A stretch of 64,000 nt of DNA, taken from Spirosoma sp. 48-14 (GTDB lineage Bacteria; Bacteroidota; Bacteroidia; Cytophagales; Spirosomataceae). The notes beneath the pieces were generated by a model. The model worked only from the letters and a program-made list of their open reading frames with translations. It was not told the origin of the DNA and did not search any database. The stretch spans positions 323,215-387,214 of the forward strand of contig NZ_MKUD01000063.1 in assembly GCF_001898575.1 (NCBI RefSeq). The letters run 5' to 3'. This document shows positions 1-64,000 of this stretch, one piece after another; the stretch's first letter is position 1; each line of letters begins with the position of its first letter. A program made the position numbers and the translations under genes.

Positions 1-710
1 TGCAGATCGGTGAGGGGTTTGGTTGATGCATTGACAACCACTACGGCCCCTTGTAACGCGGCATTAGATTCGCCTAACCGGATACTGGGTAAGGTAGGGT
101 CGTCGGTACTGAGCAATGCTGGCTTATTCGGAAAATCCAGAATGGCCGTGATCATAATTCCCCGCACATAAAACTCATTTAAGCCTTTGCGTAGCTTTAT
201 CGGAATGTGCAGGTAGCCCATATTATAGGCATCGCCCATGTGCAGTTCACCATTTACATAGACGTTACTATTACCTTTTATGGTCAGCAACGCCATCTGT
301 TCACGCGATGAGGGGTAGGTCAGATAGGTGTAGCCACCTCCTCCACCGATACCTCCCCGCAAACTACCGGCCACCACGCCCGGTCCTGCCGGTGCTCCTC
401 CATTACCCCGATTGTTGCCCCGCAACCGAAGCCGACCCAGGCTATCGGCTTCTACAGCAATCCAATTAATGGCACGACCTTGATCGTCGGTACCGAATGC
501 GGCACCTTCTGCCGGGGCCGTTAGCGAACCTGTATACAGCCGATAGGCCAGCGGGTCGGTATAAATGGCTTCGCGACCATATCGGCTACCGGTCAGCGCC
601 ACCAGCCCTTTTGTAAATGTGTAGGATCGAACAGGTTCCGGGGTCGTTTGCGCCCACAGTTGACTGATTGACAAGAACGAGAGGGCCAGGCTGGCCAGTA
701 GTTTTCGCAT
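1..710 (-). CDS. Secreted protein, N-terminal 236 residues (gene runs off the window); possibly an esterase/peptidase N-terminus
   Basis: An open minus-strand frame starts at ATG 708-710 and runs without a stop to base 1, so the C-terminus is missing. It begins with a signal peptide (MRKLLASLALSFLSISQLWAQ, cut after WAQ) and is therefore exported. The mature part is rich in beta-strand-like stretches, with a glycine-rich loop near residues 107-132 and segments such as VYVNGELHMGDAYNMGYLHI. This resembles the non-catalytic N-terminal domain that precedes alpha/beta-hydrolase domains in some Bacteroidota secreted proteins. No catalytic residues lie in the visible part, so the enzyme assignment is a guess. 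It begins 32 bp after the fucosidase stop on the same strand and is probably the third gene of the chitinase-fucosidase operon. Confidence 0.75.
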   Translation of the reverse strand, partial: MRKLLASLALSFLSISQLWAQTTPEPVRSYTFTKGLVALTGSRYGREAIYTDPLAYRLYTGSLTAPAEGAAFGTDDQGRAINWIAVEADSLGRLRLRGNNRGNGGAPAGPGVVAGSLRGGIGGGGGYTYLTYPSSREQMALLTIKGNSNVYVNGELHMGDAYNMGYLHIPIKLRKGLNEFYVRGIMITAILDFPNKPALLSTDDPTLPSIRLGESNAALQGAVVVVNASTKPLTDL

Positions 711-741
711 TGTTGATTAAAAATCGAGGATCAAAATAAAG

Positions 742-2202
742 TTACCGCTCCGACACTTTGAAAACCCAGGCGGGTTGTGATTGCAACCACTTACGGGCTG
801 CATCGGGCAACACAACAACAAAACCGTCGGATGATTTGCTATACTTGAGCGGCTTGGCGTAACCCAGTAGTTTAATGGTTGGCTTGCTTGTCTTGACAAT
901 CGAACTGAGTGTTAGCGTAGCCGTTGGTGTTTCCTGTTCGACAGGTAGGTACGTCTGATAAACCGTTGATCCATTGCCCGTATATGCCCACTGCTTTTGC
1001 CGATACGGCGCAACAGGCTTAGTGTCGTAAATCGACTCGCCATTGATCCGCAGCCAGGCACCAATTTCCTGTAATCGCTGGTAAGCCTCTGGATGCCAGT
1101 CGCCGTTGGGGCTGGGAGCAATGTTCAGCAGGAGGTTGCCGTTCTTCGCTACAATGTCCACCAATGTATGAATTAGCTTACGCGTCGGTTTAAAATTCTC
1201 TTTCGGAATATACGACCACGAATCGCCCATGGTCATGCACGACTCCCAGGGAATAGGCATGTACGAATCAGGAATGGATTGTTCGGGGGTTACGTAATTC
1301 TCAAATTCGCCGGTAACGGTTCGATCGACGACCAGCAAACCCGGTTGATGGCTTCGACCCATACGGGCAATACGCGCCATGTCGATGTCCTGATCGTAGG
1401 GTATGGTACGTTGCCAGCTAATGGTTGAGTCGATGGTTGTTCGGGGGCGTACCCAGCCTCCATCGAGCCAGAGAATATCGATTTTACCATAATCGGTCAT
1501 CAACTCCTGAATCTGGTTGTAGGTAAAATCCTTGAATTTCTGCCAACGCTCCGGGTATTTCTGGGGCGAGTAAGATACGTTGCGGTCTTTGGGCGGGAAA
1601 TAGGGGTCCCAGTAGTAGGGTGTATGCCAGTCGGGCTTCGAAAAATAAGCTCCTACCATAAAGTTCTGTGCCCGAAACGCATTGAACACTTCTTTGGCGA
1701 CGTTGCTGCGTGGATTCGACGAGAACGGTGATTTCGGATCGGTAATTTTGTAATCCGTTTGCTTGGTATCGAACATACAAAACCCATCATGGTGCTTGGT
1801 CGTAAACACCACGTATTTCATACCAGCCTCTTTAGCCGCCGTCGCCCAGCGTTCGGGATTGAACTCGGTTGGGTTGAAGGTGGTCTGAAGGTTTTCGTAA
1901 GCCCGTTTGTAGTCGTACCAGTTGGCTGCGTATGGACCTCTCCGTACGCACCATCCCTCATCTTCGGGGCATAGCGACCAGGATTCGACAATACCCCACT
2001 GGCTATACGTTCCCCAGTGCATCAGGAGCCCAAACTTAATTCCCTGCCACTGTGTGAGTTTCTGGCGAACCAGGCTATCTGTAGGCGTTATGTAGTGCGT
2101 GTGGTTCTGTTCGGAATGCTGTTGCGCCAGCAACGTACCGGGCAGCAGACAACTAGCCACCAACCAGGCATAACAGCGTGAGTAAAACGATTGTCTCTTC
2201 AT
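742..2202 (-). CDS. Alpha-L-fucosidase, glycoside hydrolase family 29
   Basis: Predicted to release alpha-linked L-fucose from glycans outside the cytoplasm. The 486-residue protein starts with a signal peptide ending near LLAQ (residue 27). GH29 hallmarks are visible: FGLLMHWG (57-64), KHHDGF (136-141), DILWLDGGW (242-250), GEFENYVTPEQ (298-308), GDSWSY (326-331) and GNLLLNIAPSPNGDW further on. By family precedent D247 in the WLDGGW motif is the catalytic nucleophile; an acid/base glutamate may be E299 or E301, but I cannot settle which. Length is normal for the family. It lies 24 bp downstream of the chitinase gene on the same strand, so the two are probably co-transcribed and act on GlcNAc- and fucose-containing material. 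Confidence 0.93.
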   Translation of the reverse strand: MKRQSFYSRCYAWLVASCLLPGTLLAQQHSEQNHTHYITPTDSLVRQKLTQWQGIKFGLLMHWGTYSQWGIVESWSLCPEDEGWCVRRGPYAANWYDYKRAYENLQTTFNPTEFNPERWATAAKEAGMKYVVFTTKHHDGFCMFDTKQTDYKITDPKSPFSSNPRSNVAKEVFNAFRAQNFMVGAYFSKPDWHTPYYWDPYFPPKDRNVSYSPQKYPERWQKFKDFTYNQIQELMTDYGKIDILWLDGGWVRPRTTIDSTISWQRTIPYDQDIDMARIARMGRSHQPGLLVVDRTVTGEFENYVTPEQSIPDSYMPIPWESCMTMGDSWSYIPKENFKPTRKLIHTLVDIVAKNGNLLLNIAPSPNGDWHPEAYQRLQEIGAWLRINGESIYDTKPVAPYRQKQWAYTGNGSTVYQTYLPVEQETPTATLTLSSIVKTSKPTIKLLGYAKPLKYSKSSDGFVVVLPDAARKWLQSQPAWVFKVSER

Positions 2203-2225
2203 ACTATCTTGTGGGAGGAATTAGG

Positions 2226-3383
2226 TTAATTCAAGCCGTTCACAACGGTATCGAGCAGGGCTTTGTGTTTCAGATCGTAAATGTATTCCCAGAACATAAT
2301 CCCGCCCAGCCCCTTCTGTTTCACGTAGTTGAGTTTAGGAATAAAGGATTCGGTATCGGCATACGAAATAAAGGTGCGTGAGGTAGGATTCCAGAGATAG
2401 GGGGCTTTGGCATCGGCATCCCAGTAGCGTACAAACCCATTTTTGTTGATGTACTTATCGACCAGTTCATCGTGACTAAGAAAGGAATGCTTTCCTGTCG
2501 ACGGCTGATACAGGCCGTTATCGACCGGACGAACATCGGACCAGCCGCGTCCATAGAAGGGAATCCCCAAAACGATTTTGCGAGCCGGAACACCCGCCTT
2601 AATATGTCCATCTACAGCCGACATAGAGCTGTTACGCGACTGATCGCCCTTTTTCGACTGCGCCAATGGACTGTGATGCCCGGTTACTTTGTCATTGCCA
2701 TGATACAGATCGTAGGTCATGATGTTTACATAATCCAGGTAGCGTTGCGCTTCGCCCAAATTGGTATGACTCACAAAAGCCGTATCGCCCCCAGTAGCGG
2801 CCGTCAGCAGATAGTGATTTGAGCCCGTACGTTTATCACGTTGCCCCTGCTTGTCGAGTTGGTCCCGGATTGCTTTGAGAAACAACGTAAAATTGCCCTT
2901 GTCTTCGGGCCGAAAAATGTTTCCGGCACCAATTTGAGCGGGGTACTCCCAATCGATATCAACGCCATCGAGCTTATATTTTTTGAGGAAAGCCACCGCA
3001 CTAGCCGCAAATTTCTGCCGGGAAGCGTCGGTTAAAGCAGCGTCGGAAAAGTACTTGCAACCGCCCCAGCCACCGACCGAGATCAGGATTTTCAGATCTT
3101 TATTGATAGCCCGGAGCGACGTTAGCGCCACCAGATTGGCAGAGTCTTTGGGGGAAATAGTCGCAAATTCGCCGTTTTGGGCCGGTACGGTAAAGGCGTA
3201 ATTGATATGGGTCAGTTTGCGCGCTTCAATCTGCTCTTTGGTCCACCCATTCCCACTTACATACCCAATGAGTACGTATCGTTTGGGAGAAGACTGAGCT
3301 ATTCCTTCTGTAGAACAAATAAAAAATAGGCCGATGCAGCAAACGGCCAATAAATTGGCGACGATTTGATAGGATGACTTCAC
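2226..3383 (-). CDS. Secreted chitinase-like glycoside hydrolase family 18
   Basis: A 385-residue exported GH18 enzyme, expected to hydrolyse beta-1,4-GlcNAc linkages of chitin or related oligosaccharides. The sequence shows a signal peptide (residues 1-30, ending EGIAQ), SVGGW (102-106) and the active-site motif DGVDIDWEYP (139-148), in which E146 is the general acid by family knowledge. QGLGGIMFWEY-type sequence (KGLGGIMFWEYIYD) closes the barrel near the C-terminus. It is a single-domain enzyme with no obvious chitin-binding module. The start is a GTG (complement of CAC at 3381-3383), chosen because the signal peptide begins there. A TAnnTTTG box lies 27 bp upstream. It is first in the operon with the fucosidase. 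Confidence 0.92.
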   Translation of the reverse strand: MKSSYQIVANLLAVCCIGLFFICSTEGIAQSSPKRYVLIGYVSGNGWTKEQIEARKLTHINYAFTVPAQNGEFATISPKDSANLVALTSLRAINKDLKILISVGGWGGCKYFSDAALTDASRQKFAASAVAFLKKYKLDGVDIDWEYPAQIGAGNIFRPEDKGNFTLFLKAIRDQLDKQGQRDKRTGSNHYLLTAATGGDTAFVSHTNLGEAQRYLDYVNIMTYDLYHGNDKVTGHHSPLAQSKKGDQSRNSSMSAVDGHIKAGVPARKIVLGIPFYGRGWSDVRPVDNGLYQPSTGKHSFLSHDELVDKYINKNGFVRYWDADAKAPYLWNPTSRTFISYADTESFIPKLNYVKQKGLGGIMFWEYIYDLKHKALLDTVVNGLN

Positions 3384-3409
3384 AATATTTTGATCAGGGT
3401 GAGTTAGAA

Positions 3410-3417
3410 CAAAGATA
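3410..3417 (-). promoter_or_regulatory. Candidate Bacteroidota -7 promoter box for the chitinase operon
   Basis: On the minus strand the bases read TATCTTTG, matching the TAnnTTTG -7 consensus, 27 bp upstream of the chitinase GTG. I see no clear TTG/TTTG -33 element at the usual distance, so support is partial. The rest of 3384-3628 is AT-rich and shows no gene. Confidence 0.45.
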
Positions 3418-3628
3418 CCTAGATTTTAAATTTTTTATAAAATAAGGCCGCATTAAGAAAAATATTTATTAACTATGTTAGTGAAATGCCATAAACATTG
3501 CTCAACTACACTTACTTGCTAAGTTTTTTAAGTTTTTCAATAGAAATGGCATGGTTATGTCTTATTAATGAACAGGACTTGTTCGCTTCTAATTGAACGA
3601 CCGCTCTAGCAAGGAGTCGTTAACGTAT

Positions 3629-4864
3629 ATGCTCTCATCTGCCACCTCGGAAGGCAATCTTCTTGCCGCCAAACGCTCCATCGTTGCTTTCAAAAAAAAT
3701 CAGCAGGTTAAAAAGGCACTTCTCCATCTGTATCAGGAAGGGTCTTTGACACTGGCAAAGCTGGCCGAATTATTAAATACCAGTATTCCGTCGGCAACGC
3801 AGATTATTGACCAGTTGACAGATGATGGCTGGGTCAACACCATCGGAACAGTATCAGGCAATAATGGTCGGCGACCTGTCCTTTTCAGTCTGAATCCATC
3901 AGGGCATTACGCAGTGATTCTGGATAGCAACACACACGACACCACCTTGCTACTGGTTAACCCACTACGGGAAATTATTTTTCAACAGCGTGTCGACATG
4001 GCCCTGGAAGACAGTCCGCGTTTTTCAGAATTTCTGGTATCGTTCGTTAATGAAGCCGTTGCCGAGTCAGGTGTTGATAAATCCAGCATCGTCGGTGTTG
4101 GCCTATCGTTACCCGGCCTGATCGATTCACAGCATGGGCTTAACCTAAGCTATACGAACCTGGCTTTACCCGATCAGTCGCTTACGGCCTGGTTAGAACA
4201 GCAGTGGAATTGGCCTGTGTTTATGATTAACGATACCAAAGCCACCGCTTTAGGTGAACATCGATTTGGGAGTAGTGTGGGTAAACAACACGCGCTGACC
4301 ATCAATATCGACTGGGGTGTGGGCTTGGGCATTATCATCAATGGTGAGGTTTTCCATGGCGCTTCGGGCTTTGCGGGCGAACTGGGGCACATCCAGGTAG
4401 CTCCTCAGGGCGAGTTATGCTATTGCGGAAAAATAGGCTGTCTGGATACATTGACCTCCGCATCGTCGCTCGTCAAGCGAGTACAGCGAGAAGTACAGGC
4501 CGGCCAGGTAACCAAACTAGCGGTCTTCCACGACGATCCAGGCCAGATTACTATCAGCCACGTGATCCAGGCAGCTGCCCAGGGCGACACCTTCGCCATC
4601 GATCAACTACATGAAACGGGTTATCAGCTTGGCAAAGGACTGGCCATTGCCGTTACCTTGTTCAATCCCGAGATTATCGTAATCGATGGCGTATTGGCCG
4701 AAGCGTCTCTGTTCATCACCAATTCCATCAAGCTCGCCATTAATAAACATTGCCTGAGTGGCTTCCGCAATGATTTACTGGTCGAGGTTACGCAACTAAA
4801 TGGGGCGGCCAAGTGGTTAGGTACACATGCGCATGTGCTCGAAAGCCTGTTCGCCGATACCTGA
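3629..4864 (+). CDS. ROK-family transcriptional repressor / sugar kinase-like regulator (NagC/Mlc type)
   Basis: A 411-residue regulator from ATG 3629; an in-frame TTG at 3593 would add 12 residues, but ATG 3629 is preceded by AAGGAG at 3611-3616. The N-terminus carries a winged helix-turn-helix (QQVKKALLHLYQEGSLTLAKLAELLNTS, split by helix breaks) that should bind DNA. The ROK domain follows, with a DTKATALGEHRFG segment, GVGLGIIINGEVFHG, the ELGHI motif and the zinc-ligand signature CYCGKIGCLD. ROK repressors typically sense a sugar or sugar phosphate such as GlcNAc-6-P. Its position, divergent from the chitinase/fucosidase operon and near a SusCD pair, suggests it controls this glycan locus; the ligand is an inference. 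The FG-GAP gene follows 33 bp downstream. Confidence 0.9.
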   Translation: MLSSATSEGNLLAAKRSIVAFKKNQQVKKALLHLYQEGSLTLAKLAELLNTSIPSATQIIDQLTDDGWVNTIGTVSGNNGRRPVLFSLNPSGHYAVILDSNTHDTTLLLVNPLREIIFQQRVDMALEDSPRFSEFLVSFVNEAVAESGVDKSSIVGVGLSLPGLIDSQHGLNLSYTNLALPDQSLTAWLEQQWNWPVFMINDTKATALGEHRFGSSVGKQHALTINIDWGVGLGIIINGEVFHGASGFAGELGHIQVAPQGELCYCGKIGCLDTLTSASSLVKRVQREVQAGQVTKLAVFHDDPGQITISHVIQAAAQGDTFAIDQLHETGYQLGKGLAIAVTLFNPEIIVIDGVLAEASLFITNSIKLAINKHCLSGFRNDLLVEVTQLNGAAKWLGTHAHVLESLFADT

Positions 4865-4897
4865 TTTTCTTCTTAGTTTCTGTAAACGAATTGCTGG

Positions 4898-6460
4898 ATG
4901 GTTCCCTTAAAAACGGGTCTGCTTCTTTTTATCGCTGTTGGCATTGCTTCTTTTGCCAGTATTGACCAGGATTTCGCTCCGGTTCGCCAGGGAAAAGCGG
5001 TTAAGGATTCGGTCTTAACCGGAAAACAACTGGCATCGCGTTATTGTGGAAGTTGCCACCTGGTTCCAGAACCCGAGTTGCTGGATAAAAAAACCTGGAC
5101 TGGTCGTGTTTTGCCCGTTATGGCCATGCGCCTGGGGCTTAAATTGCCAGGGCAGGATACGCTCCAGGCGCTCTCGCCCGAAGAAGAAAATGCGATCAGG
5201 CCGCTACATATTTACCCGGAAACACCTGTACTGTCGATGAGCGACTGGGGAAAAATCGTCAGCTACTATGAACAGACAGCTCCCGAAGAACCCTTACCAC
5301 AAAAACCTCACCCATCGATAACGAATACCCTGCCGCTGTTTACGGTGAAAGCTCTGTCGATTGGTGATAAATCGGTACCGCAAACAACGTTGTTAAAATA
5401 CGATAACCGGAAGGGCCAATTGTATGTGGGCGATGCACAGAATTCACTTTATGTGCTGGACAAAAACCTGCAACTGGTCAATACCTGGTGGATCGATACC
5501 CCTCCGACAGACATAGATTTTCCCGAAAATGCGGCCCCACGACTGCTCACTATCGGTGTCTTCAGTCCGTCCGATCAACACCTGGGCCGACTAATGACCT
5601 TGGAACGGTCGGCCAAGCCGGGCACCTCTCCCATCAATATCAAAGGATTACCCCGCCCGGTTCAGTTCACCGCTAGTGACCTAAACGGCGATGGCAGGCA
5701 GGATGCTCTCGTCTGCGGATTTGGGAACAATGCTGGAAAACTGTTTTGGTACGATGGGTTCGACCCTACCAAAGAACATGTTCTGAAGGCATTACCGGGT
5801 GCCCGAAACGTACAGATTGCCGATTTCAACCACGATAAAAAGCCCGATATTATGGTGCTGATGGCCCAGGCGCGGGAAGAGGTAACCATCTTCTATAATC
5901 AGGGCAAAGGTCAATTCGCCGAAAAAACGGTCTTGCGGTTTTCACCTTTGTTTGGGTCCAGTTATGTTGAACTCGTCGATTTCAACAAGGATGGCTTTCT
6001 GGATATCTTACTGACCAATGGCGATAACTGGGACTATTCGGCCATCCATAAAAATTATCATGGTGTACACATCTACCTCAACGACCGGAAAGATAATTTT
6101 AAAGAGGCCTGGTTTTTCCCCATCTATGGAGCCAGCAAAGCTATTGCCCGCGACTTCGACAACGATGGCGATATGGATATAGCAGCTACTGCTTTTTATA
6201 CCACGCTGGAACAGCCCGAACAGAGCTTTATTTATTTCTCGAACGAAGGCAAGCTGAACTTCAAACCCTTCAGCACGCCCGAAGCCGCTTATGGAAAATG
6301 GCTCACGATGGAAGCCGCCGACGTTGATCAGGATGGTGATACCGACATTGTACTCGGCTCTTATTTTCATACGGTTGGCGAAATGACCCAGCTCCTATAT
6401 AGAGGTATTACCACCTTTCCGCAACTGCTCGTGCTGGAAAACCAACGTCAACAAAAATAG
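4898..6460 (+). CDS. Secreted FG-GAP/VCBS-repeat protein with an N-terminal cytochrome c-like haem motif
   Basis: A 520-residue exported protein (signal-like residues 1-21). Residues 45-75 contain a single c-type haem attachment motif CGSCH (C50, C53, H54) in the context ASRYCGSCHLVPEP, typical of a small cytochrome c-like module. The remainder consists of FG-GAP/VCBS-like repeats with calcium-loop sequences: DLNGDGRQD, DFNHDKKPD, DFNKDGFLD, DFDNDGDMD and DVDQDGDTD. Such repeats fold as beta-propeller blades, so this should be a haem-tagged propeller in the periplasm or on the cell surface. The enzymatic role is unknown. It is the second gene after the ROK regulator and ends in a rho-independent terminator whose stem overlaps its stop codon. 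Confidence 0.85.
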   Translation: MVPLKTGLLLFIAVGIASFASIDQDFAPVRQGKAVKDSVLTGKQLASRYCGSCHLVPEPELLDKKTWTGRVLPVMAMRLGLKLPGQDTLQALSPEEENAIRPLHIYPETPVLSMSDWGKIVSYYEQTAPEEPLPQKPHPSITNTLPLFTVKALSIGDKSVPQTTLLKYDNRKGQLYVGDAQNSLYVLDKNLQLVNTWWIDTPPTDIDFPENAAPRLLTIGVFSPSDQHLGRLMTLERSAKPGTSPINIKGLPRPVQFTASDLNGDGRQDALVCGFGNNAGKLFWYDGFDPTKEHVLKALPGARNVQIADFNHDKKPDIMVLMAQAREEVTIFYNQGKGQFAEKTVLRFSPLFGSSYVELVDFNKDGFLDILLTNGDNWDYSAIHKNYHGVHIYLNDRKDNFKEAWFFPIYGASKAIARDFDNDGDMDIAATAFYTTLEQPEQSFIYFSNEGKLNFKPFSTPEAAYGKWLTMEAADVDQDGDTDIVLGSYFHTVGEMTQLLYRGITTFPQLLVLENQRQQK

Positions 6461-6486
6461 GCAGGCCAATAGCCTACCTATTTTTT
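6456..6486 (+). terminator. Rho-independent terminator of the ROK/FG-GAP unit
   Basis: AATAGGCAGG (6456-6465) pairs with CCTACCTATT (6473-6482) with one G-T wobble, a 7-base loop, and a T tract to 6486. The stop codon at 6458-6460 lies within the stem. It separates this unit from the convergent SusD gene. Confidence 0.8.
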
Positions 6487-6527
6487 ATACTTAACCAAAC
6501 CTACTCTAACTTAACTGTATTAACTGC

Positions 6528-8132
6528 TTATTTTACGTCCCAGAAAACCTTGGTGGTCAACTTATCAGAAGCCCGTACGGTCTCGTAGTTAGCAGTGTTG
6601 TACGTGATTTCGTTGCCTGGAATGGTCCACTTCACGGGCGGTAACGTCTGATTGTTCGAGTTATCGGTCCAGAAGCTCAGTACAGGATAATCTAACCGAC
6701 GAACATCCGACCAGTTTTCATAAGGCTGAACCAGGTTATAGTGCAACCATTTCTGGGTAGCAATCAGCTTCAGTTTATCAGCATTCGTAGCCGCTTTCGC
6801 CCAGCTTACGCCATTGCCTGCAATGTAAGTCGCAATAGAGGCATCTGTAGCGGCTGCGGGCTTCGCCGAACCCGTAATACCCGTTGCATTTGACAGTGCT
6901 AAAAGCCCGTTGTAGAACTGAACCGACTGCGTGATGGCCGTTTCGTAGGCCGTTTTAGCAGCGGCATCATTATTAGCACGCAGATAGTATTCCGCCTTGA
7001 TTAAATTAACCTGGGCTGCATTGATCAAAATGCCAGGGAAGAACTGGTTACGGCTCAGCGTATAACGGTTATAGATCGCAATCTGTCCACCATTGATCTG
7101 TGCTGTCTGAGTAGCCGAAGTACCCAGTGGGTCAACACCTACGTATTTCCCACCGGCATTAGCACCGGGCTCGAATAACAGCGGCAGACGAGGATCGCTA
7201 TTGGCATTCATGTTGTCGATGATTGCCTTACCAGCCGTATTACCATACCAGCCATCGCCTTCAATCCCACTCTGAAATCCTTTAGAATTGATATCGGTGT
7301 TCAGATCATAGACGTTCATCTGGATGTTCTGTGCGTTTGTTTCCACAACCGGATAGGTACTTGGGCTACCCAGGATCTCAGCGATTTCTGAGTTTGAACG
7401 CGACTTGAAAGCATCTACATCCGAAACCCGGTTCAGCAGACGCAAACGCAGGGAGTTGGTATACCGTTTCCAGAGCGTCAGGTCACCTTTATTGAGGAAA
7501 TCCTGCGTCTGGAACGACTTCTGATAACCAGCGTTCAGCGAGATCCCGTTCATTTCGGTGGCGATGCTTTTCAGATCGTCCAGCAGGAAGGAGTAGATCC
7601 CATCGGCCGTATCGAATTTAGCACTCGACGTCTGGTATTCTCCACCATTCGTACTTAATAAACCAGCCTGGCTGAAGGGGATCGGCCCGAACAGATCGAC
7701 AAGCTTGGCGGTATAATCATAGACAAACACCGCAGCACTCAGCATGAATATGCGAAGATCTTTCTGCTGATCGGCTGGCTTTGTAGCATATACTTTCTGC
7801 AGTTCACGATACTGCGCCAGTACGTTGTAGTAGTTATACCAGACATCTTCCACACCCGACGAACCTGGCACATACTGGCCCGACTCATTAGGCCAGCCCA
7901 CAGCCTGGTTATAACGGTTCAGAGAAGTACGCAACGTAACGAAGTAAAACCGATAACCTGGCAGCACGTAATCACGGCTGGCATAGAGAACCCCGGTGAA
8001 TTGCTTTTCAACCGTTGTGGTCGAAATCTTCGCAGGATCAGGATAGGCTTCCGTAAACTCAGAGTCCTTACAGGCTACGTTTGCCAGGAGCATTCCTGAT
8101 AAAAGCAGTAATGATATATGTTTCTTTTTCAT
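6528..8132 (-). CDS. SusD/RagB-type nutrient-binding outer-membrane lipoprotein (SusD-like_2 type)
   Basis: A 534-residue surface lipoprotein that should form the lid of the SusC transporter encoded just upstream. The signal sequence ends in a lipobox with the lipidated cysteine at C21 (LLANVAC). The rest is the helical TPR-like fold of SusD proteins: features typical of the family include the early AEVLGSPSTYP-like region, FFPGILINAAQVNLIKAEYYLRA, and a C-terminal QKWLHYNLVQPYENWSDVRR segment. It follows the SusC gene by 15 bp on the same strand, the normal order. Ligand is unknown; the neighbouring chitinase, fucosidase and ROK regulator make a GlcNAc- or fucose-containing glycan a reasonable inference. 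Confidence 0.92.
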   Translation of the reverse strand: MKKKHISLLLLSGMLLANVACKDSEFTEAYPDPAKISTTTVEKQFTGVLYASRDYVLPGYRFYFVTLRTSLNRYNQAVGWPNESGQYVPGSSGVEDVWYNYYNVLAQYRELQKVYATKPADQQKDLRIFMLSAAVFVYDYTAKLVDLFGPIPFSQAGLLSTNGGEYQTSSAKFDTADGIYSFLLDDLKSIATEMNGISLNAGYQKSFQTQDFLNKGDLTLWKRYTNSLRLRLLNRVSDVDAFKSRSNSEIAEILGSPSTYPVVETNAQNIQMNVYDLNTDINSKGFQSGIEGDGWYGNTAGKAIIDNMNANSDPRLPLLFEPGANAGGKYVGVDPLGTSATQTAQINGGQIAIYNRYTLSRNQFFPGILINAAQVNLIKAEYYLRANNDAAAKTAYETAITQSVQFYNGLLALSNATGITGSAKPAAATDASIATYIAGNGVSWAKAATNADKLKLIATQKWLHYNLVQPYENWSDVRRLDYPVLSFWTDNSNNQTLPPVKWTIPGNEITYNTANYETVRASDKLTTKVFWDVK

Positions 8133-8147
8133 GATTGCATTAAGAGA

Positions 8148-11100
8148 TTAGAAGCTAGCCCGTAGCATGACGCCCATTGTACGGAAAGATGGGTTGTTAC
8201 CTGCGTTGCTGATGTTATCAGTCCAGCGGGTTCCGGTGTTGGCCTGTTCAGCATCCATATCCTTGATGGTTCTGTAGATAAAGAACAGGTTCCGGCCAAA
8301 TACCGACAACGTCAGGTTTTGCGTACCGATTTTACGGGTAAGTGCAACAGGCAGGCGATAGCCCAGCGAAAGCTCCCGCATTTTGATGTAGGTGTTGTCT
8401 TTCACGTATAGCTCATACCGTGCACTACCATACTGTGGTCCACCCCAGTTATAGGTAGAGTTGTAGTAAACTGCCTGCGAAACAATGTTGGTGTTCTTTT
8501 CGCCAGTAGCCAGTACACCATCCATCAGCATACCATCATTATAAACGGTTTGACCGTTAGGGCCAGCGGCTGCTGTCGTCTGCACACCCTTGCCGTTGGC
8601 ATCGATGTAGTACGACAATCCACCATGTTCAGCATCCATCGCGGTGAGGCTTTCTTCGGTCAACCCACGCGAGGTCATCCAGTTGATACCCGTCGGCATG
8701 ATAGCACCCCCGAAACGGAAGTCGGTGATCACATCCAGCGTAAATCCTTTGTAGGTGAAGTTATTCAGCAAACCACCCGTCAGTTTTGGCATAGCATTAC
8801 CAGCCTTAATCCAGTTGTTGCCATCCAGTTGATAGATACCGTTCGGACCAACAATTTTCTGGCCTTGTGCATTGGTCAGGATTCCATGCACGTAGATGTC
8901 GCCCATTGGCTGACCCACAACCGAACGAAGCTGAGCAGCATTACCGTCGTAATCAGCATGCAAAAGCTCGGTAGAACCATTGGCCAGTTTCTCGACCTTG
9001 TTCGTGTTTTTGGCCAGGTTCAATGTCAGATCCCAGCGGAAGTCGCTCGTCCGAATTGGAGCGATGTTCAACGCCATTTCCAGACCCTGGTTGCGCAATG
9101 TACCGATGTTTGCCAGTACCGATTTAGCACCCGTCGAAGCAGCAATAGTCAGCGGCAGGATCTGATCTACGATTTGTGCATTATAGTAAGCCAGGTCGAC
9201 ACGTAACCGATCTTTGAACAGACGGGTCTCTAAACCAAATTCAAACTCGCGCTTCTGCTCAGGACGAATTTTGTCGTTGCCATAATCGCTGCTGATGTTC
9301 GTATACAATACAGAGCTTCCGCCCGACTGCTGTACGTTCAGGTTACCCTGCGTATAGGCATTGTTGGCGCGATAGATAGAGGGGTAGTTACCCACGATAC
9401 CGTACGATGCCCGCAGTTTGGCATAGCTGATAGCTGTAGGCAGTTTCAACAATTCGCTGATAATAAACGACGAGTTTACAGAGGGGTAAACGAACGCGTT
9501 ATTGCCAGGAGCAAGCGTCGATGTTTTATCCCGACGCAACGTTCCTTCTACGTAGATAACGTCTTTATAGTTGAAATTCACCGTACCCAGGAAAGCATCG
9601 CGCACCCAGCGATCCCGTGAACTGCTACCACCTACCGTGTTTACAGAAGCCGACAGATCGAAGAAGTTCTCTGTGCTCAAACCACCATTGGTCGACCGAG
9701 TCATCAACGTATTCAACTGCTTATAGGCATTGTAACCACCCATGGCCGAAAGCGTAATATCTTCGTTCAGCTTTTTGGTGTATGATAACAACACGTCGGT
9801 ATAGACATTGCTATACAGGTTGTTGCTCAGCCCAAACGAACCCGAGTATCCAAACGCCAGCGGAATCGAGCTACGTTGCTTATCTTCGATACGCTCCGAG
9901 GTGAAGTCGGTTCCTACACGCCCACGCAGGTTCAGGTTTGGTACGATTTCCCAGTTCTGGGTGATGCTGGCAATGATCCGGTTGCTGTATTCATCGTAGG
10001 TATTGGCCCGCGTACTCCATACATAATCACCAATGTCCGTTTTGAATCCGTTCCGAATGATGTTCTCGTTCGGGGTCAGGCTTTGGTTGGTACCCGTTAC
10101 ATATTTATACCCCAGGCTGGTCTGATACTTGTTAAAATACCAATCGGCCGATTCGAAGCGGTTCATCATCCCGGAGAAGTTGTTGATCATCCGGTCAACT
10201 TTGTACGGGCGATTGTGCGTGTACTGGTTGATGTAGTTCACGACCAGATCCGTCTTCAGATTCTTACTCTCATTGAAGCTGGCATTCAGGTTCATGATGT
10301 TCTTTTCGTTTTTCGCTTTGTAGCTGATCATGCCATTATCCTGGCGGGTATACGAAAAACGGAGCGACGAGTTTTCAGTAGCCTTCGAAATCGAGAGGTT
10401 AATGTTGGCACTGTTTGCACTCTGGAACAGATCGGCGTAGCTGTTGTTGGATGCCGAGTATGGACGAATCACACCATCGAATGCCATGACAGGCTGACCA
10501 TCGAATTTGGGACCGAAGTTAACAGTCGCGTTAAGCAGCCCACGTGTATCGCCTTTACCATCACCATTGGTGTCGTAATAGATGAATCCGTTGGCATCCT
10601 GTCCGCCATTGTTGTAGTTCAGCATATAGCCAGGACCACGAACATTTTGATAACGGGGCAGATAGGCGATATTATCGACACTATAGCTGGCACTGAAGTC
10701 GATGCCCAGTCCTTTCCGGCCTTTGCCACTTTTGGTCGTAACCAGAATAACCCCGTTTACGGCTTCAGAGCCATACAGGGCGGCTGCCGAAGCACCTTTC
10801 AGGATCGAAAGGTTTTCAATATCGGCTGGGTTCAGGTCCAGGATACCATTACCCCGAATCCGCTGGTCGCCCCAGTAATCGTTGTTTCGGGCTTCGCCGT
10901 TCCGAATGGGGATACCATCCATTACAATAAGTGGCTGGGTATTACCCGTAATCGAAGACAGACCACGAATATTGATGTTGACAGCACTAGTAGCACCACC
11001 CGGTGTTGCGTTGATAGTTACACCTGGGGCCTTTCCGTACAGAGCAGTAGCAAAGTTCGGGGTAGCCGTTTTCACCAATTGATCGTTGTTCACAATCGCT

Positions 11101-11462
11101 GTGGCATAGCCCAATGCCCGTTCCTCCTTTTTGATACCCAACGCTGTAACAACAAATTCATTCAGCATCGTAGCATCTTCTTCCAGCGTTACATCGACCG
11201 TTGTCCGGTTGTCGATGGCTACTTCTTTGGTTTTGTAGCCAATGTAAGAGAACACCAGTGTTTTATTCCGACCAGACGCAATGCTGTATTTACCTTGTGC
11301 ATCCGTCACGGTTCCCGAATTGGACCCTTTTACCACAATGGAAACACCCGGCAAGGGTTGTCCATCTGTTGTTGTGGTAACTTTACCCGAAATGGTCTGC
11401 GCCAGTACGGGGCTACTTATTACCAACAGTAGGATAATAAGCCTAAGTACAGTTTTTGCCAT
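8148..11462 (-). CDS. SusC/RagA-family TonB-linked outer-membrane receptor
   Basis: A 1104-residue TonB-dependent transporter for oligosaccharide or peptide uptake. After a signal peptide (residues 1-21, ending SPVLAQ) there is a carboxypeptidase-regulatory-like domain (about 22-105: GKVTTTTDGQPLPGVSIVVK, SYIGYKT). The plug follows (about 110-240), with LYGKAPGV, NINIRGLSS, PLIVMDGIPI and the signature ILKGASAAALYGS. The remaining residues are the 22-strand barrel, ending in Phe as outer-membrane barrels do. It pairs with the SusD gene 15 bp downstream. A long antisense reading frame (9876-11432, plus strand) lies inside it but has no protein-like features. Confidence 0.94.
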   Translation of the reverse strand: MAKTVLRLIILLLVISSPVLAQTISGKVTTTTDGQPLPGVSIVVKGSNSGTVTDAQGKYSIASGRNKTLVFSYIGYKTKEVAIDNRTTVDVTLEEDATMLNEFVVTALGIKKEERALGYATAIVNNDQLVKTATPNFATALYGKAPGVTINATPGGATSAVNINIRGLSSITGNTQPLIVMDGIPIRNGEARNNDYWGDQRIRGNGILDLNPADIENLSILKGASAAALYGSEAVNGVILVTTKSGKGRKGLGIDFSASYSVDNIAYLPRYQNVRGPGYMLNYNNGGQDANGFIYYDTNGDGKGDTRGLLNATVNFGPKFDGQPVMAFDGVIRPYSASNNSYADLFQSANSANINLSISKATENSSLRFSYTRQDNGMISYKAKNEKNIMNLNASFNESKNLKTDLVVNYINQYTHNRPYKVDRMINNFSGMMNRFESADWYFNKYQTSLGYKYVTGTNQSLTPNENIIRNGFKTDIGDYVWSTRANTYDEYSNRIIASITQNWEIVPNLNLRGRVGTDFTSERIEDKQRSSIPLAFGYSGSFGLSNNLYSNVYTDVLLSYTKKLNEDITLSAMGGYNAYKQLNTLMTRSTNGGLSTENFFDLSASVNTVGGSSSRDRWVRDAFLGTVNFNYKDVIYVEGTLRRDKTSTLAPGNNAFVYPSVNSSFIISELLKLPTAISYAKLRASYGIVGNYPSIYRANNAYTQGNLNVQQSGGSSVLYTNISSDYGNDKIRPEQKREFEFGLETRLFKDRLRVDLAYYNAQIVDQILPLTIAASTGAKSVLANIGTLRNQGLEMALNIAPIRTSDFRWDLTLNLAKNTNKVEKLANGSTELLHADYDGNAAQLRSVVGQPMGDIYVHGILTNAQGQKIVGPNGIYQLDGNNWIKAGNAMPKLTGGLLNNFTYKGFTLDVITDFRFGGAIMPTGINWMTSRGLTEESLTAMDAEHGGLSYYIDANGKGVQTTAAAGPNGQTVYNDGMLMDGVLATGEKNTNIVSQAVYYNSTYNWGGPQYGSARYELYVKDNTYIKMRELSLGYRLPVALTRKIGTQNLTLSVFGRNLFFIYRTIKDMDAEQANTGTRWTDNISNAGNNPSFRTMGVMLRASF

Positions 11463-11743
11463 AGAAAAAGCTATTAAATCTTCAGTTAAGTTTAATTACA
11501 GACAATATTAATATATTTTTTTAATTACCTAAAACAAAATAAATTTTTTTAAAAAATAACCTGATTAATTAAAATAAATTAGACAAAACTCGTATCAGGA
11601 CAAGATTTGAAGCTATGATCACCCATTTTTCCGCAAAATTAGCCCGTTTTCATTGAGCGTCCACTCCTAGCAAAATGAAGCCTATTTAGCCTTAAGCTAG
11701 TTATAAATCCTGAATCGACGGACAAGAAATACCTATTCCAACC
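11463..11743. other. AT-rich intergenic region upstream of susC, divergent from the SRPBCC gene
   Basis: These 281 bp hold no gene. The part next to susC (about 11500-11590) is very A/T-rich. A minus-strand TAATTTTG (bases 11634-11641) fits the TAnnTTTG -7 pattern and would give a leader of about 165 nt for susC, but I find no matching -33 element. Treat this as a weak promoter candidate. No palindrome of the GTCCG-N4-CGGAC type is present. Confidence 0.4.
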
Positions 11744-12199
11744 ATGCAGCCTAACGCTATAGTATATAGGACAGTGCCCATTAAAGCTCCCCTTTCAACC
11801 GTGTGGGATTCGCTGACGGAACCCGATTTGATAAAACGATGGATGTGGGATTCCGATGTTGCGATCTATACCGACTGGAGCGTCGGCAGTCAGATCCGTA
11901 TCCAGGGAGATTTCCATGGGATTCGTTTTGACAATAAGGGGACCGTTTTGCAGTATATCCCAGAGCGCACCCTCCAGTATACTTATTGGAGTACGTTATC
12001 CGAAATTGCCGACGCGCCCGAAAACTATTCGATCATCGAGTTTTCATTGGATACACATGCCGATCAGACAATTCTTATATTTCGGCAAAGCCAGTTCGCG
12101 ACCTACGCCATCTACAAACACTTCGAATTCTATTGGAACACAACGCTTCACATCCTGAAGCAACGGCTGGAGACCCCTCTTTCAACAGACCAGAATTAA
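11744..12199 (+). CDS. SRPBCC/AHSA1-like domain protein
   Basis: A 151-residue cytoplasmic protein with no signal peptide. The opening VPIKAPLSTVWDSLTEPDLIKRWMWDSD is the first strand/helix of the START-like SRPBCC fold as seen in Aha1-type proteins, and GSQIRIQGDFHG plus KGTVLQYIPERTLQYTYW follow in the expected order. It ends with the long C-terminal helix (EFYWNTTLHILKQRLE). These proteins bind hydrophobic ligands or chaperones; no specific role can be read. It stands alone and converges on the next gene with a 54-bp gap. Confidence 0.8.
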   Translation: MQPNAIVYRTVPIKAPLSTVWDSLTEPDLIKRWMWDSDVAIYTDWSVGSQIRIQGDFHGIRFDNKGTVLQYIPERTLQYTYWSTLSEIADAPENYSIIEFSLDTHADQTILIFRQSQFATYAIYKHFEFYWNTTLHILKQRLETPLSTDQN

Positions 12200-12253
12200 T
12201 CAAGAAGTTAGCGGCAGGGCCCCGATGGGATCATACTGACGGTCGTTATCGTA

Positions 12254-13432
12254 TTAGTTGCACGACTGCCCATCCAGTCGAAAATAGCGGACTTTTACGG
12301 GTGCTACCGCCGTCGAATCGACATAGCCTTTGAGGGCAAACAGACCTATATAGTTCGGGGCGATGTCAAATTCGTACGTAGTTAGCTCCTTAAACGAAAA
12401 GTTGTCGACCGGACTGGCGGAGTAGAGTATCCGAAATTTCCGCCCCTGTTTTTCGATTCGAAAGGCAAAGTTTTTCAGGTTGGTGTCGGCAATACGACGC
12501 TCTTCAGCATTACTGATATGAAACAGAGGCTGATGGATAAACTCTTCCAGATTGGCATCCGCTTTCCCATACGACGAAATAGCCTGAATCAGAATCTCGG
12601 CCGGACGATGAAAGCCCCCGAAAAAATCGTTGTACGAGAGCGACAACCGGATGCTTTTACCCGTAAACAGGGTATCTTCCATCAGCAGCAAACCCGCCTG
12701 CTGCCAATTGCCCATAGGAACGAAATCTGTCATGTGCATTTCGGTTCGGAAGCAATCATTCCTGATTTCGCGAATCAGCAGGTTCTGTACGCGTGGTGTC
12801 TCGCCAGTCTTAGGCCAATTATCCCCCTTTAGCGTAAACAGTGTCAGACGTCCGGGGCTTTCATTCCGTCGTTTCCAGTAGGATTCATTTTTATGTTGTA
12901 CCGTCCAACCGCTCTGGCTGAGATAGGCATCGGATGTATTGCGAAAATCTTCCTGAACCTGCTCCAGATTTGACTGATGAAAAAACAAGTACCCTACCAC
13001 CAGCACGATCAATAGTAGAACCGCTACGAGCCAGCCATCGCCCGACCTTTTCGGCTCCATATTGGCTGTCTTAATCAGTGTTGGTGTACCTATCTGTTCG
13101 CGGTATCGAAACCAATGCGAAAAGTTCTCTCCCGCTTTTTTTCGTTCGGCTTCAGTAATGGAGGGCGCGTCGAGCACATAACGCGCCAGGGTATCGAGCG
13201 TAGCTATGGACGGATTCTCCTGCTTGCTGGTCGAAGGATTCAAGACAAAAGCCGTATAGTTTTTAATGCTTCGCCAGCCGATCACCAACCCGGTTCGTTC
13301 TTCGATCTCGGTACTCAGGTGTTTACTCTCCGGCTCCGACAATGGGCTTTTCAGCGGATGGTCGAAGCATTTTCTGACCACCGCATCCATTAGTTCGGCA
13401 AACGCCCGCCTATCGAAGTCGTCTCTATACAT
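12254..13432 (-). CDS. Probable membrane-anchored one-component regulator: cytoplasmic HTH-like region, one TM helix, extracytoplasmic lectin-like domain
   Basis: A 392-residue protein with no N-terminal signal peptide. Residues 1-95 are helical and include ETGL-like and IKNYTAFVLNPSTSK sequence followed by PSIATLDTLARYVL. I read this as the Bacteroidota N-terminal region that resembles a DNA-binding helix-turn-helix with a trailing TLD-LARY helix. Residues about 133-151 (GWLVAVLLLIVLVVGYLFF) form the only membrane span. The C-terminal 230 residues are beta-rich (FRTEMHMTDF, GNWQQAGLLLMED, FRIEKQGRKFRILYSA, IGLFALKG) and look like a concanavalin A/DUF1349-type carbohydrate-binding domain outside the membrane. 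If right, it senses a glycan outside and acts on DNA inside, like ToxR-type regulators. DNA binding is inferred, not proven. Confidence 0.7.
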   Translation of the reverse strand: MYRDDFDRRAFAELMDAVVRKCFDHPLKSPLSEPESKHLSTEIEERTGLVIGWRSIKNYTAFVLNPSTSKQENPSIATLDTLARYVLDAPSITEAERKKAGENFSHWFRYREQIGTPTLIKTANMEPKRSGDGWLVAVLLLIVLVVGYLFFHQSNLEQVQEDFRNTSDAYLSQSGWTVQHKNESYWKRRNESPGRLTLFTLKGDNWPKTGETPRVQNLLIREIRNDCFRTEMHMTDFVPMGNWQQAGLLLMEDTLFTGKSIRLSLSYNDFFGGFHRPAEILIQAISSYGKADANLEEFIHQPLFHISNAEERRIADTNLKNFAFRIEKQGRKFRILYSASPVDNFSFKELTTYEFDIAPNYIGLFALKGYVDSTAVAPVKVRYFRLDGQSCN

Positions 13433-13441
13433 ACGCTATGT

Positions 13442-13530
13442 AAATGGATAATGGATAATGTACAATGAATGATAGATAATTAGCATACACTTTTCATTAT
13501 GCATTGTGCATTATCCATTGTGCATTTTTA
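13442..13530. repeat. Inverted repeat of degenerate heptamers (GGATAAT family)
   Basis: The left half reads as 7-bp units GGATAAT, GGATAAT, GTACAAT, GAATGAT, AGATAAT. The right half mirrors them (CATTGTGCATTATCCATTG). It lies between two divergent genes, 10 bp from the start codon of the minus-strand one, and fills most of the intergenic space. It is related to the repeats at 52298-52386, 57431-57503 and the one inside the gene at 43108. Confidence 0.75.
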
Positions 13531-13618
13531 CAGAATTCACATTTCCGCGACGTTTCCGCCCTAATTCCGCCCGATTCAGCCCATGCGACGAAGTTTTGCC
13601 GAAACAATTTCGTCGTCG

Positions 13619-14335
13619 ATGAAAACGCTTCTTCTGTTTTTTTTCTGTCTGATTATGCTGGCTGGCAAAGCGCAACAGCTTCAACTTCATTATGATTTCC
13701 GCCATTCGCTCGACCCTACGTTGAACCGAACGAATTTTGCCTCCCTTTCTTTTGAGTACTTCAAGAGCAATGACTCCACCGGCTCGTTTCTCCTGAAAAT
13801 GCAGACCGACTTTTCGGGCGAAAATAACAACATCGGGCAGCTTTTCGTACAGGTATCCCGGAATCTGCGGTTCTGGCGGCCAAAGGTGTATCTGGCACTC
13901 ACCTACAGTGGCGGTCTAGGGGTAGCACCGCCATCCTTTGGGTATTACCTCACCAATACGTTTGGCGTGGGAGCTGCCTATCCGTTTCAATGGCGTGGTG
14001 CCTGGTTCAGTACGAGTCTGGTGTATCGATACAATGCCTTTCTGAAGCCAAGCTACGATCCACAGCTAACGTTTTATTTCGGAAAAGGCTTTTTCAACTA
14101 TCGGCTCATGATTGCCGGGAGCCTGGTGGCCTGGAGTGAAAACCGCAATCAGGGTAATGATTTTACGAAAGGGCTGGCTGGTAAAAAAGTAGCATTCTTT
14201 GGCGATCCTCAATGCTGGGTTAAAGTAGGCAAAACGGTTTCTGTCGGCTCGCGCATTAACCTCTTTTATCACACTTTAACAAACGAAAACCGGATTCAGG
14301 TATACCCCACGCTGGCGTTGAAAAATCAGTTTTAA
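13619..14335 (+). CDS. Secreted DUF5020-like outer-membrane-type beta-barrel protein
   Basis: A 238-residue exported protein. ATG 13619 was chosen over ATG 13583 because the signal peptide (MKTLLLFFFCLIMLAGKAQ) starts there. The mature protein begins LQLHYDFRHSLDPTLNRTNF, followed by alternating aromatic/hydrophobic strands (SFEYF, FVQVSRNLRFW, VYLALTYSGG, FSTSLVYRY, LTFYFGKGFF, SRINLFYH) and ends in Phe. This matches the DUF5020 family of Bacteroidota, which resembles nucleoside-channel-like barrels. Function is unknown. It stands alone, convergent with the PIN toxin gene. Confidence 0.8.
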   Translation: MKTLLLFFFCLIMLAGKAQQLQLHYDFRHSLDPTLNRTNFASLSFEYFKSNDSTGSFLLKMQTDFSGENNNIGQLFVQVSRNLRFWRPKVYLALTYSGGLGVAPPSFGYYLTNTFGVGAAYPFQWRGAWFSTSLVYRYNAFLKPSYDPQLTFYFGKGFFNYRLMIAGSLVAWSENRNQGNDFTKGLAGKKVAFFGDPQCWVKVGKTVSVGSRINLFYHTLTNENRIQVYPTLALKNQF

Positions 14336-14410
14336 TTGCTATTAACCATTTTCCCCATCAGATGAAGGGAGTTGCCCTCACCCTACCCAAGCAAAACGCT
14401 GTACATTGAC

Positions 14411-14827
14411 TCACTGAAGCAACTTCTTAAGCAGAGAGCAAAAAGCATCGAACGACAGCAAATCAATTTTAGGAAAAGGAATAGTAGGCAGGTGCCCAAA
14501 ATGGCCATCGTTCGTTATTATATAATCGGCATTTCCAATTATAGCGGCATCGGTGAATTTATTGTCGTCGGGATCGTTCGGAATAAGCAGGAATCGAAAT
14601 GCGGGCTCTACCCGAATCACTGTTGGAAAATTATCTAAAGCTAACAAAGTCCGCTCGGCGAAGGTGGCTGAATAGTGGCGTTCGAGTAGTTCAGCGTACT
14701 CAGCCAAGATCTCGGTTGATACCACTAATTCAAACTGTCCTTCCTTTAACGCATCATACACCCAGCGATAAGCGGAAAAATACGGTGTAATGACTAAAAT
14801 GATATTGGTGTCGAGTAAGACCCTCAT
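14411..14827 (-). CDS. PIN-domain toxin (putative ribonuclease, PIN_3/TIGR00305 type)
   Basis: A 138-residue PIN nuclease, the toxin of a type II toxin-antitoxin pair. It opens with RVLLDTNIIL, placing the first metal-binding aspartate at D6. Further acidic residues sit in STEILAEYAELLE, the NDPDDNKFTDAAIIGNADYI block and TNDGHFG, the expected PIN quartet. Its ATG overlaps the antitoxin stop by one base (TAATG at 14825-14829, minus strand), which implies translational coupling. Family knowledge suggests it cleaves RNA when free; its target is unknown. Confidence 0.9.
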   Translation of the reverse strand: MRVLLDTNIILVITPYFSAYRWVYDALKEGQFELVVSTEILAEYAELLERHYSATFAERTLLALDNFPTVIRVEPAFRFLLIPNDPDDNKFTDAAIIGNADYIITNDGHFGHLPTIPFPKIDLLSFDAFCSLLKKLLQ

Positions 14828-15045
14828 TATTGTTTGTAGGGAGTACGGAGGTGCGCGGTTAACAACTCATCCATATCCTTTTGAGTTATTGATTTCTGTT
14901 CTTGCAATCTGACCATTTCTTCATCTGCTTTTTTAACAAAATAGTCAGCCAGCAGGGCTTTAATGTCCTTGAGTTCATTTTGGCTCAAGTCATGTGAGAA
15001 CAATTGCAGCAGGTGTAATTGTACCGGATTGAGTTTTGTCGTCAT
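14827..15045 (-). CDS. Antitoxin partner of the PIN toxin
   Basis: A 72-residue, highly charged, helical protein directly upstream of the PIN toxin and overlapping it by one base. Sequence such as LSQNELKDIKALLADYFVKKADEEM is typical of small antitoxins that carry a C-terminal toxin-binding helix. I recognise no named DNA-binding fold. The role rests mainly on gene order and size. A TAnnTTTG box lies 26 bp upstream. Confidence 0.8.
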   Translation of the reverse strand: MTTKLNPVQLHLLQLFSHDLSQNELKDIKALLADYFVKKADEEMVRLQEQKSITQKDMDELLTAHLRTPYKQ

Positions 15046-15070
15046 TTCAGTTGATGGATAGTCTCCGTAC

Positions 15071-15078
15071 CAAAGTTA
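15071..15078 (-). promoter_or_regulatory. Candidate -7 promoter box for the toxin-antitoxin operon
   Basis: Minus-strand TAACTTTG matches TAnnTTTG, 26 bp upstream of the antitoxin ATG. A matching -33 element is not obvious. Confidence 0.5.
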
Positions 15079-15109
15079 CGAAATCAGAAGATTAGAACTC
15101 CATACCCCT

Positions 15110-15144
15110 GTCCGTAACTGAACTTATCGCGTCCATAAACGGAC
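15110..15144. promoter_or_regulatory. Paired palindromic activator sites (UAS) upstream of permease 1
   Basis: Distal site GTCCGtaacTGAAC (15110-15123) has a conserved left half and degenerate right half. Proximal site GTCCAtaaaCGGAC (15131-15144) is a near-perfect palindrome. Centres are 21 bp apart, about two helical turns. The same pair occurs upstream of five other units in this window, which is the main support. Confidence 0.75.
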
Positions 15145-15197
15145 ACACAGCAATTGCCTCAAGACATATAACACTGACAATCAACTTCTTAACTTTC

Positions 15198-15212
15198 TGG
15201 TACGGCATTTGG
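15198..15212 (+). promoter_or_regulatory. Sigma-54-like -24/-12 promoter of permease 1
   Basis: TGGTACGGCATTTGG fits the sigma-54 pattern TGGCACG-N4-TTGC, with GG at -24 and TTG at -12 correctly spaced. The -24 GG is 55 bp from the end of the proximal palindrome. The gene starts 33 bp downstream. Confidence 0.7.
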
Positions 15213-15244
15213 GCATCTTTTATGAATAAACTTCAGATGCTGGT

Positions 15245-17668
15245 ATGCTACGCAATTATTTGCTAATCGCTTTTCGTAATCTGCAGAAGCACAAAACGTT
15301 TAGTTTCATCAACATTGTTGGGGTAGCCGTCGGGCTGGCGTGTTTTCTGCTCATCGCCCTGTATGTACAGGACGAACTCAGCTACGACCGCTACAACACC
15401 CATGCCGACCGAGCTTACCGGCTTACCCGTACGTTTCTTACATCGGATGGATCCCCTTCGTTGAAACTGGCGCAGGCCGCACCACCCTTTGGCCCTCTGA
15501 TCAAACAGGATTTTTCAGAAGTTGAACAGGTTGTCCGAACGCTGGACATAAGCAATGGTCTGTTACGCGTTGGCGAACATTCGTTCAATGAGCCGGACAT
15601 TTTTCTGGCCGAAGCGAATCTGTTTAAAATACTTGATTTCGATATTGTTAGTGGCAATCCCGATCAGGCACTGGCCAATCCGTTTTCGATCATGTTCTCC
15701 CGGCCTATGGCCCAAAAATATTTCGGCAGCGAAAGTCCCGTGGGCAAGACGGTTCGGTTCAATAACCAGTTCGACCTGACCGTTACGGGTGTGTACGAAC
15801 CACTACCCACTCAGGCCCATTTCCATCCCGGCTTTCTGATTTCGTTCTCGACCCTGAACGACAACCGGATTTACGGAGCCGAAGGCTTACGGACCAACTG
15901 GAGCAACAATTCCTTCAACACCTATGTATTGCTAAAACCAGGACATGACGGTGCTTCGGTCGATCCTAAACAGATTGAAGCTGGTTTTCCAGCCTTCCAG
16001 GACAAATACGTCCCAGCCGAAGAGGGTCGAAAAGCATCTACCTGGTCGGTATTGAACCTGCAAAAACTAACGGACATCCATCTTCGGTCGCATACTGATT
16101 CGGAAGTGGAGCCCACCGGCGACATCACTTATATTTATCTTTTTTCGGCCATCGGTTTATTCATTTTGCTGATTGCCTGCATCAATTATATGAATCTGGC
16201 CACTGCCCGTTCGGCGGGGCGAGCCAAAGAGGTTGGTATGCGTAAGGTTGTAGGGGCCTTGCGCAACCAGCTCATTGGTCAGTTTCTGAGCGAATCCCTG
16301 GTGCTGGTCCTGTTTGCCCTGGGCGTTGCTGTATTTCTGGTCATGCTGGGATTACCGGCTCTCAACGATTTTACCCACAAGCAACTATCGTTCAGCCAAC
16401 TCCTAAATCCAGTTTTTCTAGCCATTCTGGTCGGCATTACGCTCCTGACAGGGTTGGTGGCCGGTAGTTATCCCGCCTTTTTCCTGACCTCGTTCCGGCC
16501 ACTGGGCGTACTGAAAGGACAAATAGCCTCGACTGTACGAAGTGGAAAACTTCGGCAAGTGCTGGTTATCACCCAGTTTTCCATCGCCATTGTTCTAATC
16601 ATCAGCACCGCTGTGGTCTACAACCAGATGAAATACATCCAGAATTACCGACTGGGCTATGCGAAAGATCAAGTGTTGATTCTCCGTGATGTGGGTGATT
16701 CAACCACGAACTATGAAACACTGAAACAGCAACTGGTTCAAACCGGCTCTGTGCGCGATCTGGGTCGCTCATCGCGGATACCGTCGGGCCGACTGCTGGA
16801 TTCATACGGGGCTATGGCCATGAAAGGCGACACCATGGCTCCAGTTAAAATCAACCTGCGGGGGCTGAGTGTCGATTACGATTTTATTCCAGCCTACCAG
16901 ATCAGCATGGCCGCTGGACGCAACTTTGCCCGTACCTATTCGACCGATACAGCGATGGTTATTCTGAATGAAACCGCCGTTCGGCAACTGGGCTGGACAC
17001 CGGAGCAGGCGATTGGCAAACCATTTCACTACGGCCCCGCTAAAGGCCAGATCATTGGTGTCACGAAAGACTTTCATTTTGAGTCCCTTCACCAGCAAAT
17101 GGCAGCCCTGGCTATGATTCTGCGTCCCGGTCAGCTCAACTGGCTATCGATACCGCTCAAAGGCAATATGCCGGAAGCGGTGCAGCGGGTCGAGTCGGTC
17201 TGGAAACAGTTTTTCCCGCAACAACCGTTCGATTACAAGTTTCTGGACGAGCGCTTTGATCGGCTCTATGCGCGTGAGCAAACTCAACAAACCCTGTTCA
17301 GCGTGTTTGCCGGCATCGCCATTCTGATTTCGTGTTTGGGTCTGTTTGGGCTGTCGATGTTTATGGCCGAAGCCCGTACCAAAGAGATTGGCATTCGAAA
17401 AGTGCTGGGCGCGTCGGAAGCCAGTCTGGTTGCCCTGTTCTCAAAAGACTTTATGAAGCTGGTGCTGGTCGCGCTGGTTATTGCCTCACCCGTGGCCTGG
17501 TACGCCATGCACAACTGGCTGAAGGATTTTGCCTATCGTACCGACATTCAGTGGTGGGTATTTGCGCTGGCTGGTGGCCTGACGGTTCTGATCGCCCTGC
17601 TGACGGTCAGTTTCCAAAGTGTAAAAGCGGCCCTAACGAATCCAATTAAATCACTTAAATCAGAATAG
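15245..17668 (+). CDS. FtsX/MacB-like permease 1 (orphan, internally duplicated)
   Basis: An 807-residue inner-membrane protein with the MacB_PCD-FtsX architecture repeated twice. It has a first TM helix at about 20-42, a periplasmic domain to about 290, then three helices carrying the cytoplasmic loop RAKEVGMRKVVGA (326-338). A second periplasmic domain ends in TKDFHFESLHQQ, and three last helices carry RTKEIGIRKVLGAS (711-724). It ends SVKAALTNPIKSLKSE. In MacB/FtsX proteins these loops contact an ABC ATPase; no ATPase gene is nearby. Its own sigma-54-like promoter and paired palindromes lie upstream. It heads the first permease unit. Substrate is unknown; export or mechanical signalling at the envelope is the family expectation. 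Confidence 0.93.
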   Translation: MLRNYLLIAFRNLQKHKTFSFINIVGVAVGLACFLLIALYVQDELSYDRYNTHADRAYRLTRTFLTSDGSPSLKLAQAAPPFGPLIKQDFSEVEQVVRTLDISNGLLRVGEHSFNEPDIFLAEANLFKILDFDIVSGNPDQALANPFSIMFSRPMAQKYFGSESPVGKTVRFNNQFDLTVTGVYEPLPTQAHFHPGFLISFSTLNDNRIYGAEGLRTNWSNNSFNTYVLLKPGHDGASVDPKQIEAGFPAFQDKYVPAEEGRKASTWSVLNLQKLTDIHLRSHTDSEVEPTGDITYIYLFSAIGLFILLIACINYMNLATARSAGRAKEVGMRKVVGALRNQLIGQFLSESLVLVLFALGVAVFLVMLGLPALNDFTHKQLSFSQLLNPVFLAILVGITLLTGLVAGSYPAFFLTSFRPLGVLKGQIASTVRSGKLRQVLVITQFSIAIVLIISTAVVYNQMKYIQNYRLGYAKDQVLILRDVGDSTTNYETLKQQLVQTGSVRDLGRSSRIPSGRLLDSYGAMAMKGDTMAPVKINLRGLSVDYDFIPAYQISMAAGRNFARTYSTDTAMVILNETAVRQLGWTPEQAIGKPFHYGPAKGQIIGVTKDFHFESLHQQMAALAMILRPGQLNWLSIPLKGNMPEAVQRVESVWKQFFPQQPFDYKFLDERFDRLYAREQTQQTLFSVFAGIAILISCLGLFGLSMFMAEARTKEIGIRKVLGASEASLVALFSKDFMKLVLVALVIASPVAWYAMHNWLKDFAYRTDIQWWVFALAGGLTVLIALLTVSFQSVKAALTNPIKSLKSE

Positions 17669-17675
17669 CATGGAG

Positions 17676-17717
17676 CGAGGTGCTGGGAGCAAGGAGTAAC
17701 TTAACCCCAGCACCTCG
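17676..17717. repeat. Inverted heptamer repeat after permease 1
   Basis: CGAGGTGCTGGG (17676-17687) and CCCAGCACCTCG (17706-17717) form a perfect 12-bp inverted repeat starting 8 bp after the permease stop. The left side reads as 7-bp units GGAGCGA, GGTGCTG, GGAGCAA, GGAGTAA. It could act as a transcription terminator between the convergent permease and Uma2 genes. Confidence 0.75.
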
Positions 17718-17735
17718 CCCCCTGCCCTATAATTC

Positions 17736-18212
17736 TTATGCAAAAATGGCGGGTAAATTTAGCTCAAACCCAGTATTAGGATCATGCAATACATCAGCTT
17801 CGTAGAAAAACTGATAATGGCCAGGACGATCATAAACGAATATACCCTGCACAGCAGGTGCCACAATCCAACAGGATTTTACACCAAAGTCGAAGTAAAT
17901 AGTTGTTTTGTCGACCATTTGTTCAAGACTTTGTGAAGGTGATTGTATTTCAATACAGACCAATGGAGCATCTGTTCGTTTAGCAGGTTCATGTTGATAG
18001 TCTAGCATGATAGCAGGATAGATGACAACATCGGGCGTAGTTCCATCGGGTAGGGTAGCTAATGTTACCTCGCTGGCAATTCGGTACTCATTGCGGTAGG
18101 CCGTCTTAAGTTCGAAAACCAGATTAGCCTGAATAGCACCGTGAGTAAGATTAGGCATAGGTTTACCGCGTTCTGTTTCATAGTCAGATAATTGCTCTGT
18201 AATTGCTTCCAT
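17736..18212 (-). CDS. Uma2-family (DUF820) PD-(D/E)XK nuclease-like protein 1
   Basis: A 158-residue protein from ATG 18212 (a TTG at 18236 would extend it, but a promoter box occupies that stretch). The core TPDVVIYPAIM followed by LVCIEIQSPSQSLEQMVDKTT and FGVKSCWIVAPA matches the Uma2 family, whose fold is that of PD-(D/E)XK nucleases. Metal-binding D and E are present; the usual lysine position reads Q in IQSPS, so activity is uncertain. It lies on the opposite strand between two permease genes. A second copy is at 21476-21946 in the same arrangement. Confidence 0.85.
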   Translation of the reverse strand: MEAITEQLSDYETERGKPMPNLTHGAIQANLVFELKTAYRNEYRIASEVTLATLPDGTTPDVVIYPAIMLDYQHEPAKRTDAPLVCIEIQSPSQSLEQMVDKTTIYFDFGVKSCWIVAPAVQGIFVYDRPGHYQFFYEADVLHDPNTGFELNLPAIFA

Positions 18213-18233
18213 GTCCGAACACGTGTTTTTTAT

Positions 18234-18241
18234 CAAAGTTA
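18234..18241 (-). promoter_or_regulatory. Candidate -7 promoter box of Uma2 gene 1
   Basis: Minus-strand TAACTTTG (TAnnTTTG) lies 21 bp upstream of the Uma2 ATG. The second Uma2 gene has TATCTTTG at an equivalent distance in a closely similar sequence context, which strengthens both. Confidence 0.55.
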
Positions 18242-18257
18242 ACCAAAACGCTTAACA

Positions 18258-20723
18258 ATGCTTCTCAACTATCTCAAAATCGCCGTTCGGAATCTGCTGA
18301 GGAGTAAGTCGTTCTCAGCGATCAATATTTTTGGGCTCTCGGTCGGGATGACCTGCTGTATGCTCCTGCTGCTGTACATACGCAGCGAGTTGTCGTATGA
18401 CAAACATCAGGAACATGCGGACAGGCTGTATCTGATGGCTCAGGAAACCATCATCGGTAAGGGGAACAAAGGGGCCAGTATGGACAAGAACTCGAACGCA
18501 TCAGCTCCCTATGCATTTGCCCTGAAATCCGAATTCCCGGAAATTGACCAGGTAACCCGCTTGTGGATCAACCTGATCGACGATAAGGCGTTGTTGCAGG
18601 TACGTGAAAACGGGAAATCGGTCAAGGCCTTCTACGAAACAAAAGGCTATCAGGTCGATTCGACATTCTTTGACCTGTTTTCGTATCAGTTTACCGAAGG
18701 CAATGCCCATACTGCCCTAATCGACCAGCATTCTGTAGTGCTATCAGAAGAAATTGCCCATAAGTTATTTGGCAATGGCCCCGCCCTGAACAAACTGATA
18801 CGAATTGGTGGTACATCGGGCAGTGGTGAAGATTTCAAAGTCACAGGTGTTTACCGCGACGAAAGCGCCCGTTCACACATCGACGCCAAATTCTTTTTGC
18901 CTCTCAGTGCTGGTTGGGTAGGCGGTTTTCTTCGAAACGCCAAGTTGGACTTTTGCTGCAACAATATGTTCGTCACGTATCTGAAGTTGCAACCCAACGC
19001 CGACCCCGCTCAGTTGACCCAGAAATTTCCGGCCTTTATGGCGAAGTATGCTGCCAACGACCTAAAAAACGTGGGTTTCGACAAAAAACTGTTTCTGGTT
19101 CCGGTATCTGCTATTCACCTCTACGATCAGATCAATACCATTGTTACGCCAACCAATACCACAACCTACCTCTACATTCTGGCTTCCATTGCGCTGTTTA
19201 CGCTGCTAATTGCCTGTATCAACTTTATGAATCTGAGTACGGCCCGTTCCGCCAAACGAGCTGCCGAAGTTGGGGTTCGGAAGGTAATGGGCGCCGAACG
19301 GGGTTCACTAATCGGGCAATTTCTAGGCGAGTCGATGGTATTATCCCTGCTGGCGTTAGGTATTGCTGTGGCGCTGGTCGTCGTCCTGCTGCCTATCTTC
19401 AATCAGTTAACTAATAAGTCATTGCAGTTGCTGGAACTGTTCGAACCACGCATTATTCTGACGTTCATCGGCCTTGCCCTTCTCACGGGTTTGCTGGCCG
19501 GAAGTTACCCCGCCTTCTACCTGTCGATGTTCAATCCCGCGCAGGTGCTGAAAGGCAAATTTGCCAATACCTTATCCGCAGTCGCGCTACGTCGTGGGCT
19601 GGTGGTGTTTCAGTTTGTGATTTCGGTAGGGCTGGTGCTAGCCACGTTTGTGATTCAGGAGCAAATGCGTTTTCTGCGCAACACGCCCCTCGGTTTTACC
19701 CAGGATCAGCAGATTGCCGTTGCCCTGACCAGCAAAGAAGCTCATGATGTCTATAGCGCCTATCGCACCGAAATTCTGCGCAACAATCAGATTACGGGCG
19801 CTGCCGGAACCCAATATTATCCGGGTATCAACAACGCCAGTGATTTTTTACTGTACCGACCCGACCAAGGGCCAATGAATGCCGATCAGGTCAAAACAAA
19901 CTGGGTCGATTACGATTTCCTGCCAACGATGGGTTTCAAACTCCTGGCAGGCCGGATGTTTTCCCGGCAGTTTCCGGGCGACACCAGCAACCGGCTCGTC
20001 GTCAACGAAGCTACCTTACGTAAATTCCATATTCCCTTAAACAAAGCCATCGGGCAAAAACTACAGTTCGACTGGCAGGGCCAAACAAACAGGTACGAGA
20101 TTATGGGCGTACTTAAGGATTTCCATTTCGAAGACCTTCGGCAAAGCATTGAACCGTACGCGTTTCTGTTGAGCAGCCGTCCCAATTACAATTACATCAT
20201 CGTGCATGTCAACACCGCCAACATGTCGAACGTCATAAATTTTCTGGAACAAAAGTGGAAATCCCTTCGCCCGGAAGAGCCGTTTACGTATACGTTCCTC
20301 AATGAAGATTTTCAGAAGAATTACGAAGCCGAAGCCCGTACTTCTCGAATTGTGAGCTATTTTACCATTATTTCCATCCTCATTTCGTGTCTGGGTCTGT
20401 TCGGCCTGGCCGCGTTTGCCGCTCAACAACGAACCAAAGAGATCGGGGTACGGAAAGTCCTGGGGGCCTCGGTGACGAACATTGTGCTGTTACTCGCTAA
20501 AGACTTCCTCATTCTGGTGATTGTTGCCATTGTGATCGCTTCACCCATTGGTTGGTATGTTATGAACAAGTGGTTGCAGAATTTCGAGTATAAAATCGAT
20601 ATACCCTGGTGGATTTTTGCCGTGTCAGGTATTCTGGCCATTACCATTGCATTCATAACCGTCAGTTTCCAAAGTATCAAAGCTGCGTTGGTTAATCCGG
20701 TAAAATCATTAAAAACAGAATGA
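18258..20723 (+). CDS. FtsX/MacB-like permease 2
   Basis: An 821-residue paralogue of permease 1, starting MLLNYLKIAVRNLLRSKSFS. Cytoplasmic loops read RAAEVGVRKVMGA (from 334) and RTKEIGVRKVLGAS (from 725), 391 residues apart. The second periplasmic domain has LKDFHFEDLRQS. Its first periplasmic domain contains an unusual CCNN pair (LDFCCNNMF) that could form a disulphide. It has no palindrome pair or sigma-54-like promoter directly upstream; it must be expressed by read-through from permease 1 across the antisense Uma2 gene or from an unrecognised promoter. A palindromic repeat overlaps its stop codon. Confidence 0.92.
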   Translation: MLLNYLKIAVRNLLRSKSFSAINIFGLSVGMTCCMLLLLYIRSELSYDKHQEHADRLYLMAQETIIGKGNKGASMDKNSNASAPYAFALKSEFPEIDQVTRLWINLIDDKALLQVRENGKSVKAFYETKGYQVDSTFFDLFSYQFTEGNAHTALIDQHSVVLSEEIAHKLFGNGPALNKLIRIGGTSGSGEDFKVTGVYRDESARSHIDAKFFLPLSAGWVGGFLRNAKLDFCCNNMFVTYLKLQPNADPAQLTQKFPAFMAKYAANDLKNVGFDKKLFLVPVSAIHLYDQINTIVTPTNTTTYLYILASIALFTLLIACINFMNLSTARSAKRAAEVGVRKVMGAERGSLIGQFLGESMVLSLLALGIAVALVVVLLPIFNQLTNKSLQLLELFEPRIILTFIGLALLTGLLAGSYPAFYLSMFNPAQVLKGKFANTLSAVALRRGLVVFQFVISVGLVLATFVIQEQMRFLRNTPLGFTQDQQIAVALTSKEAHDVYSAYRTEILRNNQITGAAGTQYYPGINNASDFLLYRPDQGPMNADQVKTNWVDYDFLPTMGFKLLAGRMFSRQFPGDTSNRLVVNEATLRKFHIPLNKAIGQKLQFDWQGQTNRYEIMGVLKDFHFEDLRQSIEPYAFLLSSRPNYNYIIVHVNTANMSNVINFLEQKWKSLRPEEPFTYTFLNEDFQKNYEAEARTSRIVSYFTIISILISCLGLFGLAAFAAQQRTKEIGVRKVLGASVTNIVLLLAKDFLILVIVAIVIASPIGWYVMNKWLQNFEYKIDIPWWIFAVSGILAITIAFITVSFQSIKAALVNPVKSLKTE

Positions 20724-20848
20724 TGTAGAGACGCGACACCTCGCGTCTCCTGACCGGATGGTTTTTTCGGTTATTGACATTACTATGGTTATTACTGGCT
20801 TAAACAATTGCTGACGCATAGGAGACGCCAGGGATGGCGTCTCTACAT
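20723..20848. repeat. Palindromic element, GTAGAGACGC family, copy 1
   Basis: ATGTAGAGACGC (20723-20734) is inverted at 20837-20848. Each end also forms a local hairpin: GAGACGCGA/TCGCGTCTC and GAGACGCCA/TGGCGTCTC. Between them is a 75-bp spacer with GACCGGATG and CTGACGCA. It overlaps the permease 2 stop codon. Sister copies are at 24420-24500 and 32306-32390. Confidence 0.85.
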
Positions 20849-20860
20849 TAACAAACATTT

Positions 20861-21475
20861 ATGAAAACACATATCACAATCCTACTGGCGCTGGCAAGCT
20901 CACTGGCGATGGCGCAGAAACATTCGTCGCTCAGCACGAGCATTAACGACGATGAGAAGACCCTCTCGATTCGCGTAAATGGTACGGTCGATGGGCAAAA
21001 GATCGATTATGACCGGAATTTCAATGTGTCGGGTTTAAATCTTGCCGAACGCAACGCCCTTCGCGAACGCATTCTGGACTCGTTGCACATCAGCAGGCCT
21101 GAACCACCGATTCCACCCACCGAGCCTTCGATCAGTATGACTGCTCCTGTAGCACCAAAGGCTCCTAAAACACCAAAACCCCCTCGCTTTGATGGCAGTG
21201 AGTCCGTCACGATCATCAGTAGCGATGGCCCGACCATAACGAGTAGCAATGGCGGCAATCAGGCTGTAGCAGTTGGCGGCAAAAATCCCTACACCAAAGA
21301 AGTGAATTACGACTCAGAGACGGGCAAGCTATTCCTGCGCTATCGGTTCACAAAAGACGGTGAAGACATTACCTACGAGCGTACGCTCAACGCCCGCGAC
21401 AAGTCGCAGCAGGAACGGCAACAGCTTATTAAACGTATCGAAAAAGAGATTGGTGTACCGAAGAGTGAGAAGTGA
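20861..21475 (+). CDS. Small secreted protein, family shared with 37468-38097 (copy 1)
   Basis: A 204-residue exported protein (signal peptide ends SLAMAQ, residue 19). I recognise no named family. The N-terminal part (LSIRVNGTVDG, IDYDRNFNVSGL, ERILDSL) and C-terminal part (GKLFLRYRFTKDGEDITYERTLN, split by conserved positions) match the protein at 37468-38097. The middle is a proline-rich linker (PEPPIPPTEPS, APKAPKTPKPP) not conserved in the paralogue. It sits between permeases 2 and 3, and its stop codon directly abuts that of the convergent Uma2 gene 2. It may be a periplasmic partner of the permeases; this is inferred from position and shared regulation of its paralogue. Confidence 0.85.
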   Translation: MKTHITILLALASSLAMAQKHSSLSTSINDDEKTLSIRVNGTVDGQKIDYDRNFNVSGLNLAERNALRERILDSLHISRPEPPIPPTEPSISMTAPVAPKAPKTPKPPRFDGSESVTIISSDGPTITSSNGGNQAVAVGGKNPYTKEVNYDSETGKLFLRYRFTKDGEDITYERTLNARDKSQQERQQLIKRIEKEIGVPKSEK

Positions 21476-21946
21476 TTAGCCTTCAAAGATTTCGCTCAAC
21501 TGGAGTTGGATGCCAGTTACGGGGTCGGCAACGAGGCCATTCGCAAAATTAAGCTGCCGACGGTCAGGCAGCAGAATCGAAACCGTTTGGACCGTAGGCA
21601 CCACTAGCCAGACCGATTTAACGCCAGCCGGGAAATGCTTTTTATAGATGCGTTCGGTCAGGCTGTTCAGGCTTTGCTCAGGAGAGAGAATCTCGATGGT
21701 CGTAAGTGGAACATCCTGTACAACAATTTCATCGGCTAGCCAGTCTATGTGCCGTTTCGGAAATATGCATAAGTCTGGACGAGTTTTACCTGAAGCAAAT
21801 TCAAGATCAAGTTCCGTGAAAATACTGTATTGCGTACGGTAAGATAGCTTGAATAGAAAAGCCAGATGGCTTTGTAATTCAGAATGATTTAAACTGGACA
21901 TTTTTTCGTCTTCGAATTCGGTGGGTTGATCAATGACGGCCTCCAT
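21476..21946 (-). CDS. Uma2-family (DUF820) PD-(D/E)XK nuclease-like protein 2
   Basis: A 156-residue paralogue of the protein at 17736-18212. It has KTRPDLCIFPKR, then VPLTTIEILSPEQSLNSLTERI and AGVKSVWLVVPT, the Uma2 core with the PD and E residues in place. The ATG at 21944-21946 is preceded by a TAnnTTTG box 20 bp upstream. It lies antisense between the small secreted protein and permease 3, as Uma2 gene 1 lies between permeases 1 and 2. Function of the family is not settled; nuclease activity is only a fold-based expectation. Confidence 0.85.
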   Translation of the reverse strand: MEAVIDQPTEFEDEKMSSLNHSELQSHLAFLFKLSYRTQYSIFTELDLEFASGKTRPDLCIFPKRHIDWLADEIVVQDVPLTTIEILSPEQSLNSLTERIYKKHFPAGVKSVWLVVPTVQTVSILLPDRRQLNFANGLVADPVTGIQLQLSEIFEG

Positions 21947-21966
21947 AATGCAACGAAGTTTTTTAT

Positions 21967-21974
21967 CAAAGATA
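21967..21974 (-). promoter_or_regulatory. Candidate -7 promoter box of Uma2 gene 2
   Basis: Minus-strand TATCTTTG, 20 bp upstream of the ATG. The surrounding plus-strand sequence (TTTTTTATCAAAGATAACAA) closely matches the junction at 18227-18246. Confidence 0.55.
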
Positions 21975-21990
21975 ACAAAAACGCCATAAG

Positions 21991-24414
21991 ATGCTCCTTA
22001 ACTATATCAAAATCGCCTGGCGGAATCTGGTTCGCAACAAGGCCTTCTCAGCCATCAATATTGTCGGGTTGGCCCTTGGCCTGGCAACGTGCCTGCTCAT
22101 CAGTTTGTACCTGTTCAATGAACTCAGCTACGACCGCTACAACGAAAAAGCCGACCGGATTGTGCGGGTCGTTTTTCAGGCCATTACGAATGGTGGACAG
22201 ATCAATGAGGCCAATGTGATGCCACCCGTGGCTCCGACGCTCAAAGCCGACTACCCGGAAGTGGAAGAAGCAACCCGTATCCGGGCTGCCGGGGCACCAT
22301 CTATCACGGTGGGCGATAAAACGTTTCGGGATGACCAAATTGCGTTCGTCGATTCCAACTTCTTTCAGGTATTTACCCTACCCCTGCTTCAGGGCGATGC
22401 CAAAACAGCGCTGATCCAGCCCAACACGGCTGTTATCACCCAGGCGATGGCGCGTCAACTTTTCGGTACTGAAAACCCGATTGGAAAATCGATACCAATC
22501 AAAAGCTGGAATACCCTCTTCCGGGTAACCGGCGTAATCGACAAAATTCCGGTCAACTCACATTTCCATTTCGATATGTTCGTGTCGATGGCCGGGGATT
22601 CCGACGCGAAATCGCCTTCTTGGATGACGTCGAGCTATCACACGTATTTGGTACTTGCCAAAGGATACGACCCTGCAAAGCAGGAAGCCAAGCTGCCGCA
22701 GATGGTCAGCAAGTATATGGCAGCACAACTTCAGCAAGCCTTTGGTATGACACTGAGCCAGTTCCGGCAGAAAGGCAACGACGTTAGATTTCTATTGCAA
22801 CCCTTAACCGACATTCATCTGCACTCGAACCTGACGGGCGAACTGGAACCCAACGGCGATGCTCAGTATGTCTATATTTTCGGGGCTATTGCGCTGTTTA
22901 TGCTGGTTATTGCCTGTATTAATTTCATGAATCTGAGTACAGCCGGTGCCTCGAAACGAGCAAAAGAAGTGGGTATTCGGAAGGTGATGGGTTCAGTGCG
23001 CCAAAGCCTGACCAACCAGTTTCTGATTGAGTCGCTGCTCCTGACGGCCATTGCGCTGGTGCTGGCCGTTGGGCTGGTTTATCTGGCATTACCGCTTTTC
23101 AATGACCTTTCGGGCAAAGAACTCACCTTCAATTTTACGACCAAGCCCTGGCTTCTACCAGGTTTATTGCTGCTGGGCGTAGTAGTAGGTGTGCTGGCCG
23201 GAAGTTATCCTGCCTTTTTCCTGTCGTCGTTCAGGCCCGTTCAGGTGCTGAAAGGCACCAAGTTTACGGGTGATCGAAAAAGTATTGGGCTGCGAAGCGG
23301 ACTGGTAGTGGTTCAGTTTTTTATTTCGATTACGTTGATGATTGGCACAACGGTCGTGTATCGGCAACTCAGCTACATTCAGAACAAACGACTGGGCTAC
23401 GATAAAGACCAGGTGCTGGTACTGCCCGAAACCTGGCAGCTTGGTAAACAGGCAGAGGTGTTCCGCAATATGGTCATGCAGGACCCTCGGGTGGTCAATG
23501 TCAGCACATCGGGATACCTACCAGCGGGGCCGAGCTATAACAACAATTACATTAGTTACCCCGAGTCTAACTCAACACAGTTGGTTAAAACGCTTCGGTA
23601 CGAGGTCGATTACAATTACATTCCGACGTTGGGCATGCAGATGGCCTATGGACGCAATTTTTCCAGAGCTTACGGTACCGATTCGTCGGGGGTAATCCTG
23701 AACGAAACGGCCGCCCGAACGTTTGGCTGGAACGGCAATGCACTTGGGCACACCATTACCCATACCGAAAACGACGGAAAAATCGGAACCTATCGAGTTA
23801 TTGGTGTAGTAAAAGATTTTCATTTTCGCTCGATGCACGAAGCCATTTCTCCCCTGGTTATGATGTTGGGTAGTAATTCTGGCGCTGTCATTGTGAAGAT
23901 CAAAACCAAAGACATCCATGGCCTATTGGCTTCGCTGAAAAAGCAATGGGAGCAACTGACCACCGAAGCGCCATTTGCCTACTCGTTCCTGGAGGAACGC
24001 TTCAACAATACCTATCTGGCCGAACAGAAAACCGGGCGCATTCTGGGCCTTTTTGCCGGACTAACCATTTTTGTAGCCTGCCTGGGACTGTTTGGCCTGG
24101 CAACGTTTATGGCGGAACAGCGCACCAAAGAGATTGGCGTTCGGAAAGTATTGGGTGCCAGTGTTCCAAGTATCGTCGGTCTGCTTTCCAAAGATTTTCT
24201 GAAGCTGGTGGCTATTGCCATTGTGCTGGCAAGTCCGGTGGCCTGGTACGCCATGAACCGATGGCTGGCTGATTTCGCCTATAAGATCGACATCGAGTGG
24301 TGGATGTTTGTACTGGCGGGTGTACTGGCCGTCGGCATTGCGCTGTTGACCGTGAGTTTCCAGAGCATCAAAGCCGCGCTGATGAATCCGGTGAAATCGT
24401 TACGAGCAGAATGA
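21991..24414 (+). CDS. FtsX/MacB-like permease 3
   Basis: An 807-residue paralogue, start MLLNYIKIAWRNLVRNKAFS. The loops read RAKEVGIRKVMGS (from 323) and RTKEIGVRKVLGAS (from 711); the second periplasmic domain has VVKDFHFRSMHEAISPLVM. It is close in length and motif spacing to permease 1. The start codon lies 44 bp from the divergent Uma2 gene 2, and no palindrome pair is present, so transcription from upstream or from a weak local promoter is likely. A perfect 26-bp inverted repeat starts 6 bp after its stop. Confidence 0.92.
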   Translation: MLLNYIKIAWRNLVRNKAFSAINIVGLALGLATCLLISLYLFNELSYDRYNEKADRIVRVVFQAITNGGQINEANVMPPVAPTLKADYPEVEEATRIRAAGAPSITVGDKTFRDDQIAFVDSNFFQVFTLPLLQGDAKTALIQPNTAVITQAMARQLFGTENPIGKSIPIKSWNTLFRVTGVIDKIPVNSHFHFDMFVSMAGDSDAKSPSWMTSSYHTYLVLAKGYDPAKQEAKLPQMVSKYMAAQLQQAFGMTLSQFRQKGNDVRFLLQPLTDIHLHSNLTGELEPNGDAQYVYIFGAIALFMLVIACINFMNLSTAGASKRAKEVGIRKVMGSVRQSLTNQFLIESLLLTAIALVLAVGLVYLALPLFNDLSGKELTFNFTTKPWLLPGLLLLGVVVGVLAGSYPAFFLSSFRPVQVLKGTKFTGDRKSIGLRSGLVVVQFFISITLMIGTTVVYRQLSYIQNKRLGYDKDQVLVLPETWQLGKQAEVFRNMVMQDPRVVNVSTSGYLPAGPSYNNNYISYPESNSTQLVKTLRYEVDYNYIPTLGMQMAYGRNFSRAYGTDSSGVILNETAARTFGWNGNALGHTITHTENDGKIGTYRVIGVVKDFHFRSMHEAISPLVMMLGSNSGAVIVKIKTKDIHGLLASLKKQWEQLTTEAPFAYSFLEERFNNTYLAEQKTGRILGLFAGLTIFVACLGLFGLATFMAEQRTKEIGVRKVLGASVPSIVGLLSKDFLKLVAIAIVLASPVAWYAMNRWLADFAYKIDIEWWMFVLAGVLAVGIALLTVSFQSIKAALMNPVKSLRAE

Positions 24415-24419
24415 CCTAC

Positions 24420-24500
24420 TGTAGAGACGCAATCCCTTGCGTCTCATGACCGGATGGTTTAGGCTGACGCACAGGAGACGCAAGGGATTGCGTCTCTACA
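24420..24500. repeat. Palindromic element, GTAGAGACGC family, copy 2
   Basis: A perfect 26-bp inverted repeat: 24420-24445 against 24475-24500, beginning TGTAGAGACGC. The 29-bp loop contains GACCGGATGGTTT and CTGACGCA, also found in copies 1 and 3. It fills the gap between permeases 3 and 4. Confidence 0.9.
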
Positions 24501-24514
24501 TACCACCTGACCCC

Positions 24515-26962
24515 ATGCTTCTTAACTATATCAAAATCGCTATCCGCAATCTGAGTCGTAATCGGCTGACCACCCTCCTTAACGTAGCGGGGCTATCGGT
24601 AGGCATTGCATCTTGTCTGGTCATTTATCTCATCGTAGAGTTCGAACTGGGTTTCGACAAACGAGTGCCTGACAGGGAGCAAGTTTACCGACTCGTGTCC
24701 AAATTCAAGTTCGGGGACGATTTCTACTACAATTCAGGCTTATCGGCGCCTATCCCGGAAGTGGTGCGAACCAAACTGGCGGGTGTCAGAACCGTAGCAC
24801 CGTTTCACACAGGGAGTTTTCAGGTTGTTGATGTTCCGCAGCCGGGTAAGGAACCGCTTCAGGTTCGGGCCGGAAAGAACGAGCGGGAATGGATGGTCAG
24901 TACGACCGAAGCTTTTTTCGAGATTCTACCCCGTGAGTGGCTGGCAGGTTCCCCTAAAACATCGCTGTCGAAGCCCGGACAGGTTATTCTTACCGAGAAG
25001 CAGGCCCGGTTGTATTTTGGTAATGCCAGTCCAGCCCTAATCGGCCGTCAACTGATTGGGGAACAATACAAAGACACCTTGATGCTGACCGTTTCAGGCT
25101 TGATAAAAGACCTTCACACGCCCAGTGATTTTGATTTTCAGGCCTTTATTTCCCTGACAACACAAACCAGCAGCAAAAAACGGCGGGACAATCTGGGGTT
25201 CGGCCAATGGAACAATACCAACTCGTCGTCGCAATGCCTGCTCAAACTAATACCCGGCACCGACCCCAAACGGTTTGGCGAGCAGGTGACCAAACTAGTA
25301 ACAGCCAACGTACCACCCAGTGAAGAATCGGGCGACCGCTGGCTGTTACTCCAGCCATTGTCCGACATTCATTTCAATGCCGATTATGCCAGCGGCCATC
25401 ACATTGCCCATAAGCCGACCTTACTCATCTTGGGCTTAGTGGGTGGGTTTCTTTTACTGCTGGCCTGTATCAATTTCATCAATCTGGCAACGGCTCAATC
25501 GACACAACGGGCGAAGGAAATTGGTATTCGTAAATCGCTGGGTAGCGAACGGAGCCAATTGATGGCGCAGTTTCTGGGCGAAACCCTATTGCTTACCTTG
25601 CTGGCGTCAAGTCTGGCTATGCTACTCTCGAAGGGAGCGATAGCGTATCTGGGCGAAATAATCCCGAAAGGTGTGGTGCTTGATTATACCCGGCCCAGTC
25701 TGTATCTGTTCCTGATGGGCGTAGCCCTGTTTACGGCCTTACTGGCCGGTTTTTATCCGGGTACGCTGCTGGCCCGGTTGTCGCCAGTCGTTACACTGCG
25801 AAACCAGACAGGGCAGGCAACGGGCAATGCGCTTTTGCGAAAGGGGCTGATTGTCGGTCAGTTTACCGTAGCGCAGGTGTTTATCATCGGCGCGTTGCTG
25901 GTGGGAAAGCAACTTCGGTTTATGATCAACTCCGACCAAGGGTTTCAGCGCGAAGCCGTCGTTACGTTTCACACGCCAACCAGTTCGTTTTTCAATGGCG
26001 ATCACCACGATGTTCGGTTTACGCTCGCCGACCGAATTCGTACACTGGCGGGTGTCGAACGAGTAAGTCTGGCCAATCAGACACCCCTCTCGGGTGGTTA
26101 TTCCACCTCTACGCTGGAATATACAGGTAAAAAGGGCAAGTCGGAGGTGAATGTATACCGCAAGGAAGTGGATACCAGCTTCATCGCACTATATGGCCTA
26201 AAGCTGTTGGCTGGTCGAAATCTGATGGCAAGCGATACCGCCAATGAATTTGTCATCAACGAAACCCTGGCCCGGCATATGGGGTATCAAAAACCATCGC
26301 AAGCCATTGGAAAGATGCTGGCCAAAATGCCGATTGTTGGTGTTATCCGGGATTTCAATCACCGTTCACTACACACTACCATACAGCCGACGGCCCTGAT
26401 GAGCCAGAAATCAAATCTGCATATATTCAATGTGCGCTTCAGGCAGACCGGGGCCGCTTCATTCGACCAGACATTGGCGCAAATAAAAACGCTCTGGGCC
26501 AGTACGTATCCGGGTGAAACGTTTGAACCCAAATTCGTTGATGAATCGATTGCCGACCTGTACCGTCAGGAACGTGACCTGGGCAAACTCATTACACTGG
26601 CAACAGGCATAGCCATACTGATTAGCTGCCTGGGTCTTTTTGGCCTCGTCACCTTTACCGCCGAGCGCCGAACGAAAGAAATCGGGGTTCGAAAAGTGCT
26701 TGGAGCCTCCGTCGCCAGCCTGGTCGCTCTGCTCTCGAAAGATTTTCTGGTGCTGGTTCTGATTGCCATTATCATTGCATCGCCCTTGGCGTGGTGGGGT
26801 GTCCGTACATGGCTGGACGGATTCGCCTATCGTATCGACCTTCCCTGGGGCATGTTCTTCCTGGCCGGCCTACTGGTGATCGGTATCGCGCTCATTACGG
26901 TAAGTTTTCAAAGTATCAAGGCAGCTTTAATGAGTCCGGTAAAAAGCTTAAGAGCGGAGTAG
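24515..26962 (+). CDS. FtsX/MacB-like permease 4
   Basis: An 815-residue paralogue from ATG 24515 (MLLNYIKIAIRNLSRNRLT). An in-frame start at 24437 would add 26 residues translated from the palindromic repeat, so it was rejected. The loops read RAKEIGIRKSLGS (from 332) and RTKEIGVRKVLGAS (from 719). The second periplasmic motif is altered to VIRDFNHRSLHTTIQPTAL. The first periplasmic domain is longer and more basic than in its neighbours (KKRRDN, NEREW). Last gene of the first permease block. Confidence 0.92.
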   Translation: MLLNYIKIAIRNLSRNRLTTLLNVAGLSVGIASCLVIYLIVEFELGFDKRVPDREQVYRLVSKFKFGDDFYYNSGLSAPIPEVVRTKLAGVRTVAPFHTGSFQVVDVPQPGKEPLQVRAGKNEREWMVSTTEAFFEILPREWLAGSPKTSLSKPGQVILTEKQARLYFGNASPALIGRQLIGEQYKDTLMLTVSGLIKDLHTPSDFDFQAFISLTTQTSSKKRRDNLGFGQWNNTNSSSQCLLKLIPGTDPKRFGEQVTKLVTANVPPSEESGDRWLLLQPLSDIHFNADYASGHHIAHKPTLLILGLVGGFLLLLACINFINLATAQSTQRAKEIGIRKSLGSERSQLMAQFLGETLLLTLLASSLAMLLSKGAIAYLGEIIPKGVVLDYTRPSLYLFLMGVALFTALLAGFYPGTLLARLSPVVTLRNQTGQATGNALLRKGLIVGQFTVAQVFIIGALLVGKQLRFMINSDQGFQREAVVTFHTPTSSFFNGDHHDVRFTLADRIRTLAGVERVSLANQTPLSGGYSTSTLEYTGKKGKSEVNVYRKEVDTSFIALYGLKLLAGRNLMASDTANEFVINETLARHMGYQKPSQAIGKMLAKMPIVGVIRDFNHRSLHTTIQPTALMSQKSNLHIFNVRFRQTGAASFDQTLAQIKTLWASTYPGETFEPKFVDESIADLYRQERDLGKLITLATGIAILISCLGLFGLVTFTAERRTKEIGVRKVLGASVASLVALLSKDFLVLVLIAIIIASPLAWWGVRTWLDGFAYRIDLPWGMFFLAGLLVIGIALITVSFQSIKAALMSPVKSLRAE

Positions 26963-27013
26963 ACGAGTACGGGAAAGAAGAAAAAGCGAAGTTCTTCCTT
27001 ACTTTTTGTACCT

Positions 27014-27049
27014 GTCCGCAAACGAATGAGCGACCGTCCGTTTGCGGAC
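27014..27049. promoter_or_regulatory. Paired palindromic activator sites upstream of permease 5
   Basis: Distal GTCCGcaaaCGAAT (27014-27027) and perfect proximal GTCCGtttgCGGAC (27036-27049), centres 22 bp apart. Same design as at 15110-15144. Confidence 0.8.
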
Positions 27050-27102
27050 ATTCTTAGCCAGACCTACAGATTAATCCACTGACAGTAAGACACTTATCTT
27101 TG

Positions 27103-27117
27103 TGGTATACCTTTTGG
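27103..27117 (+). promoter_or_regulatory. Sigma-54-like promoter of permease 5, overlapped by a TAnnTTTG box
   Basis: TGGTATACCTTTTGG has the -24 GG and -12 TTG spacing of sigma-54 promoters. The -24 GG is 55 bp after the proximal palindrome. TATCTTTG (27095-27102) directly abuts its upstream edge and could be a housekeeping -7 box. Confidence 0.7.
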
Positions 27118-27184
27118 GGATGTATTGACTCAACGATGATATGTTGAAGAATTTGCCTTTGGTTCTTCCCTAGCTTTTTCTGTC

Positions 27185-29611
27185 ATGCTAAAAAATTATT
27201 TCACCACAGCTCTTCGCGCTCTCCGGCGCAACTGGAACTACACGGTTATCAATGTACTGGGGTTAACCTTCGGACTGGCCTGCTGCCTGATTCTGTTTCT
27301 GGCTATCCGGCATGAACTGAGTTACGACCGACACAATGCCAATGCTGATCGCACGTACCGGCTCGTTTCGTACAATAAAAAATCGGAAGACGAAGGGCGC
27401 AATGTAGGCATTCCAATGCCTGCCTTAGCCGCTTTACGCAACGACTTCCCCGAACTGAAGCATCAGGTCACGATGGCGTATGGACTGTATGATGGTCTAG
27501 TTAAAGTGAATGACAAAAAAGCCAGCAAATTTCAGGAGCATGGTGGCGTAATCGCCTTCATCGAGCCAGAGTACTTCCGCATTTTCGATTACCAGTGGAA
27601 AGCCGGGAATCCTCAAACAGCCCTTAAAAATCCGAACACAGTTGTCCTTTCGGAAGCCATAGCGCACAAATACTTTGGCGATGTTGATCCAATGGGCAAA
27701 AGCATCCGGGTAGAGAATAAAGTGGACTTTACCGTAACAGGCATTGTTCAGAATCCGCCTGCCACCAGCAGTGTTCCTTTCGACGTGCTACTGTCCTTTG
27801 CATCCCTCAAACAATACGGTGTTAACGGTGGCTGGGACGACTGGGGGGCTTCGTACAGTGGAGCTCATATCTACCTGACTCTCCCGAATCAGGTTACCTC
27901 GGCGCAAATGGAAGCGCAACTGGTTCCGTTTGTCAAGAAATACATGCAGCCTGAGCAGGCCAATGAACTACAATATGAACTCCAGCCGCTAACCAGCATC
28001 CATTCCGATACACGCACCGAAAATGCAGCCGGACGTACGGTGAGCAAACAGATGATCTGGGCGATGGCCCTGATTGGCCTGTTCATTCTATTTACGGCCT
28101 GCATCAACTTCATCAATCTGGCTACGGCACAGGCCATTCGTCGGGCTAAAGAAGTGGGCGTTCGGAAAGTACTGGGCAGTTCACGTATGCAGTTGGTACG
28201 GCAGTTTCTGAGCGAAACGGGATTACTTACCCTACTGGCTATCGTGCTGGCGTTTGGTATAGCCTCTCAATCGTTGCCCTATGTTTCAGAGCTGCTGGAC
28301 ATCAAAGCGACTGCGCTTACGCTGATCGATCCTACGGTAATTGGTTTCGTGATTATCCTGGCGCTCCTGACAACGCTGCTGGCCGGTTTTTATCCGGCCT
28401 TAGTACTGTCGGGTTATCAGCCCGTTCAGGCATTACGCAGTAAGATTCGCATGGCGGGGAGCAGTCAGCTAACCCTTCGCCGGAGCCTGATTGTGTTTCA
28501 GTTTGCCATTTCACAAATACTGGTCATTGGCACCATCATCGCCTATAGCCAGATGAACTACTTCCGCTCGGCCGATCTGGGCTACAATAAGGATGCCGTA
28601 CTGACCGTCAATATCCCCGAACGTAAACCGGGGCAACTGGAGCAACTCAAATCCGAAATTGCGCAACTACCGAACGTAAAAGCGCTGAGTTACGGCATTT
28701 CCATTCCTTCAGCCGACGGTAACTGGTGGACAGGCATCCGCTATGAGAACGCCGATAAAGATGCCGACTTTGGGGTGATCATGCGCTATGCAGACACCGC
28801 TTATTTCAGCACTTATGGCCTGAAGCTGATTGCCGGACGGATGTATCAGCCGGGCGATACCGCTCGGGATATTGTCGTAAACGAATCGATGGTTAAAAAG
28901 CTGGGACTCCGCAGCCCTCAACAGATTCTGGGCAAATCCATAACCATTGCAGGTGGCAACAACCCAAAAAAGCAGGTGGTTGGCGTAGTTCATGACTTTA
29001 ATACCTTCTCGCTGCACCAGCAAACGAACCCCTGTATTCTGGCGCCCCGTCGTAGCGCCTACCATACGCTGGGCATCAAACTATCGACCCAACAGGGTGG
29101 AACGGAAGCCATTAGCCGATTGATTCGTCAGGTCGAAACCAACTGGACTGCCGTCTATCCCGACTTTGTTTTCCAGTACCAGTTTCTGGATCAGCAACTG
29201 GCGGATTTCTACAAGGGCGAAGAGCGTTTCTTCTCTCTCTTCCGACTGCTGGCCGGTATTGCCATTTTCATTGGTTGCCTTGGTCTGTATGGTGTAGTCG
29301 CCTTCATGGCCGAATCGCGAACCAAAGAAATTGGCATTCGCAAAACACTGGGCGCGTCAACAGCGCATATTTTCAGCCTGTTCTCAGTCGATTTTATCAA
29401 ACTGATCATTGTCGCCCTGGTCATTGCGTCGCCTGCGGCCTGGTATATTATGACGAAATGGCTGGCCGACTTTCCGTACAAGATCGACATCGAGTGGTGG
29501 ATGTTTGTCCTGACGGGAGTACTGGCTGTAGGCATCGCCCTCATTACGGTCAGTTTCCAAAGCCTGAAAGCAGCGTTTATCAATCCAGTGAAAAGCTTGC
29601 GCAGCGAGTAG
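27185..29611 (+). CDS. FtsX/MacB-like permease 5
   Basis: An 808-residue paralogue (MLKNYFTTALRALRRNWNYT). The loops read RAKEVGVRKVLGS (from 320) and RTKEIGIRKTLGAS (from 712). The second periplasmic motif is VVHDFNTFSLHQQTNPCIL. It has its own palindrome pair and sigma-54-like promoter and is followed by 311 bp of non-coding DNA with another such promoter region, so it is probably a single-gene unit. Confidence 0.93.
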   Translation: MLKNYFTTALRALRRNWNYTVINVLGLTFGLACCLILFLAIRHELSYDRHNANADRTYRLVSYNKKSEDEGRNVGIPMPALAALRNDFPELKHQVTMAYGLYDGLVKVNDKKASKFQEHGGVIAFIEPEYFRIFDYQWKAGNPQTALKNPNTVVLSEAIAHKYFGDVDPMGKSIRVENKVDFTVTGIVQNPPATSSVPFDVLLSFASLKQYGVNGGWDDWGASYSGAHIYLTLPNQVTSAQMEAQLVPFVKKYMQPEQANELQYELQPLTSIHSDTRTENAAGRTVSKQMIWAMALIGLFILFTACINFINLATAQAIRRAKEVGVRKVLGSSRMQLVRQFLSETGLLTLLAIVLAFGIASQSLPYVSELLDIKATALTLIDPTVIGFVIILALLTTLLAGFYPALVLSGYQPVQALRSKIRMAGSSQLTLRRSLIVFQFAISQILVIGTIIAYSQMNYFRSADLGYNKDAVLTVNIPERKPGQLEQLKSEIAQLPNVKALSYGISIPSADGNWWTGIRYENADKDADFGVIMRYADTAYFSTYGLKLIAGRMYQPGDTARDIVVNESMVKKLGLRSPQQILGKSITIAGGNNPKKQVVGVVHDFNTFSLHQQTNPCILAPRRSAYHTLGIKLSTQQGGTEAISRLIRQVETNWTAVYPDFVFQYQFLDQQLADFYKGEERFFSLFRLLAGIAIFIGCLGLYGVVAFMAESRTKEIGIRKTLGASTAHIFSLFSVDFIKLIIVALVIASPAAWYIMTKWLADFPYKIDIEWWMFVLTGVLAVGIALITVSFQSLKAAFINPVKSLRSE

Positions 29612-29666
29612 CTCTGTCTGGGGTCAATTCCCAGGAACTGGCATGATAAGCGTAGTTCACTAGTGC

Positions 29667-29711
29667 GTTTCTCAAAACCTCGTCAATTAGTTTAACGCGG
29701 TTTTGAGAAAC
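29667..29711. repeat. Inverted repeat, possible terminator after permease 5
   Basis: GTTTCTCAAAACC (29667-29679) and GGTTTTGAGAAAC (29699-29711) are a perfect 13-bp inverted repeat with a 19-bp loop, 56 bp after the stop. No T tract follows, so intrinsic termination is uncertain. The rest of 29612-29922 holds the permease 6 control region. Confidence 0.7.
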
Positions 29712-29772
29712 CTCGCTGTGTCAGCTGTAAGCATCTGCCACCACACTACATCTGCTTCCTACGACGATAGCT

Positions 29773-29807
29773 GTCCGTAAACAACACCCAGTCGTCCGTT
29801 AGCGGAC
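29773..29807. promoter_or_regulatory. Paired palindromic activator sites upstream of permease 6
   Basis: Distal GTCCGtaaaCAACA (29773-29786) keeps only the left half. Proximal GTCCGttagCGGAC (29794-29807) is perfect. Centres are 21 bp apart. Confidence 0.75.
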
Positions 29808-29873
29808 AAGGGCGCTCAATACCATACAGGGCATTTCCCTGATAATCAATAAGATAGCTCAAGTAAAAAGATT

Positions 29874-29888
29874 TGGTTATGTATTTGT
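29874..29888 (+). promoter_or_regulatory. Possible, weakly supported sigma-54-like promoter of permease 6
   Basis: TGGTTATGTATTTGT has TGGT and TTTG at the right distance from each other, but its -24 GG is 68 bp from the proximal palindrome, against 55-57 elsewhere. An alternative at 29862-29876 (AGTAAAAAGATTTGG) has the right distance but a damaged -24 element. I cannot choose. Confidence 0.4.
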
Positions 29889-29922
29889 TGTAGAAGTAGC
29901 ATCTTAACGCTAAACGCCGGTC

Positions 29923-32307
29923 ATGATCAGAAACTACCTCAAAATCGCACTGCGGAATCTTTGGAAAAACCGCCTGTTTAGTAGTCTCAATGTTATGGGG
30001 ATGGGGATTGGTCTGGCGGCTGTCGGGCTGATGAGCCTGTACATCATCCACGAACTCAGCTACGACCGTTTTCATACCAACGCCGACCGGATTGTTCGGG
30101 TCGTTCACTATGCGAACTGGCCCGGTGGTAACCTCCAGCTTGCGCCTACCTCTGCCCCTTTTGCCGATGCACTGAAAGCCGAATACCCAGACATTGAGAA
30201 AACCGTACGCATTCATCCCGAAGGTGGTGGACAGATCACGTACAAGGATAAAAAGCTGGACGTTGGCGACATCATGTTTGCCGACAAAACAGTATTCGAC
30301 GTTTTCTCCTTCCCGTTTCTATACGGCGATCCAGCCAGCGCCCTCACGCAGCCGCAGAGCATTGTCCTGACCAAAAGCCTGGCTGAAAAACTGTTTGGCG
30401 ATGCCGCTAAAGTCGTTGGGCAGACAATCGAATTCAGCAATCACTTTCCTAACAAAGTAACGGGGGTTATAGAAGATGTTCCGTCCAGCTCGCATTTACA
30501 GTTCAGTGCTCTGCGGTCGCTACCCGATAACTTCACCAACGGCTGGCAGAATTTCGAGCTATATACCTACTTACTGCTAGCCAAAGGCAGCGATTACAAA
30601 ACGCTGGAACCTAAGCTGGCTTCTTTCTTCCCCAAATACCTCAAACGGGAAATGGGCGACGTAACGTACCGCATGGAGTTACAGCCAATAACCTCGATTC
30701 ACCTGCATTCGCACCTGGATTACGAAATTAGTCCAAACGGCAACAGTACCACCATCTATACTTTTGCTGTAGTGGCGGCCCTGATTTTATTGATTGCCGG
30801 TATCAACTATGTCAACCTCTACACCGCTCGCTCTATTGCTCGTACCCGCGAAGTGGGCGTTCGGAAAGCGATTGGCTCCCGTCGTGGTCAGTTGATGAGC
30901 CAGTTCCTGACCGAGTCGATGCTGATGGCATTTCTGGCTAGCCTGGTCGGCCTACTATTAGCTAAGGCAGCATTGCCTCTGTTCAATGATCTGGCAGGTA
31001 AATCGCTGACGTTAAGTCAATATGGCCCCGTGGCCACGGGTCTGGTGCTGGTGGCATTTACCGTTTTGCTGGGCGTTGGCAGTGGTCTTTATCCGGCATT
31101 TCTTCTTTCCGGCTTCCGGCCGGTTGTAGCCCTCAACGGGCGGCTGGGGATGAAACTCGGCGGCAGTCGATTCCGCGAAGCACTGGTTGTGTTTCAGTTC
31201 GTTGCGGCTGTTGTCCTGATTGCCTGTTCGTGGGTTATTTACCGGCAGATGGGCTATTTCCTGCATAAAGACCTGGGATTCAACAAAGATCAGGTGCTAA
31301 CCTTCCATCTGGATAATCAGGGCGTCCGCAAACAGATTCAATCATTGAAAGAAGAGCTGCGGAAAAGTCCGCTGATTGAGCAGGTATCGGCCGCCACCAA
31401 TCCGATTGGCAACAACAACATTGGCACCAATGGCATGTTTTTCGAGCAGAATGGCGTCATGCCAACGAGTACGCAGATCGTTCAAACGTTCCAGGTCGAC
31501 GCCGATTATCTGAATACTATGCAAATCAAGTTGCTGGAAGGCCGCAACTTTACTGAGTCGATCAGCGATGGGTTCGGCGCGGTGCTTGTCAACGAAACCC
31601 TGGCCAAAACGCTGGGCTGGCAGCATCCGGTGGGTAAGCGCGTCAAGTATTTCCTGGGCAAAGATCAAACCGCCGAAGCACGGGTGATAGGCGTTGTCAA
31701 AGACTTCCATACGTACTCGCTCCAGCATAAAATTGAGCCACTGGTGTTGCAAATGCCCGCTCCTGATCAAAAAGATAACCTGTATGTTCGGATTCGGCCT
31801 GCCAAAACAACGGAAGCACTGGCTTATATCCAGTCGGTTTACCAGAAATTTGATCCCGATGCGGAGTTAAGCTTCCATTTTCTGGACGAGAACTTTTCCC
31901 AACAGTATCAGGCCGAGCAAAAGCAGGGGACGGTCTTACTTACCTTTACCATATTGGCTGTACTGATTGCCTGCATGGGCTTGTTTGGACTGGCCGCTTT
32001 TGCCGCTGAAGCCCGGACGAAAGAAATTGGCGTTCGGAAAGTATTGGGCGCTTCGGTGGCGAGTATTGTCGCTTTGCTAAGTAAGGATTTTCTCAAGCTG
32101 GTTCTCATCGCAATCGTCGTAGCGACACCGCTTGCCTGGTACATTGCCAATCAGTGGCTACAAAGTTTTGCCTACAAGATCGAGCTTACGTGGTGGTTCT
32201 TCATACTGGCCGGTCTGATTGCTATCGTTATTGCCCTGGCTACCGTCAGTTTCCAAAGTGTTAAAGCCGCGTTGATGAATCCAGTTAAATCATTACGTTC
32301 GGAATGA
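29923..32307 (+). CDS. FtsX/MacB-like permease 6
   Basis: A 794-residue paralogue (MIRNYLKIALRNLWKNRLFS). The loops read RTREVGVRKAIGS (from 307) and RTKEIGVRKVLGAS (from 698). The second periplasmic domain has VVKDFHTYSLQHKIEPLVL. It is the first gene of a three-permease run (6, 7, 8) on one strand, with gaps of about 93 and 102 bp filled by palindromic repeats. A perfect 29-bp inverted repeat overlaps its stop codon. Confidence 0.92.
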   Translation: MIRNYLKIALRNLWKNRLFSSLNVMGMGIGLAAVGLMSLYIIHELSYDRFHTNADRIVRVVHYANWPGGNLQLAPTSAPFADALKAEYPDIEKTVRIHPEGGGQITYKDKKLDVGDIMFADKTVFDVFSFPFLYGDPASALTQPQSIVLTKSLAEKLFGDAAKVVGQTIEFSNHFPNKVTGVIEDVPSSSHLQFSALRSLPDNFTNGWQNFELYTYLLLAKGSDYKTLEPKLASFFPKYLKREMGDVTYRMELQPITSIHLHSHLDYEISPNGNSTTIYTFAVVAALILLIAGINYVNLYTARSIARTREVGVRKAIGSRRGQLMSQFLTESMLMAFLASLVGLLLAKAALPLFNDLAGKSLTLSQYGPVATGLVLVAFTVLLGVGSGLYPAFLLSGFRPVVALNGRLGMKLGGSRFREALVVFQFVAAVVLIACSWVIYRQMGYFLHKDLGFNKDQVLTFHLDNQGVRKQIQSLKEELRKSPLIEQVSAATNPIGNNNIGTNGMFFEQNGVMPTSTQIVQTFQVDADYLNTMQIKLLEGRNFTESISDGFGAVLVNETLAKTLGWQHPVGKRVKYFLGKDQTAEARVIGVVKDFHTYSLQHKIEPLVLQMPAPDQKDNLYVRIRPAKTTEALAYIQSVYQKFDPDAELSFHFLDENFSQQYQAEQKQGTVLLTFTILAVLIACMGLFGLAAFAAEARTKEIGVRKVLGASVASIVALLSKDFLKLVLIAIVVATPLAWYIANQWLQSFAYKIELTWWFFILAGLIAIVIALATVSFQSVKAALMNPVKSLRSE

Positions 32308-32390
32308 TGTAGAGACGCGATACCTCGCGTCTCAAGACCGGATGTTTATTACTGACGCATATGAGACGCGAGGTATCGCGTCTCTACATC
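32306..32390. repeat. Palindromic element, GTAGAGACGC family, copy 3
   Basis: A perfect 29-bp inverted repeat: 32306-32334 against 32362-32390, starting GATGTAGAGACGCG and overlapping the permease 6 stop (32305-32307). The loop again holds GACCGGATG and CTGACGCA. Confidence 0.9.
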
Positions 32391-32400
32391 CCTACTTCCT

Positions 32401-34761
32401 ATGCTAACCAACTACCTCAAAATCGCACTTCGAAATTTATTGCGGAGTAAGGGCTTTTCGGTTATCAACATCGTCGGTCTGTCTATCGGCATGGCCAGCG
32501 CCATTCTGATTATTCTCTGGATCCAGCACGAACTCAGCTACGATCAGTTTCACGAAAAAAAAGACCGGATTTATGAAGCCTGGAATCGGTCGATTTTCAG
32601 CAATAAACTGGAATGCTGGAATACGACGCCACGGGTGCTGGCAAAGACCATGACCCGTGATTTCCCGGAAGTAGAACGCACAGCCCGTGTCGACTGGACC
32701 CAGGACATGCTGTTTACGGTTGGTGATAAACGGCTGGTGGCAAAAGGCAATGTCGTGGATTCGACGTTCCTGAGCATGTTCAGTTTTCCTTTACTGCGGG
32801 GCAATCCGCAAACGGTGCTGAACGGGGCAAATACCCTTGTCGTTACCGAGAAGCTGGCGCAAAAGCTGTTTGGTAACGCCGATCCTATGGGTCGTACCGT
32901 AAAGCTGAACAACAAAGACCTGTTCACCGTAACTGGCGTGTTGAAAGACCTGCCCACCAACACCCGGTTCAACTTTGAGTATTTATTATCCTGGGCCTAC
33001 AACCGACAAAACGGCAATGACGACGAGTATTGGGGCAATAATTCAACCCAAACGTATGTCGAATTGAAACCGAAGGCCACGCTGGCCTCCATTGAGCCCA
33101 AGTTAAAATTGCTGCGTAAACGGTATGACAAAGACGACCCGAAAGGCGAGGTTTTCCTCTACCCCATGAGCCGGTGGCGGTTATACTCCAGTTTTACGCA
33201 TGGTGTCGAAAACGGGGGACTGATTGATTTTGTCAAGCTCTTTGGCCTCATTGCCGTCTTTATTCTGCTGATTGCCTGTATCAATTTCATGAACCTGAGT
33301 ACGGCCCGTAGCGAGAAACGAGCCAAAGAGGTAGGCATTCGGAAAGCATCGGGAGCACAGCGCGGTTCGCTGATTGCTCAGTTTCTGGGCGAATCTATTT
33401 TAATTGCTTTTCTGGCAGGCATTGCCGCCCTTGGTATTGTACAGGCCAGTTTACCCGCTTTCAACACGCTGACGGATAAACTCCTGTCGGTTCCTTACAA
33501 CCAACTGTATGCCTGGTTCTTTTTCGGCGGTTTTGTGCTGCTGTCCGGACTGCTGGCGGGTAGTTATCCAGCATTTTTTCTCTCGTCCTTTAAACCCGTA
33601 AACGTGTTAAAGGGCCACTTCCGAAAAGTAAATGCGCTCATAACGCCCCGAAAAGTACTGGTTGTACTTCAGTTCACGTTTGCCGTTATGCTGATTATCA
33701 GCACCATCATTGTTCGTGAGCAGATTCAGTATGCCCGCGACCGAAGCATGGGTTACGCCAAAGACAATCTGATTTATCATAGCCTGTCGGGCGATATTGG
33801 CAAAAACTACGAACTCATCAAGAACGAGTTGATGACCAGCCAGGTAGCCGTTTCGATCAGCAAAACCAGTGCGCCACTTACCCAGGGGTGGAGCAATAGC
33901 TGGGGCTTTCAATGGGCGGGGAAAGCTCAAAATGACAAAACCATCATTGATCGATTCGGTGCCGACGATAACCTGATCAAAACGACGGGCCTACAACTGG
34001 CACAGGGCCGCGACTTCGACCTGAAACAATACCCCAGCGACTCAACGGCGATGATTTTGAACGAGTCGGCCGTCAAATTAATGGGATTCAAACAGCCAAT
34101 TGGTCAGGTCGTACAAGACAATGGGCGCGATTGGCACGTGGTGGGGGTTATTAAAGATTTTATTCTTCAGTCGCCCTATTTTCCGACCAAGCCAATGGCC
34201 ATCGAAGGTAGTAAAGGCTGGCTCAGTATCATGCATATTAAACTGAATCCGGCCAATTCAACCGAACAGAACCTACGCAAAGCCGAGGCTATTTTCAAAA
34301 AATACAATCCGGAATATCCATTTGATTACAAGTTTATCGATCAGGAATACGCCCAAAAATTCGATAACGAACAACGGATTGCCACCCTTTCGGGCCTGTT
34401 CGCTGGCCTGACGATCCTTATTTCGTGTCTGGGCCTGATTGGTCTGGCAACGTTTACGGCCCAGCAACGCACCAAAGAAATTGGCATTCGTAAAGTTTTG
34501 GGGGCATCCATACTAAGTGTCGTTGCGCTACTGTCCAAAGACTTTGTGCGGCTGGTGATCATCTCGATCCTGATTGCCTCGCCGATAGCCTGGTACGCGA
34601 TGGATAAATGGCTGGCCGACTACGAGTACAAAGTTCAGATTCAGTGGTGGATGTTTGTGCTAGCGGGCCTGCTGGCCGTAGGCATTGCCTTACTAACCGT
34701 GTCGTTCCAATCGATAAAAGCAGCTTTGATCAATCCAGCAAAATCACTCAAAACGGAATAA
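32401..34761 (+). CDS. FtsX/MacB-like permease 7
   Basis: A 786-residue paralogue (MLTNYLKIALRNLLRSKGFS). The loops read RAKEVGIRKASGA (from 307) and RTKEIGIRKVLGAS (from 690). The second periplasmic motif is degenerate: VIKDFILQSPYFPTKPMAI lacks the usual H-F-x-S-L-H. It starts 11 bp after a palindromic element and has no promoter of the palindrome/sigma-54 type, so it probably depends on the permease 6 promoter. Confidence 0.92.
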   Translation: MLTNYLKIALRNLLRSKGFSVINIVGLSIGMASAILIILWIQHELSYDQFHEKKDRIYEAWNRSIFSNKLECWNTTPRVLAKTMTRDFPEVERTARVDWTQDMLFTVGDKRLVAKGNVVDSTFLSMFSFPLLRGNPQTVLNGANTLVVTEKLAQKLFGNADPMGRTVKLNNKDLFTVTGVLKDLPTNTRFNFEYLLSWAYNRQNGNDDEYWGNNSTQTYVELKPKATLASIEPKLKLLRKRYDKDDPKGEVFLYPMSRWRLYSSFTHGVENGGLIDFVKLFGLIAVFILLIACINFMNLSTARSEKRAKEVGIRKASGAQRGSLIAQFLGESILIAFLAGIAALGIVQASLPAFNTLTDKLLSVPYNQLYAWFFFGGFVLLSGLLAGSYPAFFLSSFKPVNVLKGHFRKVNALITPRKVLVVLQFTFAVMLIISTIIVREQIQYARDRSMGYAKDNLIYHSLSGDIGKNYELIKNELMTSQVAVSISKTSAPLTQGWSNSWGFQWAGKAQNDKTIIDRFGADDNLIKTTGLQLAQGRDFDLKQYPSDSTAMILNESAVKLMGFKQPIGQVVQDNGRDWHVVGVIKDFILQSPYFPTKPMAIEGSKGWLSIMHIKLNPANSTEQNLRKAEAIFKKYNPEYPFDYKFIDQEYAQKFDNEQRIATLSGLFAGLTILISCLGLIGLATFTAQQRTKEIGIRKVLGASILSVVALLSKDFVRLVIISILIASPIAWYAMDKWLADYEYKVQIQWWMFVLAGLLAVGIALLTVSFQSIKAALINPAKSLKTE

Positions 34762-34768
34762 AAAGCGT

Positions 34769-34832
34769 GGTGCATGGAGCTAGGAGTAAAATACTCCCTG
34801 CCCCTTGCACCATGCACCGCGCTCCATGCACC
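34769..34832. repeat. Inverted heptamer repeat between permeases 7 and 8
   Basis: GGTGCATGGAGC (34769-34780) and GCTCCATGCACC (34821-34832) are inverted, with an inner GGAGTA/TACTCC pair. Units of 7 bp (GTGCATG, GAGCTAG, GAGTAAA) are visible. It begins 8 bp after the permease 7 stop and is followed by CTCCTCGCTTTTTTT, so terminator or attenuator activity is possible. Confidence 0.75.
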
Positions 34833-34863
34833 CTGCTCCTCGCTTTTTTTAACCTCCTTTCCT

Positions 34864-37248
34864 ATGCTTCGATTTGCTATTCGTAATCTCCTAAAAACCA
34901 AACTATTTGGTTTGCTGAACGTAACAGGTCTTGCTGTCGGAATGGCGGCATCGGTGCTTATTCTGCTATGGGTACAAAACGAGTTAAGTTTTGATAGTTA
35001 TCACGCCAAATCGGCCCGTACCTATCCGATCATCAGCCATAATCAGGTTAATAAAGAAGAAACATGGCACTGGTCCACAACGCCCCTACCGCTGGCAGAA
35101 CTAGCCAAGCGGTTGCCCGAAGTTGAAACAATAACTCGCCTTTCCAAACCCTTCTGGAACGGTCTGACGATGAAGATTGGCGGCCAATTGATTCAGGAAC
35201 CCAAAGTGGCCTGCGTCGATGAAAATTGGTTTTCGGTATTCGATTACGCGCTTGTCGATGGGAGTCTGACCGATTTTAACCGCAACATGCGCAGCATCGC
35301 CCTAGCCGAATCGAAGGCCACCAAGTTGTTTGGATCAACTAAAGCCGTTGGGCAGTTGGTTCGTATCGATACACTGGATTATGTAGTACGGGCTGTTTTT
35401 AAAGATAACCCCGTCAATTCCAGTTTCCAGTACGATTGCCTGATGCCATTATCGGCTCACCTGTCGAACCCCGATACGTATAAAAATGAGAACAACTGGA
35501 ACAATTTCAATTACGAAACGTACGTGGTTCTACGCCCCGGAGCCGATGCGAAAAAAGTCAGCAAAAAACTGACTCAGATCGTTCAGGTGGCCAAACCAGA
35601 CGAAAAAACCAAGAAACCTGATACCAGCATTACCCTCGAACTGGAAGCCCTGACCGATATGCACTTCGATACCGTCGATCGATACGGCAGTGAGCAAGGC
35701 GATCGACGGACCGTTTACATCTTCTTTGGGCTGGCCCTGGCCATTCTGCTCATGGCGTGTATCAATTACGTGAATCTGACGACCGCCCGCGCCAGCGTTC
35801 GCGCTAAAGAAGTGGGGGTAAAAAAGATCATCGGGGCCGGTCATTCGCAACTATTTGCCCAGTTTATGCTGGAATCCATCCTGATGTGTGCGGTAGCGCT
35901 GGGGATTGCGCTAGTATGTACCTATAGCTTTTTGCCTGTGTTCAATAGCCTGACCAACAAAACCTTTTCCATCCATTTTGGAAACCCCTCGTTATGGATA
36001 GTTCTGCTCGGTACAGTATTGACCGCTATCGTTCTGACCGGCATTTACCCGGCGGTGCTGCTGTCGTCGTTTCAGCCCGTCCGGGCTATACGGGGACTCA
36101 ATGTGCTCGGGTCTTCCAACAGCCTGTTCCGCAAAAGTTTAGTGGTTGTTCAGTTCTCCATTTCCATTGCGTTCCTGATTGCTACGCTGGTCGTTTACTA
36201 CCAGATCAAGTTCATTCGAACCACAAAACTGGGTTACGACCGCGATCATATCCTAGCTCTCACCATTCCCTGGAACGTCCAGCCCAAGGTCGATCCGCTG
36301 GTAATGAAAAGTAAGCTTCTGCAACATTCCAGCATCAAAGAAGCGACCATTGCCAGCCAGAATATCGTGGAAATCAAAAGTGCGCATAGTGGTAGCCTCG
36401 ACTGGGATGGACGCCCAACCGATTTTCAGCCCACCGTCGGCCAGATTTCGGTAGAACCTTCGTACCAGAACGTATTCAATCTGAAAATGGCCGAAGGACG
36501 CTGGTTTGCCGAAAACAATACCGCCGACGAGCATAATGTTGTTTTGAACGAAGCGGCCGTCCGAAAATTTAAGCTCCGGAAACCCGTTGTCGGTCAGCGT
36601 TTCCATTTTCAGGGATCAAAAGGGGTGGTACTCGGCGTTGTTCGGGACTTTCATTTCAAAAGTCTACACGAAGAAATTAGTCCGCTGGTGATGTTCAACA
36701 ATCCGGGCTGGCGCAGTGGCATTTACGTAAAAATTGTGCCGGGTAAAGAGGCCGACGCCATCAAAGCTATTCAGCAAATCTGGACCGAGCTGGTACCGAG
36801 CCGTCCGCTGGAATACACGTTTCTTGATGAAACCTTTGATCGACTTTACAAGACCGAAGCCCGCACGGCTACGTTATTCAATGCCTTTTCGCTGGTTGCG
36901 GTTCTGATTTCCTGCCTGGGCTTGTTTGGGTTGGCTACGTTCACGGCCGAAATGCGAACGAAAGAAATTGGCATTCGAAAAGTGCTGGGTGCCTCGGTAA
37001 TGAGTTTGATGACGCTGCTATCAACCGATTTTCTGAAGCTAGTTCTGATTGCGATGCTGGTAGCCATTCCCGTCGGCTATTATTTCATGAATAGCTGGCT
37101 CCAGTCTTTCGCCTATAAAATTGACCTCGATTGGTGGCTCTTTGCCCTGGCGGGCCTGATGGCCGTAACTGTAGCCCTGTTGACCATCAGTTTTCAGAGT
37201 GCCAAAGCAGCCCTGACGAACCCTGTGAAAAGTCTACGGAACGAGTGA
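34864..37248 (+). CDS. FtsX/MacB-like permease 8
   Basis: A 794-residue paralogue from ATG 34864 (MLRFAIRNLLKTKLFG). An in-frame start at 34774 would add 30 residues encoded by the repeat and was rejected. The loops read RAKEVGVKKIIGA (from 313), with K in place of the usual R, and RTKEIGIRKVLGAS (from 698). The second periplasmic domain has VVRDFHFKSLHEEISPLVM. It is the last gene of the permease 6-8 run; a 24-bp perfect inverted repeat follows 6 bp after the stop. Confidence 0.92.
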   Translation: MLRFAIRNLLKTKLFGLLNVTGLAVGMAASVLILLWVQNELSFDSYHAKSARTYPIISHNQVNKEETWHWSTTPLPLAELAKRLPEVETITRLSKPFWNGLTMKIGGQLIQEPKVACVDENWFSVFDYALVDGSLTDFNRNMRSIALAESKATKLFGSTKAVGQLVRIDTLDYVVRAVFKDNPVNSSFQYDCLMPLSAHLSNPDTYKNENNWNNFNYETYVVLRPGADAKKVSKKLTQIVQVAKPDEKTKKPDTSITLELEALTDMHFDTVDRYGSEQGDRRTVYIFFGLALAILLMACINYVNLTTARASVRAKEVGVKKIIGAGHSQLFAQFMLESILMCAVALGIALVCTYSFLPVFNSLTNKTFSIHFGNPSLWIVLLGTVLTAIVLTGIYPAVLLSSFQPVRAIRGLNVLGSSNSLFRKSLVVVQFSISIAFLIATLVVYYQIKFIRTTKLGYDRDHILALTIPWNVQPKVDPLVMKSKLLQHSSIKEATIASQNIVEIKSAHSGSLDWDGRPTDFQPTVGQISVEPSYQNVFNLKMAEGRWFAENNTADEHNVVLNEAAVRKFKLRKPVVGQRFHFQGSKGVVLGVVRDFHFKSLHEEISPLVMFNNPGWRSGIYVKIVPGKEADAIKAIQQIWTELVPSRPLEYTFLDETFDRLYKTEARTATLFNAFSLVAVLISCLGLFGLATFTAEMRTKEIGIRKVLGASVMSLMTLLSTDFLKLVLIAMLVAIPVGYYFMNSWLQSFAYKIDLDWWLFALAGLMAVTVALLTISFQSAKAALTNPVKSLRNE

Positions 37249-37253
37249 ATAGT

Positions 37254-37319
37254 TGGGTGCTGGGAGCGTAGTGCATGCCGGAGTAAACCAGATGCCATGC
37301 ACTACGCTCCCAGCACCCA
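37254..37319. repeat. Inverted heptamer repeat after permease 8
   Basis: A perfect 24-bp inverted repeat (37254-37277 and 37296-37319) beginning TGGGTGCTGGGAGCG; units GGGTGCT, GGGAGCG, TAGTGCA. It lies just upstream of the activator sites of the next unit. Confidence 0.85.
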
Positions 37320-37326
37320 GCCCTTT

Positions 37327-37362
37327 GTCCACTGGCGTACAGTGTTTTGTCCGATTTCGGAC
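37327..37362. promoter_or_regulatory. Paired palindromic activator sites upstream of the secreted-protein gene
   Basis: Distal GTCCActggCGTAC (37327-37340) and perfect proximal GTCCGatttCGGAC (37349-37362), centres 22 bp apart. Confidence 0.75.
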
Positions 37363-37415
37363 ATCCAATTTCTTCATATATAGCGAACAAATTGATAAAC
37401 AAGCCAATACACTCT

Positions 37416-37430
37416 TGGCATGATCATAGA
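37416..37430 (+). promoter_or_regulatory. Sigma-54-like promoter of the secreted-protein/permease 9 unit
   Basis: TGGCATGATCATAGA has a good -24 element (TGGCAT) and a weak -12 (ATAGA). The -24 GG is 55 bp from the proximal palindrome, the same as at permeases 1 and 5, which is the main reason to believe it. Confidence 0.6.
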
Positions 37431-37467
37431 GGAGAGTAATTTTACTTAACTTTATTTCTGCCGATTC

Positions 37468-38097
37468 ATGAAAACGCTGTTTACGCTGGTATTGGTTGCG
37501 GTTAGCTTTGGTGCAATAGCACAACGGTCGTCGAGCAAACATGTATCGACCGATGGTCGGCATTTACGTATTCGTGTCGATATGCAGGAGGCTGGGCATT
37601 CGCTCCATTACAACCGCTCGTTCGATGTATCGGAGATGGAGAAAAGCGAGGTAAAAGTCCTGGAAAACAGCATCATCGATTCGCTGGAGCGCGCGTTTAG
37701 CGAGCCAGCCGTAGCGGTTACCACGAGCCACAAGCGGGACAGTTGGAGCAAGGATAAATCATACAAATCCGATTATTCGCCAGCCCAGCAGGCATCTTAC
37801 GATGAGCAGCGGATAGCGTATTCCAGAAACTCCGAAGAGAAGGAGAAAATGTATGAGTTTTCTACCGAAGCCAAAGCCAATCCTTCATTCTCGCCAAGCG
37901 AGGTGTCGCCCCAGTCGGTGAAAGTTCAGGAAGACAAAGAAAACGGTCGGCTCTGGATGCAATACACGTTTATGAAAGACGGCGAGGAGCTGATCATTGA
38001 GCGTACAGCCAATGTAGTTGGTAAAAGCGAACGCGAAAAACAAGCCATTATCCGCGACACCGAACGTAGCTTTGGCATCAAAACGGTGAATCAATAA
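37468..38097 (+). CDS. Small secreted protein, family shared with 20861-21475 (copy 2)
   Basis: A 209-residue exported protein (signal peptide ends GAIAQ, residue 19). It resembles the protein at 20861-21475 at both ends: LRIRVDMQEAG, LHYNRSFDVSEM and IIDSLERA near the N-terminus; GRLWMQYTFMKDGEELIIER and KSEREKQAII near the C-terminus. The middle is charged and low in proline (HKRDSWSKDKSYKSDYS). I recognise no named family. It has its own palindrome pair and sigma-54-like promoter, so the family belongs to the same predicted regulon as the permeases. Permease 9 follows after a perfect 33-bp inverted repeat. Confidence 0.88.
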   Translation: MKTLFTLVLVAVSFGAIAQRSSSKHVSTDGRHLRIRVDMQEAGHSLHYNRSFDVSEMEKSEVKVLENSIIDSLERAFSEPAVAVTTSHKRDSWSKDKSYKSDYSPAQQASYDEQRIAYSRNSEEKEKMYEFSTEAKANPSFSPSEVSPQSVKVQEDKENGRLWMQYTFMKDGEELIIERTANVVGKSEREKQAIIRDTERSFGIKTVNQ

Positions 38098-38108
38098 AAA
38101 GACGAAAA

Positions 38109-38180
38109 CATAAAGGGAGACGGGAGGCAAGGAGTGAGGTTCATTAAAACCTCACTCCTTGCCTCCCGTCTCCCTTTATG
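38109..38180. repeat. Perfect 33-bp inverted heptamer repeat
   Basis: 38109-38141 is inverted at 38148-38180 with only a 6-base loop, so a very stable hairpin in RNA. Units GGGAGAC, GGGAGGC, AAGGAGT. It begins 12 bp after the stop of the secreted-protein gene. Confidence 0.9.
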
Positions 38181-38273
38181 GCTCCTGGGCTGTCAAGTGT
38201 AAACAAATAGACAATTAGTTAATATCTAATTTTTTATTTACTTTACTTCGTTTCTTTATTCCGTCCACTTCTC

Positions 38274-40634
38274 ATGTTCCGTAACTATCTCAGCATCACG
38301 ACTCGTAACCTTAAACGCAACTTCCGGTACGTTATCATCAACGTACTGGGGCTCAGCATCGGGATCGGTTTTGGGTTATTGGCTTTTCTGAATTACCAGT
38401 ACGCTCATACCTTCGACAACTGGCACAGAAACCGAGCCCGCATTGTTCGGGTCGAGAGCGTTAAAGCGGATAACCTGGCGCTGTATGGCACTTGCCCATC
38501 GCCACTGGCTACAGATGCCCAGCAAATTTCGGGTGTTGAAACGGGATTACGATTTGAGGCCCGCCGGGCAGTAGTCAAGTACGGAGACAATACCTTTAAC
38601 GAAGTCCTGAATTTTGCCGACCTGAATTTCTTCCGCGTATTTGATTTTAAGATCATCAAAGGTTCGGCCGATTTTTCTGACCCGTCGAGCGTTCTGATTT
38701 CAAACGAAATTGCCACAAAGTATTTCGGTAATGAGAACCCGATTGGCAAATCTATTATCGTCTATGCCGATCAGCCATTCAAAAAAGCACTGACCGTACG
38801 CGGTGTGATCGATAGCCAACAAAAGCAATCCAGCATCCGATTCGACTTTCTGACGCACCTGTCCAACCAGTTCGACAACAACAAACCCGTCGATTACACC
38901 AACTGGGAATACCGGGCCGATGCCGTATTTCTCTTGCTAAAACACGCTTCCGACCGAACGGCGGTTGAAGCCGCGCTGGCTACCTTTGTGGCTCGTCAGC
39001 AATCGGCCGACCCAGAGTGGAAAATCAGCCGGTTCGTCGTTGAGCCCTTTGCCACAGTAGCTCTTTCCGGCCGTAGCCTGCGAAACAACAGTTTGTATCC
39101 ATCGCTGCCCTCTGCGGCTGTTTGGGGAACCGTGGCAATGGCTATCATGATTCTGCTGACGGCCGCTCTCAATTTTGCCAATATGACCATTGCGGTCTGT
39201 AACGGACGCCTGCGCGAAATAGGTGTCCGGAAAGTGCTGGGGGGCACACAAAGCCAGTTGGTGGTGCAATTACTTACCGAATCGAGTGTGATCTGCACGC
39301 TGTCCATTTTGCTGGGTATGATTCTGGCGTATCCGATTGTGAGCTGGTACAACCATATGTGGTCGTATCTGGAACTGACCATCGACTATACCCAGCCTAC
39401 GGTACTTGCTTTTCTGCTTGGCTTATTGATTTTTACTACCCTTCTGGCGGGTTCGTATCCTGCTTTTTATGTGAGTGCCTTTCGCCCGACTCATATTTTC
39501 CGGGGAGCGTTGCGGTTTGGCGGCTCAGGGCTTTTCTCCCGCGTTATGATGGGCATGCAGATTGCCATTTCCCTGACAGCCGTGGTTACCGGACTTAGTT
39601 TCGAACGCAATGCTGAGTTCAATCGAACCGCCAATGTGGGTTATGACCGGCAAAATGTTATCGGAGCTTATGTGTATGATGAATCGACCTGGCAGGTTTT
39701 CAAAACAGCGGCTCAGTCGATTCCCAACATTGAAGCCGTTGGTGGTACGCAGAATCTGCCCGGATTTAGCTTCAGCATGACCAATTTTAACCTGACTAGT
39801 GAATCGCACGAGAGTATGCTGTATAACGTGGGCGATGATTTTCTGCGAATGCTCCAGATTGAGCTTCTTGATGGTCAGCCACTGCTCCCGCTTCAGGGCG
39901 ACCAGCCCGCCCAGACAGTACTGGTCAACGAAACGTTTGTGCGTGAATTTGGTGAAGGTAAACCACTCATCGGTCAGTCCATTCGACTTGATTCAACCAC
40001 GTATCAGATTGGCGGAGTCGTGCGCGACTTTATGACCAATACACCGTTTCGCCCCATTTCTTCGGCTATTATCCGGCCCGTACCGCCCAGCCGGTTTGTT
40101 TATTTTATTGCCCGCGTGAAGGCCGAACACCAAAAGCAGGTATTTGCCGCACTCGAAAAGACCTGGAAGCGGCTGTTTCCCTACAAACCGTTCGATGGTG
40201 TTTACCTCAACAATGCGCTGGCCGAAGCCGAATCTGTGTCGACCAGTATTGCTGAAACAATGGGCGTTTTCTCGCTGGTAACGGTATTACTGGCTATTTC
40301 GGGCCTGTTTTCGTTGATCTCGCTCAATGTTCTGAAACGGATGCGTGAGGTGGCTGTTCGGCGAGTGTTAGGCGCTACCGGAGCCCAGGTCGGCTGGGTA
40401 CTGCATAAGAACTACTTGTGGATTCTGGCCATAGCCACGCTTATCGGTTGCTCGTTAGGCTACTATATGGCGATCATGCTCATGAACAGCGTGTTTAAAA
40501 TCAACAATGGCGTTTCGGCGGTCGCTATCATCCTCTCAGCTATAGCTGTGCTGACCATCGCCTTTTCAACCATCCTGCTCAAGCTCTGGCAAACCCTCCA
40601 GCTAAACCCAGTCGATGCGTTGAAGGCAGAATAA
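38274..40634 (+). CDS. FtsX/MacB-like permease 9 (divergent)
   Basis: A 786-residue paralogue (MFRNYLSITTRNLKRNFRYV) that is the most divergent of the set. The loops read RLREIGVRKVLGG (from 312) and RMREVAVRRVLGAT (from 689), the latter lacking the TKEIG core found in most others. The second periplasmic motif is VVRDFMTNTPFRPISSAII, without the histidines. The C-terminus (LWQTLQLNPVDALKAE) also differs from the SFQS-KAAL ending. It follows the small secreted protein and probably shares its sigma-54-like promoter if transcription passes the 33-bp hairpin; no palindrome pair is immediately upstream. Confidence 0.9.
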   Translation: MFRNYLSITTRNLKRNFRYVIINVLGLSIGIGFGLLAFLNYQYAHTFDNWHRNRARIVRVESVKADNLALYGTCPSPLATDAQQISGVETGLRFEARRAVVKYGDNTFNEVLNFADLNFFRVFDFKIIKGSADFSDPSSVLISNEIATKYFGNENPIGKSIIVYADQPFKKALTVRGVIDSQQKQSSIRFDFLTHLSNQFDNNKPVDYTNWEYRADAVFLLLKHASDRTAVEAALATFVARQQSADPEWKISRFVVEPFATVALSGRSLRNNSLYPSLPSAAVWGTVAMAIMILLTAALNFANMTIAVCNGRLREIGVRKVLGGTQSQLVVQLLTESSVICTLSILLGMILAYPIVSWYNHMWSYLELTIDYTQPTVLAFLLGLLIFTTLLAGSYPAFYVSAFRPTHIFRGALRFGGSGLFSRVMMGMQIAISLTAVVTGLSFERNAEFNRTANVGYDRQNVIGAYVYDESTWQVFKTAAQSIPNIEAVGGTQNLPGFSFSMTNFNLTSESHESMLYNVGDDFLRMLQIELLDGQPLLPLQGDQPAQTVLVNETFVREFGEGKPLIGQSIRLDSTTYQIGGVVRDFMTNTPFRPISSAIIRPVPPSRFVYFIARVKAEHQKQVFAALEKTWKRLFPYKPFDGVYLNNALAEAESVSTSIAETMGVFSLVTVLLAISGLFSLISLNVLKRMREVAVRRVLGATGAQVGWVLHKNYLWILAIATLIGCSLGYYMAIMLMNSVFKINNGVSAVAIILSAIAVLTIAFSTILLKLWQTLQLNPVDALKAE

Positions 40635-40773
40635 AACCCCTATCTTAACGATATTCTATCTTTATTTCCTCTCCTTCACTTTCTTCTCAAAAAATTTTTC
40701 ACTTTCTCTGTAACCTTGGTCAACTTCCGCAGTTTCCAGTCCAAAACCCACTAAACGCAATAGCAAAAACGGT

Positions 40774-41346
40774 TTGAACGCGCTGACAGACAACGCACTC
40801 ATGCTGCAGGTAAAAGCAGGAAATCTGGACACGATGGGCTTACTCTTCGAGCGATACCATCGGCCCTTGTTCGGCTTCCTGTTCCATATGACCAACCAGC
40901 GGGAGGCTAGTGAAGATATGCTGCAAACGGTGTTTTACCGGATGCTGAAATACCGGCATACCTTCACGGGCGATGGCGAGTTCAGAAGCTGGATGTATCA
41001 CCTGGCCCGCAATGTTCTGGTCGATCATAGCAAGCAGAACAAACAAAGTTCGCAGCAATACGACCTGGCCGATGTAGCGGAACGAATTAGCGGGGGGCCA
41101 ATGGCCGACGAGCGATTCCAGAAAGAACAGGAACTGGATACGCTGAACCGGGCCATGGCCAAATTGAGTCCTGATAATCGCGAAGTGTTGGTGCTAAGCC
41201 GGTATCAGGAATTGAAGTACGAGGAAATTGCCCGTGTACTCAACACGACAGAAGGCGCGATAAAAGTGCGGGTACATCGGGCGATGGCTGAGTTAAAAAA
41301 AATTTATCTGACTCTTGAGAATGGAAAAACTGCCTATAAACTGTGA
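40774..41346 (+). CDS. ECF-type RNA polymerase sigma factor
   Basis: A 190-residue sigma-70-family ECF factor. Region 2 spans MLQVKAGNLDTMGLLFERYH to FRSWMYHLARNVLVDH, and region 4 is LSPDNREVLVLSRYQELKYE, then IARVLNTTEGAIKVRVHRAM with the recognition helix. It directs RNA polymerase to a small set of promoters when released by its anti-sigma factor. The start is taken as TTG 40774 (NALTDNALML), because that extension is typical of such factors; ATG 40801 is the alternative. Its end overlaps the anti-sigma gene by 26 bp, implying translational coupling. It follows permease 9 by 139 bp; I saw no palindrome pair in that gap. Confidence 0.92.
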   Translation: MNALTDNALMLQVKAGNLDTMGLLFERYHRPLFGFLFHMTNQREASEDMLQTVFYRMLKYRHTFTGDGEFRSWMYHLARNVLVDHSKQNKQSSQQYDLADVAERISGGPMADERFQKEQELDTLNRAMAKLSPDNREVLVLSRYQELKYEEIARVLNTTEGAIKVRVHRAMAELKKIYLTLENGKTAYKL

Positions 41347-42157
41347 ACAAACGCAGGAGCAATTCAGCGAATGGCTCAGTAACCAGCTACCCGATGGCGA
41401 ACGAGCGATTATGGAAGCGCACCTGGCAGACTGTTCGGCCTGCCGGGAAGATGCCGAATCGACCCGGCAACTCTGGCAACTAATGGGCAAATCGACCTTG
41501 CCCGAACCCAGTGCAGCCGCACGCGTACGGTTCCAGGCTATGCTCGACACGTATAAAGACACAATGGCTGTCGAAAAGGAAAGTGTATTTGAAACGTTAC
41601 TGGCCAAACTTCGCCAGCTCTGGACACCTCAGTACGCCATGCGGCTGGTCTATAGCGTAGCTCTGCTGGCCGTCGGAATAGCGGCCGGTTACTGGTTTCA
41701 GCGGTCCAATGCCCCCACCGTAGCCTATCAACAGCAGGTCGATACACTATCGCGGCAGGTGGAACAGATGCGCCAGATGATGATGCTCTCACTGCTGGAA
41801 AATCCGGCAGCTTCCGAGCGGCTTCGGGCAGTGAGTTATACGGAAGAAATCAATGAGGTTGACGATAAGGTCATCGACGCCCTGCTGACAACATTAAACA
41901 ACGACTCAAACGTGAACGTCCGGCTGGTTACGCTCGAAGCGCTGGCCAAACTGGCCGATAATCCAAAAGCCAGAGAAGGGCTGGTCCAATCGATTGCCCA
42001 GCAAGACTCGCCCCTGGTGCAGTCGGCACTGGCCGATGTGATGGTAAAATTGCAGGAAAAACGATCCATTAAACCCCTTCGGCAATTACTCCGCGACGAT
42101 AACCTGAACCACATGGTCAAGGGTAAAATTGAACAAAGTATTCGGGAACTGTCCTGA
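41321..42157 (+). CDS. Anti-sigma factor with zinc-finger domain, TM helix and HEAT-like repeats
   Basis: A 278-residue membrane protein. The N-terminus carries the zf-HC2 motif AHLADCSACRED (H, C, C), which holds ECF sigma factors in check. A TM helix lies at about 107-126 (MRLVYSVALLAVGIAAGYWF), followed by a short coiled stretch and C-terminal helical repeats of HEAT type (VRLVTLEALAKLADNPKARE, LVQSALADVMVKLQEKRSIK) outside the membrane. The HEAT part may be the sensor or a docking surface for the DUF4097 proteins encoded next; that is inference. The ATG 41321 lies inside the sigma gene. Confidence 0.9.
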   Translation: MEKLPINCEQTQEQFSEWLSNQLPDGERAIMEAHLADCSACREDAESTRQLWQLMGKSTLPEPSAAARVRFQAMLDTYKDTMAVEKESVFETLLAKLRQLWTPQYAMRLVYSVALLAVGIAAGYWFQRSNAPTVAYQQQVDTLSRQVEQMRQMMMLSLLENPAASERLRAVSYTEEINEVDDKVIDALLTTLNNDSNVNVRLVTLEALAKLADNPKAREGLVQSIAQQDSPLVQSALADVMVKLQEKRSIKPLRQLLRDDNLNHMVKGKIEQSIRELS

Positions 42158-42159
42158 TT

Positions 42160-42217
42160 GTAACGCGGGTGGAAACCCACAACTCTGTCTAGAATCGCGG
42201 GTTTCCACTCGCGTTAC
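42160..42217. repeat. Inverted repeat after the anti-sigma gene
   Basis: GTAACGCGGGTGGAAACCC (42160-42178) is inverted at 42199-42217 with one mismatch. It starts 3 bp after the stop codon. Confidence 0.8.
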
Positions 42218-42241
42218 TAAAACCATAACCCCAAAAAAACT

Positions 42242-43108
42242 ATGCAACTGTTTATGATCCCCGTTTTGGCGGGGCTGGTGATCTCTTGTGCCCAAACACC
42301 GGCCAGCGCCCAGGAAGCCAAAGAGCACATCCGTAAAGAATTTACGGTCTCGAAAAGCTCCAGCAACGTATTTGCTCTGTACAACATCAACGGCTTCGTG
42401 AAAGTCGAAGGCTACTCGGGCGACAAAGTCATTGTGGAAGTCGACAAAGCGATCACGGCAAAAACCAATGCCGACCTGGAAATTGGCAAGAAAGAATTTC
42501 AACTTGGCTTCGACCAGAAAGGCGACAGCGTTACAGTTTACATCGCTGAGCCGTTCGATTCGCGTCCTCGTCGGCAACGGCATAACAACTGGAACAATGA
42601 CCGTGATATTGAGTATGATTTTACCCTCGATTTTATGGTGAAAGTACCCAACCACATGAACCTGGTTGTCTCAACAGTGAACCGGGGTGAAGTGACGGTG
42701 AACGATGTGAGTGGCACGGTGAAAGCCCGGAATGTAAATGGCGCTATTACATTGACCAACATCAAAGGTACCACCGATGCCAACACAGTAAACGGAGCCG
42801 TCGATATCAAGTACCTGGGCAATCCGCCCGAAAACTCGTTTTATCATACCATCAACGGCGATATCCGGGTAACCTATCCGGCCAATCTATCGGCCGATAT
42901 TCAGTTCAAGAGTATGCACGGAAGTTTTTACACCGACTTTCCCAATGCCGAAACCTTACCGATGGAGGCCGTTAAATCCGAACAGAAAACGGGGAATGGC
43001 ACTGTCTACAAGCTCAACAAAACCACCGCTGTCCGTATTGGCAACGGAGGCAAAACATTCAAGTTTGAAACACTAAACGGAAGCATTTACATTAAAAAAC
43101 AATCCTGA
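42242..43108 (+). CDS. DUF4097-family exported beta-solenoid protein 1
   Basis: A 288-residue exported protein; the N-terminus MQLFMIPVLAGLVISCAQ looks like a signal peptide, possibly with a lipobox at C16. The rest has the DUF4097 pattern: YNINGFVKVEGYSGDKVIVE at the start, then strand repeats such as VSTVNRGEVTVNDVSGTVKA, NVNGAITLTNIKG, NTVNGAVDIKYLG, HTINGDIRVTYP. The VNG/ING turns recur roughly every 18-20 residues, giving solenoid rungs. It overlaps the next gene by one base (TGATG). It lies behind the sigma/anti-sigma pair, as DUF4097 genes often do in Bacteroidota, and is a likely target of that factor. Confidence 0.88.
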   Translation: MQLFMIPVLAGLVISCAQTPASAQEAKEHIRKEFTVSKSSSNVFALYNINGFVKVEGYSGDKVIVEVDKAITAKTNADLEIGKKEFQLGFDQKGDSVTVYIAEPFDSRPRRQRHNNWNNDRDIEYDFTLDFMVKVPNHMNLVVSTVNRGEVTVNDVSGTVKARNVNGAITLTNIKGTTDANTVNGAVDIKYLGNPPENSFYHTINGDIRVTYPANLSADIQFKSMHGSFYTDFPNAETLPMEAVKSEQKTGNGTVYKLNKTTAVRIGNGGKTFKFETLNGSIYIKKQS

Positions 43109-44016
43109 TGAAAACGATTAAAATAACGAAATTGACAATGCATAATGCACAATGCCTACTGAAAAAAGGCTTTAGTTTCGGGTTCCTATTCATTATTCAT
43201 TATTCATTATTCATTGGCTTCAGCCCATTGCTGGCGCAGAATGACGTAAAAGAACAACTGGTTGTCCCCCTGAGTGATCCTGGTAAGCCGGGTACGCTAC
43301 GGACCAATTTAATCAACGGCTCAATCACAGTGGTTGGCTATAGCGGCAAAGATGTCGTGATTGACATCACATCCAGCGGAAGCCGTCGCGATGGCGACCG
43401 CGACAGAGCCCGAGATCGCGATCAGGGGGCATCGGCAGGTATGAAACGAATCAACGCTGGTAATCCGCTCGATATAAGTGCCCGTGAAAAGAATAATACG
43501 GTAAACGTAGAAGCCAACTCGATCAATCAGCCTATTGATCTGACTATCAAAGTACCTCAGCAATTTAATTTGCGCATCGGTACAGTTAATCATGGCGAAA
43601 TCTCGGTCGATAATGTATCGGGCGAACTGGAAGTCAACAACGTCAATGGCGCTATTGAACTGACGAATGTATCGGGTTCTGTGGTTGCCAATACGGTAAA
43701 CGGTGCCGTAAAAGCCAGCTTCAAGACTGTCAATACCGATACGCCAATGGCCTTTTCGACACTCAACGGTAATGTGGATGTAACCTTCCCGGCCAATGCG
43801 AAAATGAACGTCAAACTCAAATCTGATCGGGGCGATATGTACAGTGACTTCGATATTGACGTAGACAAGACCCAATCGAAAGTGAACCGGACCAATCAGA
43901 ACGGTATGTATCGGGTAAGCATTGACGATTGGGTGCAGGGCAAAATTAACGGAGGTGGCCGCGAAATCATGATGAAAAACATGAACGGCAACATCTACAT
44001 CCGCAAAGCCAAGTAA
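43108..44016 (+). CDS. DUF4097-family exported beta-solenoid protein 2, with a repeat-derived signal peptide
   Basis: A 302-residue paralogue of the preceding protein: LINGSITVVGYSGKDVVIDI, then GTVNHGEISVDNVSGELEV, NVNGAIELTNVSGSVVA, NTVNGAVKASF, STLNGNVDVTFP, MKNMNGNIYIRKAK. An Arg/Asp-rich insert (RRDGDRDRARDRDQ) lies near residues 92-105. The leader (residues about 9-36, including MHNAQC and FIIHYSLFI) is translated from a heptamer repeat of the kind found between genes; it still supplies a hydrophobic core and the cut site LLAQ, so it should work as a signal peptide. Coupled to the previous gene by a TGATG overlap. Confidence 0.88.
   Translation: MKTIKITKLTMHNAQCLLKKGFSFGFLFIIHYSLFIGFSPLLAQNDVKEQLVVPLSDPGKPGTLRTNLINGSITVVGYSGKDVVIDITSSGSRRDGDRDRARDRDQGASAGMKRINAGNPLDISAREKNNTVNVEANSINQPIDLTIKVPQQFNLRIGTVNHGEISVDNVSGELEVNNVNGAIELTNVSGSVVANTVNGAVKASFKTVNTDTPMAFSTLNGNVDVTFPANAKMNVKLKSDRGDMYSDFDIDVDKTQSKVNRTNQNGMYRVSIDDWVQGKINGGGREIMMKNMNGNIYIRKAK
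43133..43215. repeat. Heptamer repeat inside a coding sequence, forming the signal peptide
   Basis: The left side reads GACAATG, CATAATG, CACAATG, CCTACTG (43134-43161). The right side is CATTATT repeated (43191-43215), an imperfect inversion of the left. It is the same family as 13442-13530 and 52298-52386, but read through in frame. Confidence 0.8.
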
Positions 44017-44027
44017 GGTTTATGGTT

Positions 44028-44098
44028 TACAGTATTCCGTTTACGGTGGCTGACGCATCAACTCCTCTTGCGACAGCTACCGTAAACGGAATACTGTA
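44028..44098. repeat. Perfect 20-bp inverted repeat after the DUF4097 genes
   Basis: TACAGTATTCCGTTTACGGT (44028-44047) is inverted exactly at 44079-44098. The loop contains GGCTGACGCA, also seen in the GTAGAGACGC elements. It begins 12 bp after the stop codon. Confidence 0.85.
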
Positions 44099-44168
44099 GC
44101 CAGCATGCAACCCCACCGTGTCAATTTGCATCCTGCTATTGATACAACCCTCAAACCAGCTCAATCCC

Positions 44169-45347
44169 ATGAATGTCTGGCTCACGTCTGTCCTCTTGCT
44201 TGTCACCCTGGTAGCCGAACCCGTTCACCCGAAACGTCTACCGATTGTAGTCAGGCTACCCGAAAAAGCATCGACCGATAATCCCCTCGAAACCTACGTC
44301 GATTCACTGGTCGAACGGGCTGCTCAGCAATTTATGCGGATGCCTCAGGCTGTCGGACTTTCCATCGGGATTATCAAAGACGGACAGCCATTTATGTACA
44401 ACTACGGAACCATCGAACGGGGCCGACATCAACTCCCAACCAGCCAGACCGTTTACCCGATTGCCTCCATCACCAAGACATTTACCGGAGCTTTGCTGGC
44501 TCAGGCCGTAGTGGATGGCAACGTAAAACTCGACGACGACGTTCGTACCTACCTGACCGGCGATTACCCAAACCTGACCTACCAGGGGCATCCTATTCGG
44601 TTATTTCATCTGATTAATCATCGGTCGGGCCTACCCTTCCTCCTACCCAACAAACCTGAGGCCTTCAGCAACACCAATACACCCGCGTCGGCCGTGGCTA
44701 TGGACCTTATGCGCCCCTACAGCCGGGCCGATTTTTATGCCGACCTGCATCAGGTTACACTGGACACGATTCCGGGTGTTGCTTTCAAGTATTCGAATAC
44801 AGGGGCTCAATTGCTGGGGTATATTTTAGAACGCGTTTACGGCCAATCGTTCGAACAGCTTATCCACCAAAAGCTGACCCGGCCACTGGCGATGAGCGAT
44901 ACAAAAATTACGTTGACGCCTTCGGCTCAGACCCGCGTAGCCAAAGGCTATGACTGTGAAGGCATTCTGATGCCCGATAGCCCCGACGAACTTCAGGCTG
45001 CCGGAGCGTTAAAATCGACCGTTGCCGATATGCTGAAATACGTTCAGTGGACTATTTCCGAAAAGTCCCTTACGGCAAAATTAACCCATCAGCCAACCTG
45101 GACGAACGGTGGTCAATATGCATCGGGCTTAAACTGGCAAATGCTTCAATCGGCAGCCAATCGGGTAATCTGGCAGGATGGTAACATTCCAGGTTTCAGT
45201 AGCTTATGCGCCAACTACCCAGAGCAGAATCTGGGTATTGTCGTTTTCGCAAACGAGTGTGACCGCACAACCGCTTCCCGAATTAAAGCCATGACCAATC
45301 AGATCATAAAACAACTGGACGAACGGGCTATATCACTACCTAACTAA
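44169..45347 (+). CDS. Exported serine beta-lactamase-like hydrolase (class C/penicillin-binding type)
   Basis: A 392-residue protein from ATG 44169, chosen over GTG 44118 because a signal peptide (MNVWLTSVLLLVTLVA) starts there. The nucleophile motif S100-I-T-K103 (IASITKTFTG) and the second motif Y208-S-N210 (FKYSNTGAQLLGYIL) are in place. The third-motif region reads WQDGNIPGFSS. Such proteins include D-aminopeptidases, esterases and peptidoglycan-active enzymes as well as true beta-lactamases, so resistance should not be assumed. It follows the DUF4097 genes and a 20-bp inverted repeat; whether it belongs to the sigma-factor operon is unclear. Confidence 0.9.
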   Translation: MNVWLTSVLLLVTLVAEPVHPKRLPIVVRLPEKASTDNPLETYVDSLVERAAQQFMRMPQAVGLSIGIIKDGQPFMYNYGTIERGRHQLPTSQTVYPIASITKTFTGALLAQAVVDGNVKLDDDVRTYLTGDYPNLTYQGHPIRLFHLINHRSGLPFLLPNKPEAFSNTNTPASAVAMDLMRPYSRADFYADLHQVTLDTIPGVAFKYSNTGAQLLGYILERVYGQSFEQLIHQKLTRPLAMSDTKITLTPSAQTRVAKGYDCEGILMPDSPDELQAAGALKSTVADMLKYVQWTISEKSLTAKLTHQPTWTNGGQYASGLNWQMLQSAANRVIWQDGNIPGFSSLCANYPEQNLGIVVFANECDRTTASRIKAMTNQIIKQLDERAISLPN

Positions 45348-45378
45348 CTTTCCGAACCAACTATCATTAATACTGCCT

Positions 45379-45413
45379 GTCCGCAACTGAACTAAACCCG
45401 TCCGAAACCGGAC
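45379..45413. promoter_or_regulatory. Paired palindromic activator sites upstream of permease 10
   Basis: Distal GTCCGcaacTGAAC (45379-45392) and perfect proximal GTCCGaaacCGGAC (45400-45413), centres 21 bp apart. Confidence 0.8.
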
Positions 45414-45468
45414 GCAGTTGCTTCTTATTTCCAAAGTAAATAATTGACAATCAGGAGAGTAAAACAGA

Positions 45469-45483
45469 TGGTATAATATTTGA
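45469..45483 (+). promoter_or_regulatory. Sigma-54-like promoter of permease 10
   Basis: TGGTATAATATTTGA, with the -24 GG 57 bp after the proximal palindrome and the gene starting 35 bp downstream. Confidence 0.7.
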
Positions 45484-45517
45484 GCATACGTTACCCAACC
45501 TAAACGAACGGGATACG

Positions 45518-47869
45518 ATGCTTAGCAATTATCTAAAAATAGCACTCCGTAATTTCTGGCGAAACAAGCTTTATACCAGCCTGAATGTCGGTGGCTTGGC
45601 TATTGGCTTAGCCGCCTGTTTGCTAATGGTTTTGTACGTTGACCACGAGTTTTCGTATGATCAGTTTCATCCCAAAGCCAGACGGATTGTTCGGGTAACC
45701 AGTGTAATGAAAACGCCAGAGTCATCGCTGGCTATAGCTTCTGACCCAATACCACTAGCCCCCACCCTGAAACGAGATTACCCAGAAGTAGAGACCGCCG
45801 TTCGCTTTCTAATGACGGGGGGAACTGTCAAAACGAACGATAAGCTAGTCAACCAGGCTGATGTATACTATGCCGATAACGACGTTTTTTCGGTATTTGC
45901 CTATCCATTTTTAGCGGGTAATCCGGCTACGGCTTTAGTCAATCCCAATAGCGCTGTCGTTACCGAAAAGTTCGCCCATAAATACTTCGGCAAAACGGAT
46001 ATACTAGGCAAATCGATTGAGATCAATAAGACTACTTATCAAATTACGGGCGTTATGGCTAACCTGCCCAGTAATACCGATCTGCCTATCAGCGCCTTAC
46101 TGTCTAAAAAGCAATCTGAATCAACGGATTGGCTGGGCGATGATTTCCCGGCTTATACGTACATACTGTTTAGGAACGAGCCAAACCTACCGGATTTCTC
46201 AAAAAAGCTGGCTAAACTGTCAAAAAAATACCTGGCTCCTGCGCTAAAAAAAGCAGGCGCCGAAAATTACTCGATTAACTTTGACCTAGAGCCGCTGACC
46301 GATGCCCACTACAGCCAGGGCAAACTAGAAGATACGCCAAAAGGCAATCGGCAATTCAGTTATTTGTTTGCCTTTCTGGCCGTATTTGTGCTGGTAATTG
46401 CCCTTCTGAACTACATCAATCTGCTGACAGCCAAAGCAACGGAACGAGCCAAAGAAGTGGGTATTCGTAAAGCAACGGGAGCGCAGTATGGCCAATTGGT
46501 CCGACAGTTTCTGCTCGAATCGCTTTTGCTCAGTGGTTTATCCATTGGCATTGCCCTTGGCTTATTGCAATTAACGATTCCGTTGTTCAACGACCAGCTG
46601 GCTATTCAGATGCAGTTTGGCTGGGCCGAAGCCGTTTCAGTAGTTGTTTGTACCTGGCTCATAGTCACGCTATTGGGAGGACTATACCCCGCTTTCGTAC
46701 TATCAGGCTATCGGCCTGTTGAGGTCTTGAAGGGGCAGCTAACCAGTCATGGACAGGGCTTGTGGCTCCGGAAAACAATTATCGTATTTCAGTTTGTGCT
46801 GGCAGTGAGCATGATCGCTGGTGTATTGGTTATTCATCGGCAGATGCATTACCTCCAGCATTATGACGTTGGTTATACCCGCGAACAAATCCTTAGTCTT
46901 TACTTACCCGATGATTCGACTGCCCGGGCGGCTGCACCCGCCTTTGCCAATAGTTTGAAACAACATTCGGAAGTCGATGGTATAACGCTGGGATTCGGCT
47001 TAGCAAACGGGCCAATGGCGATGTCTTCAACGACGATTCGAACCAATGGCAAAAAACGGGAAGTGATGAGCAATTACCTGTTCATCGACGATAAGTTCGT
47101 ACCACTCCTGAATATAGGCTTGAAAGCCGGGCGAAATTTATCTTCCCAATACAAAACAGATCTGAACGGAGGCTTTCTGGTCAATGAGGCTTTTGTAAAA
47201 ATGGCGGGCTGGAAACAGGGTGAAGGACAGGCTATTTCAGGATTTGGTCATAAAGGCACAGTAGTAGGTGTTTTAAAGAATTTCAATTATCGCTCCCTGC
47301 ACAATCCAGTTGAGCCATTGGTACTCATCTACTGCACTGTCCCGGCCATTAATGTAATGGCCCGTGTAAGGCCAAGCGCATTACCGATCATACAAACAAT
47401 CTGGCAACAACACTATCCTAACTATCCGTTTGAGTACAGCTTCCTGGATACATCGTTCGATTCGGAGTACCGAAAAGATCGGCTTATGATGATGATTTTC
47501 AATTGTTTTGCCGGGCTTACTATTTTGGTTTCCTGTCTGGGGCTCTTTGGCCTGATAGCCTTTACAACCGAGCGCCGAACCAAAGAAATTGGCGTTCGAA
47601 AAGTACTGGGGGCATCGGTAGCCAATATTGTTACGCTACTCACCAACGATTTCCTGAAACTGATTGGTATAGCCATTCTGATTGCCAGTCCGCTAGCCTG
47701 GTGGGCCGCCGATCGCTGGCTACAGGCGTTTGCGTATAAAACCGATCTGTCGTGGTGGGTATTTGCCCTGGCGGGGGTTCTGTCCATCGCCATTGCCTTG
47801 CTGACGATTAGTTTCCAAAGTATAAAAGCGGCCCTGATGAATCCTGTTAACTCACTTAAAACGGAATAG
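45518..47869 (+). CDS. FtsX/MacB-like permease 10
   Basis: A 783-residue paralogue (MLSNYLKIALRNFWRNKLYT). The loops read RAKEVGIRKATGA (from 310) and RTKEIGVRKVLGAS (from 687). The second periplasmic motif is VLKNFNYRSLHNPVEPLVL, with N for the usual D. It heads a separate unit under its own palindrome pair and sigma-54-like promoter, with permease 11 and a small protein downstream. An imperfect heptamer repeat starts directly after the stop codon. Confidence 0.93.
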   Translation: MLSNYLKIALRNFWRNKLYTSLNVGGLAIGLAACLLMVLYVDHEFSYDQFHPKARRIVRVTSVMKTPESSLAIASDPIPLAPTLKRDYPEVETAVRFLMTGGTVKTNDKLVNQADVYYADNDVFSVFAYPFLAGNPATALVNPNSAVVTEKFAHKYFGKTDILGKSIEINKTTYQITGVMANLPSNTDLPISALLSKKQSESTDWLGDDFPAYTYILFRNEPNLPDFSKKLAKLSKKYLAPALKKAGAENYSINFDLEPLTDAHYSQGKLEDTPKGNRQFSYLFAFLAVFVLVIALLNYINLLTAKATERAKEVGIRKATGAQYGQLVRQFLLESLLLSGLSIGIALGLLQLTIPLFNDQLAIQMQFGWAEAVSVVVCTWLIVTLLGGLYPAFVLSGYRPVEVLKGQLTSHGQGLWLRKTIIVFQFVLAVSMIAGVLVIHRQMHYLQHYDVGYTREQILSLYLPDDSTARAAAPAFANSLKQHSEVDGITLGFGLANGPMAMSSTTIRTNGKKREVMSNYLFIDDKFVPLLNIGLKAGRNLSSQYKTDLNGGFLVNEAFVKMAGWKQGEGQAISGFGHKGTVVGVLKNFNYRSLHNPVEPLVLIYCTVPAINVMARVRPSALPIIQTIWQQHYPNYPFEYSFLDTSFDSEYRKDRLMMMIFNCFAGLTILVSCLGLFGLIAFTTERRTKEIGVRKVLGASVANIVTLLTNDFLKLIGIAILIASPLAWWAADRWLQAFAYKTDLSWWVFALAGVLSIAIALLTISFQSIKAALMNPVNSLKTE

Positions 47870-47944
47870 AAGGAGGAAGGCAAAAAGGAGAAAGAAACCA
47901 ATTATGCTCACCTCTTCTCCTTTTTCCCTTCTCCCTTCTCCCTT
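47870..47944. repeat. Imperfect inverted heptamer repeat between permeases 10 and 11
   Basis: Purine-rich left side (GGAGGAA, GGCAAAA, AGGAGAA) mirrored by pyrimidine-rich right side (CTTCTCCTTTTTCCCTTCTC). It starts at the first base after the permease 10 stop. The same GGGAGAA-type units occur inside the gene at 60336-60420. Confidence 0.7.
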
Positions 47945-47958
47945 AATGCCCTCTTCCC

Positions 47959-50334
47959 ATGCTCCAAAACTTCTTTAAAACGGCCTTTCGAAATCTCTGG
48001 AAACACAAGCTGTTTACCTTCATCAACATCTTTGGCCTGGCGTCGGGGATGCTGGTGTGTATGTTGGCGATGATCGACATAAAAGGGGCTTTTGACTACG
48101 ACACCTTTCATCCGAACGCCGACCGAACGTACCGGATTCTTACCGACGTCACGACGACCAGCAACGACAAACAGGGATTTGCCACCTCGCCCTTACCCCT
48201 GGCAGAAACCCTAAAACGTCAATACGCTTTTGTGGACCGGGCCACCCGAGTCATTCGTCACAATGGCGACTTTACGGCCAATCGAAAACAATTGCCGGTA
48301 GTCTATAGCGCTGTTGATCCTGATTTCTTTACCCTTTTCGGCTTTCAACTGGCAAAAGGACAAGCTGCTATTACACCACGCACAGCCGTACTTACTCCCC
48401 AAACGGCAGCACGTTTTTTCGGCACAGCCAATCCAATTGGCAAACGCATCGACCACCCCGAGCTAGGTGCGTTGACTATTTCCGGTATTTTGGCTGAACC
48501 ACCCGCTAAAACCCACCTGAATTTCGATGTACTGATTTCAACAGCCTCCCTTTCTGGTTCGGATTGGAATCAATTACGCACTAACTGGAAACAGTATACG
48601 CAAGGGTATACGTACATCTCGCTCAAGCCCGGCACCTCTGCTGATGCGCTCACAAATGTGCTACCTGCCTTAGCTGCTCAGGTAACCAAAGGCTTACACT
48701 TTGCCAACGAAAAAGGGTATACGTTCCGCAGTCAGTCGTTGGCAACCCTTTCACCATCGCGGGAAGAGTTGATGCTGGGCACCTATGAACCTTCGTCGGG
48801 TAAGTTGGAAACCGAAATGATCGTTGGCTTACTTACGCTGTTGCTGGCTTCGTTCAACTACATCAACCTGACCCTGGCCCGCTCCCTGAGTCGCGCCCGT
48901 GAAGTCGGAATCCGGAAAGTAGCTGGCGCCTTGCGCTGGCAACTGATGGGACAGTTTATGGCCGAATCAGCCATCCTATCCATTCTGGGGCTTGGCTTAG
49001 CGTATGGGATGCTGCAATTGGTAAAACCTATGCCTTTTGTACAACAATGGCTCATTGGTGGCGTACAGTGGGAGCAGGATGTACGCGTTTGGATTGTGTT
49101 CATTCTCTTTAGCCTGATCACGGGTATGCTGGCGGGTCTGTTGCCTGCCCGTGTTCTGTCGGGATTTCAACCAGCTCAGGTGCTAAGGAGCCAAACGGGT
49201 CTGCGTGTATTCCGGGGCATTACGTTACGCAAGTCACTGATTGTGATTCAGTTTTCGATTTCACTGGTGGCCATGATCGCTTTGCTGGGTATGGCTCGGC
49301 AGCAACATTACATGGGTACGGCGGACTATGGTTTTCAACGGGATAATGTGCTGACGATCCCGCTAAACGGTTCTTCTGCCGGACGGTTATCGACAGAAAT
49401 CAATCGTCTGGCGGGCGTAGAGCACGTTAGCGCTACTGTAGCCAGGTTAGGCGATCATGGTGGTAACGGGCAAATGGTGCACCGTCAGCGAACCGGGGGC
49501 GATTCCGCAGCAACGGATGTTTTTTCAACCGATACGAATCTTCTATCAACCGTTGGGCTAACGTTAGTAGCAGGTCAGAATATGCCCGCATCGGTATCCG
49601 ATTCAGCATCGCATCTTGTTCTGGTCAATGAAGAAGCCGTGCGGGCGTTTAAGCTGGGCGAACCGGGAGCCGCCGTAGGCCAAACGCTCTGGCTGAACGA
49701 CAGCACCGAGGTTCAGATCGCAGGTGTTGTGAAAGATTTTCAGTTTACCACGATGGCCATGAAAATACATCCGCTGATGCTTCGCTACCAACCTGACCAA
49801 TTTCGGTTTCTGAATGTAAAAGTGGCCGACGGCAATCCCGAAGCCGTTAAAGCCAGCATTGCCCAAGTCTGGAAACGGCAGAATCCGTACGAGCCTTTCG
49901 AAGGAGTCTGGTACGATACCTATCTGTCCGACCGACATAGCCATACCGACGACATTTCCTTTATGGGGTTATTGATTGGTTTTGCGTTATCGATTGCCTG
50001 TCTGGGGCTATTGGGTATGGTCACGTATACGACCCAGCTACGCACTAAAGAAGTGGGTATTCGTAAAGTTATGGGCGCCCGTATCGATCAGGTTATCTGG
50101 TTGTTATCGTGGGATTTCCTGAAGCTATTATTGATTGCCGGTGCCATTGCCCTTCCTATTGGGTATCTGGCCACCAGTTTCTTTCTGATGTCCTTCGCCT
50201 ATCACATTTCGGTAGGTGTGGGTATGTTAGGTGCCTGTTTTGGCACGATGTTACTTTTAGGCGGTTTAACGATTGGCTGGCGCACGTATCGAACAGCGCT
50301 GACCAATCCAACGGATAGTTTACGGTCTGAATAG
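47959..50334 (+). CDS. FtsX/MacB-like permease 11 (somewhat divergent)
   Basis: A 791-residue paralogue (MLQNFFKTAFRNLWKHKLFT). The loops read RAREVGIRKVAGA (from 312) and RTKEVGIRKVMGAR (from 695). The second periplasmic motif is VVKDFQFTTMAMKIHPLML. The end (WRTYRTALTNPTDSLRSE) departs from the SFQS-KAAL ending of most others. It has no palindrome pair of its own and starts 89 bp after permease 10, so it likely shares that promoter. Confidence 0.92.
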   Translation: MLQNFFKTAFRNLWKHKLFTFINIFGLASGMLVCMLAMIDIKGAFDYDTFHPNADRTYRILTDVTTTSNDKQGFATSPLPLAETLKRQYAFVDRATRVIRHNGDFTANRKQLPVVYSAVDPDFFTLFGFQLAKGQAAITPRTAVLTPQTAARFFGTANPIGKRIDHPELGALTISGILAEPPAKTHLNFDVLISTASLSGSDWNQLRTNWKQYTQGYTYISLKPGTSADALTNVLPALAAQVTKGLHFANEKGYTFRSQSLATLSPSREELMLGTYEPSSGKLETEMIVGLLTLLLASFNYINLTLARSLSRAREVGIRKVAGALRWQLMGQFMAESAILSILGLGLAYGMLQLVKPMPFVQQWLIGGVQWEQDVRVWIVFILFSLITGMLAGLLPARVLSGFQPAQVLRSQTGLRVFRGITLRKSLIVIQFSISLVAMIALLGMARQQHYMGTADYGFQRDNVLTIPLNGSSAGRLSTEINRLAGVEHVSATVARLGDHGGNGQMVHRQRTGGDSAATDVFSTDTNLLSTVGLTLVAGQNMPASVSDSASHLVLVNEEAVRAFKLGEPGAAVGQTLWLNDSTEVQIAGVVKDFQFTTMAMKIHPLMLRYQPDQFRFLNVKVADGNPEAVKASIAQVWKRQNPYEPFEGVWYDTYLSDRHSHTDDISFMGLLIGFALSIACLGLLGMVTYTTQLRTKEVGIRKVMGARIDQVIWLLSWDFLKLLLIAGAIALPIGYLATSFFLMSFAYHISVGVGMLGACFGTMLLLGGLTIGWRTYRTALTNPTDSLRSE

Positions 50335-50340
50335 CGGTAT

Positions 50341-50400
50341 GCGTGGAGCAGGGAGCAGGGTGTTTTGCTCCTTACTCCCTCCATGCACCCTGCCTCACGC
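50341..50400. repeat. Inverted heptamer repeat after permease 11
   Basis: GCGTGGAGCAGGG at 50341 mirrors CCCTGCCTCACGC at the far end with two mismatches. Units include AGGGAGC, AGGGTGT, CTTACTC, CCTCCAT. It starts 7 bp after the stop. Confidence 0.7.
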
Positions 50401-50436
50401 AAAATACATTTCAATCAAATTCCTTTTCCTAACACT

Positions 50437-50730
50437 ATGTCATACATCGCTATACCTATTTCTTCGATGCCTGGGAAGCAGGAAATCGAAATCGACGTGA
50501 CCATCAATGGACAGAAGCAGGCACTGCATTACCGGGTCGAACTGTTCTATTGGAGCGATTGCCTGGTGCCCACCTTCGACCGAGTCGAATGCATCCGACA
50601 GTTGCTCTCTACGTATGACCAGGATTGGACACTCTATTACATTGGCTCACCAACGGATGAGTTTGTACCGATCACCTTCGTTAAAAAAGAAGATCTGGCT
50701 AAACAGCGAAACCTGCTGATGAGCCGATAA
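50437..50730 (+). CDS. Small hypothetical protein, last gene of the permease 10-11 unit
   Basis: A 97-residue cytoplasmic protein from ATG 50437 (MSYIAIPISSMPGKQEIEID); a longer frame from TTG 50365 runs through the repeat and was rejected. I recognise no family. It has an N-terminal beta-rich half (IDVTINGQKQALHYRVELFY) and a C-terminal half with DQDWTLYYIGSPTDEFVPIT and a basic helix (KKEDLAKQRNLLM). It lies on the same strand as permease 11, about 100 bp downstream, and is followed by a strong terminator, so it is probably the end of that transcription unit. Confidence 0.75.
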   Translation: MSYIAIPISSMPGKQEIEIDVTINGQKQALHYRVELFYWSDCLVPTFDRVECIRQLLSTYDQDWTLYYIGSPTDEFVPITFVKKEDLAKQRNLLMSR

Positions 50731-50768
50731 GATAACCTGATAAGTTGCTAATAGAATGATGAATCAGA

Positions 50769-50799
50769 AAGGGCCAGTCAGCTTGACTGGCCCTTTTTT
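50769..50799 (+). terminator. Strong rho-independent terminator
   Basis: AAGGGCCAGTCA (50769-50780) pairs exactly with TGACTGGCCCTT (50784-50795) around a 3-base loop, followed by a T tract to 50799. It ends the permease 10-11 unit and faces the convergent SusD gene. Confidence 0.92.
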
Positions 50800-50835
50800 C
50801 GGGTCTACGGTATTTGGTTCACCACACCCTATAAA

Positions 50836-52272
50836 CTACTTATAAATCGCCAAGGCCTCAAACGTAGCGGGTACAGGCTTCGGTGTACTTGGGTTCGAGT
50901 TGATCTCATTTTGCGGGTAGATAAACCGCCAAGGCAGTTGGGTACCACTATTCGGCGTCAGCTTGATCCCATACGCTTCGGTCCGAGTCCGGCGTTCATC
51001 GTTCCAGCCAATATGCTGCCCGTAAAAGGAAACGTACCGTTCCTGCAAAATTTCGCGTAGCAACGCGTTATTGGCTGTAATACCATCAGCATTTTCAATC
51101 CCGCCAGCCGCAAAATCAGCCGCTACGTACGGCTCATATTTGTAGGAACCCGCCGTTAGATAAGCCGCGTTGATGTTACCACCCGTGTTCAACCAGGCCC
51201 GGTATGCATTCAAATGACCCAGGGCCACATCAAACCCTTTACCCGAACGCAAGGCGGCCTCGGCCAATGTCAGGCTATTCTCCTGATACGTAACCAGCGG
51301 GAAACTGGCACTCTGCGCGAAGAAACCCGTTGTACCCGTTGTGTTCGGTTCCATTTTGCCAGGGCTGTTGACGCCGACTTCCAGGTAATAAAACTTGAAC
51401 CGGGCTGTCTCAATTGTTTTCGAGTTTCCTCTGTAGCGGGCACTTGTCGGATTGAGCAACGTCGTGTTATAAGCGCCCACCGCGTTTATATCACCTGTCC
51501 GTGAACTAGCCAGAAAAGACCAGTATTGGTTCTGGTTTACGTTGGCGGTGTTGCCATGTGGCGCATATAACGAATTGGCAAATACACTGATCCCGCTTTG
51601 AGCGGCTATATAGGCTTCGTCATACTTCTTCAGATCGGTCAACAGACGCGCTTTCAGCGTGTAGGCCACCTGCGTCCATTTTGTGGCATCGCCCCCAAAG
51701 TGAATGTCTTCGGTCGTCACCGTCCCGACACCCGATTTCAGATCGGTAATGGCCTCATCCAGCGAAGCCAGGAGTTTGGTATACACGGTTGGCTGGGCTT
51801 CAAAAGCTGGGTTCGGATACTTTGTATTATCGCCCGCCTGATCGAAGGGAATATCACCCCACAATTCCGTCCCCGTAGCCAGTGCATTGGCCCGCAGAAT
51901 TTTAGCAATCGCAACCATTTTACGATTACCCAGTGCCGTTGCCTGCCCAATGGTCAGCAGCGCATTGGCATTAGTGGCCTGATATACCAGATTCCAGTCG
52001 CCATCGTAAATCCCGGCCGACACGTTGTAATTATAATAATCCAGCCATTGCCTGTCGGCCCCGGACGCGTAACCCGACCAGATGGTTGTCAATCGGCTAG
52101 CCATACCCTCCTGCGTAGCCATGTTGGCAATCTCAGTCCCGGTCAGCAACAGACTGGCGGTCGATTTAGTAGGGTTGTTTGGGTCTACGTTCAGATTCTC
52201 AACAATCGACGAGCAGGCGAATAGCTGAAGACCAAACACAAGGGCGAAAACTGATCTATAGAGTCGTTTCAT
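50836..52272 (-). CDS. SusD/RagB-family outer-membrane lipoprotein 2 (SusD-like_2 type)
   Basis: A 478-residue lipoprotein with a lipobox ending at C20 (LQLFAC). NLNVDPNNPTKSTASLLLTG is the opening typical of SusD-like_2 proteins. YVSFYGQHIGWNDERRTRTE and the terminal LPWRFIYPQNEINSNPS match the usual C-terminal end. It should cap the SusC transporter encoded upstream. Unlike the first pair, this gene is separated from its susC by 115 bp that is largely a heptamer repeat. No glycan-degrading gene lies beside it; the substrate is unknown and could be peptide or glycan. Confidence 0.92.
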   Translation of the reverse strand: MKRLYRSVFALVFGLQLFACSSIVENLNVDPNNPTKSTASLLLTGTEIANMATQEGMASRLTTIWSGYASGADRQWLDYYNYNVSAGIYDGDWNLVYQATNANALLTIGQATALGNRKMVAIAKILRANALATGTELWGDIPFDQAGDNTKYPNPAFEAQPTVYTKLLASLDEAITDLKSGVGTVTTEDIHFGGDATKWTQVAYTLKARLLTDLKKYDEAYIAAQSGISVFANSLYAPHGNTANVNQNQYWSFLASSRTGDINAVGAYNTTLLNPTSARYRGNSKTIETARFKFYYLEVGVNSPGKMEPNTTGTTGFFAQSASFPLVTYQENSLTLAEAALRSGKGFDVALGHLNAYRAWLNTGGNINAAYLTAGSYKYEPYVAADFAAGGIENADGITANNALLREILQERYVSFYGQHIGWNDERRTRTEAYGIKLTPNSGTQLPWRFIYPQNEINSNPSTPKPVPATFEALAIYK

Positions 52273-52297
52273 GAAGATTTCAATGGTTAGTGCATAC

Positions 52298-52386
52298 TGG
52301 ATAATGGATAATGGATAATGGATAATGAATAATGGTGGTTAGCCTGAGACCTCATTGTACATTGTGCATTATCCATTATCCATTTA
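52298..52386. repeat. Inverted heptamer repeat (GGATAAT family) between susC2 and susD2
   Basis: GGATAAT occurs four times in tandem, followed by GAATAAT. The right side (CATTGTGCATTATCCATTATC) mirrors it. Read on the minus strand it starts 1-2 bp after the susC2 stop codon. Confidence 0.85.
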
Positions 52387-52387
52387 A

Positions 52388-55300
52388 TTAGTAGTTGATT
52401 TTTATACTGAACAGCAATGACTTCGTGTTCGGGCTGTTGAAGTAATCCTGTCCGCGCGAGTTGCTGGCTCCATTGAGTGCCGTTTCGGGATCGATCCCCA
52501 CCATCTTTGTCCACAGTACCGGATTTCGGCCCGTTACGGTAATATCGATCGACTGCAACTTGCTCTTCTGGCGGAACTTGGGCGAGCTAATAGAGTACCC
52601 CAACGAAAGCTCACGGATACGGGTCCAGCTGGCATCGGTGATAAACTGCTCGACGAGTGTACTGAAACCGCCCCCAATGGATGTGTAATACGATTGATCG
52701 AGCAGTACAGGCCCCGCGCCAAAGTCTTTGATATTACCCCGAACGGTGCTGCCAGCAGCAATCGTTTTACCCGCGTAATTTTTCAGGTCCTGAGTCAGCG
52801 TCACCTCATTACCGACATCGGCATGGGTACCAAAGTTGTAGAGCGTTCCTCGGGTACCATTGTAGAAATCACCACCCTGGAATGTCTCAAAAAGTACATT
52901 CAGCGAGATTTTCTTGTACGTCAGATTCGTGCCGAAGCCTCCCCGATAATCCGGGTTTGGATCACCAATCACGCCGAACTGCGAGGCCACCTGCGGGAAC
53001 CCATTGGCGTTCAGGTTAAGCGAGCCATCATCTTTCCGGAGATAGGTCCCTCCATAGAGTGCCGACATGGCATAGCCCACTTTCGCAACGGTACTGGCGG
53101 TTGTACTGAATCCTCCTAACGTAATAATGTCCGTTCCGGCCAGGTTCGTTACCCGGTTTATGTTTCGGCTCAGGTTTCCGAATACATTCCAATTAAAACC
53201 ACTCTTATTCAGCAGGTTGTAATTAAATTCTACTTCCCAGCCCTTGTTGGTCATCGACCCGGCGTTGGTGTATTTGGAGGTATAGCCCGTCGACCCGGCC
53301 ACCGCTACATTGAGCAACAGGTTGGTAATCTCGTTCTGGTAATAGGTGAAACCAGCCGTCAGGCGGTTGTTCAGGAAACGAAGATCCGTACCCACTTCCC
53401 ATTCGGTTTTCCGTTCGGGTTGCAGAAAAGGGTCGCCCTGAGTAGCACTGCGCACATACGCGCCATTGCCATAGCCAGCACCACTGAGCGTATTGGCCCA
53501 ACTGCTGAACGAGGCATTTACGTACGTTGTGGTGTTCCGATAGGCATCGGGTTGCACGCCCACCGTACCGTAAGAAGCCCGCAGTTTACCGAACGATAGA
53601 ACAGGGCTGTCGCGAAACGCAGGAAGTTGCGTAAACTGCCAGGCCACATCGGCCGATGGATAGTAGAACGTCGATTTTGTCTGACTACCAAAGGTTGAGC
53701 CGGATTCCCCTGCCAGCGATGCATTGACATAGAGCTGATTATAAAAACCCAGGTTCAGGGTCGAATACAGGCGGGCCATCCGGCGGTGCGTGGTTGTCCG
53801 ATAGGGCGCGTCGTTCGAGACCAGCGAGTTACCAAAATTAGCGGGTGCATCTGGAATGATGAACGTGTTCATAGTGCCACCCAGATTGAGGTATTTCCGG
53901 TCGTTGATATTAAAGCCTACAATGAGCGTACTCGTAATATTCTTGCCAAAATCCTTGAATATCCGGCCAATCAGGTCACCGTTCATCTCCGATTCTTTAT
54001 AGATATTCTCCTCATAACTTCCCAAACCACTGTTGGAGGCCGAGTTTACCGGATAGTTCGTAATGCGGTGATCGGTGTTGGCATCAATACCGCCCCGTAC
54101 CGTAACGTCGAACCAGGTGGCGGGTGTAATGAGCAGTTCTGAACTCATAATGAACCGATCAACCTCTGAAAAGTTGGTCAATTCATTGATCGCCCACAAC
54201 GGGTCGTTATAGATTGGATTAGCCAGAGCACCCAGGTAATTTCGGTACGCCCGCTGCCGGTTCGGTATCGCACTGGCCGTTGGCGACGCAAAGTAATTCC
54301 CTTTATAATCGCGACTATCGAAATCGGTAGGGGTACGCAGGTAGCCAATGTACAGACCGTTTACGCTGTTACTCCGTTGAATCCGGTTCGAGGTCGTTCG
54401 GGCATAAGTGGCGTTGGTCGATGATTTTATAACATCGTTGAACCGACGTTCGGAGTTAAACCGGAGCGTAGTCCGATTATAATCGCTTTGCCCGTTGATA
54501 ATCCCTTTCTGACGCAGATCGCCAAAGCTCAGGTAGAAATTCCCTTTTTCGTTTCCGCCACTGATCGACAGGTTATTATCGACATACGTACCCGTTCTGA
54601 AAACGGCGTCTTTCCGTATGTCGTTGTAGGTTTCCTTCGAATTTTTGGTGATAATGGGGTAATACGTCTTGCCACTATAAGCCTCAAAACGAGCCCCGTT
54701 CATATTGACAACATCGTCGCCCCCGGCCCGATTGGCAATTTTATCACCCCACGAATTGGCAACGGTCGGGTTATAAACGCCATCCGATCCCTGACCATAA
54801 TTGCTTTGCAACGGATGCAGCAAATTAGGTTTATCGAACGAAACGGTAGAGCTAAACGAGATATTGACCTTATCGCTGTTGGCGCCTTTTTTGGTTGTGA
54901 TCACAATCACCCCATTGGCAGCCCGTGAGCCCCACAAAGCCGCTGCCGAAGCCCCTTTCAGAATCTGCATCGATGCAATGTCTTCGGGGTTAATATCGTT
55001 CAGACGCGACTGCTGGGTTACCCCGGCAGCCCCGTCGCCCAGTGTCGAGTTGCTGATGGGAATACCATCTACAATAACCAGTGGCTGCGTCGAGCCCGTA
55101 ATGGTGTTCTGTCCCCGAATCTGGATGTAGGAACCAGCTCCTGGGTCACCCGCCGATTTCGTAATCTGAACGCCAGCCGCTTTACCCGACATCCCGTTGA
55201 TTACCCCCGTTTCGCCCGAGCGAACGATGTCTTTCGCTTCAATTTTGGAGGCTGTAGCTCCTCGTTTATCCGCATTCTCTTTAAACCCTAACGCACTCAC

Positions 55301-55633
55301 AATCACTTCATCGAGCGAGGTTTCGTCGTGCTGTAACCGAACCGATATAGATGTCTGATTGCCAACGGTTACCTCGGCTGTTTTCATGCCGATAAATGAA
55401 TAAATCAGTACCGCATTTTTGAACAGATTGTCGGGGATGGCAATGGAATACGTTCCTTCTGCGTTTGTTGATGCCCCAATGGTGGTGCCTTTGATCACTA
55501 CGTTTACACCGGGAAGGCCTGAGTTATCTTCGCCGGACGTGACCGTACCTTTTATAACCCGGCCCTGTGCCCAAAGCTGAAGGGGGATAAAAAAGGCAAA
55601 AAGTACGATAAGAAGTAGTTGTTTGTGCTGCAT
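52388..55633 (-). CDS. SusC/RagA-family TonB-linked outer-membrane receptor 2
   Basis: A 1081-residue TonB-dependent transporter. Signal peptide to about residue 22 (PLQLWAQ), carboxypeptidase-regulatory-like domain (GKVTSGED-like start, LPGVNVVIKGTTIGASTNAE, YSFIGMKTAEV), plug (INGMSGKAAGVQITKSAGDP, QIRGQNTITG, PLVIVDGIPIS, ILKGASAAALWGSRAANGVI) and barrel ending in Tyr (FSIKINY). A TAnnTTTG box about 200 bp upstream suggests a long leader. It pairs with the SusD gene downstream. The arrangement is typical; the substrate cannot be read. Confidence 0.94.
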   Translation of the reverse strand: MQHKQLLLIVLFAFFIPLQLWAQGRVIKGTVTSGEDNSGLPGVNVVIKGTTIGASTNAEGTYSIAIPDNLFKNAVLIYSFIGMKTAEVTVGNQTSISVRLQHDETSLDEVIVSALGFKENADKRGATASKIEAKDIVRSGETGVINGMSGKAAGVQITKSAGDPGAGSYIQIRGQNTITGSTQPLVIVDGIPISNSTLGDGAAGVTQQSRLNDINPEDIASMQILKGASAAALWGSRAANGVIVITTKKGANSDKVNISFSSTVSFDKPNLLHPLQSNYGQGSDGVYNPTVANSWGDKIANRAGGDDVVNMNGARFEAYSGKTYYPIITKNSKETYNDIRKDAVFRTGTYVDNNLSISGGNEKGNFYLSFGDLRQKGIINGQSDYNRTTLRFNSERRFNDVIKSSTNATYARTTSNRIQRSNSVNGLYIGYLRTPTDFDSRDYKGNYFASPTASAIPNRQRAYRNYLGALANPIYNDPLWAINELTNFSEVDRFIMSSELLITPATWFDVTVRGGIDANTDHRITNYPVNSASNSGLGSYEENIYKESEMNGDLIGRIFKDFGKNITSTLIVGFNINDRKYLNLGGTMNTFIIPDAPANFGNSLVSNDAPYRTTTHRRMARLYSTLNLGFYNQLYVNASLAGESGSTFGSQTKSTFYYPSADVAWQFTQLPAFRDSPVLSFGKLRASYGTVGVQPDAYRNTTTYVNASFSSWANTLSGAGYGNGAYVRSATQGDPFLQPERKTEWEVGTDLRFLNNRLTAGFTYYQNEITNLLLNVAVAGSTGYTSKYTNAGSMTNKGWEVEFNYNLLNKSGFNWNVFGNLSRNINRVTNLAGTDIITLGGFSTTASTVAKVGYAMSALYGGTYLRKDDGSLNLNANGFPQVASQFGVIGDPNPDYRGGFGTNLTYKKISLNVLFETFQGGDFYNGTRGTLYNFGTHADVGNEVTLTQDLKNYAGKTIAAGSTVRGNIKDFGAGPVLLDQSYYTSIGGGFSTLVEQFITDASWTRIRELSLGYSISSPKFRQKSKLQSIDITVTGRNPVLWTKMVGIDPETALNGASNSRGQDYFNSPNTKSLLFSIKINY

Positions 55634-56160
55634 TTCACTCCATGATTAGGTTAAAAAGAACACCTACGCCAGTGACTGACTGGTGCTAATGGAAAAAGAA
55701 CAGGCGCTTTATTACGAAGAAAGAAATCTGAGCAAGGCAGGTACCACGCCCTTCCTCGTTGTTGTACTTAGAGACTTACTGATGCTGGCCAGGCATGCAA
55801 CCGAACAACCTGTTGTCAGGCTATTTTTAATCCAAATATAATTCCAATAAAAACATAAAATCAATACTATATTTTTAATTAAAATATTTATTCACAATTT
55901 TATTCTAATATATTATTGAATATTTAAAATATTATTTCAAATTCTTTGATTATTTCAAAATAAAACCCAAAACAGCCTAAAAATTCAATCAATCAACTAA
56001 GTATTTTTTCAAGATAATTACCTGACTTATAAACAGTATTCAGCGCTACAGATCCGTATAAATAACTAGCAATAGTACCATTTTGCAATTTACGGCACTT
56101 TATTATGTGCCAATTAATGACCTAACGAAATACTATGGATCTTGGTAAAGCGTCATACCT
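55634..56160. other. Non-coding region upstream of susC2, AT-rich
   Basis: No gene is seen here. Bases 55830-56060 are strongly A/T-rich. The susC2 leader occupies the first 190 bp or so. I found no riboswitch, tRNA or attachment site. The divergent DUF4097 unit has its control elements just beyond, at 56161-56266. Confidence 0.6.
55833..55864 (-). promoter_or_regulatory. Candidate promoter of susC2
   Basis: Minus-strand TATATTTG (55833-55840) fits the TAnnTTTG -7 box. TTG at 55862-55864 lies 21 bp further upstream, a plausible -33 element. It predicts a leader of about 190 nt. Confidence 0.5.
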
Positions 56161-56196
56161 GTCCGCCAATGAACAGCCATCTGTCCGCAGACGGAC
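56161..56196. promoter_or_regulatory. Paired palindromic activator sites upstream of the DUF4097 gene
   Basis: Distal GTCCGccaaTGAAC (56161-56174) and perfect proximal GTCCGcagaCGGAC (56183-56196), centres 22 bp apart. Confidence 0.8.
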
Positions 56197-56251
56197 AGGC
56201 GAAATACCCTCCTTGCAATCAATGCACTAAAAATCAACAACTTACCTAAAC

Positions 56252-56266
56252 TGGCACACCCCTTGC
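56252..56266 (+). promoter_or_regulatory. Consensus sigma-54 promoter of the DUF4097 gene
   Basis: TGGCACACCCCTTGC has both TGGCAC and TTGC with exact sigma-54 spacing, the best match in the window. The -24 GG is 57 bp after the proximal palindrome. The gene starts 110 bp downstream; CATCTTTG at 56343-56350 may be a second, weak -7 box. Confidence 0.85.
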
Positions 56267-56375
56267 CAATCCATTCTTACCCGTATGGCTACTGCCCGAC
56301 AGGTAACAACAAACGCTAATGCAACCTTCGTAAGCAAAACCGCATCTTTGGTACATCGAAATCAAAACCAATCGT

Positions 56376-57428
56376 ATGAAACGGAATCAATTCTTCTTAA
56401 CACTCCTCGGCGTAGCAACCCTCTCGCTGACAACCCTTGCCAATCGCCCTTCCGACGACCAACCCCCTTACCAGACCAAAACCTTTTCGGGCAATATCAA
56501 CACCGTTCGGGCCGAAACCTCAGGCGGTAGCCTGACCGTAGAGGGCGGCTCAGGAAAAGAGGTAAAAGTGGAGATGTATGTACGGGGCAATAACGGCAAC
56601 GGCAATCTGGACAAGTCAGAAATTGAGGAGCGGCTCAGAGATTACGACATCTCGATTACGCAGGAAGGCAACACAGTAGTGGCCACTGCCAAACGCCGGA
56701 ACAACGACCGCGACTGGAAACGCTCGCTCAGCATTGGCTTCAAATTCTACACGCCCCGTAATATCGCTACCGACCTGCGCACTTCCGGGGGCAGCATTCA
56801 CCTGGCAGCCCTGACCGGCACACAGAAATTCCGTACCAGTGGAGGTAGCCTGCACATGAGTGATGTGGATGGCGACATCAACGGCCAAACCTCGGGCGGC
56901 AGCATTCATCTGGACGGTTGTCAGGCAAACGGCTCCGGTGAAATCGACCTGCAAACCTCGGGCGGCTCCATCGAAGCCAAATCATCATCGGGCAAAATGC
57001 GGCTGCATACCTCAGGCGGTAGCATTCGCCTGACCAATCTGAAAGGTCCTATCGATGCCCAAACCAGTGGTGGTAGCGTGAATGGCGAAGATATTGAAGG
57101 CGACATCAAAGCGGGTACATCGGGCGGCTCGGTTCGCCTGGACAACATCGTGGGCAGCATCGACGCCAGCACCAGCGCCGGTGGGGTTGACGTAAGCATC
57201 AGCAAACTGACGGGCCCCATTCGTCTGTCGACCAGCGCTGGTAGCGTTCGCGTCAGAATGCCTCTTGATAAAGGCATCAGCTTAAACCTGAGTGGCAACC
57301 ACATCAAAATCCCGCTGAGCAACTTCAGTGGCGACACAGACCGGAACCACATTAAAGGTACGCTCAATGGTGGTGGCATCCCCGTTACACTTTCGGCTTC
57401 GGCAGGCAGTGTATATGTGAACCAGTAA
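56376..57428 (+). CDS. Exported DUF4097-type beta-solenoid protein with TSGGS repeats
   Basis: A 350-residue exported protein (signal peptide about 1-22, SLTTLAN). The body is built of short rungs with a repeated turn: TSGGSIHL, TSGGSLHM, TSGGSIHLDG, TSGGSIEAKS, TSGGSIRL, TSGGSVNGED, TSGGSVRLDN, then TSAGGVDVS, TSAGSVRVR and SASAGSVYV. Spacing of about 16-22 residues indicates a regular beta-solenoid, as in DUF4097 proteins and some adhesins. It is unlike the two DUF4097 proteins at 42242 and 43108 in using SGGS rather than VNG turns. It carries the best sigma-54 promoter of the window. A role as a stress-induced envelope or surface protein is inferred. Confidence 0.88.
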   Translation: MKRNQFFLTLLGVATLSLTTLANRPSDDQPPYQTKTFSGNINTVRAETSGGSLTVEGGSGKEVKVEMYVRGNNGNGNLDKSEIEERLRDYDISITQEGNTVVATAKRRNNDRDWKRSLSIGFKFYTPRNIATDLRTSGGSIHLAALTGTQKFRTSGGSLHMSDVDGDINGQTSGGSIHLDGCQANGSGEIDLQTSGGSIEAKSSSGKMRLHTSGGSIRLTNLKGPIDAQTSGGSVNGEDIEGDIKAGTSGGSVRLDNIVGSIDASTSAGGVDVSISKLTGPIRLSTSAGSVRVRMPLDKGISLNLSGNHIKIPLSNFSGDTDRNHIKGTLNGGGIPVTLSASAGSVYVNQ

Positions 57429-57430
57429 GC

Positions 57431-57503
57431 AATGAAAAATGTAGACTGAATAATGAACAATGTCTGAGGTGCATTGTCCATTATTCAGTCTACATTTTTC
57501 ATT
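57431..57503. repeat. Inverted heptamer repeat after the DUF4097 gene
   Basis: A 32-bp inverted repeat with one mismatch (57431-57462 and 57472-57503) and a 9-base loop. Units GAAAAAT, GTAGACT, GAATAAT, GAACAAT. It begins 3 bp after the stop and ends 4 bp before the next start codon. Confidence 0.88.
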
Positions 57504-57507
57504 ACGA

Positions 57508-57858
57508 ATGAACGCTTCTTTTTTCGACCGCCGACTCCTCCTGAACATCCTCCTGACGCTGATCGGGAGCGCTTTTCTTCTGTATTGCATTCGCGTTGCC
57601 ATAGCGGCCCATCTTCCTTACCTGGTCGCAACCCTTCTGGCTACGGGTTTGGGGTTTCTGGAACCCCGTAAAGGCTGGTTTCTGGCCATTGTCCAGGCAG
57701 CATCGATCTGGCTCGTCTACACGTTCGTTCTCGAACACCCGACCAATTCCTTTAACATCGAGCTACAGAATTTTGGTTTGTACGGTTCCATGATCCTGAC
57801 ATTTGTGGGTAGTTTTATCGGTAGCCGCCTGAAGCGCGTTTTTGATCGGGGGAAGTGA
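57508..57858 (+). CDS. Small integral membrane protein
   Basis: A 116-residue hydrophobic protein from ATG 57508; a longer frame from 57460 is translated repeat and was rejected. There are about four TM helices: LLLNILLTLIGSAFLLYCI, PYLVATLLATGLGFL, FLAIVQAASIWLVYTFVL and LYGSMILTFVGSFIGS, with a basic C-terminus (RLKRVFDRGK). I recognise no family. It follows the beta-solenoid gene after 79 bp and may share its sigma-54 promoter if transcription passes the hairpin. Confidence 0.78.
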   Translation: MNASFFDRRLLLNILLTLIGSAFLLYCIRVAIAAHLPYLVATLLATGLGFLEPRKGWFLAIVQAASIWLVYTFVLEHPTNSFNIELQNFGLYGSMILTFVGSFIGSRLKRVFDRGK

Positions 57859-57868
57859 ATGGCTTTTC

Positions 57869-58420
57869 TTACTCTTCTATTGAACAGTAAAAAGGCTCCA
57901 TTTTCAGAAACAACGTTCCGCTACCTATTCGATTGTGGGTAAACAGCTGCTCATAATACGTCACCCCGCACTGCTCAAATCCGGTAAGTGTCGTAATCGG
58001 CAAATAAGGAATATCTACCTCTCTCAGCACATCCAGTGCTTCAGCTACATTGCGCATTGTAGCTAACTGAGTAGGCTTCACCCTAACAGCCATATCGCCG
58101 TCAGCTGCTTTTTTCAACCCTTCCAGTAATTTCGACAGATTGCCTGTTTCAGAACTGATCTGACTCAGTTCGACCATGTCATCACCATGCCAATGTTGCA
58201 TAATACCAATCTGGTTTTTCGCCAGAAGGAAAAGAGTAACTACTTTTTTTGGAGTATGCTGGATCTCAAGCTTTCTGCATTCTTTGGGTACTGTAACGCC
58301 CATCATGTCAGGCTTTGTTGCCGCCTTCAACCAAACAAAGAATACGATCAGTAGTAAAGCCACACTCACAATAGGCTTAAAGTCAACGTGAAGAGAAGCA
58401 GATATTCGTCGTGTCAGCAT
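57869..58420 (-). CDS. ExbD/TolR-like protein lacking the key membrane aspartate
   Basis: A 183-residue inner-membrane protein with one N-terminal TM helix and a periplasmic domain, like ExbD, the proton-driven partner of ExbB that energises TonB. ExbD needs an aspartate in the helix, in a D-F-x-P-x-V-D context. Here the sequence reads VDFKPIVSVALLLIVFF, with S19 where the upstream paralogue has D19. The periplasmic part (VVTLFLLAKNQIGIMQHW, AVRVKPTQLATMRNVAEALD) keeps the family layout. It may be a non-conducting partner subunit. It follows the other ExbD-like gene by 5 bp. No ExbB or TonB gene is in the window. Confidence 0.82.
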   Translation of the reverse strand: MLTRRISASLHVDFKPIVSVALLLIVFFVWLKAATKPDMMGVTVPKECRKLEIQHTPKKVVTLFLLAKNQIGIMQHWHGDDMVELSQISSETGNLSKLLEGLKKAADGDMAVRVKPTQLATMRNVAEALDVLREVDIPYLPITTLTGFEQCGVTYYEQLFTHNRIGSGTLFLKMEPFYCSIEE

Positions 58421-58425
58421 AGCGA

Positions 58426-58974
58426 TTAGATAATAGGTATTCTTTTAGCATATAAAGGAATCTGCATCAATACAGGAGTTGACGGGTTAGCCGCTTTATA
58501 TCGTTTGTATTTCTCCAGCATAGCCTTCTCGTCGGCAGTCAGATCGTACCCCAGATGAAACCCGATATGCCCAAGAATTTGCAGTTCGTCCAGCACGTCA
58601 ACAATATTTTTGAAAGTTGCCTGATTCGTAGGTTTAATCAGGACGATAGCCCCATACTCGTGGTTCAGGCTGATGCTCAGTAGCTGCTTCCTGATGCCTT
58701 CAACGGAGTAATCGGTTTCTAAAAACTCCGCATTCGAGCCATCGGGTCGATACGTCAGAAAACCTATTCGATTGTTGGCCAAAAGGAATACGTGTGCATC
58801 TGGTTTCGGATGCTCTGCACAGAAAATCTTCTTGGTATTACGAATAGATGTAGACATGATAGCAGGCTTTTGCACCGTTTTGATCAGCATAAAGAAGGTA
58901 AGCAGTAAAAAGGCAAGATCGACAAAGGGGGTAAAGTCAACGCGAATGGGTGTAGATGTTCGGCGGAAAGTCAT
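58426..58974 (-). CDS. ExbD/TolR-like biopolymer transport protein
   Basis: A 182-residue inner-membrane protein. The N-terminal helix reads VDFTPFVDLAFLLLTFFML, with the conserved aspartate D19 of ExbD. The periplasmic part contains DAHVFLLANNRIGFLTYRPD and AIVLIKPTNQATFKNIVDVL, the ExbD fold region that contacts TonB. By family knowledge it works with an ExbB channel to couple the proton gradient to TonB; ExbB is not encoded here. The second ExbD-like gene follows 5 bp downstream, so a hetero-dimeric ExbD pair is likely. Confidence 0.88.
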   Translation of the reverse strand: MTFRRTSTPIRVDFTPFVDLAFLLLTFFMLIKTVQKPAIMSTSIRNTKKIFCAEHPKPDAHVFLLANNRIGFLTYRPDGSNAEFLETDYSVEGIRKQLLSISLNHEYGAIVLIKPTNQATFKNIVDVLDELQILGHIGFHLGYDLTADEKAMLEKYKRYKAANPSTPVLMQIPLYAKRIPII

Positions 58975-59074
58975 AGTGGTAGTCGTTTGCTGATGGATGC
59001 AGGTAAGCGATCAATTCCATAAGTCACTATGCTTTCCTACCTTCGATGCATCCATTCCCTCCATACGTACAGAC

Positions 59075-59551
59075 ATGACTACTTATGAACGCACGGCCAA
59101 TTGGCTGACCATATTGCTGCTTACGCTTCTAACAGTCCTTTCCATAGTTGGTGCGGTATGGCTCCCCAGTCCAATAGCCATTCATTACAACCTACAGGGC
59201 CAGCCTGACCGATGGGGTAGCCCGGCAACCTTATTGATACTACCTGTGATCGCTGTATTTACGACCAGCCTGCTATGGGTTTCTCAAAAAATCCATCCCG
59301 ATTTCATGAACTTTCCAGGTCCACGTACTTCGGAGAATGTCGCCCGCCAGCTAGGAAATATCCGTTTGATGACTGCCAGCCTGCGGCTGTTTGTGGTGAG
59401 CTTATTTCTGCTGATACAGGGGCAATCGATTTGGGCTAAATTTTACAATCATGACCAGCTTTCTGGCTGGACAATACCGTGCATGATCAGCTTCGTGTTC
59501 GTGCTTGTTGGTTTCTTTGTCTGGAGAGCTTACAAACTGGTTCCGAAGTAG
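59075..59551 (+). CDS. DUF1648-domain integral membrane protein
   Basis: A 158-residue membrane protein from ATG 59075 (MTTYERTANWLT); a longer frame from 58997 has no support. SPIAIHYNLQGQPDRWGSPA is the DUF1648 signature, found in SdpI-type immunity proteins and related membrane proteins. Four TM helices are visible: LTILLLTLLTVLSIVGAVWL, LLILPVIAVFTTSLLWV, LRLFVVSLFLLIQG and IPCMISFVFVLVGFFVW. The role here is unknown. It is divergent from the ExbD pair and sits just ahead of the dehydrogenase gene. Confidence 0.85.
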   Translation: MTTYERTANWLTILLLTLLTVLSIVGAVWLPSPIAIHYNLQGQPDRWGSPATLLILPVIAVFTTSLLWVSQKIHPDFMNFPGPRTSENVARQLGNIRLMTASLRLFVVSLFLLIQGQSIWAKFYNHDQLSGWTIPCMISFVFVLVGFFVWRAYKLVPK

Positions 59552-59580
59552 TGAACTTAGTTTATTCGTACATTTGACCT

Positions 59581-62500
59581 ATGTTTCGTCTTCCTCATAA
59601 ACCGCCTTTTGCCTCCCTGGAACCTTCATTTGAAGGGGACCTCTATTTCGATGAATCACCCGAACACACCGCCCAGCGTTTACTCTACGCAACGGATGCA
59701 TCGGTTTATCAGGAGATGCCTATCGCGGTAGCCCTACCCAGATCGGTCGCCGACATCAAACGACTGCTACGATTCGCCCAGCAACATGGGTTGGGCTTGA
59801 TTCCTCGTGCCGCCGGAACCTCACTAGCCGGTCAGGTCGTAGGCAGCGGCATCGTGGTCGATATTTCCAAATATTTCGGAACCATTCAGGAGGTCAATGC
59901 CGCCGAACGATGGGTACGTGTACAACCTGGCGTTATCCGCGACGATCTGAACGCCTTTCTGAAACCACATGGTCTGCTGTTCGGTCCCGAAACCAGTACC
60001 GCCAGCCGGGCTATGATCGGCGGAATGATCGGCAACAACTCCTGTGGCCTTCACTCCATCATCTGGGGCACCACCCGCGATCATCTGCTCGAAGTTCGGG
60101 CCGTTCTGAGCGACGGTGCGGAGGTCACATTTGGCCCATTGACACAGGAGCAGTTCGACGCGAAATGCCGGGGCGAAAACGTAGTTAGCCCACTCGAACA
60201 ACGAATTTACGTACAATTCCGCGACTGGCTTTCCAAACCCGAAGTCCAGCAACACATTCGCGAAGGCTATCCAAAACCAACCGTCACCCGCCGAAATACA
60301 GGGTATGCGCTGGATGCGCTATTGAATTTTTTTAGCGGGGAGAAGGGAGAAGGGAGAAGGGAGCAGGAAAATGTGAGTTCGGCTTCCCTTATTACCCAGC
60401 CCGCTGCGCCTTGCTCCCCGTACTTCAACTTTGCCAACCTCATTGCAGGGTCAGAAGGAACGCTCTGCTTTATTGTCGAAGCGAAGTTGAATCTGCTGCC
60501 GTTGCCGCCTAAAGAAACGGCCCTGGTCTGCGCGCACTTTTCAACGATTCGCCAATCGCTGGAAGCCAATCTGGTAGCACTGGCGCATCATTGTGCGGCC
60601 TCGGAACTGGTCGATGATTACATCCTGCAACTGACCAAAACCAACATCGAGCAAACCAAAAACCGGGCGTTTGTCGAAGGAGATCCTAAGGCTATTCTGA
60701 TGGTCGAGTTTTTCGATGACACCAAAGAAGGGGTTACCCAAAAAGCGAATGCGTTTGTTGATGTGCTGAAAGAAAAGGGATTGGGCTACACCTATCCGAT
60801 TCTGTTCGACGAAGAAACAAAAAAGCCCTGGGCACTGCGAAAAGCGGGACTCAGCATCATGTACAATATTCCGGGTGACGCAAAACCGGCCAACGTGATC
60901 GAAGATACGGCCGTTGATGTTCGTGACCTGCCCGACTACATCGATGAACTGGATCGGATGGCCTGGGAGAATCACGGCCTGAAACTCGAATACTCGGCCC
61001 ATGCCGGAGCGGGTGAAATCCACGTTCTACCACTTATCAATCTGAAATCGTCGGAAGGGCGCGCCAATTTCCGGGCCTTGCTGATGGATACAGCGCAGTT
61101 GGTCAAAAAATATGGTGGCTCTTTATCGGGTGAGCATGGCGACGGGCGGCTCCGGGGCGAATTCATTGCCTATATGCTGGGGCCAGAAAATTATCAGTTG
61201 TGCAAAGAGGTCAAAACCCTTTGGGACCCCCACAACACCTTCAACCCCGGCAAAGTCATCGACCCGCCACCGATGAACGAGTCGTTGCGGTCGGAAGCCG
61301 ATGTAGTGATTTCGCAACCCAAAACCGTTTTCGACTTTTCGAAAGATGGCGGTTTACTCGAACTGGCGGAAAAATGCTCTGGCTCCGGCGACTGCCGTAA
61401 AACCGAAATTTCGGGCGGCACCATGTGCCCAAGTTACATGGCCACCCGGCGGGAACGCGATACCACCCGCGCCCGCGCCAATATTCTCCGGCATTTTTAC
61501 AGTAATCAATCGGCCCCTACTGAGCTGGACTACGAAGCAGCTAAAGAAGTACTCGACTTGTGCCTGTCGTGCAAAGGCTGCAAAGCCGAATGCCCGTCGA
61601 GTGTCGATATGGCGCGCATGAAAGCCGAATTCACACAACAGCATTACCATGAGAAAGGTGTTCCGCTACGGGCCAAACTCGTTGGTAACTTCACGAAGAT
61701 GATGTCGTTGGCTAGTTTAGCTCCCTGGGCTTACAACGCCATTTACAACGCTCCTGCCCTTCGCCGGGTAGCCAACCAACTGGTCGGTTTCCACCCCGAC
61801 CGAACCATGCCGCATTTAGCGGATACGACGTTGAAGAAGTGGTTTTTGAAAAGGAGTGAGGAGCGAGGAGTGAGGAGCGCGAATAGCTTGCGCCAGCGCT
61901 CCTCACTCCTCGCTCCTCACTCCTCGCTCCTTTTTTTCTGCGATGAATTTACCAATTACAACGACGTGGAAGTTGGACAGAAAGCGATTCAGTTGCTGGA
62001 ACGACTGGGCTATACGGTCACAATTCCCGACCATGCCGAGAGTGGCCGAACCTACCTGTCGAAAGGCCTGGTTGATGAAGCTCGAAAGCTCGCTATTCGA
62101 AACGTGACCCTGCTGAAAGACCAGGTAACCGCCGAAACGCCGTTGATAGGCTTAGAACCTTCGGCCATTCTAACCTTCCGCGACGAATACCCTGATCTGG
62201 TGCCTACTGAACTGAAAGCCGATGCCCAGCGCATTGCCAAAAACGTTTTTCTGTTCGAGGAATGGCTGGCTCAGGAAGTTGACGCCGGACGAGTGAACAA
62301 AAGTTTATTTACCGAAGAAGCCAGACTGGTGAAAGTACACGGCCATTGCCATCAAAAAGCGCTCTCGTCGATGGTTCCGGTAAAAAAGGTGCTATCCTTA
62401 CCCGCCAATTACAACGTACAGTTAATACCATCCGGCTGTTGCGGAATGGCCGGGTCGTTTGGGTATGAAGCGGAACATTACGAACTATCGATGCAAATCG

Positions 62501-62646
62501 GGGAGTTAGTCTTGTTCCCTACGGTACGAAAAGCTGAAACGGCTATCATTTCGGCTGCCGGTACAAGTTGCCGCCATCAGATCAAGGATGGAACTGGCCG
62601 AAAGGCCCAGCACCCCGCCGAGATTTTATTTGATGCGCTGTTGTGA
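59581..62646 (+). CDS. YdiJ-like FAD/Fe-S 2-hydroxyacid dehydrogenase with two in-frame repeat insertions
   Basis: A 1021-residue flavoprotein fused to an Fe-S module, like E. coli YdiJ (about 1018 residues), reported to oxidise D-2-hydroxyglutarate; D-lactate is an alternative substrate. An FAD_binding_4 domain (GTSLAGQVVGSGIVVDIS from about 78; GGMIGNNSCGLHSI near 150) is followed by the FAD-oxidase C domain (SGEHGDGRLRGEF). Then come Fe-S motifs: CSGSGDC near 598 with GTMCPS, CLSCKGCKAEC from 661, and the CCG motif SGCCGMAGSFG near 950. Two stretches do not belong to the family: residues about 252-280 and 758-785 are translated palindromic repeats, yet the frame is kept. TACATTTG (59569-59576) lies 4 bp before the ATG. 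Confidence 0.9.
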   Translation: MFRLPHKPPFASLEPSFEGDLYFDESPEHTAQRLLYATDASVYQEMPIAVALPRSVADIKRLLRFAQQHGLGLIPRAAGTSLAGQVVGSGIVVDISKYFGTIQEVNAAERWVRVQPGVIRDDLNAFLKPHGLLFGPETSTASRAMIGGMIGNNSCGLHSIIWGTTRDHLLEVRAVLSDGAEVTFGPLTQEQFDAKCRGENVVSPLEQRIYVQFRDWLSKPEVQQHIREGYPKPTVTRRNTGYALDALLNFFSGEKGEGRREQENVSSASLITQPAAPCSPYFNFANLIAGSEGTLCFIVEAKLNLLPLPPKETALVCAHFSTIRQSLEANLVALAHHCAASELVDDYILQLTKTNIEQTKNRAFVEGDPKAILMVEFFDDTKEGVTQKANAFVDVLKEKGLGYTYPILFDEETKKPWALRKAGLSIMYNIPGDAKPANVIEDTAVDVRDLPDYIDELDRMAWENHGLKLEYSAHAGAGEIHVLPLINLKSSEGRANFRALLMDTAQLVKKYGGSLSGEHGDGRLRGEFIAYMLGPENYQLCKEVKTLWDPHNTFNPGKVIDPPPMNESLRSEADVVISQPKTVFDFSKDGGLLELAEKCSGSGDCRKTEISGGTMCPSYMATRRERDTTRARANILRHFYSNQSAPTELDYEAAKEVLDLCLSCKGCKAECPSSVDMARMKAEFTQQHYHEKGVPLRAKLVGNFTKMMSLASLAPWAYNAIYNAPALRRVANQLVGFHPDRTMPHLADTTLKKWFLKRSEERGVRSANSLRQRSSLLAPHSSLLFFCDEFTNYNDVEVGQKAIQLLERLGYTVTIPDHAESGRTYLSKGLVDEARKLAIRNVTLLKDQVTAETPLIGLEPSAILTFRDEYPDLVPTELKADAQRIAKNVFLFEEWLAQEVDAGRVNKSLFTEEARLVKVHGHCHQKALSSMVPVKKVLSLPANYNVQLIPSGCCGMAGSFGYEAEHYELSMQIGELVLFPTVRKAETAIISAAGTSCRHQIKDGTGRKAQHPAEILFDALL
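60336..60420. repeat. Heptamer repeat inside the dehydrogenase gene, insertion 1
   Basis: GGGAGAA three times, then GGGAGCA (60338-60365). CGGGGAG at the left end is inverted as CTCCCCG at 60414-60420. It encodes the low-complexity peptide GEKGEGRREQENV and beyond, lying between LDALLNF and YFNFANLIAGSEG of the FAD domain. Confidence 0.75.
61853..61923. repeat. Perfect inverted heptamer repeat inside the dehydrogenase gene, insertion 2
   Basis: A perfect 28-bp inverted repeat, 61853-61880 against 61896-61923, with units GGAGTGA, GGAGCGA, GGAGTGA, GGAGCGC and a 15-base loop. It is translated as an Arg/Ser/Leu-rich linker (KRSEERGVRSAN, RQRSSLLAPHSSLL). Confidence 0.9.
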
Positions 62647-62649
62647 TTC

Positions 62650-62733
62650 TTTTCCGACAGGATTTACAGGATGAACAGGATTTTTGGCTTATAAATGGAT
62701 AATCCTGCTCATTCTGTAAATCCTGTCGGAAAA
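62650..62733. repeat. Inverted repeat after the dehydrogenase gene
   Basis: A 33-bp inverted repeat with two mismatches (62650-62682 and 62701-62733), beginning TTTTCCGACAGGATTTACAG. It starts 4 bp after the stop codon. Confidence 0.88.
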
Positions 62734-62784
62734 CCTTTTGCGTTTCCAGTAGTTCTTTTTAAACCTAAAACGTTCACAGTTCTC

Positions 62785-63837
62785 ATGGAAAATTCAAATT
62801 CATCAGCCCTTAGCGATGGCGCTCAACAGGCCAATCTGGTGTCGAACGAAAACGCAGAAGCGATGTTCGGTGCCGATCAGGGCGAAACAAATATGGTCAA
62901 ACTCGTCGACGGTAAACTGACTCCTATTGGTGATACCGACGATGACGTTGTGGATGAACAACTTCGTAATCGGTATAGCTCCGACGAAGAACGAACCGTA
63001 CAGGGCGATCCATCGCGGGGAAAAACGTACGAAAATTCGGAAGCCTCATTGCACGTAGGCGAAGGTGTCGATGAAGCCATCTTACCGAATGATCCAATTG
63101 CTGTTGCCGATATTACGGGAAATCCGGATTCGGGTTCAACGATAGCAACTGGCCTTCCATCGGAAGACGAACCCAACAATTCGACCAATTCGGACTCGAA
63201 AAGCACATCGACCAATTCGTTTGCAGGCTGGAATTATATTGGCGGAGGCCAACCGTTGAGCAGCAACGGGATTCAGAACATGGTTCCGCCTACACCCGGT
63301 ACACCCGATCCAACGCAGCCTATTCCACCAACGCCCGGTGTGCCTCCGGAAACGCCCCCTACTCCACCCACACCCGGCCCTGAAATCCCTGACTTACCGG
63401 ATACCCCAAAGCCAGCCGTTCCCGATATTCGGAATGGCCTTACTCCATTGAGCACATTCACAGCTACGGTAGCGGCTCCGGCCGAACCGAAGTCGGCCAA
63501 TGCAGAGAAGGGTACGCAATACGAAGGGATTCATAAGGATATAGCCGAAGCAGCAAAAGCCGTTCCGGGTACGGAGGAAGGTATGGAAGACGCTCCTGAT
63601 ACGGGTGATTCGGCTCGGCCCTACGATGTAAATGCCAAAGATCCAGCTCAGAACCAACCCGGCGAACGGCCTGAAGAAGGCCGGGAAGCAGAAAAGTTAC
63701 CCCGCGAAATGGCCGATGAAAGTAGCATTGCGGCACAAAATATGATTTCTGGACCCGATCGTTCCGACCAGAAATCGACCGAAGGGCTCGACCGGAAATA
63801 CAACGACCTGGACGCTACCCGCGACATGGCAACCTAG
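62785..63837 (+). CDS. Acidic, proline-rich hypothetical protein
   Basis: A 350-residue protein from ATG 62785 (MENSNSSALSDGAQQANLVS); an in-frame start at 62695 lies inside the repeat and was rejected. It has no signal peptide, no TM helix and no recognised domain. Composition is low in hydrophobic residues and rich in D, E, S, N and P. A proline/threonine block at about 172-210 (PPTPGTPDPTQPIPPTPGVP, PPTPPTPGPEIPDLPDTP) separates two acidic halves. It is probably largely disordered. A hairpin terminator follows 16 bp after the stop. Confidence 0.75.
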   Translation: MENSNSSALSDGAQQANLVSNENAEAMFGADQGETNMVKLVDGKLTPIGDTDDDVVDEQLRNRYSSDEERTVQGDPSRGKTYENSEASLHVGEGVDEAILPNDPIAVADITGNPDSGSTIATGLPSEDEPNNSTNSDSKSTSTNSFAGWNYIGGGQPLSSNGIQNMVPPTPGTPDPTQPIPPTPGVPPETPPTPPTPGPEIPDLPDTPKPAVPDIRNGLTPLSTFTATVAAPAEPKSANAEKGTQYEGIHKDIAEAAKAVPGTEEGMEDAPDTGDSARPYDVNAKDPAQNQPGERPEEGREAEKLPREMADESSIAAQNMISGPDRSDQKSTEGLDRKYNDLDATRDMAT

Positions 63838-63852
63838 TGACTGAATACTCCA

Positions 63853-63908
63853 AAATCTGAAAGCGCCCAAAACAGTGAATGATTACTGTTGAGGGCGCTT
63901 TCAGATTT
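63853..63908. terminator. Long hairpin between convergent genes, probable bidirectional terminator
   Basis: AAATCTGAAAGCGCCC (63853-63868) pairs exactly with 63893-63908, with an inner AACAGT/ACTGTT stem. It lacks a long T tract but sits between two convergent stop codons. Confidence 0.7.
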
Positions 63909-63928
63909 ATAAATGACTTGATTAATAG

Positions 63929-64000
63929 CTATTTTTTTAGTTCGCTCTTTACTCTTCGCACAAACTCGTCTGAGACACTCGCGAAATTGGCGACTTCTGC
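63929..64000 (-). CDS. C-terminal end of an unidentified gene (runs off the window)
   Basis: The minus-strand frame ends in TAG at 63929-63931 and is open to base 64000, giving the last 23 residues AEVANFASVSDEFVRRVKSE plus LKK. The charged helical ending is protein-like, and the upstream hairpin fits a gene end, but the fragment is too short to name. Confidence 0.5.
   Translation of the reverse strand, partial: AEVANFASVSDEFVRRVKSELKK

Follow-up and report, generated by a model that had tools for sequence, protein, structure and literature searches.

What could place a series of permease genes, a gene for a predicted secreted protein and a gene for a Toastrack (DUF4097) protein under common control in one 64,000-nt stretch of the Spirosoma sp. 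48-14 genome (the window)? A sequence-only reading had claimed that six units in this window share an upstream design, namely a GTCCG-N4-CGGAC palindrome, a degenerate copy of it further upstream and a sigma-54-like promoter downstream. We found GTCC-N6-GGAC six times in the 64 kb (mean 0.72, maximum 3 in 300 dinucleotide shuffles), and all six occurrences were the claimed sites, each with an imperfect second copy starting 21, 22, 21, 22, 21 and 22 bp before it in unit order. GTCCG-N4-CGGAC itself was present five times against 0.05 expected (maximum 1), and the strict composite of site and promoter three times against none, each across 300 dinucleotide shuffles. Chance palindromes were ruled out by these counts for the exact core. 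Scanning the window for the palindrome alone at ≤2 mismatches gave 26 matches against 25.5 expected, which is chance level, so the signal is carried by the exact core together with pairing and promoter distance. The second copies lay at the claimed distance, but they were not all of the TGAAC type, since their right halves read TGAAC, CGAAT, CAACA, CGTAC, TGAAC and TGAAC in unit order.

Good sigma-54-like promoters followed the proximal sites of five units at 53 to 55 bp, which agrees with the claimed 55 to 57 bp once the latter is taken as a count to the -24 GG, and the sixth unit has a weak element at a longer distance (Table 1). The same 66-bp spacing occurs at further regulon members. Gaps of 93 and 12 bp suggest that the three permease genes of unit 3 likely form one transcription unit. 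The 209-aa protein of unit 4 had no match in a Pfam search and aligned at 25–30% identity with the product of 20861–21475 and with a Dyadobacter operon protein (L134).

Table 1 Predicted features of the six units (window positions) and the candidate regulator gene (contig position); site starts were sliced from the sequence.
Feature	Position	Strand	Basis or remark
Paired activator sites (predicted), unit 1	15110..15144 (distal 15110-15123, proximal 15131-15144)	+	sequence, shuffles
IHF-like element CTGACAATCA (at 15174), unit 1 spacer	15173..15183	+	24-25 bp before TGG
Sigma-54-like promoter TGGTACGGCATTTGG, unit 1	15198..15212	+	53 bp after proximal site
ADOP-type (double FtsX/MacB_PCD) permease gene, unit 1	15245..17668	+	TIGR03434 286.2 bits, cut-off 622.3
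Paired activator sites (predicted), unit 2	27014..27049 (distal from 27014, proximal from 27036)	+	sequence
Sigma-54-like promoter TGGTATACCTTTTGG, unit 2	27103..27117	+	53 bp after proximal site
ADOP-type permease gene, unit 2	27185..29611	+	Pfam MacB_PCD x2, FtsX x2; TIGR03434 346.6 bits
Paired activator sites (predicted), unit 3	29773..29807 (distal from 29773, proximal from 29794)	+	sequence
IHF-like element CTGATAATCA, unit 3	29838..29848	+	35 bp before TGG; likewise in some further promoters of the long-spacing class
Weak sigma-54-like element TGGTTATGTATTTGT, unit 3	29874..29888	+	score 14; 66 bp (long spacing)
Three tandem ADOP-type permease genes, unit 3	29923..37248 (29923-32307, 32401-34761, 34774-37248)	+	ORFs
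Paired activator sites (predicted), unit 4	37327..37362 (distal from 37327, proximal from 37349)	+	sequence
Sigma-54-like promoter TGGCATGATCATAGA, unit 4	37416..37430	+	53 bp; imperfect -12, ending in TAGA instead of TTG
Predicted secreted 209-aa protein gene, unit 4	37468..38097	+	sequence
Paired activator sites (predicted), unit 5	45379..45413 (distal from 45379, proximal from 45400)	+	sequence
IHF-like element TTGACAATCAG, unit 5	45444..45454	+	sequence
Sigma-54-like promoter TGGTATAATATTTGA, unit 5	45469..45483	+	55 bp
Two ADOP-type permease genes, unit 5	45518..50334 (45518-47869, 47959-50334)	+	ORFs
Paired activator sites (predicted), unit 6	56161..56196 (distal from 56161, proximal from 56183)	+	sequence
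Sigma-54-like promoter TGGCACACCCCTTGC, unit 6	56252..56266	+	55 bp; score 20, best of six
Predicted secreted Toastrack (DUF4097) protein gene, 350 aa, unit 6	56376..57428	+	PF13349 37.2 bits, cut-off 22.9
NtrC-type response regulator gene, 463 aa	C63:276,038-277,429	-	receiver, AAA+ with GAFTDA loop, Fis-type HTH

Across the genome, the relaxed core GTCCRNNNNYGGAC matched 33 times; 23 matches, equal to 22 promoters, carried the full design before genes and 10 lay inside ORFs. By our own scoring, 20 of these 22 promoters had an element of at least 16, the weak ones being unit 3 and C1:246686 (score 15), whereas 2 of the 10 ORF places reached 17. The second copy matched at 6–9 of the 10 letters compared at the 22 promoters (at least 7 in 20) versus 4–6 at the ORF places, three of which reached the promoters' lowest value of 6; these promoter counts are not independent, as many of the promoters are related through duplication or descent. 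Both the strict palindrome and the relaxed core were rarer in the genome than their reversed controls (10 versus 25 and 33 versus 78), and the case therefore rests on pairing, spacing and position. The palindrome was not equally common away from promoters, with each of the 10 strict sites standing in front of a gene and accompanied by a promoter-like element, a weak one in two cases. The regulon would thus be wider than first described, with about 22 promoters, most of which appear to serve transporter genes without an obvious energy-supplying partner. Its further predicted targets comprise four 124-aa proteins, seven operons of a PadR-like gene and a permease, MacA/ATPase operons, one serine-hydrolase-like gene, and small DUF3244-like and other secreted proteins.

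The regulator had been described as absent from the window, correctly, and a likely gene for it is found on this contig, 45.8 kb beyond the window's left end. Its product has receiver (PF00072, 66.1 bits), AAA+ (PF00158, 228.6 bits) and Fis-type (PF02954, 56.8 bits) domains above the Pfam cut-offs, with Walker A GENGTGKD and Walker B IFLDEI; among 64 NCBIfam families matched, it fell below the cut-off in all 25 listed. The sigma-54-contact loop reads GAFTDA, not GAFTGA, and the loop ends in TDA in 79 of 80 named relatives (the other reads GAYTGA), versus GAFTGA or GSFTGA in the genome's remaining six strong activators. For Desulfovibrio, GAFTDA is given among the loops that permit activation (PMC4641369), and passages on NorR describe a G-to-D change at the same loop position that left the protein active (PMC2941729); the Dickeya protein VfmH shares the GAFTDA loop, and a pull-down with it showed no sigma-54 contact (PMC10714721). 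The genome has one rpoN gene (PF04552, 186.6 bits). Near the regulator gene are an operon for MacA and a MacB-type ATPase, which bears the same sites, and, two genes further on, a histidine kinase gene, whose product is probably the partner kinase. In several other genera, the sites sit between the regulator ortholog and a divergent MacA-ATPase operon. Nine of the 80 named loci had an exact palindrome in the 600 bp upstream of the ortholog; such upstream regions made up 5% of the 946 kb and contained 13 of its 19 exact sites.

We then compared 150 genomes of the family. Composites numbered 446 against 106 for the reversed control in the 85 genomes with a regulator ortholog of at least 62% identity, and 9 against 3 in the 34 genomes without one. 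Among the 31 genomes whose best regulator match was 49–61% there was no excess (5 versus 16 in the control), and the motif is therefore not claimed for them; in the 16 genomes of one genus (g32) with orthologs of 62–65% there was none either (mean 1.0 versus 1.3). Enrichment of the composite is limited to genomes that have a close ortholog of the regulator, and not every genus with one shows it; distant orthologs have other half-sites, which confines the motif to part of the clade. The pattern was also found before homologous permeases, as had been suggested: in two other genomes (G004 and G031), 16 of 19 composites stood directly before the same gene classes, and in two more cases one or two small ORFs without a match came in between. 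At the level of the phylum, a composite was present in 37 of 296 genomes, in many of them probably by chance.

These checks, on palindrome placement, other genomes and the linkage of regulator and sites, support the predicted sigma-54 regulon. In our view, a single two-component system very probably activates all six units as part of a regulon with about 22 promoters; it would consist of the MacAB-linked NtrC-type regulator and probably the nearby kinase. The palindromes could instead be bound by another regulator, such as a PadR-like or a different NtrC-type protein, with the MacAB-linked regulator uninvolved. The genome offers eight strong sigma-54 activator matches, PadR-like genes are themselves targets, and neighbourhood by itself is no proof of binding. 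We nevertheless regard this as unlikely, because the sites adjoin orthologs of the MacAB-linked regulator in several genera, composites are enriched only with its close orthologs, and a scan for GTCC-N6-RGAC around six other activators (L052–L055, L057 and L058) returned a single unpaired match, at L052. The nearest paralog, moreover, uses a half-site of its own: in this genome the gene for a second MacAB-linked regulator (C42) stands behind an operon that has GTGCG sites as a pair, followed 53 bp later by TGGCATGTTGTTTGG. Its recognition helices differ from those of the main regulator, as do the half-sites (GTGCG versus GTCCG), and the pair offers a natural experiment on how activators of this clade recognise their DNA sites. 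The exact GTGCG composite occurred once each in 26 of the 150 family genomes and its reversed form never.

Ordinary house-keeping promoters of Bacteroidota, for which the consensus is TTTG and TAnnTTTG, would make the TGG...TTG match a by-product. Many -12 parts are indeed TTTG, and some elements, e.g. TACCTTTTG in unit 2, are similar to TAnnTTTG. Over all loci, however, 73 of 105 paired site readings had a TGG element of score at least 17 within 110 bp, and 71 of the 74 such elements lay 52–56 bp (59) or 64–68 bp (12) from the palindromes, with one each at 44, 49 and 70 bp and none at 57–63 bp. Most composite-bearing loci had been fetched by a pattern permitting 40–68 bp, and the count was repeated without them: the remaining 55 readings gave 32 elements, 26 at 53–56 bp, 6 at 64–68 bp and none elsewhere. 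Such fixed distances, elements like TGGCACACCCCTTGC and TGGCACGTCAATTGG that fit sigma-54, and the regulator type make the house-keeping explanation very unlikely. The resultant length of helical phasing barely changed (0.77 to 0.80) for periods of 10.5 to 12, so the spacings fit one extra turn and leave its period unproven.

The spacers also contained IHF-like elements. One lay 24–25 bp before TGG in 43 of the 59 standard-spacing promoters, and anywhere in the spacer in 47 of 59 (shuffled mean 17.5, maximum 27); matches in long-spacing promoters (6 of 12) were not above shuffles (mean 3.5, maximum 8). In the spacers of the Spirosoma genome itself, the summed IHF consensus score showed a moderate excess only (152 versus a shuffle mean of 137 and maximum of 148), and six spacers scored at least 8, equal to the largest simulated number. 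One HU/IHF-family gene is present, which may encode either subtype.

That the upstream blocks are functionless remnants hitch-hiking on permease duplication is scarcely credible, for although most targets are paralogs, with 7 of 22 promoters heading PadR-like operons and about 21 permeases in one array, the spacers have diverged while sites, spacing and promoter were retained, the same block precedes unrelated genes (124-aa proteins, Toastrack, serine-hydrolase-like, ATPase), and it is conserved across genera.

With the MacAB-linked regulator as activator, phosphorylated dimers would occupy both palindromes and oligomerise there, while sigma-54 polymerase would wait at the -24/-12 element for their contact. 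A bend of the IHF/HU type in the spacer may help the regulator reach the polymerase, and spacings of 52–56 or 64–68 bp would keep the activator on the same side of the helix.

The permeases themselves, about 21 within 164 kb, show the ADOP feature that a duplicated FtsX permease has no ATPase next to it, and tblastn with the regulator-linked ATPase over these 164 kb found only itself. Both permeases tested matched TIGR03434 over the whole length at scores below its cut-off, and we therefore call the family ADOP-type rather than ADOP members; Pfam found no HAAS domain at the N-terminus of PadR-linked permeases (two examined). The regulator-linked ATPase is 97% identical within the genus and 85–88% between genera, and for the permeases the best matches are at 33–83%. 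Tentatively, we suggest that the orphan permeases may not be orphans and that this ATPase could be their shared motor, the sigma-54 regulon co-producing motor, adaptor and permeases. An ancestral system of MacA, ATPase and permease in one operon, controlled by an activator of its own, might then have become a switchable exporter bank by copying of a cassette of permease and activator site. The sibling GTGCG system, having a single promoter per genome, would resemble the state before such amplification.

The literature that we searched contained no description of this regulator, its sites or its regulon, and our claim is limited to that search. A large family of permeases with unknown function and power source gains, in several genera, a likely regulator together with a promoter type and candidate partners, and questions become testable about the signal sensed, the service of many permeases by one ATPase, and regulon growth through copying of a three-part promoter cassette.

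In overall type, a two-component sigma-54 regulon, the system is already known. NtrC-family regulons of this kind include NtrBC, ZraSR and CbrAB, and ours resembles them in its regulator with receiver, AAA+ and Fis-type HTH domains, its paired palindromic sites and its -24/-12 promoters. It differs in that the predicted sites lie only ~55 bp from the -24 element, are repeated at ~22 promoters serving largely one amplified transporter family, and go with a GAFTDA loop; passages on sigma-54 activation place activator sites usually 100–150 bp upstream of the promoter, with looping often aided by IHF (PMC7057263). Sigma-54 promoters have been predicted before FtsX-like permeases (COG0577) in Bacteroidia, claimed as first evidence, and the relevant passages give class-level statistics only, with activator, activator sites, regulon and spacing absent from them (PMC12316311). 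Passages on PSP-partner systems view as membrane-stress modules both Toastrack (DUF4097/DUF2807) proteins and the coupling of PadR-type regulators to FtsX/MacB_PCD proteins (PMC11237479), whereas in our system a single predicted sigma-54 activator would control both kinds; our predicted targets read as an envelope or antimicrobial-peptide stress response. ADOP-like sets reach 28 and 33 copies in two Dyadobacter, according to passages of PMC11573002. ADOP, the acidobacterial duplicated orphan permease family (TIGR03434), shares with our system double FtsX/MacB_PCD permeases in large paralogous sets, but here the permeases are tied to a regulator and an ATPase, and TIGR03434 scores fall under the cut-off. 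MacAB-TolC is a tripartite efflux type, which the regulator locus resembles in its MacA-like adaptor and MacB-type ATPase, as do the C22 and C42 clusters in their TolC-like genes, named from sequence and place. Unlike in MacAB-TolC, ATPase and permease are here separate genes, with the permease amplified to ~21 copies in one array.

Each of the six units of the window (gene starts 15245, 27185, 29923, 37468, 45518 and 56376) had been claimed, in a sequence-only reading, to carry an upstream palindrome; their coordinates were verified, and these are all the GTCC-N6-GGAC palindromes in the window, compared with a mean of 0.72 and a maximum of 3 in 300 dinucleotide shuffles. The claimed second, imperfect copy was likewise present 21–22 bp upstream of every palindrome. 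The proposed sigma-54-like promoter held for five of the six units, which have a clear element 53–55 bp past the proximal palindrome (that at 37416 with an imperfect -12), whereas the element of unit 29923 is weak and lies at 66 bp. When two mismatches were tolerated, the palindrome by itself occurred in the window about as often as expected by chance.

Scanning the whole genome, as that reading had proposed, returned GTCCG-N4-CGGAC at 10 places compared with 25 for the backward-read control, and the relaxed core GTCCRNNNNYGGAC at 33 compared with 78. Scoring the surroundings of all 33 places revealed a promoter-like element shortly 5' of an ORF at 23, which represent 22 promoters because C22:59259 and C22:59281 make one pair; mechanically called ORFs, short or over-long, overlapped three of these 23, and the other 10 places lay within ORFs. 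All ten GTCCG-N4-CGGAC places belonged to the promoter set. A 10-letter comparison for the second copy, made at four offsets and on both strands, gave 6–9 matches at the 22 promoters (at least 7 in 20) versus 4–6 at the ten places within ORFs (three of which reached 6). The copies at C22:232861 and C63:279423 were in effect half copies. Promoter scores were at least 16 in 20/22, the exceptions being C1:246686 (15) and unit 29923 (14), and two of the ten ORF places attained 17. The design thus recurs at 22 promoters including the window's six.

The window, the kinase gene near the candidate regulator, and predicted targets outside the window (C, contigs of this genome, G000; L, fetched loci)
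Feature	Location	Remarks
Window	G000:C63:323215-387214	genome 8.68 Mb, 89 contigs
Kinase gene	C63:272,560-273,912	two ORFs from regulator; HATPase_c, PAS
MacA + MacB-type ATPase	C63:279423	
DUF2911 gene, then permease	C63:300649	site-promoter spacing 44
MacB-type ATPase with TolC-like and MacA-like genes	C22:232861	
Four paralogous 124-aa proteins, exported-looking	C3:20291, C9:273277, C81:183814, C88:3791 (L059, L060, L067, L068)	DUF3244 match marginal, one tested
Seven PadR-like + permease operons	C19 (two), C22:59281, C28 (two), C58, C88:111694	Pfam PadR in one, others by resemblance
Permease with N-terminal extension, single	C1	
Serine-hydrolase-like gene	C10	named by reading the sequence

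The promoters of the four 124-aa protein genes were nearly identical, sigma-54-like and ended in TTTGGAT.

Across the family, the strict composite (activator site plus sigma-54-like promoter) was present in 88 of 150 genomes, which we grouped by best match to the candidate regulator on C63 (two matches of the top group being partial). The 85 genomes with a match of at least 62% identity held 446 composites versus 106 reversed controls, composites exceeding controls in 66 of them, and the 34 genomes with no match or paralogs only held 9 versus 3; among the 31 with a best match of 49–61% there was no excess (5 versus 16). Comparing the first group with the no-ortholog group gave a Mann-Whitney p of ~3e−7, the genomes not being independent. 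Genus g32, within the ≥62% group, had no composite excess (1.0 versus 1.3 controls per genome). Phylum-wide, 37 of 296 genomes had a composite match. Inspection of all composites in one genome of the same genus (G004, 11) and one of another (G031, 8) bore out the expectation that the pattern precedes related genes elsewhere, with the next ORF of the same classes in 16/19; one or two small unmatched ORFs intervened before a same-class gene in two cases, and the next ORF (209 aa) was unmatched in one. We conclude that the conserved, predicted sigma-54 regulon is real.

Of the strand-wise readings of GTCC-N6-GGAC in all fetched loci, 105 had a second copy and 207 lacked one; 73 of the 105 had a TGG element scoring at least 17 within 110 bp (74 elements). 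Spacing was 52–56 bp for 59 elements and 64–68 bp for 12, with one each at 44, 49 and 70 bp and none at 57–63 bp. Since the pattern used to fetch many of these loci itself allowed 40–68 bp, the count was rerun without pattern-fetched loci, and 55 readings then yielded 32 elements, 26 at 53–56 bp, 6 at 64–68 bp and none elsewhere. An element like [TC]TGATAATCA[AG] starts 24 or 25 bp before TGG in 43 of the 59 standard-spacing promoters and is followed by T-rich positions -10 to -8, a combination that resembles the IHF consensus. IHF-like matches anywhere in the spacer were found in 47/59, compared with a shuffled mean of 17.5 (maximum 27). They were not above shuffles in the long-spacing class (n = 12), in five of which the element starts at -37 to -35, as it does in unit 29923. 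In some PadR-type promoters a strong terminator-like hairpin replaces this element. Hairpins made up of an A-run, a GGCC- or GCCC-type stem and a T-run lie between the sites and the -24 element in six spacers (L029, L033, L051, L256, L093 and L095; z about -4 to -9). A hairpin alike by sight at C28:109615 (L246) is not obviously the terminator of the upstream gene, because that neighbour is divergent.

The activator, which the sequence-only reading had placed outside the window, has a candidate 45.8 kb to the left of the window on the same contig (C63:276,038-277,429). It combines a receiver, a sigma-54 interaction domain and a Fis-type HTH, and its nearest named relatives are in Spirosoma (88–89% identity), which makes the genome Spirosoma-like; the genome has 12 PF00158 matches, eight of them strong. 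This NtrC-type regulator is likely the activator of the regulon. A MacA-ATPase operon, separated from it by a glycosyltransferase-like gene, has paired sites and TGGCATGACTATTGG at its start. Such an operon, mostly including a permease, is the divergent neighbour of the regulator in Larkinella, Dyadobacter, Persicitalea, Chitinophaga, Emticicia and Ferruginibacter, and the sites occupy the region between the two; in some relatives' loci, mechanical ORF choice masks one of these genes. In 9 of the 80 named loci, the 600 bp upstream of the regulator contain an exact palindrome, and 13 of the 19 exact sites in 946 kb are concentrated in the 5% of bases formed by such regions. Degenerate copies occur in L134, L135, L141 and L145, and the regulator of L132 (Fibrella) has different neighbour genes. 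By eye, distant orthologs (L151, L161, L188, L191, L193, L204) have apparent paired sites with half-sites TGAAC, GTATC or GTGCG before TGGCA promoters, which may reflect drift of the recognition code.

A second MacAB-linked regulator (466 aa) is encoded on C42, 3' of a MacA-like/TolC-like/ATPase/permease operon that starts with GTGCG-N4-CACAC and GTGCG-N4-CGCAC, 20 bp start to start, then an IHF-like stretch and TGGCATGTTGTTTGG at 53 bp; the same layout therefore exists with another half-site. The exact GTGCG composite occurs once each in 26/150 genomes, the reversed control in none, and in eight of the 26 (G016, G018, G026, G082, G108, G136, G140 and G146) a paralogous regulator follows 6–8 kb past it on the same strand. 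Recognition helices read LSRQALYRR in the GTCCG regulator and ITRFALYRR in the GTGCG regulator. Of the two layouts, only the GTCCG version is dispersed over the genome.

About 21 ADOP-type permease genes (double FtsX/MacB_PCD) were tallied between C63:282,600 and 373,500, and a search with the regulator-linked ATPase matched only itself in the 164 kb examined. For this ATPase, identity is 97% in G004 and 85–88% in Dyadobacter, Chitinophaga and G031; MacA is 60–93% and permeases 33–83% identical, as best matches in the reference set rather than assigned orthologs. Such conservation fits a part common to many partners, among other causes, and the one ATPase may be the shared motor of the orphan permeases. 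Within the array, window 40774-45347 holds a row of genes for a likely ECF-type sigma factor (judged from sequence and position), an anti-sigma-like protein (zf-HC2 + HEAT), two Toastrack proteins and a serine hydrolase of the beta-lactamase family. A small secreted protein family accompanies permeases (window 20861-21475 and 37468-38097; L134:2452-3054; L048:3466-3828), in Dyadobacter inside the MacA-ATPase-permease operon.

In one open-access literature collection we found no publication on the activator, its sites or its regulon. Both MacAB-linked activators of this genome belong to a TDA-loop clade, with GAFTDA (L043:13038-14429, L056:7139-8539) and a loop ending in TDA in 79 of 80 named relatives (L129-L208); the remaining six strong activators read GAFTGA or GSFTGA. 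According to an excerpted report, the same loop change renders NorR signal-independent (PMC2941729). Dyadobacter ADOP copies are counted in another (PMC11573002). A 2025 study predicted that FtsX-like permeases (COG0577) of Bacteroidia are under sigma-54 control and calls this first evidence (PMC12316311), and a further study presents Toastrack and PadR-coupled FtsX/MacB_PCD proteins as membrane-stress partners (PMC11237479). We infer that the present regulon may serve in envelope or antimicrobial-peptide stress.
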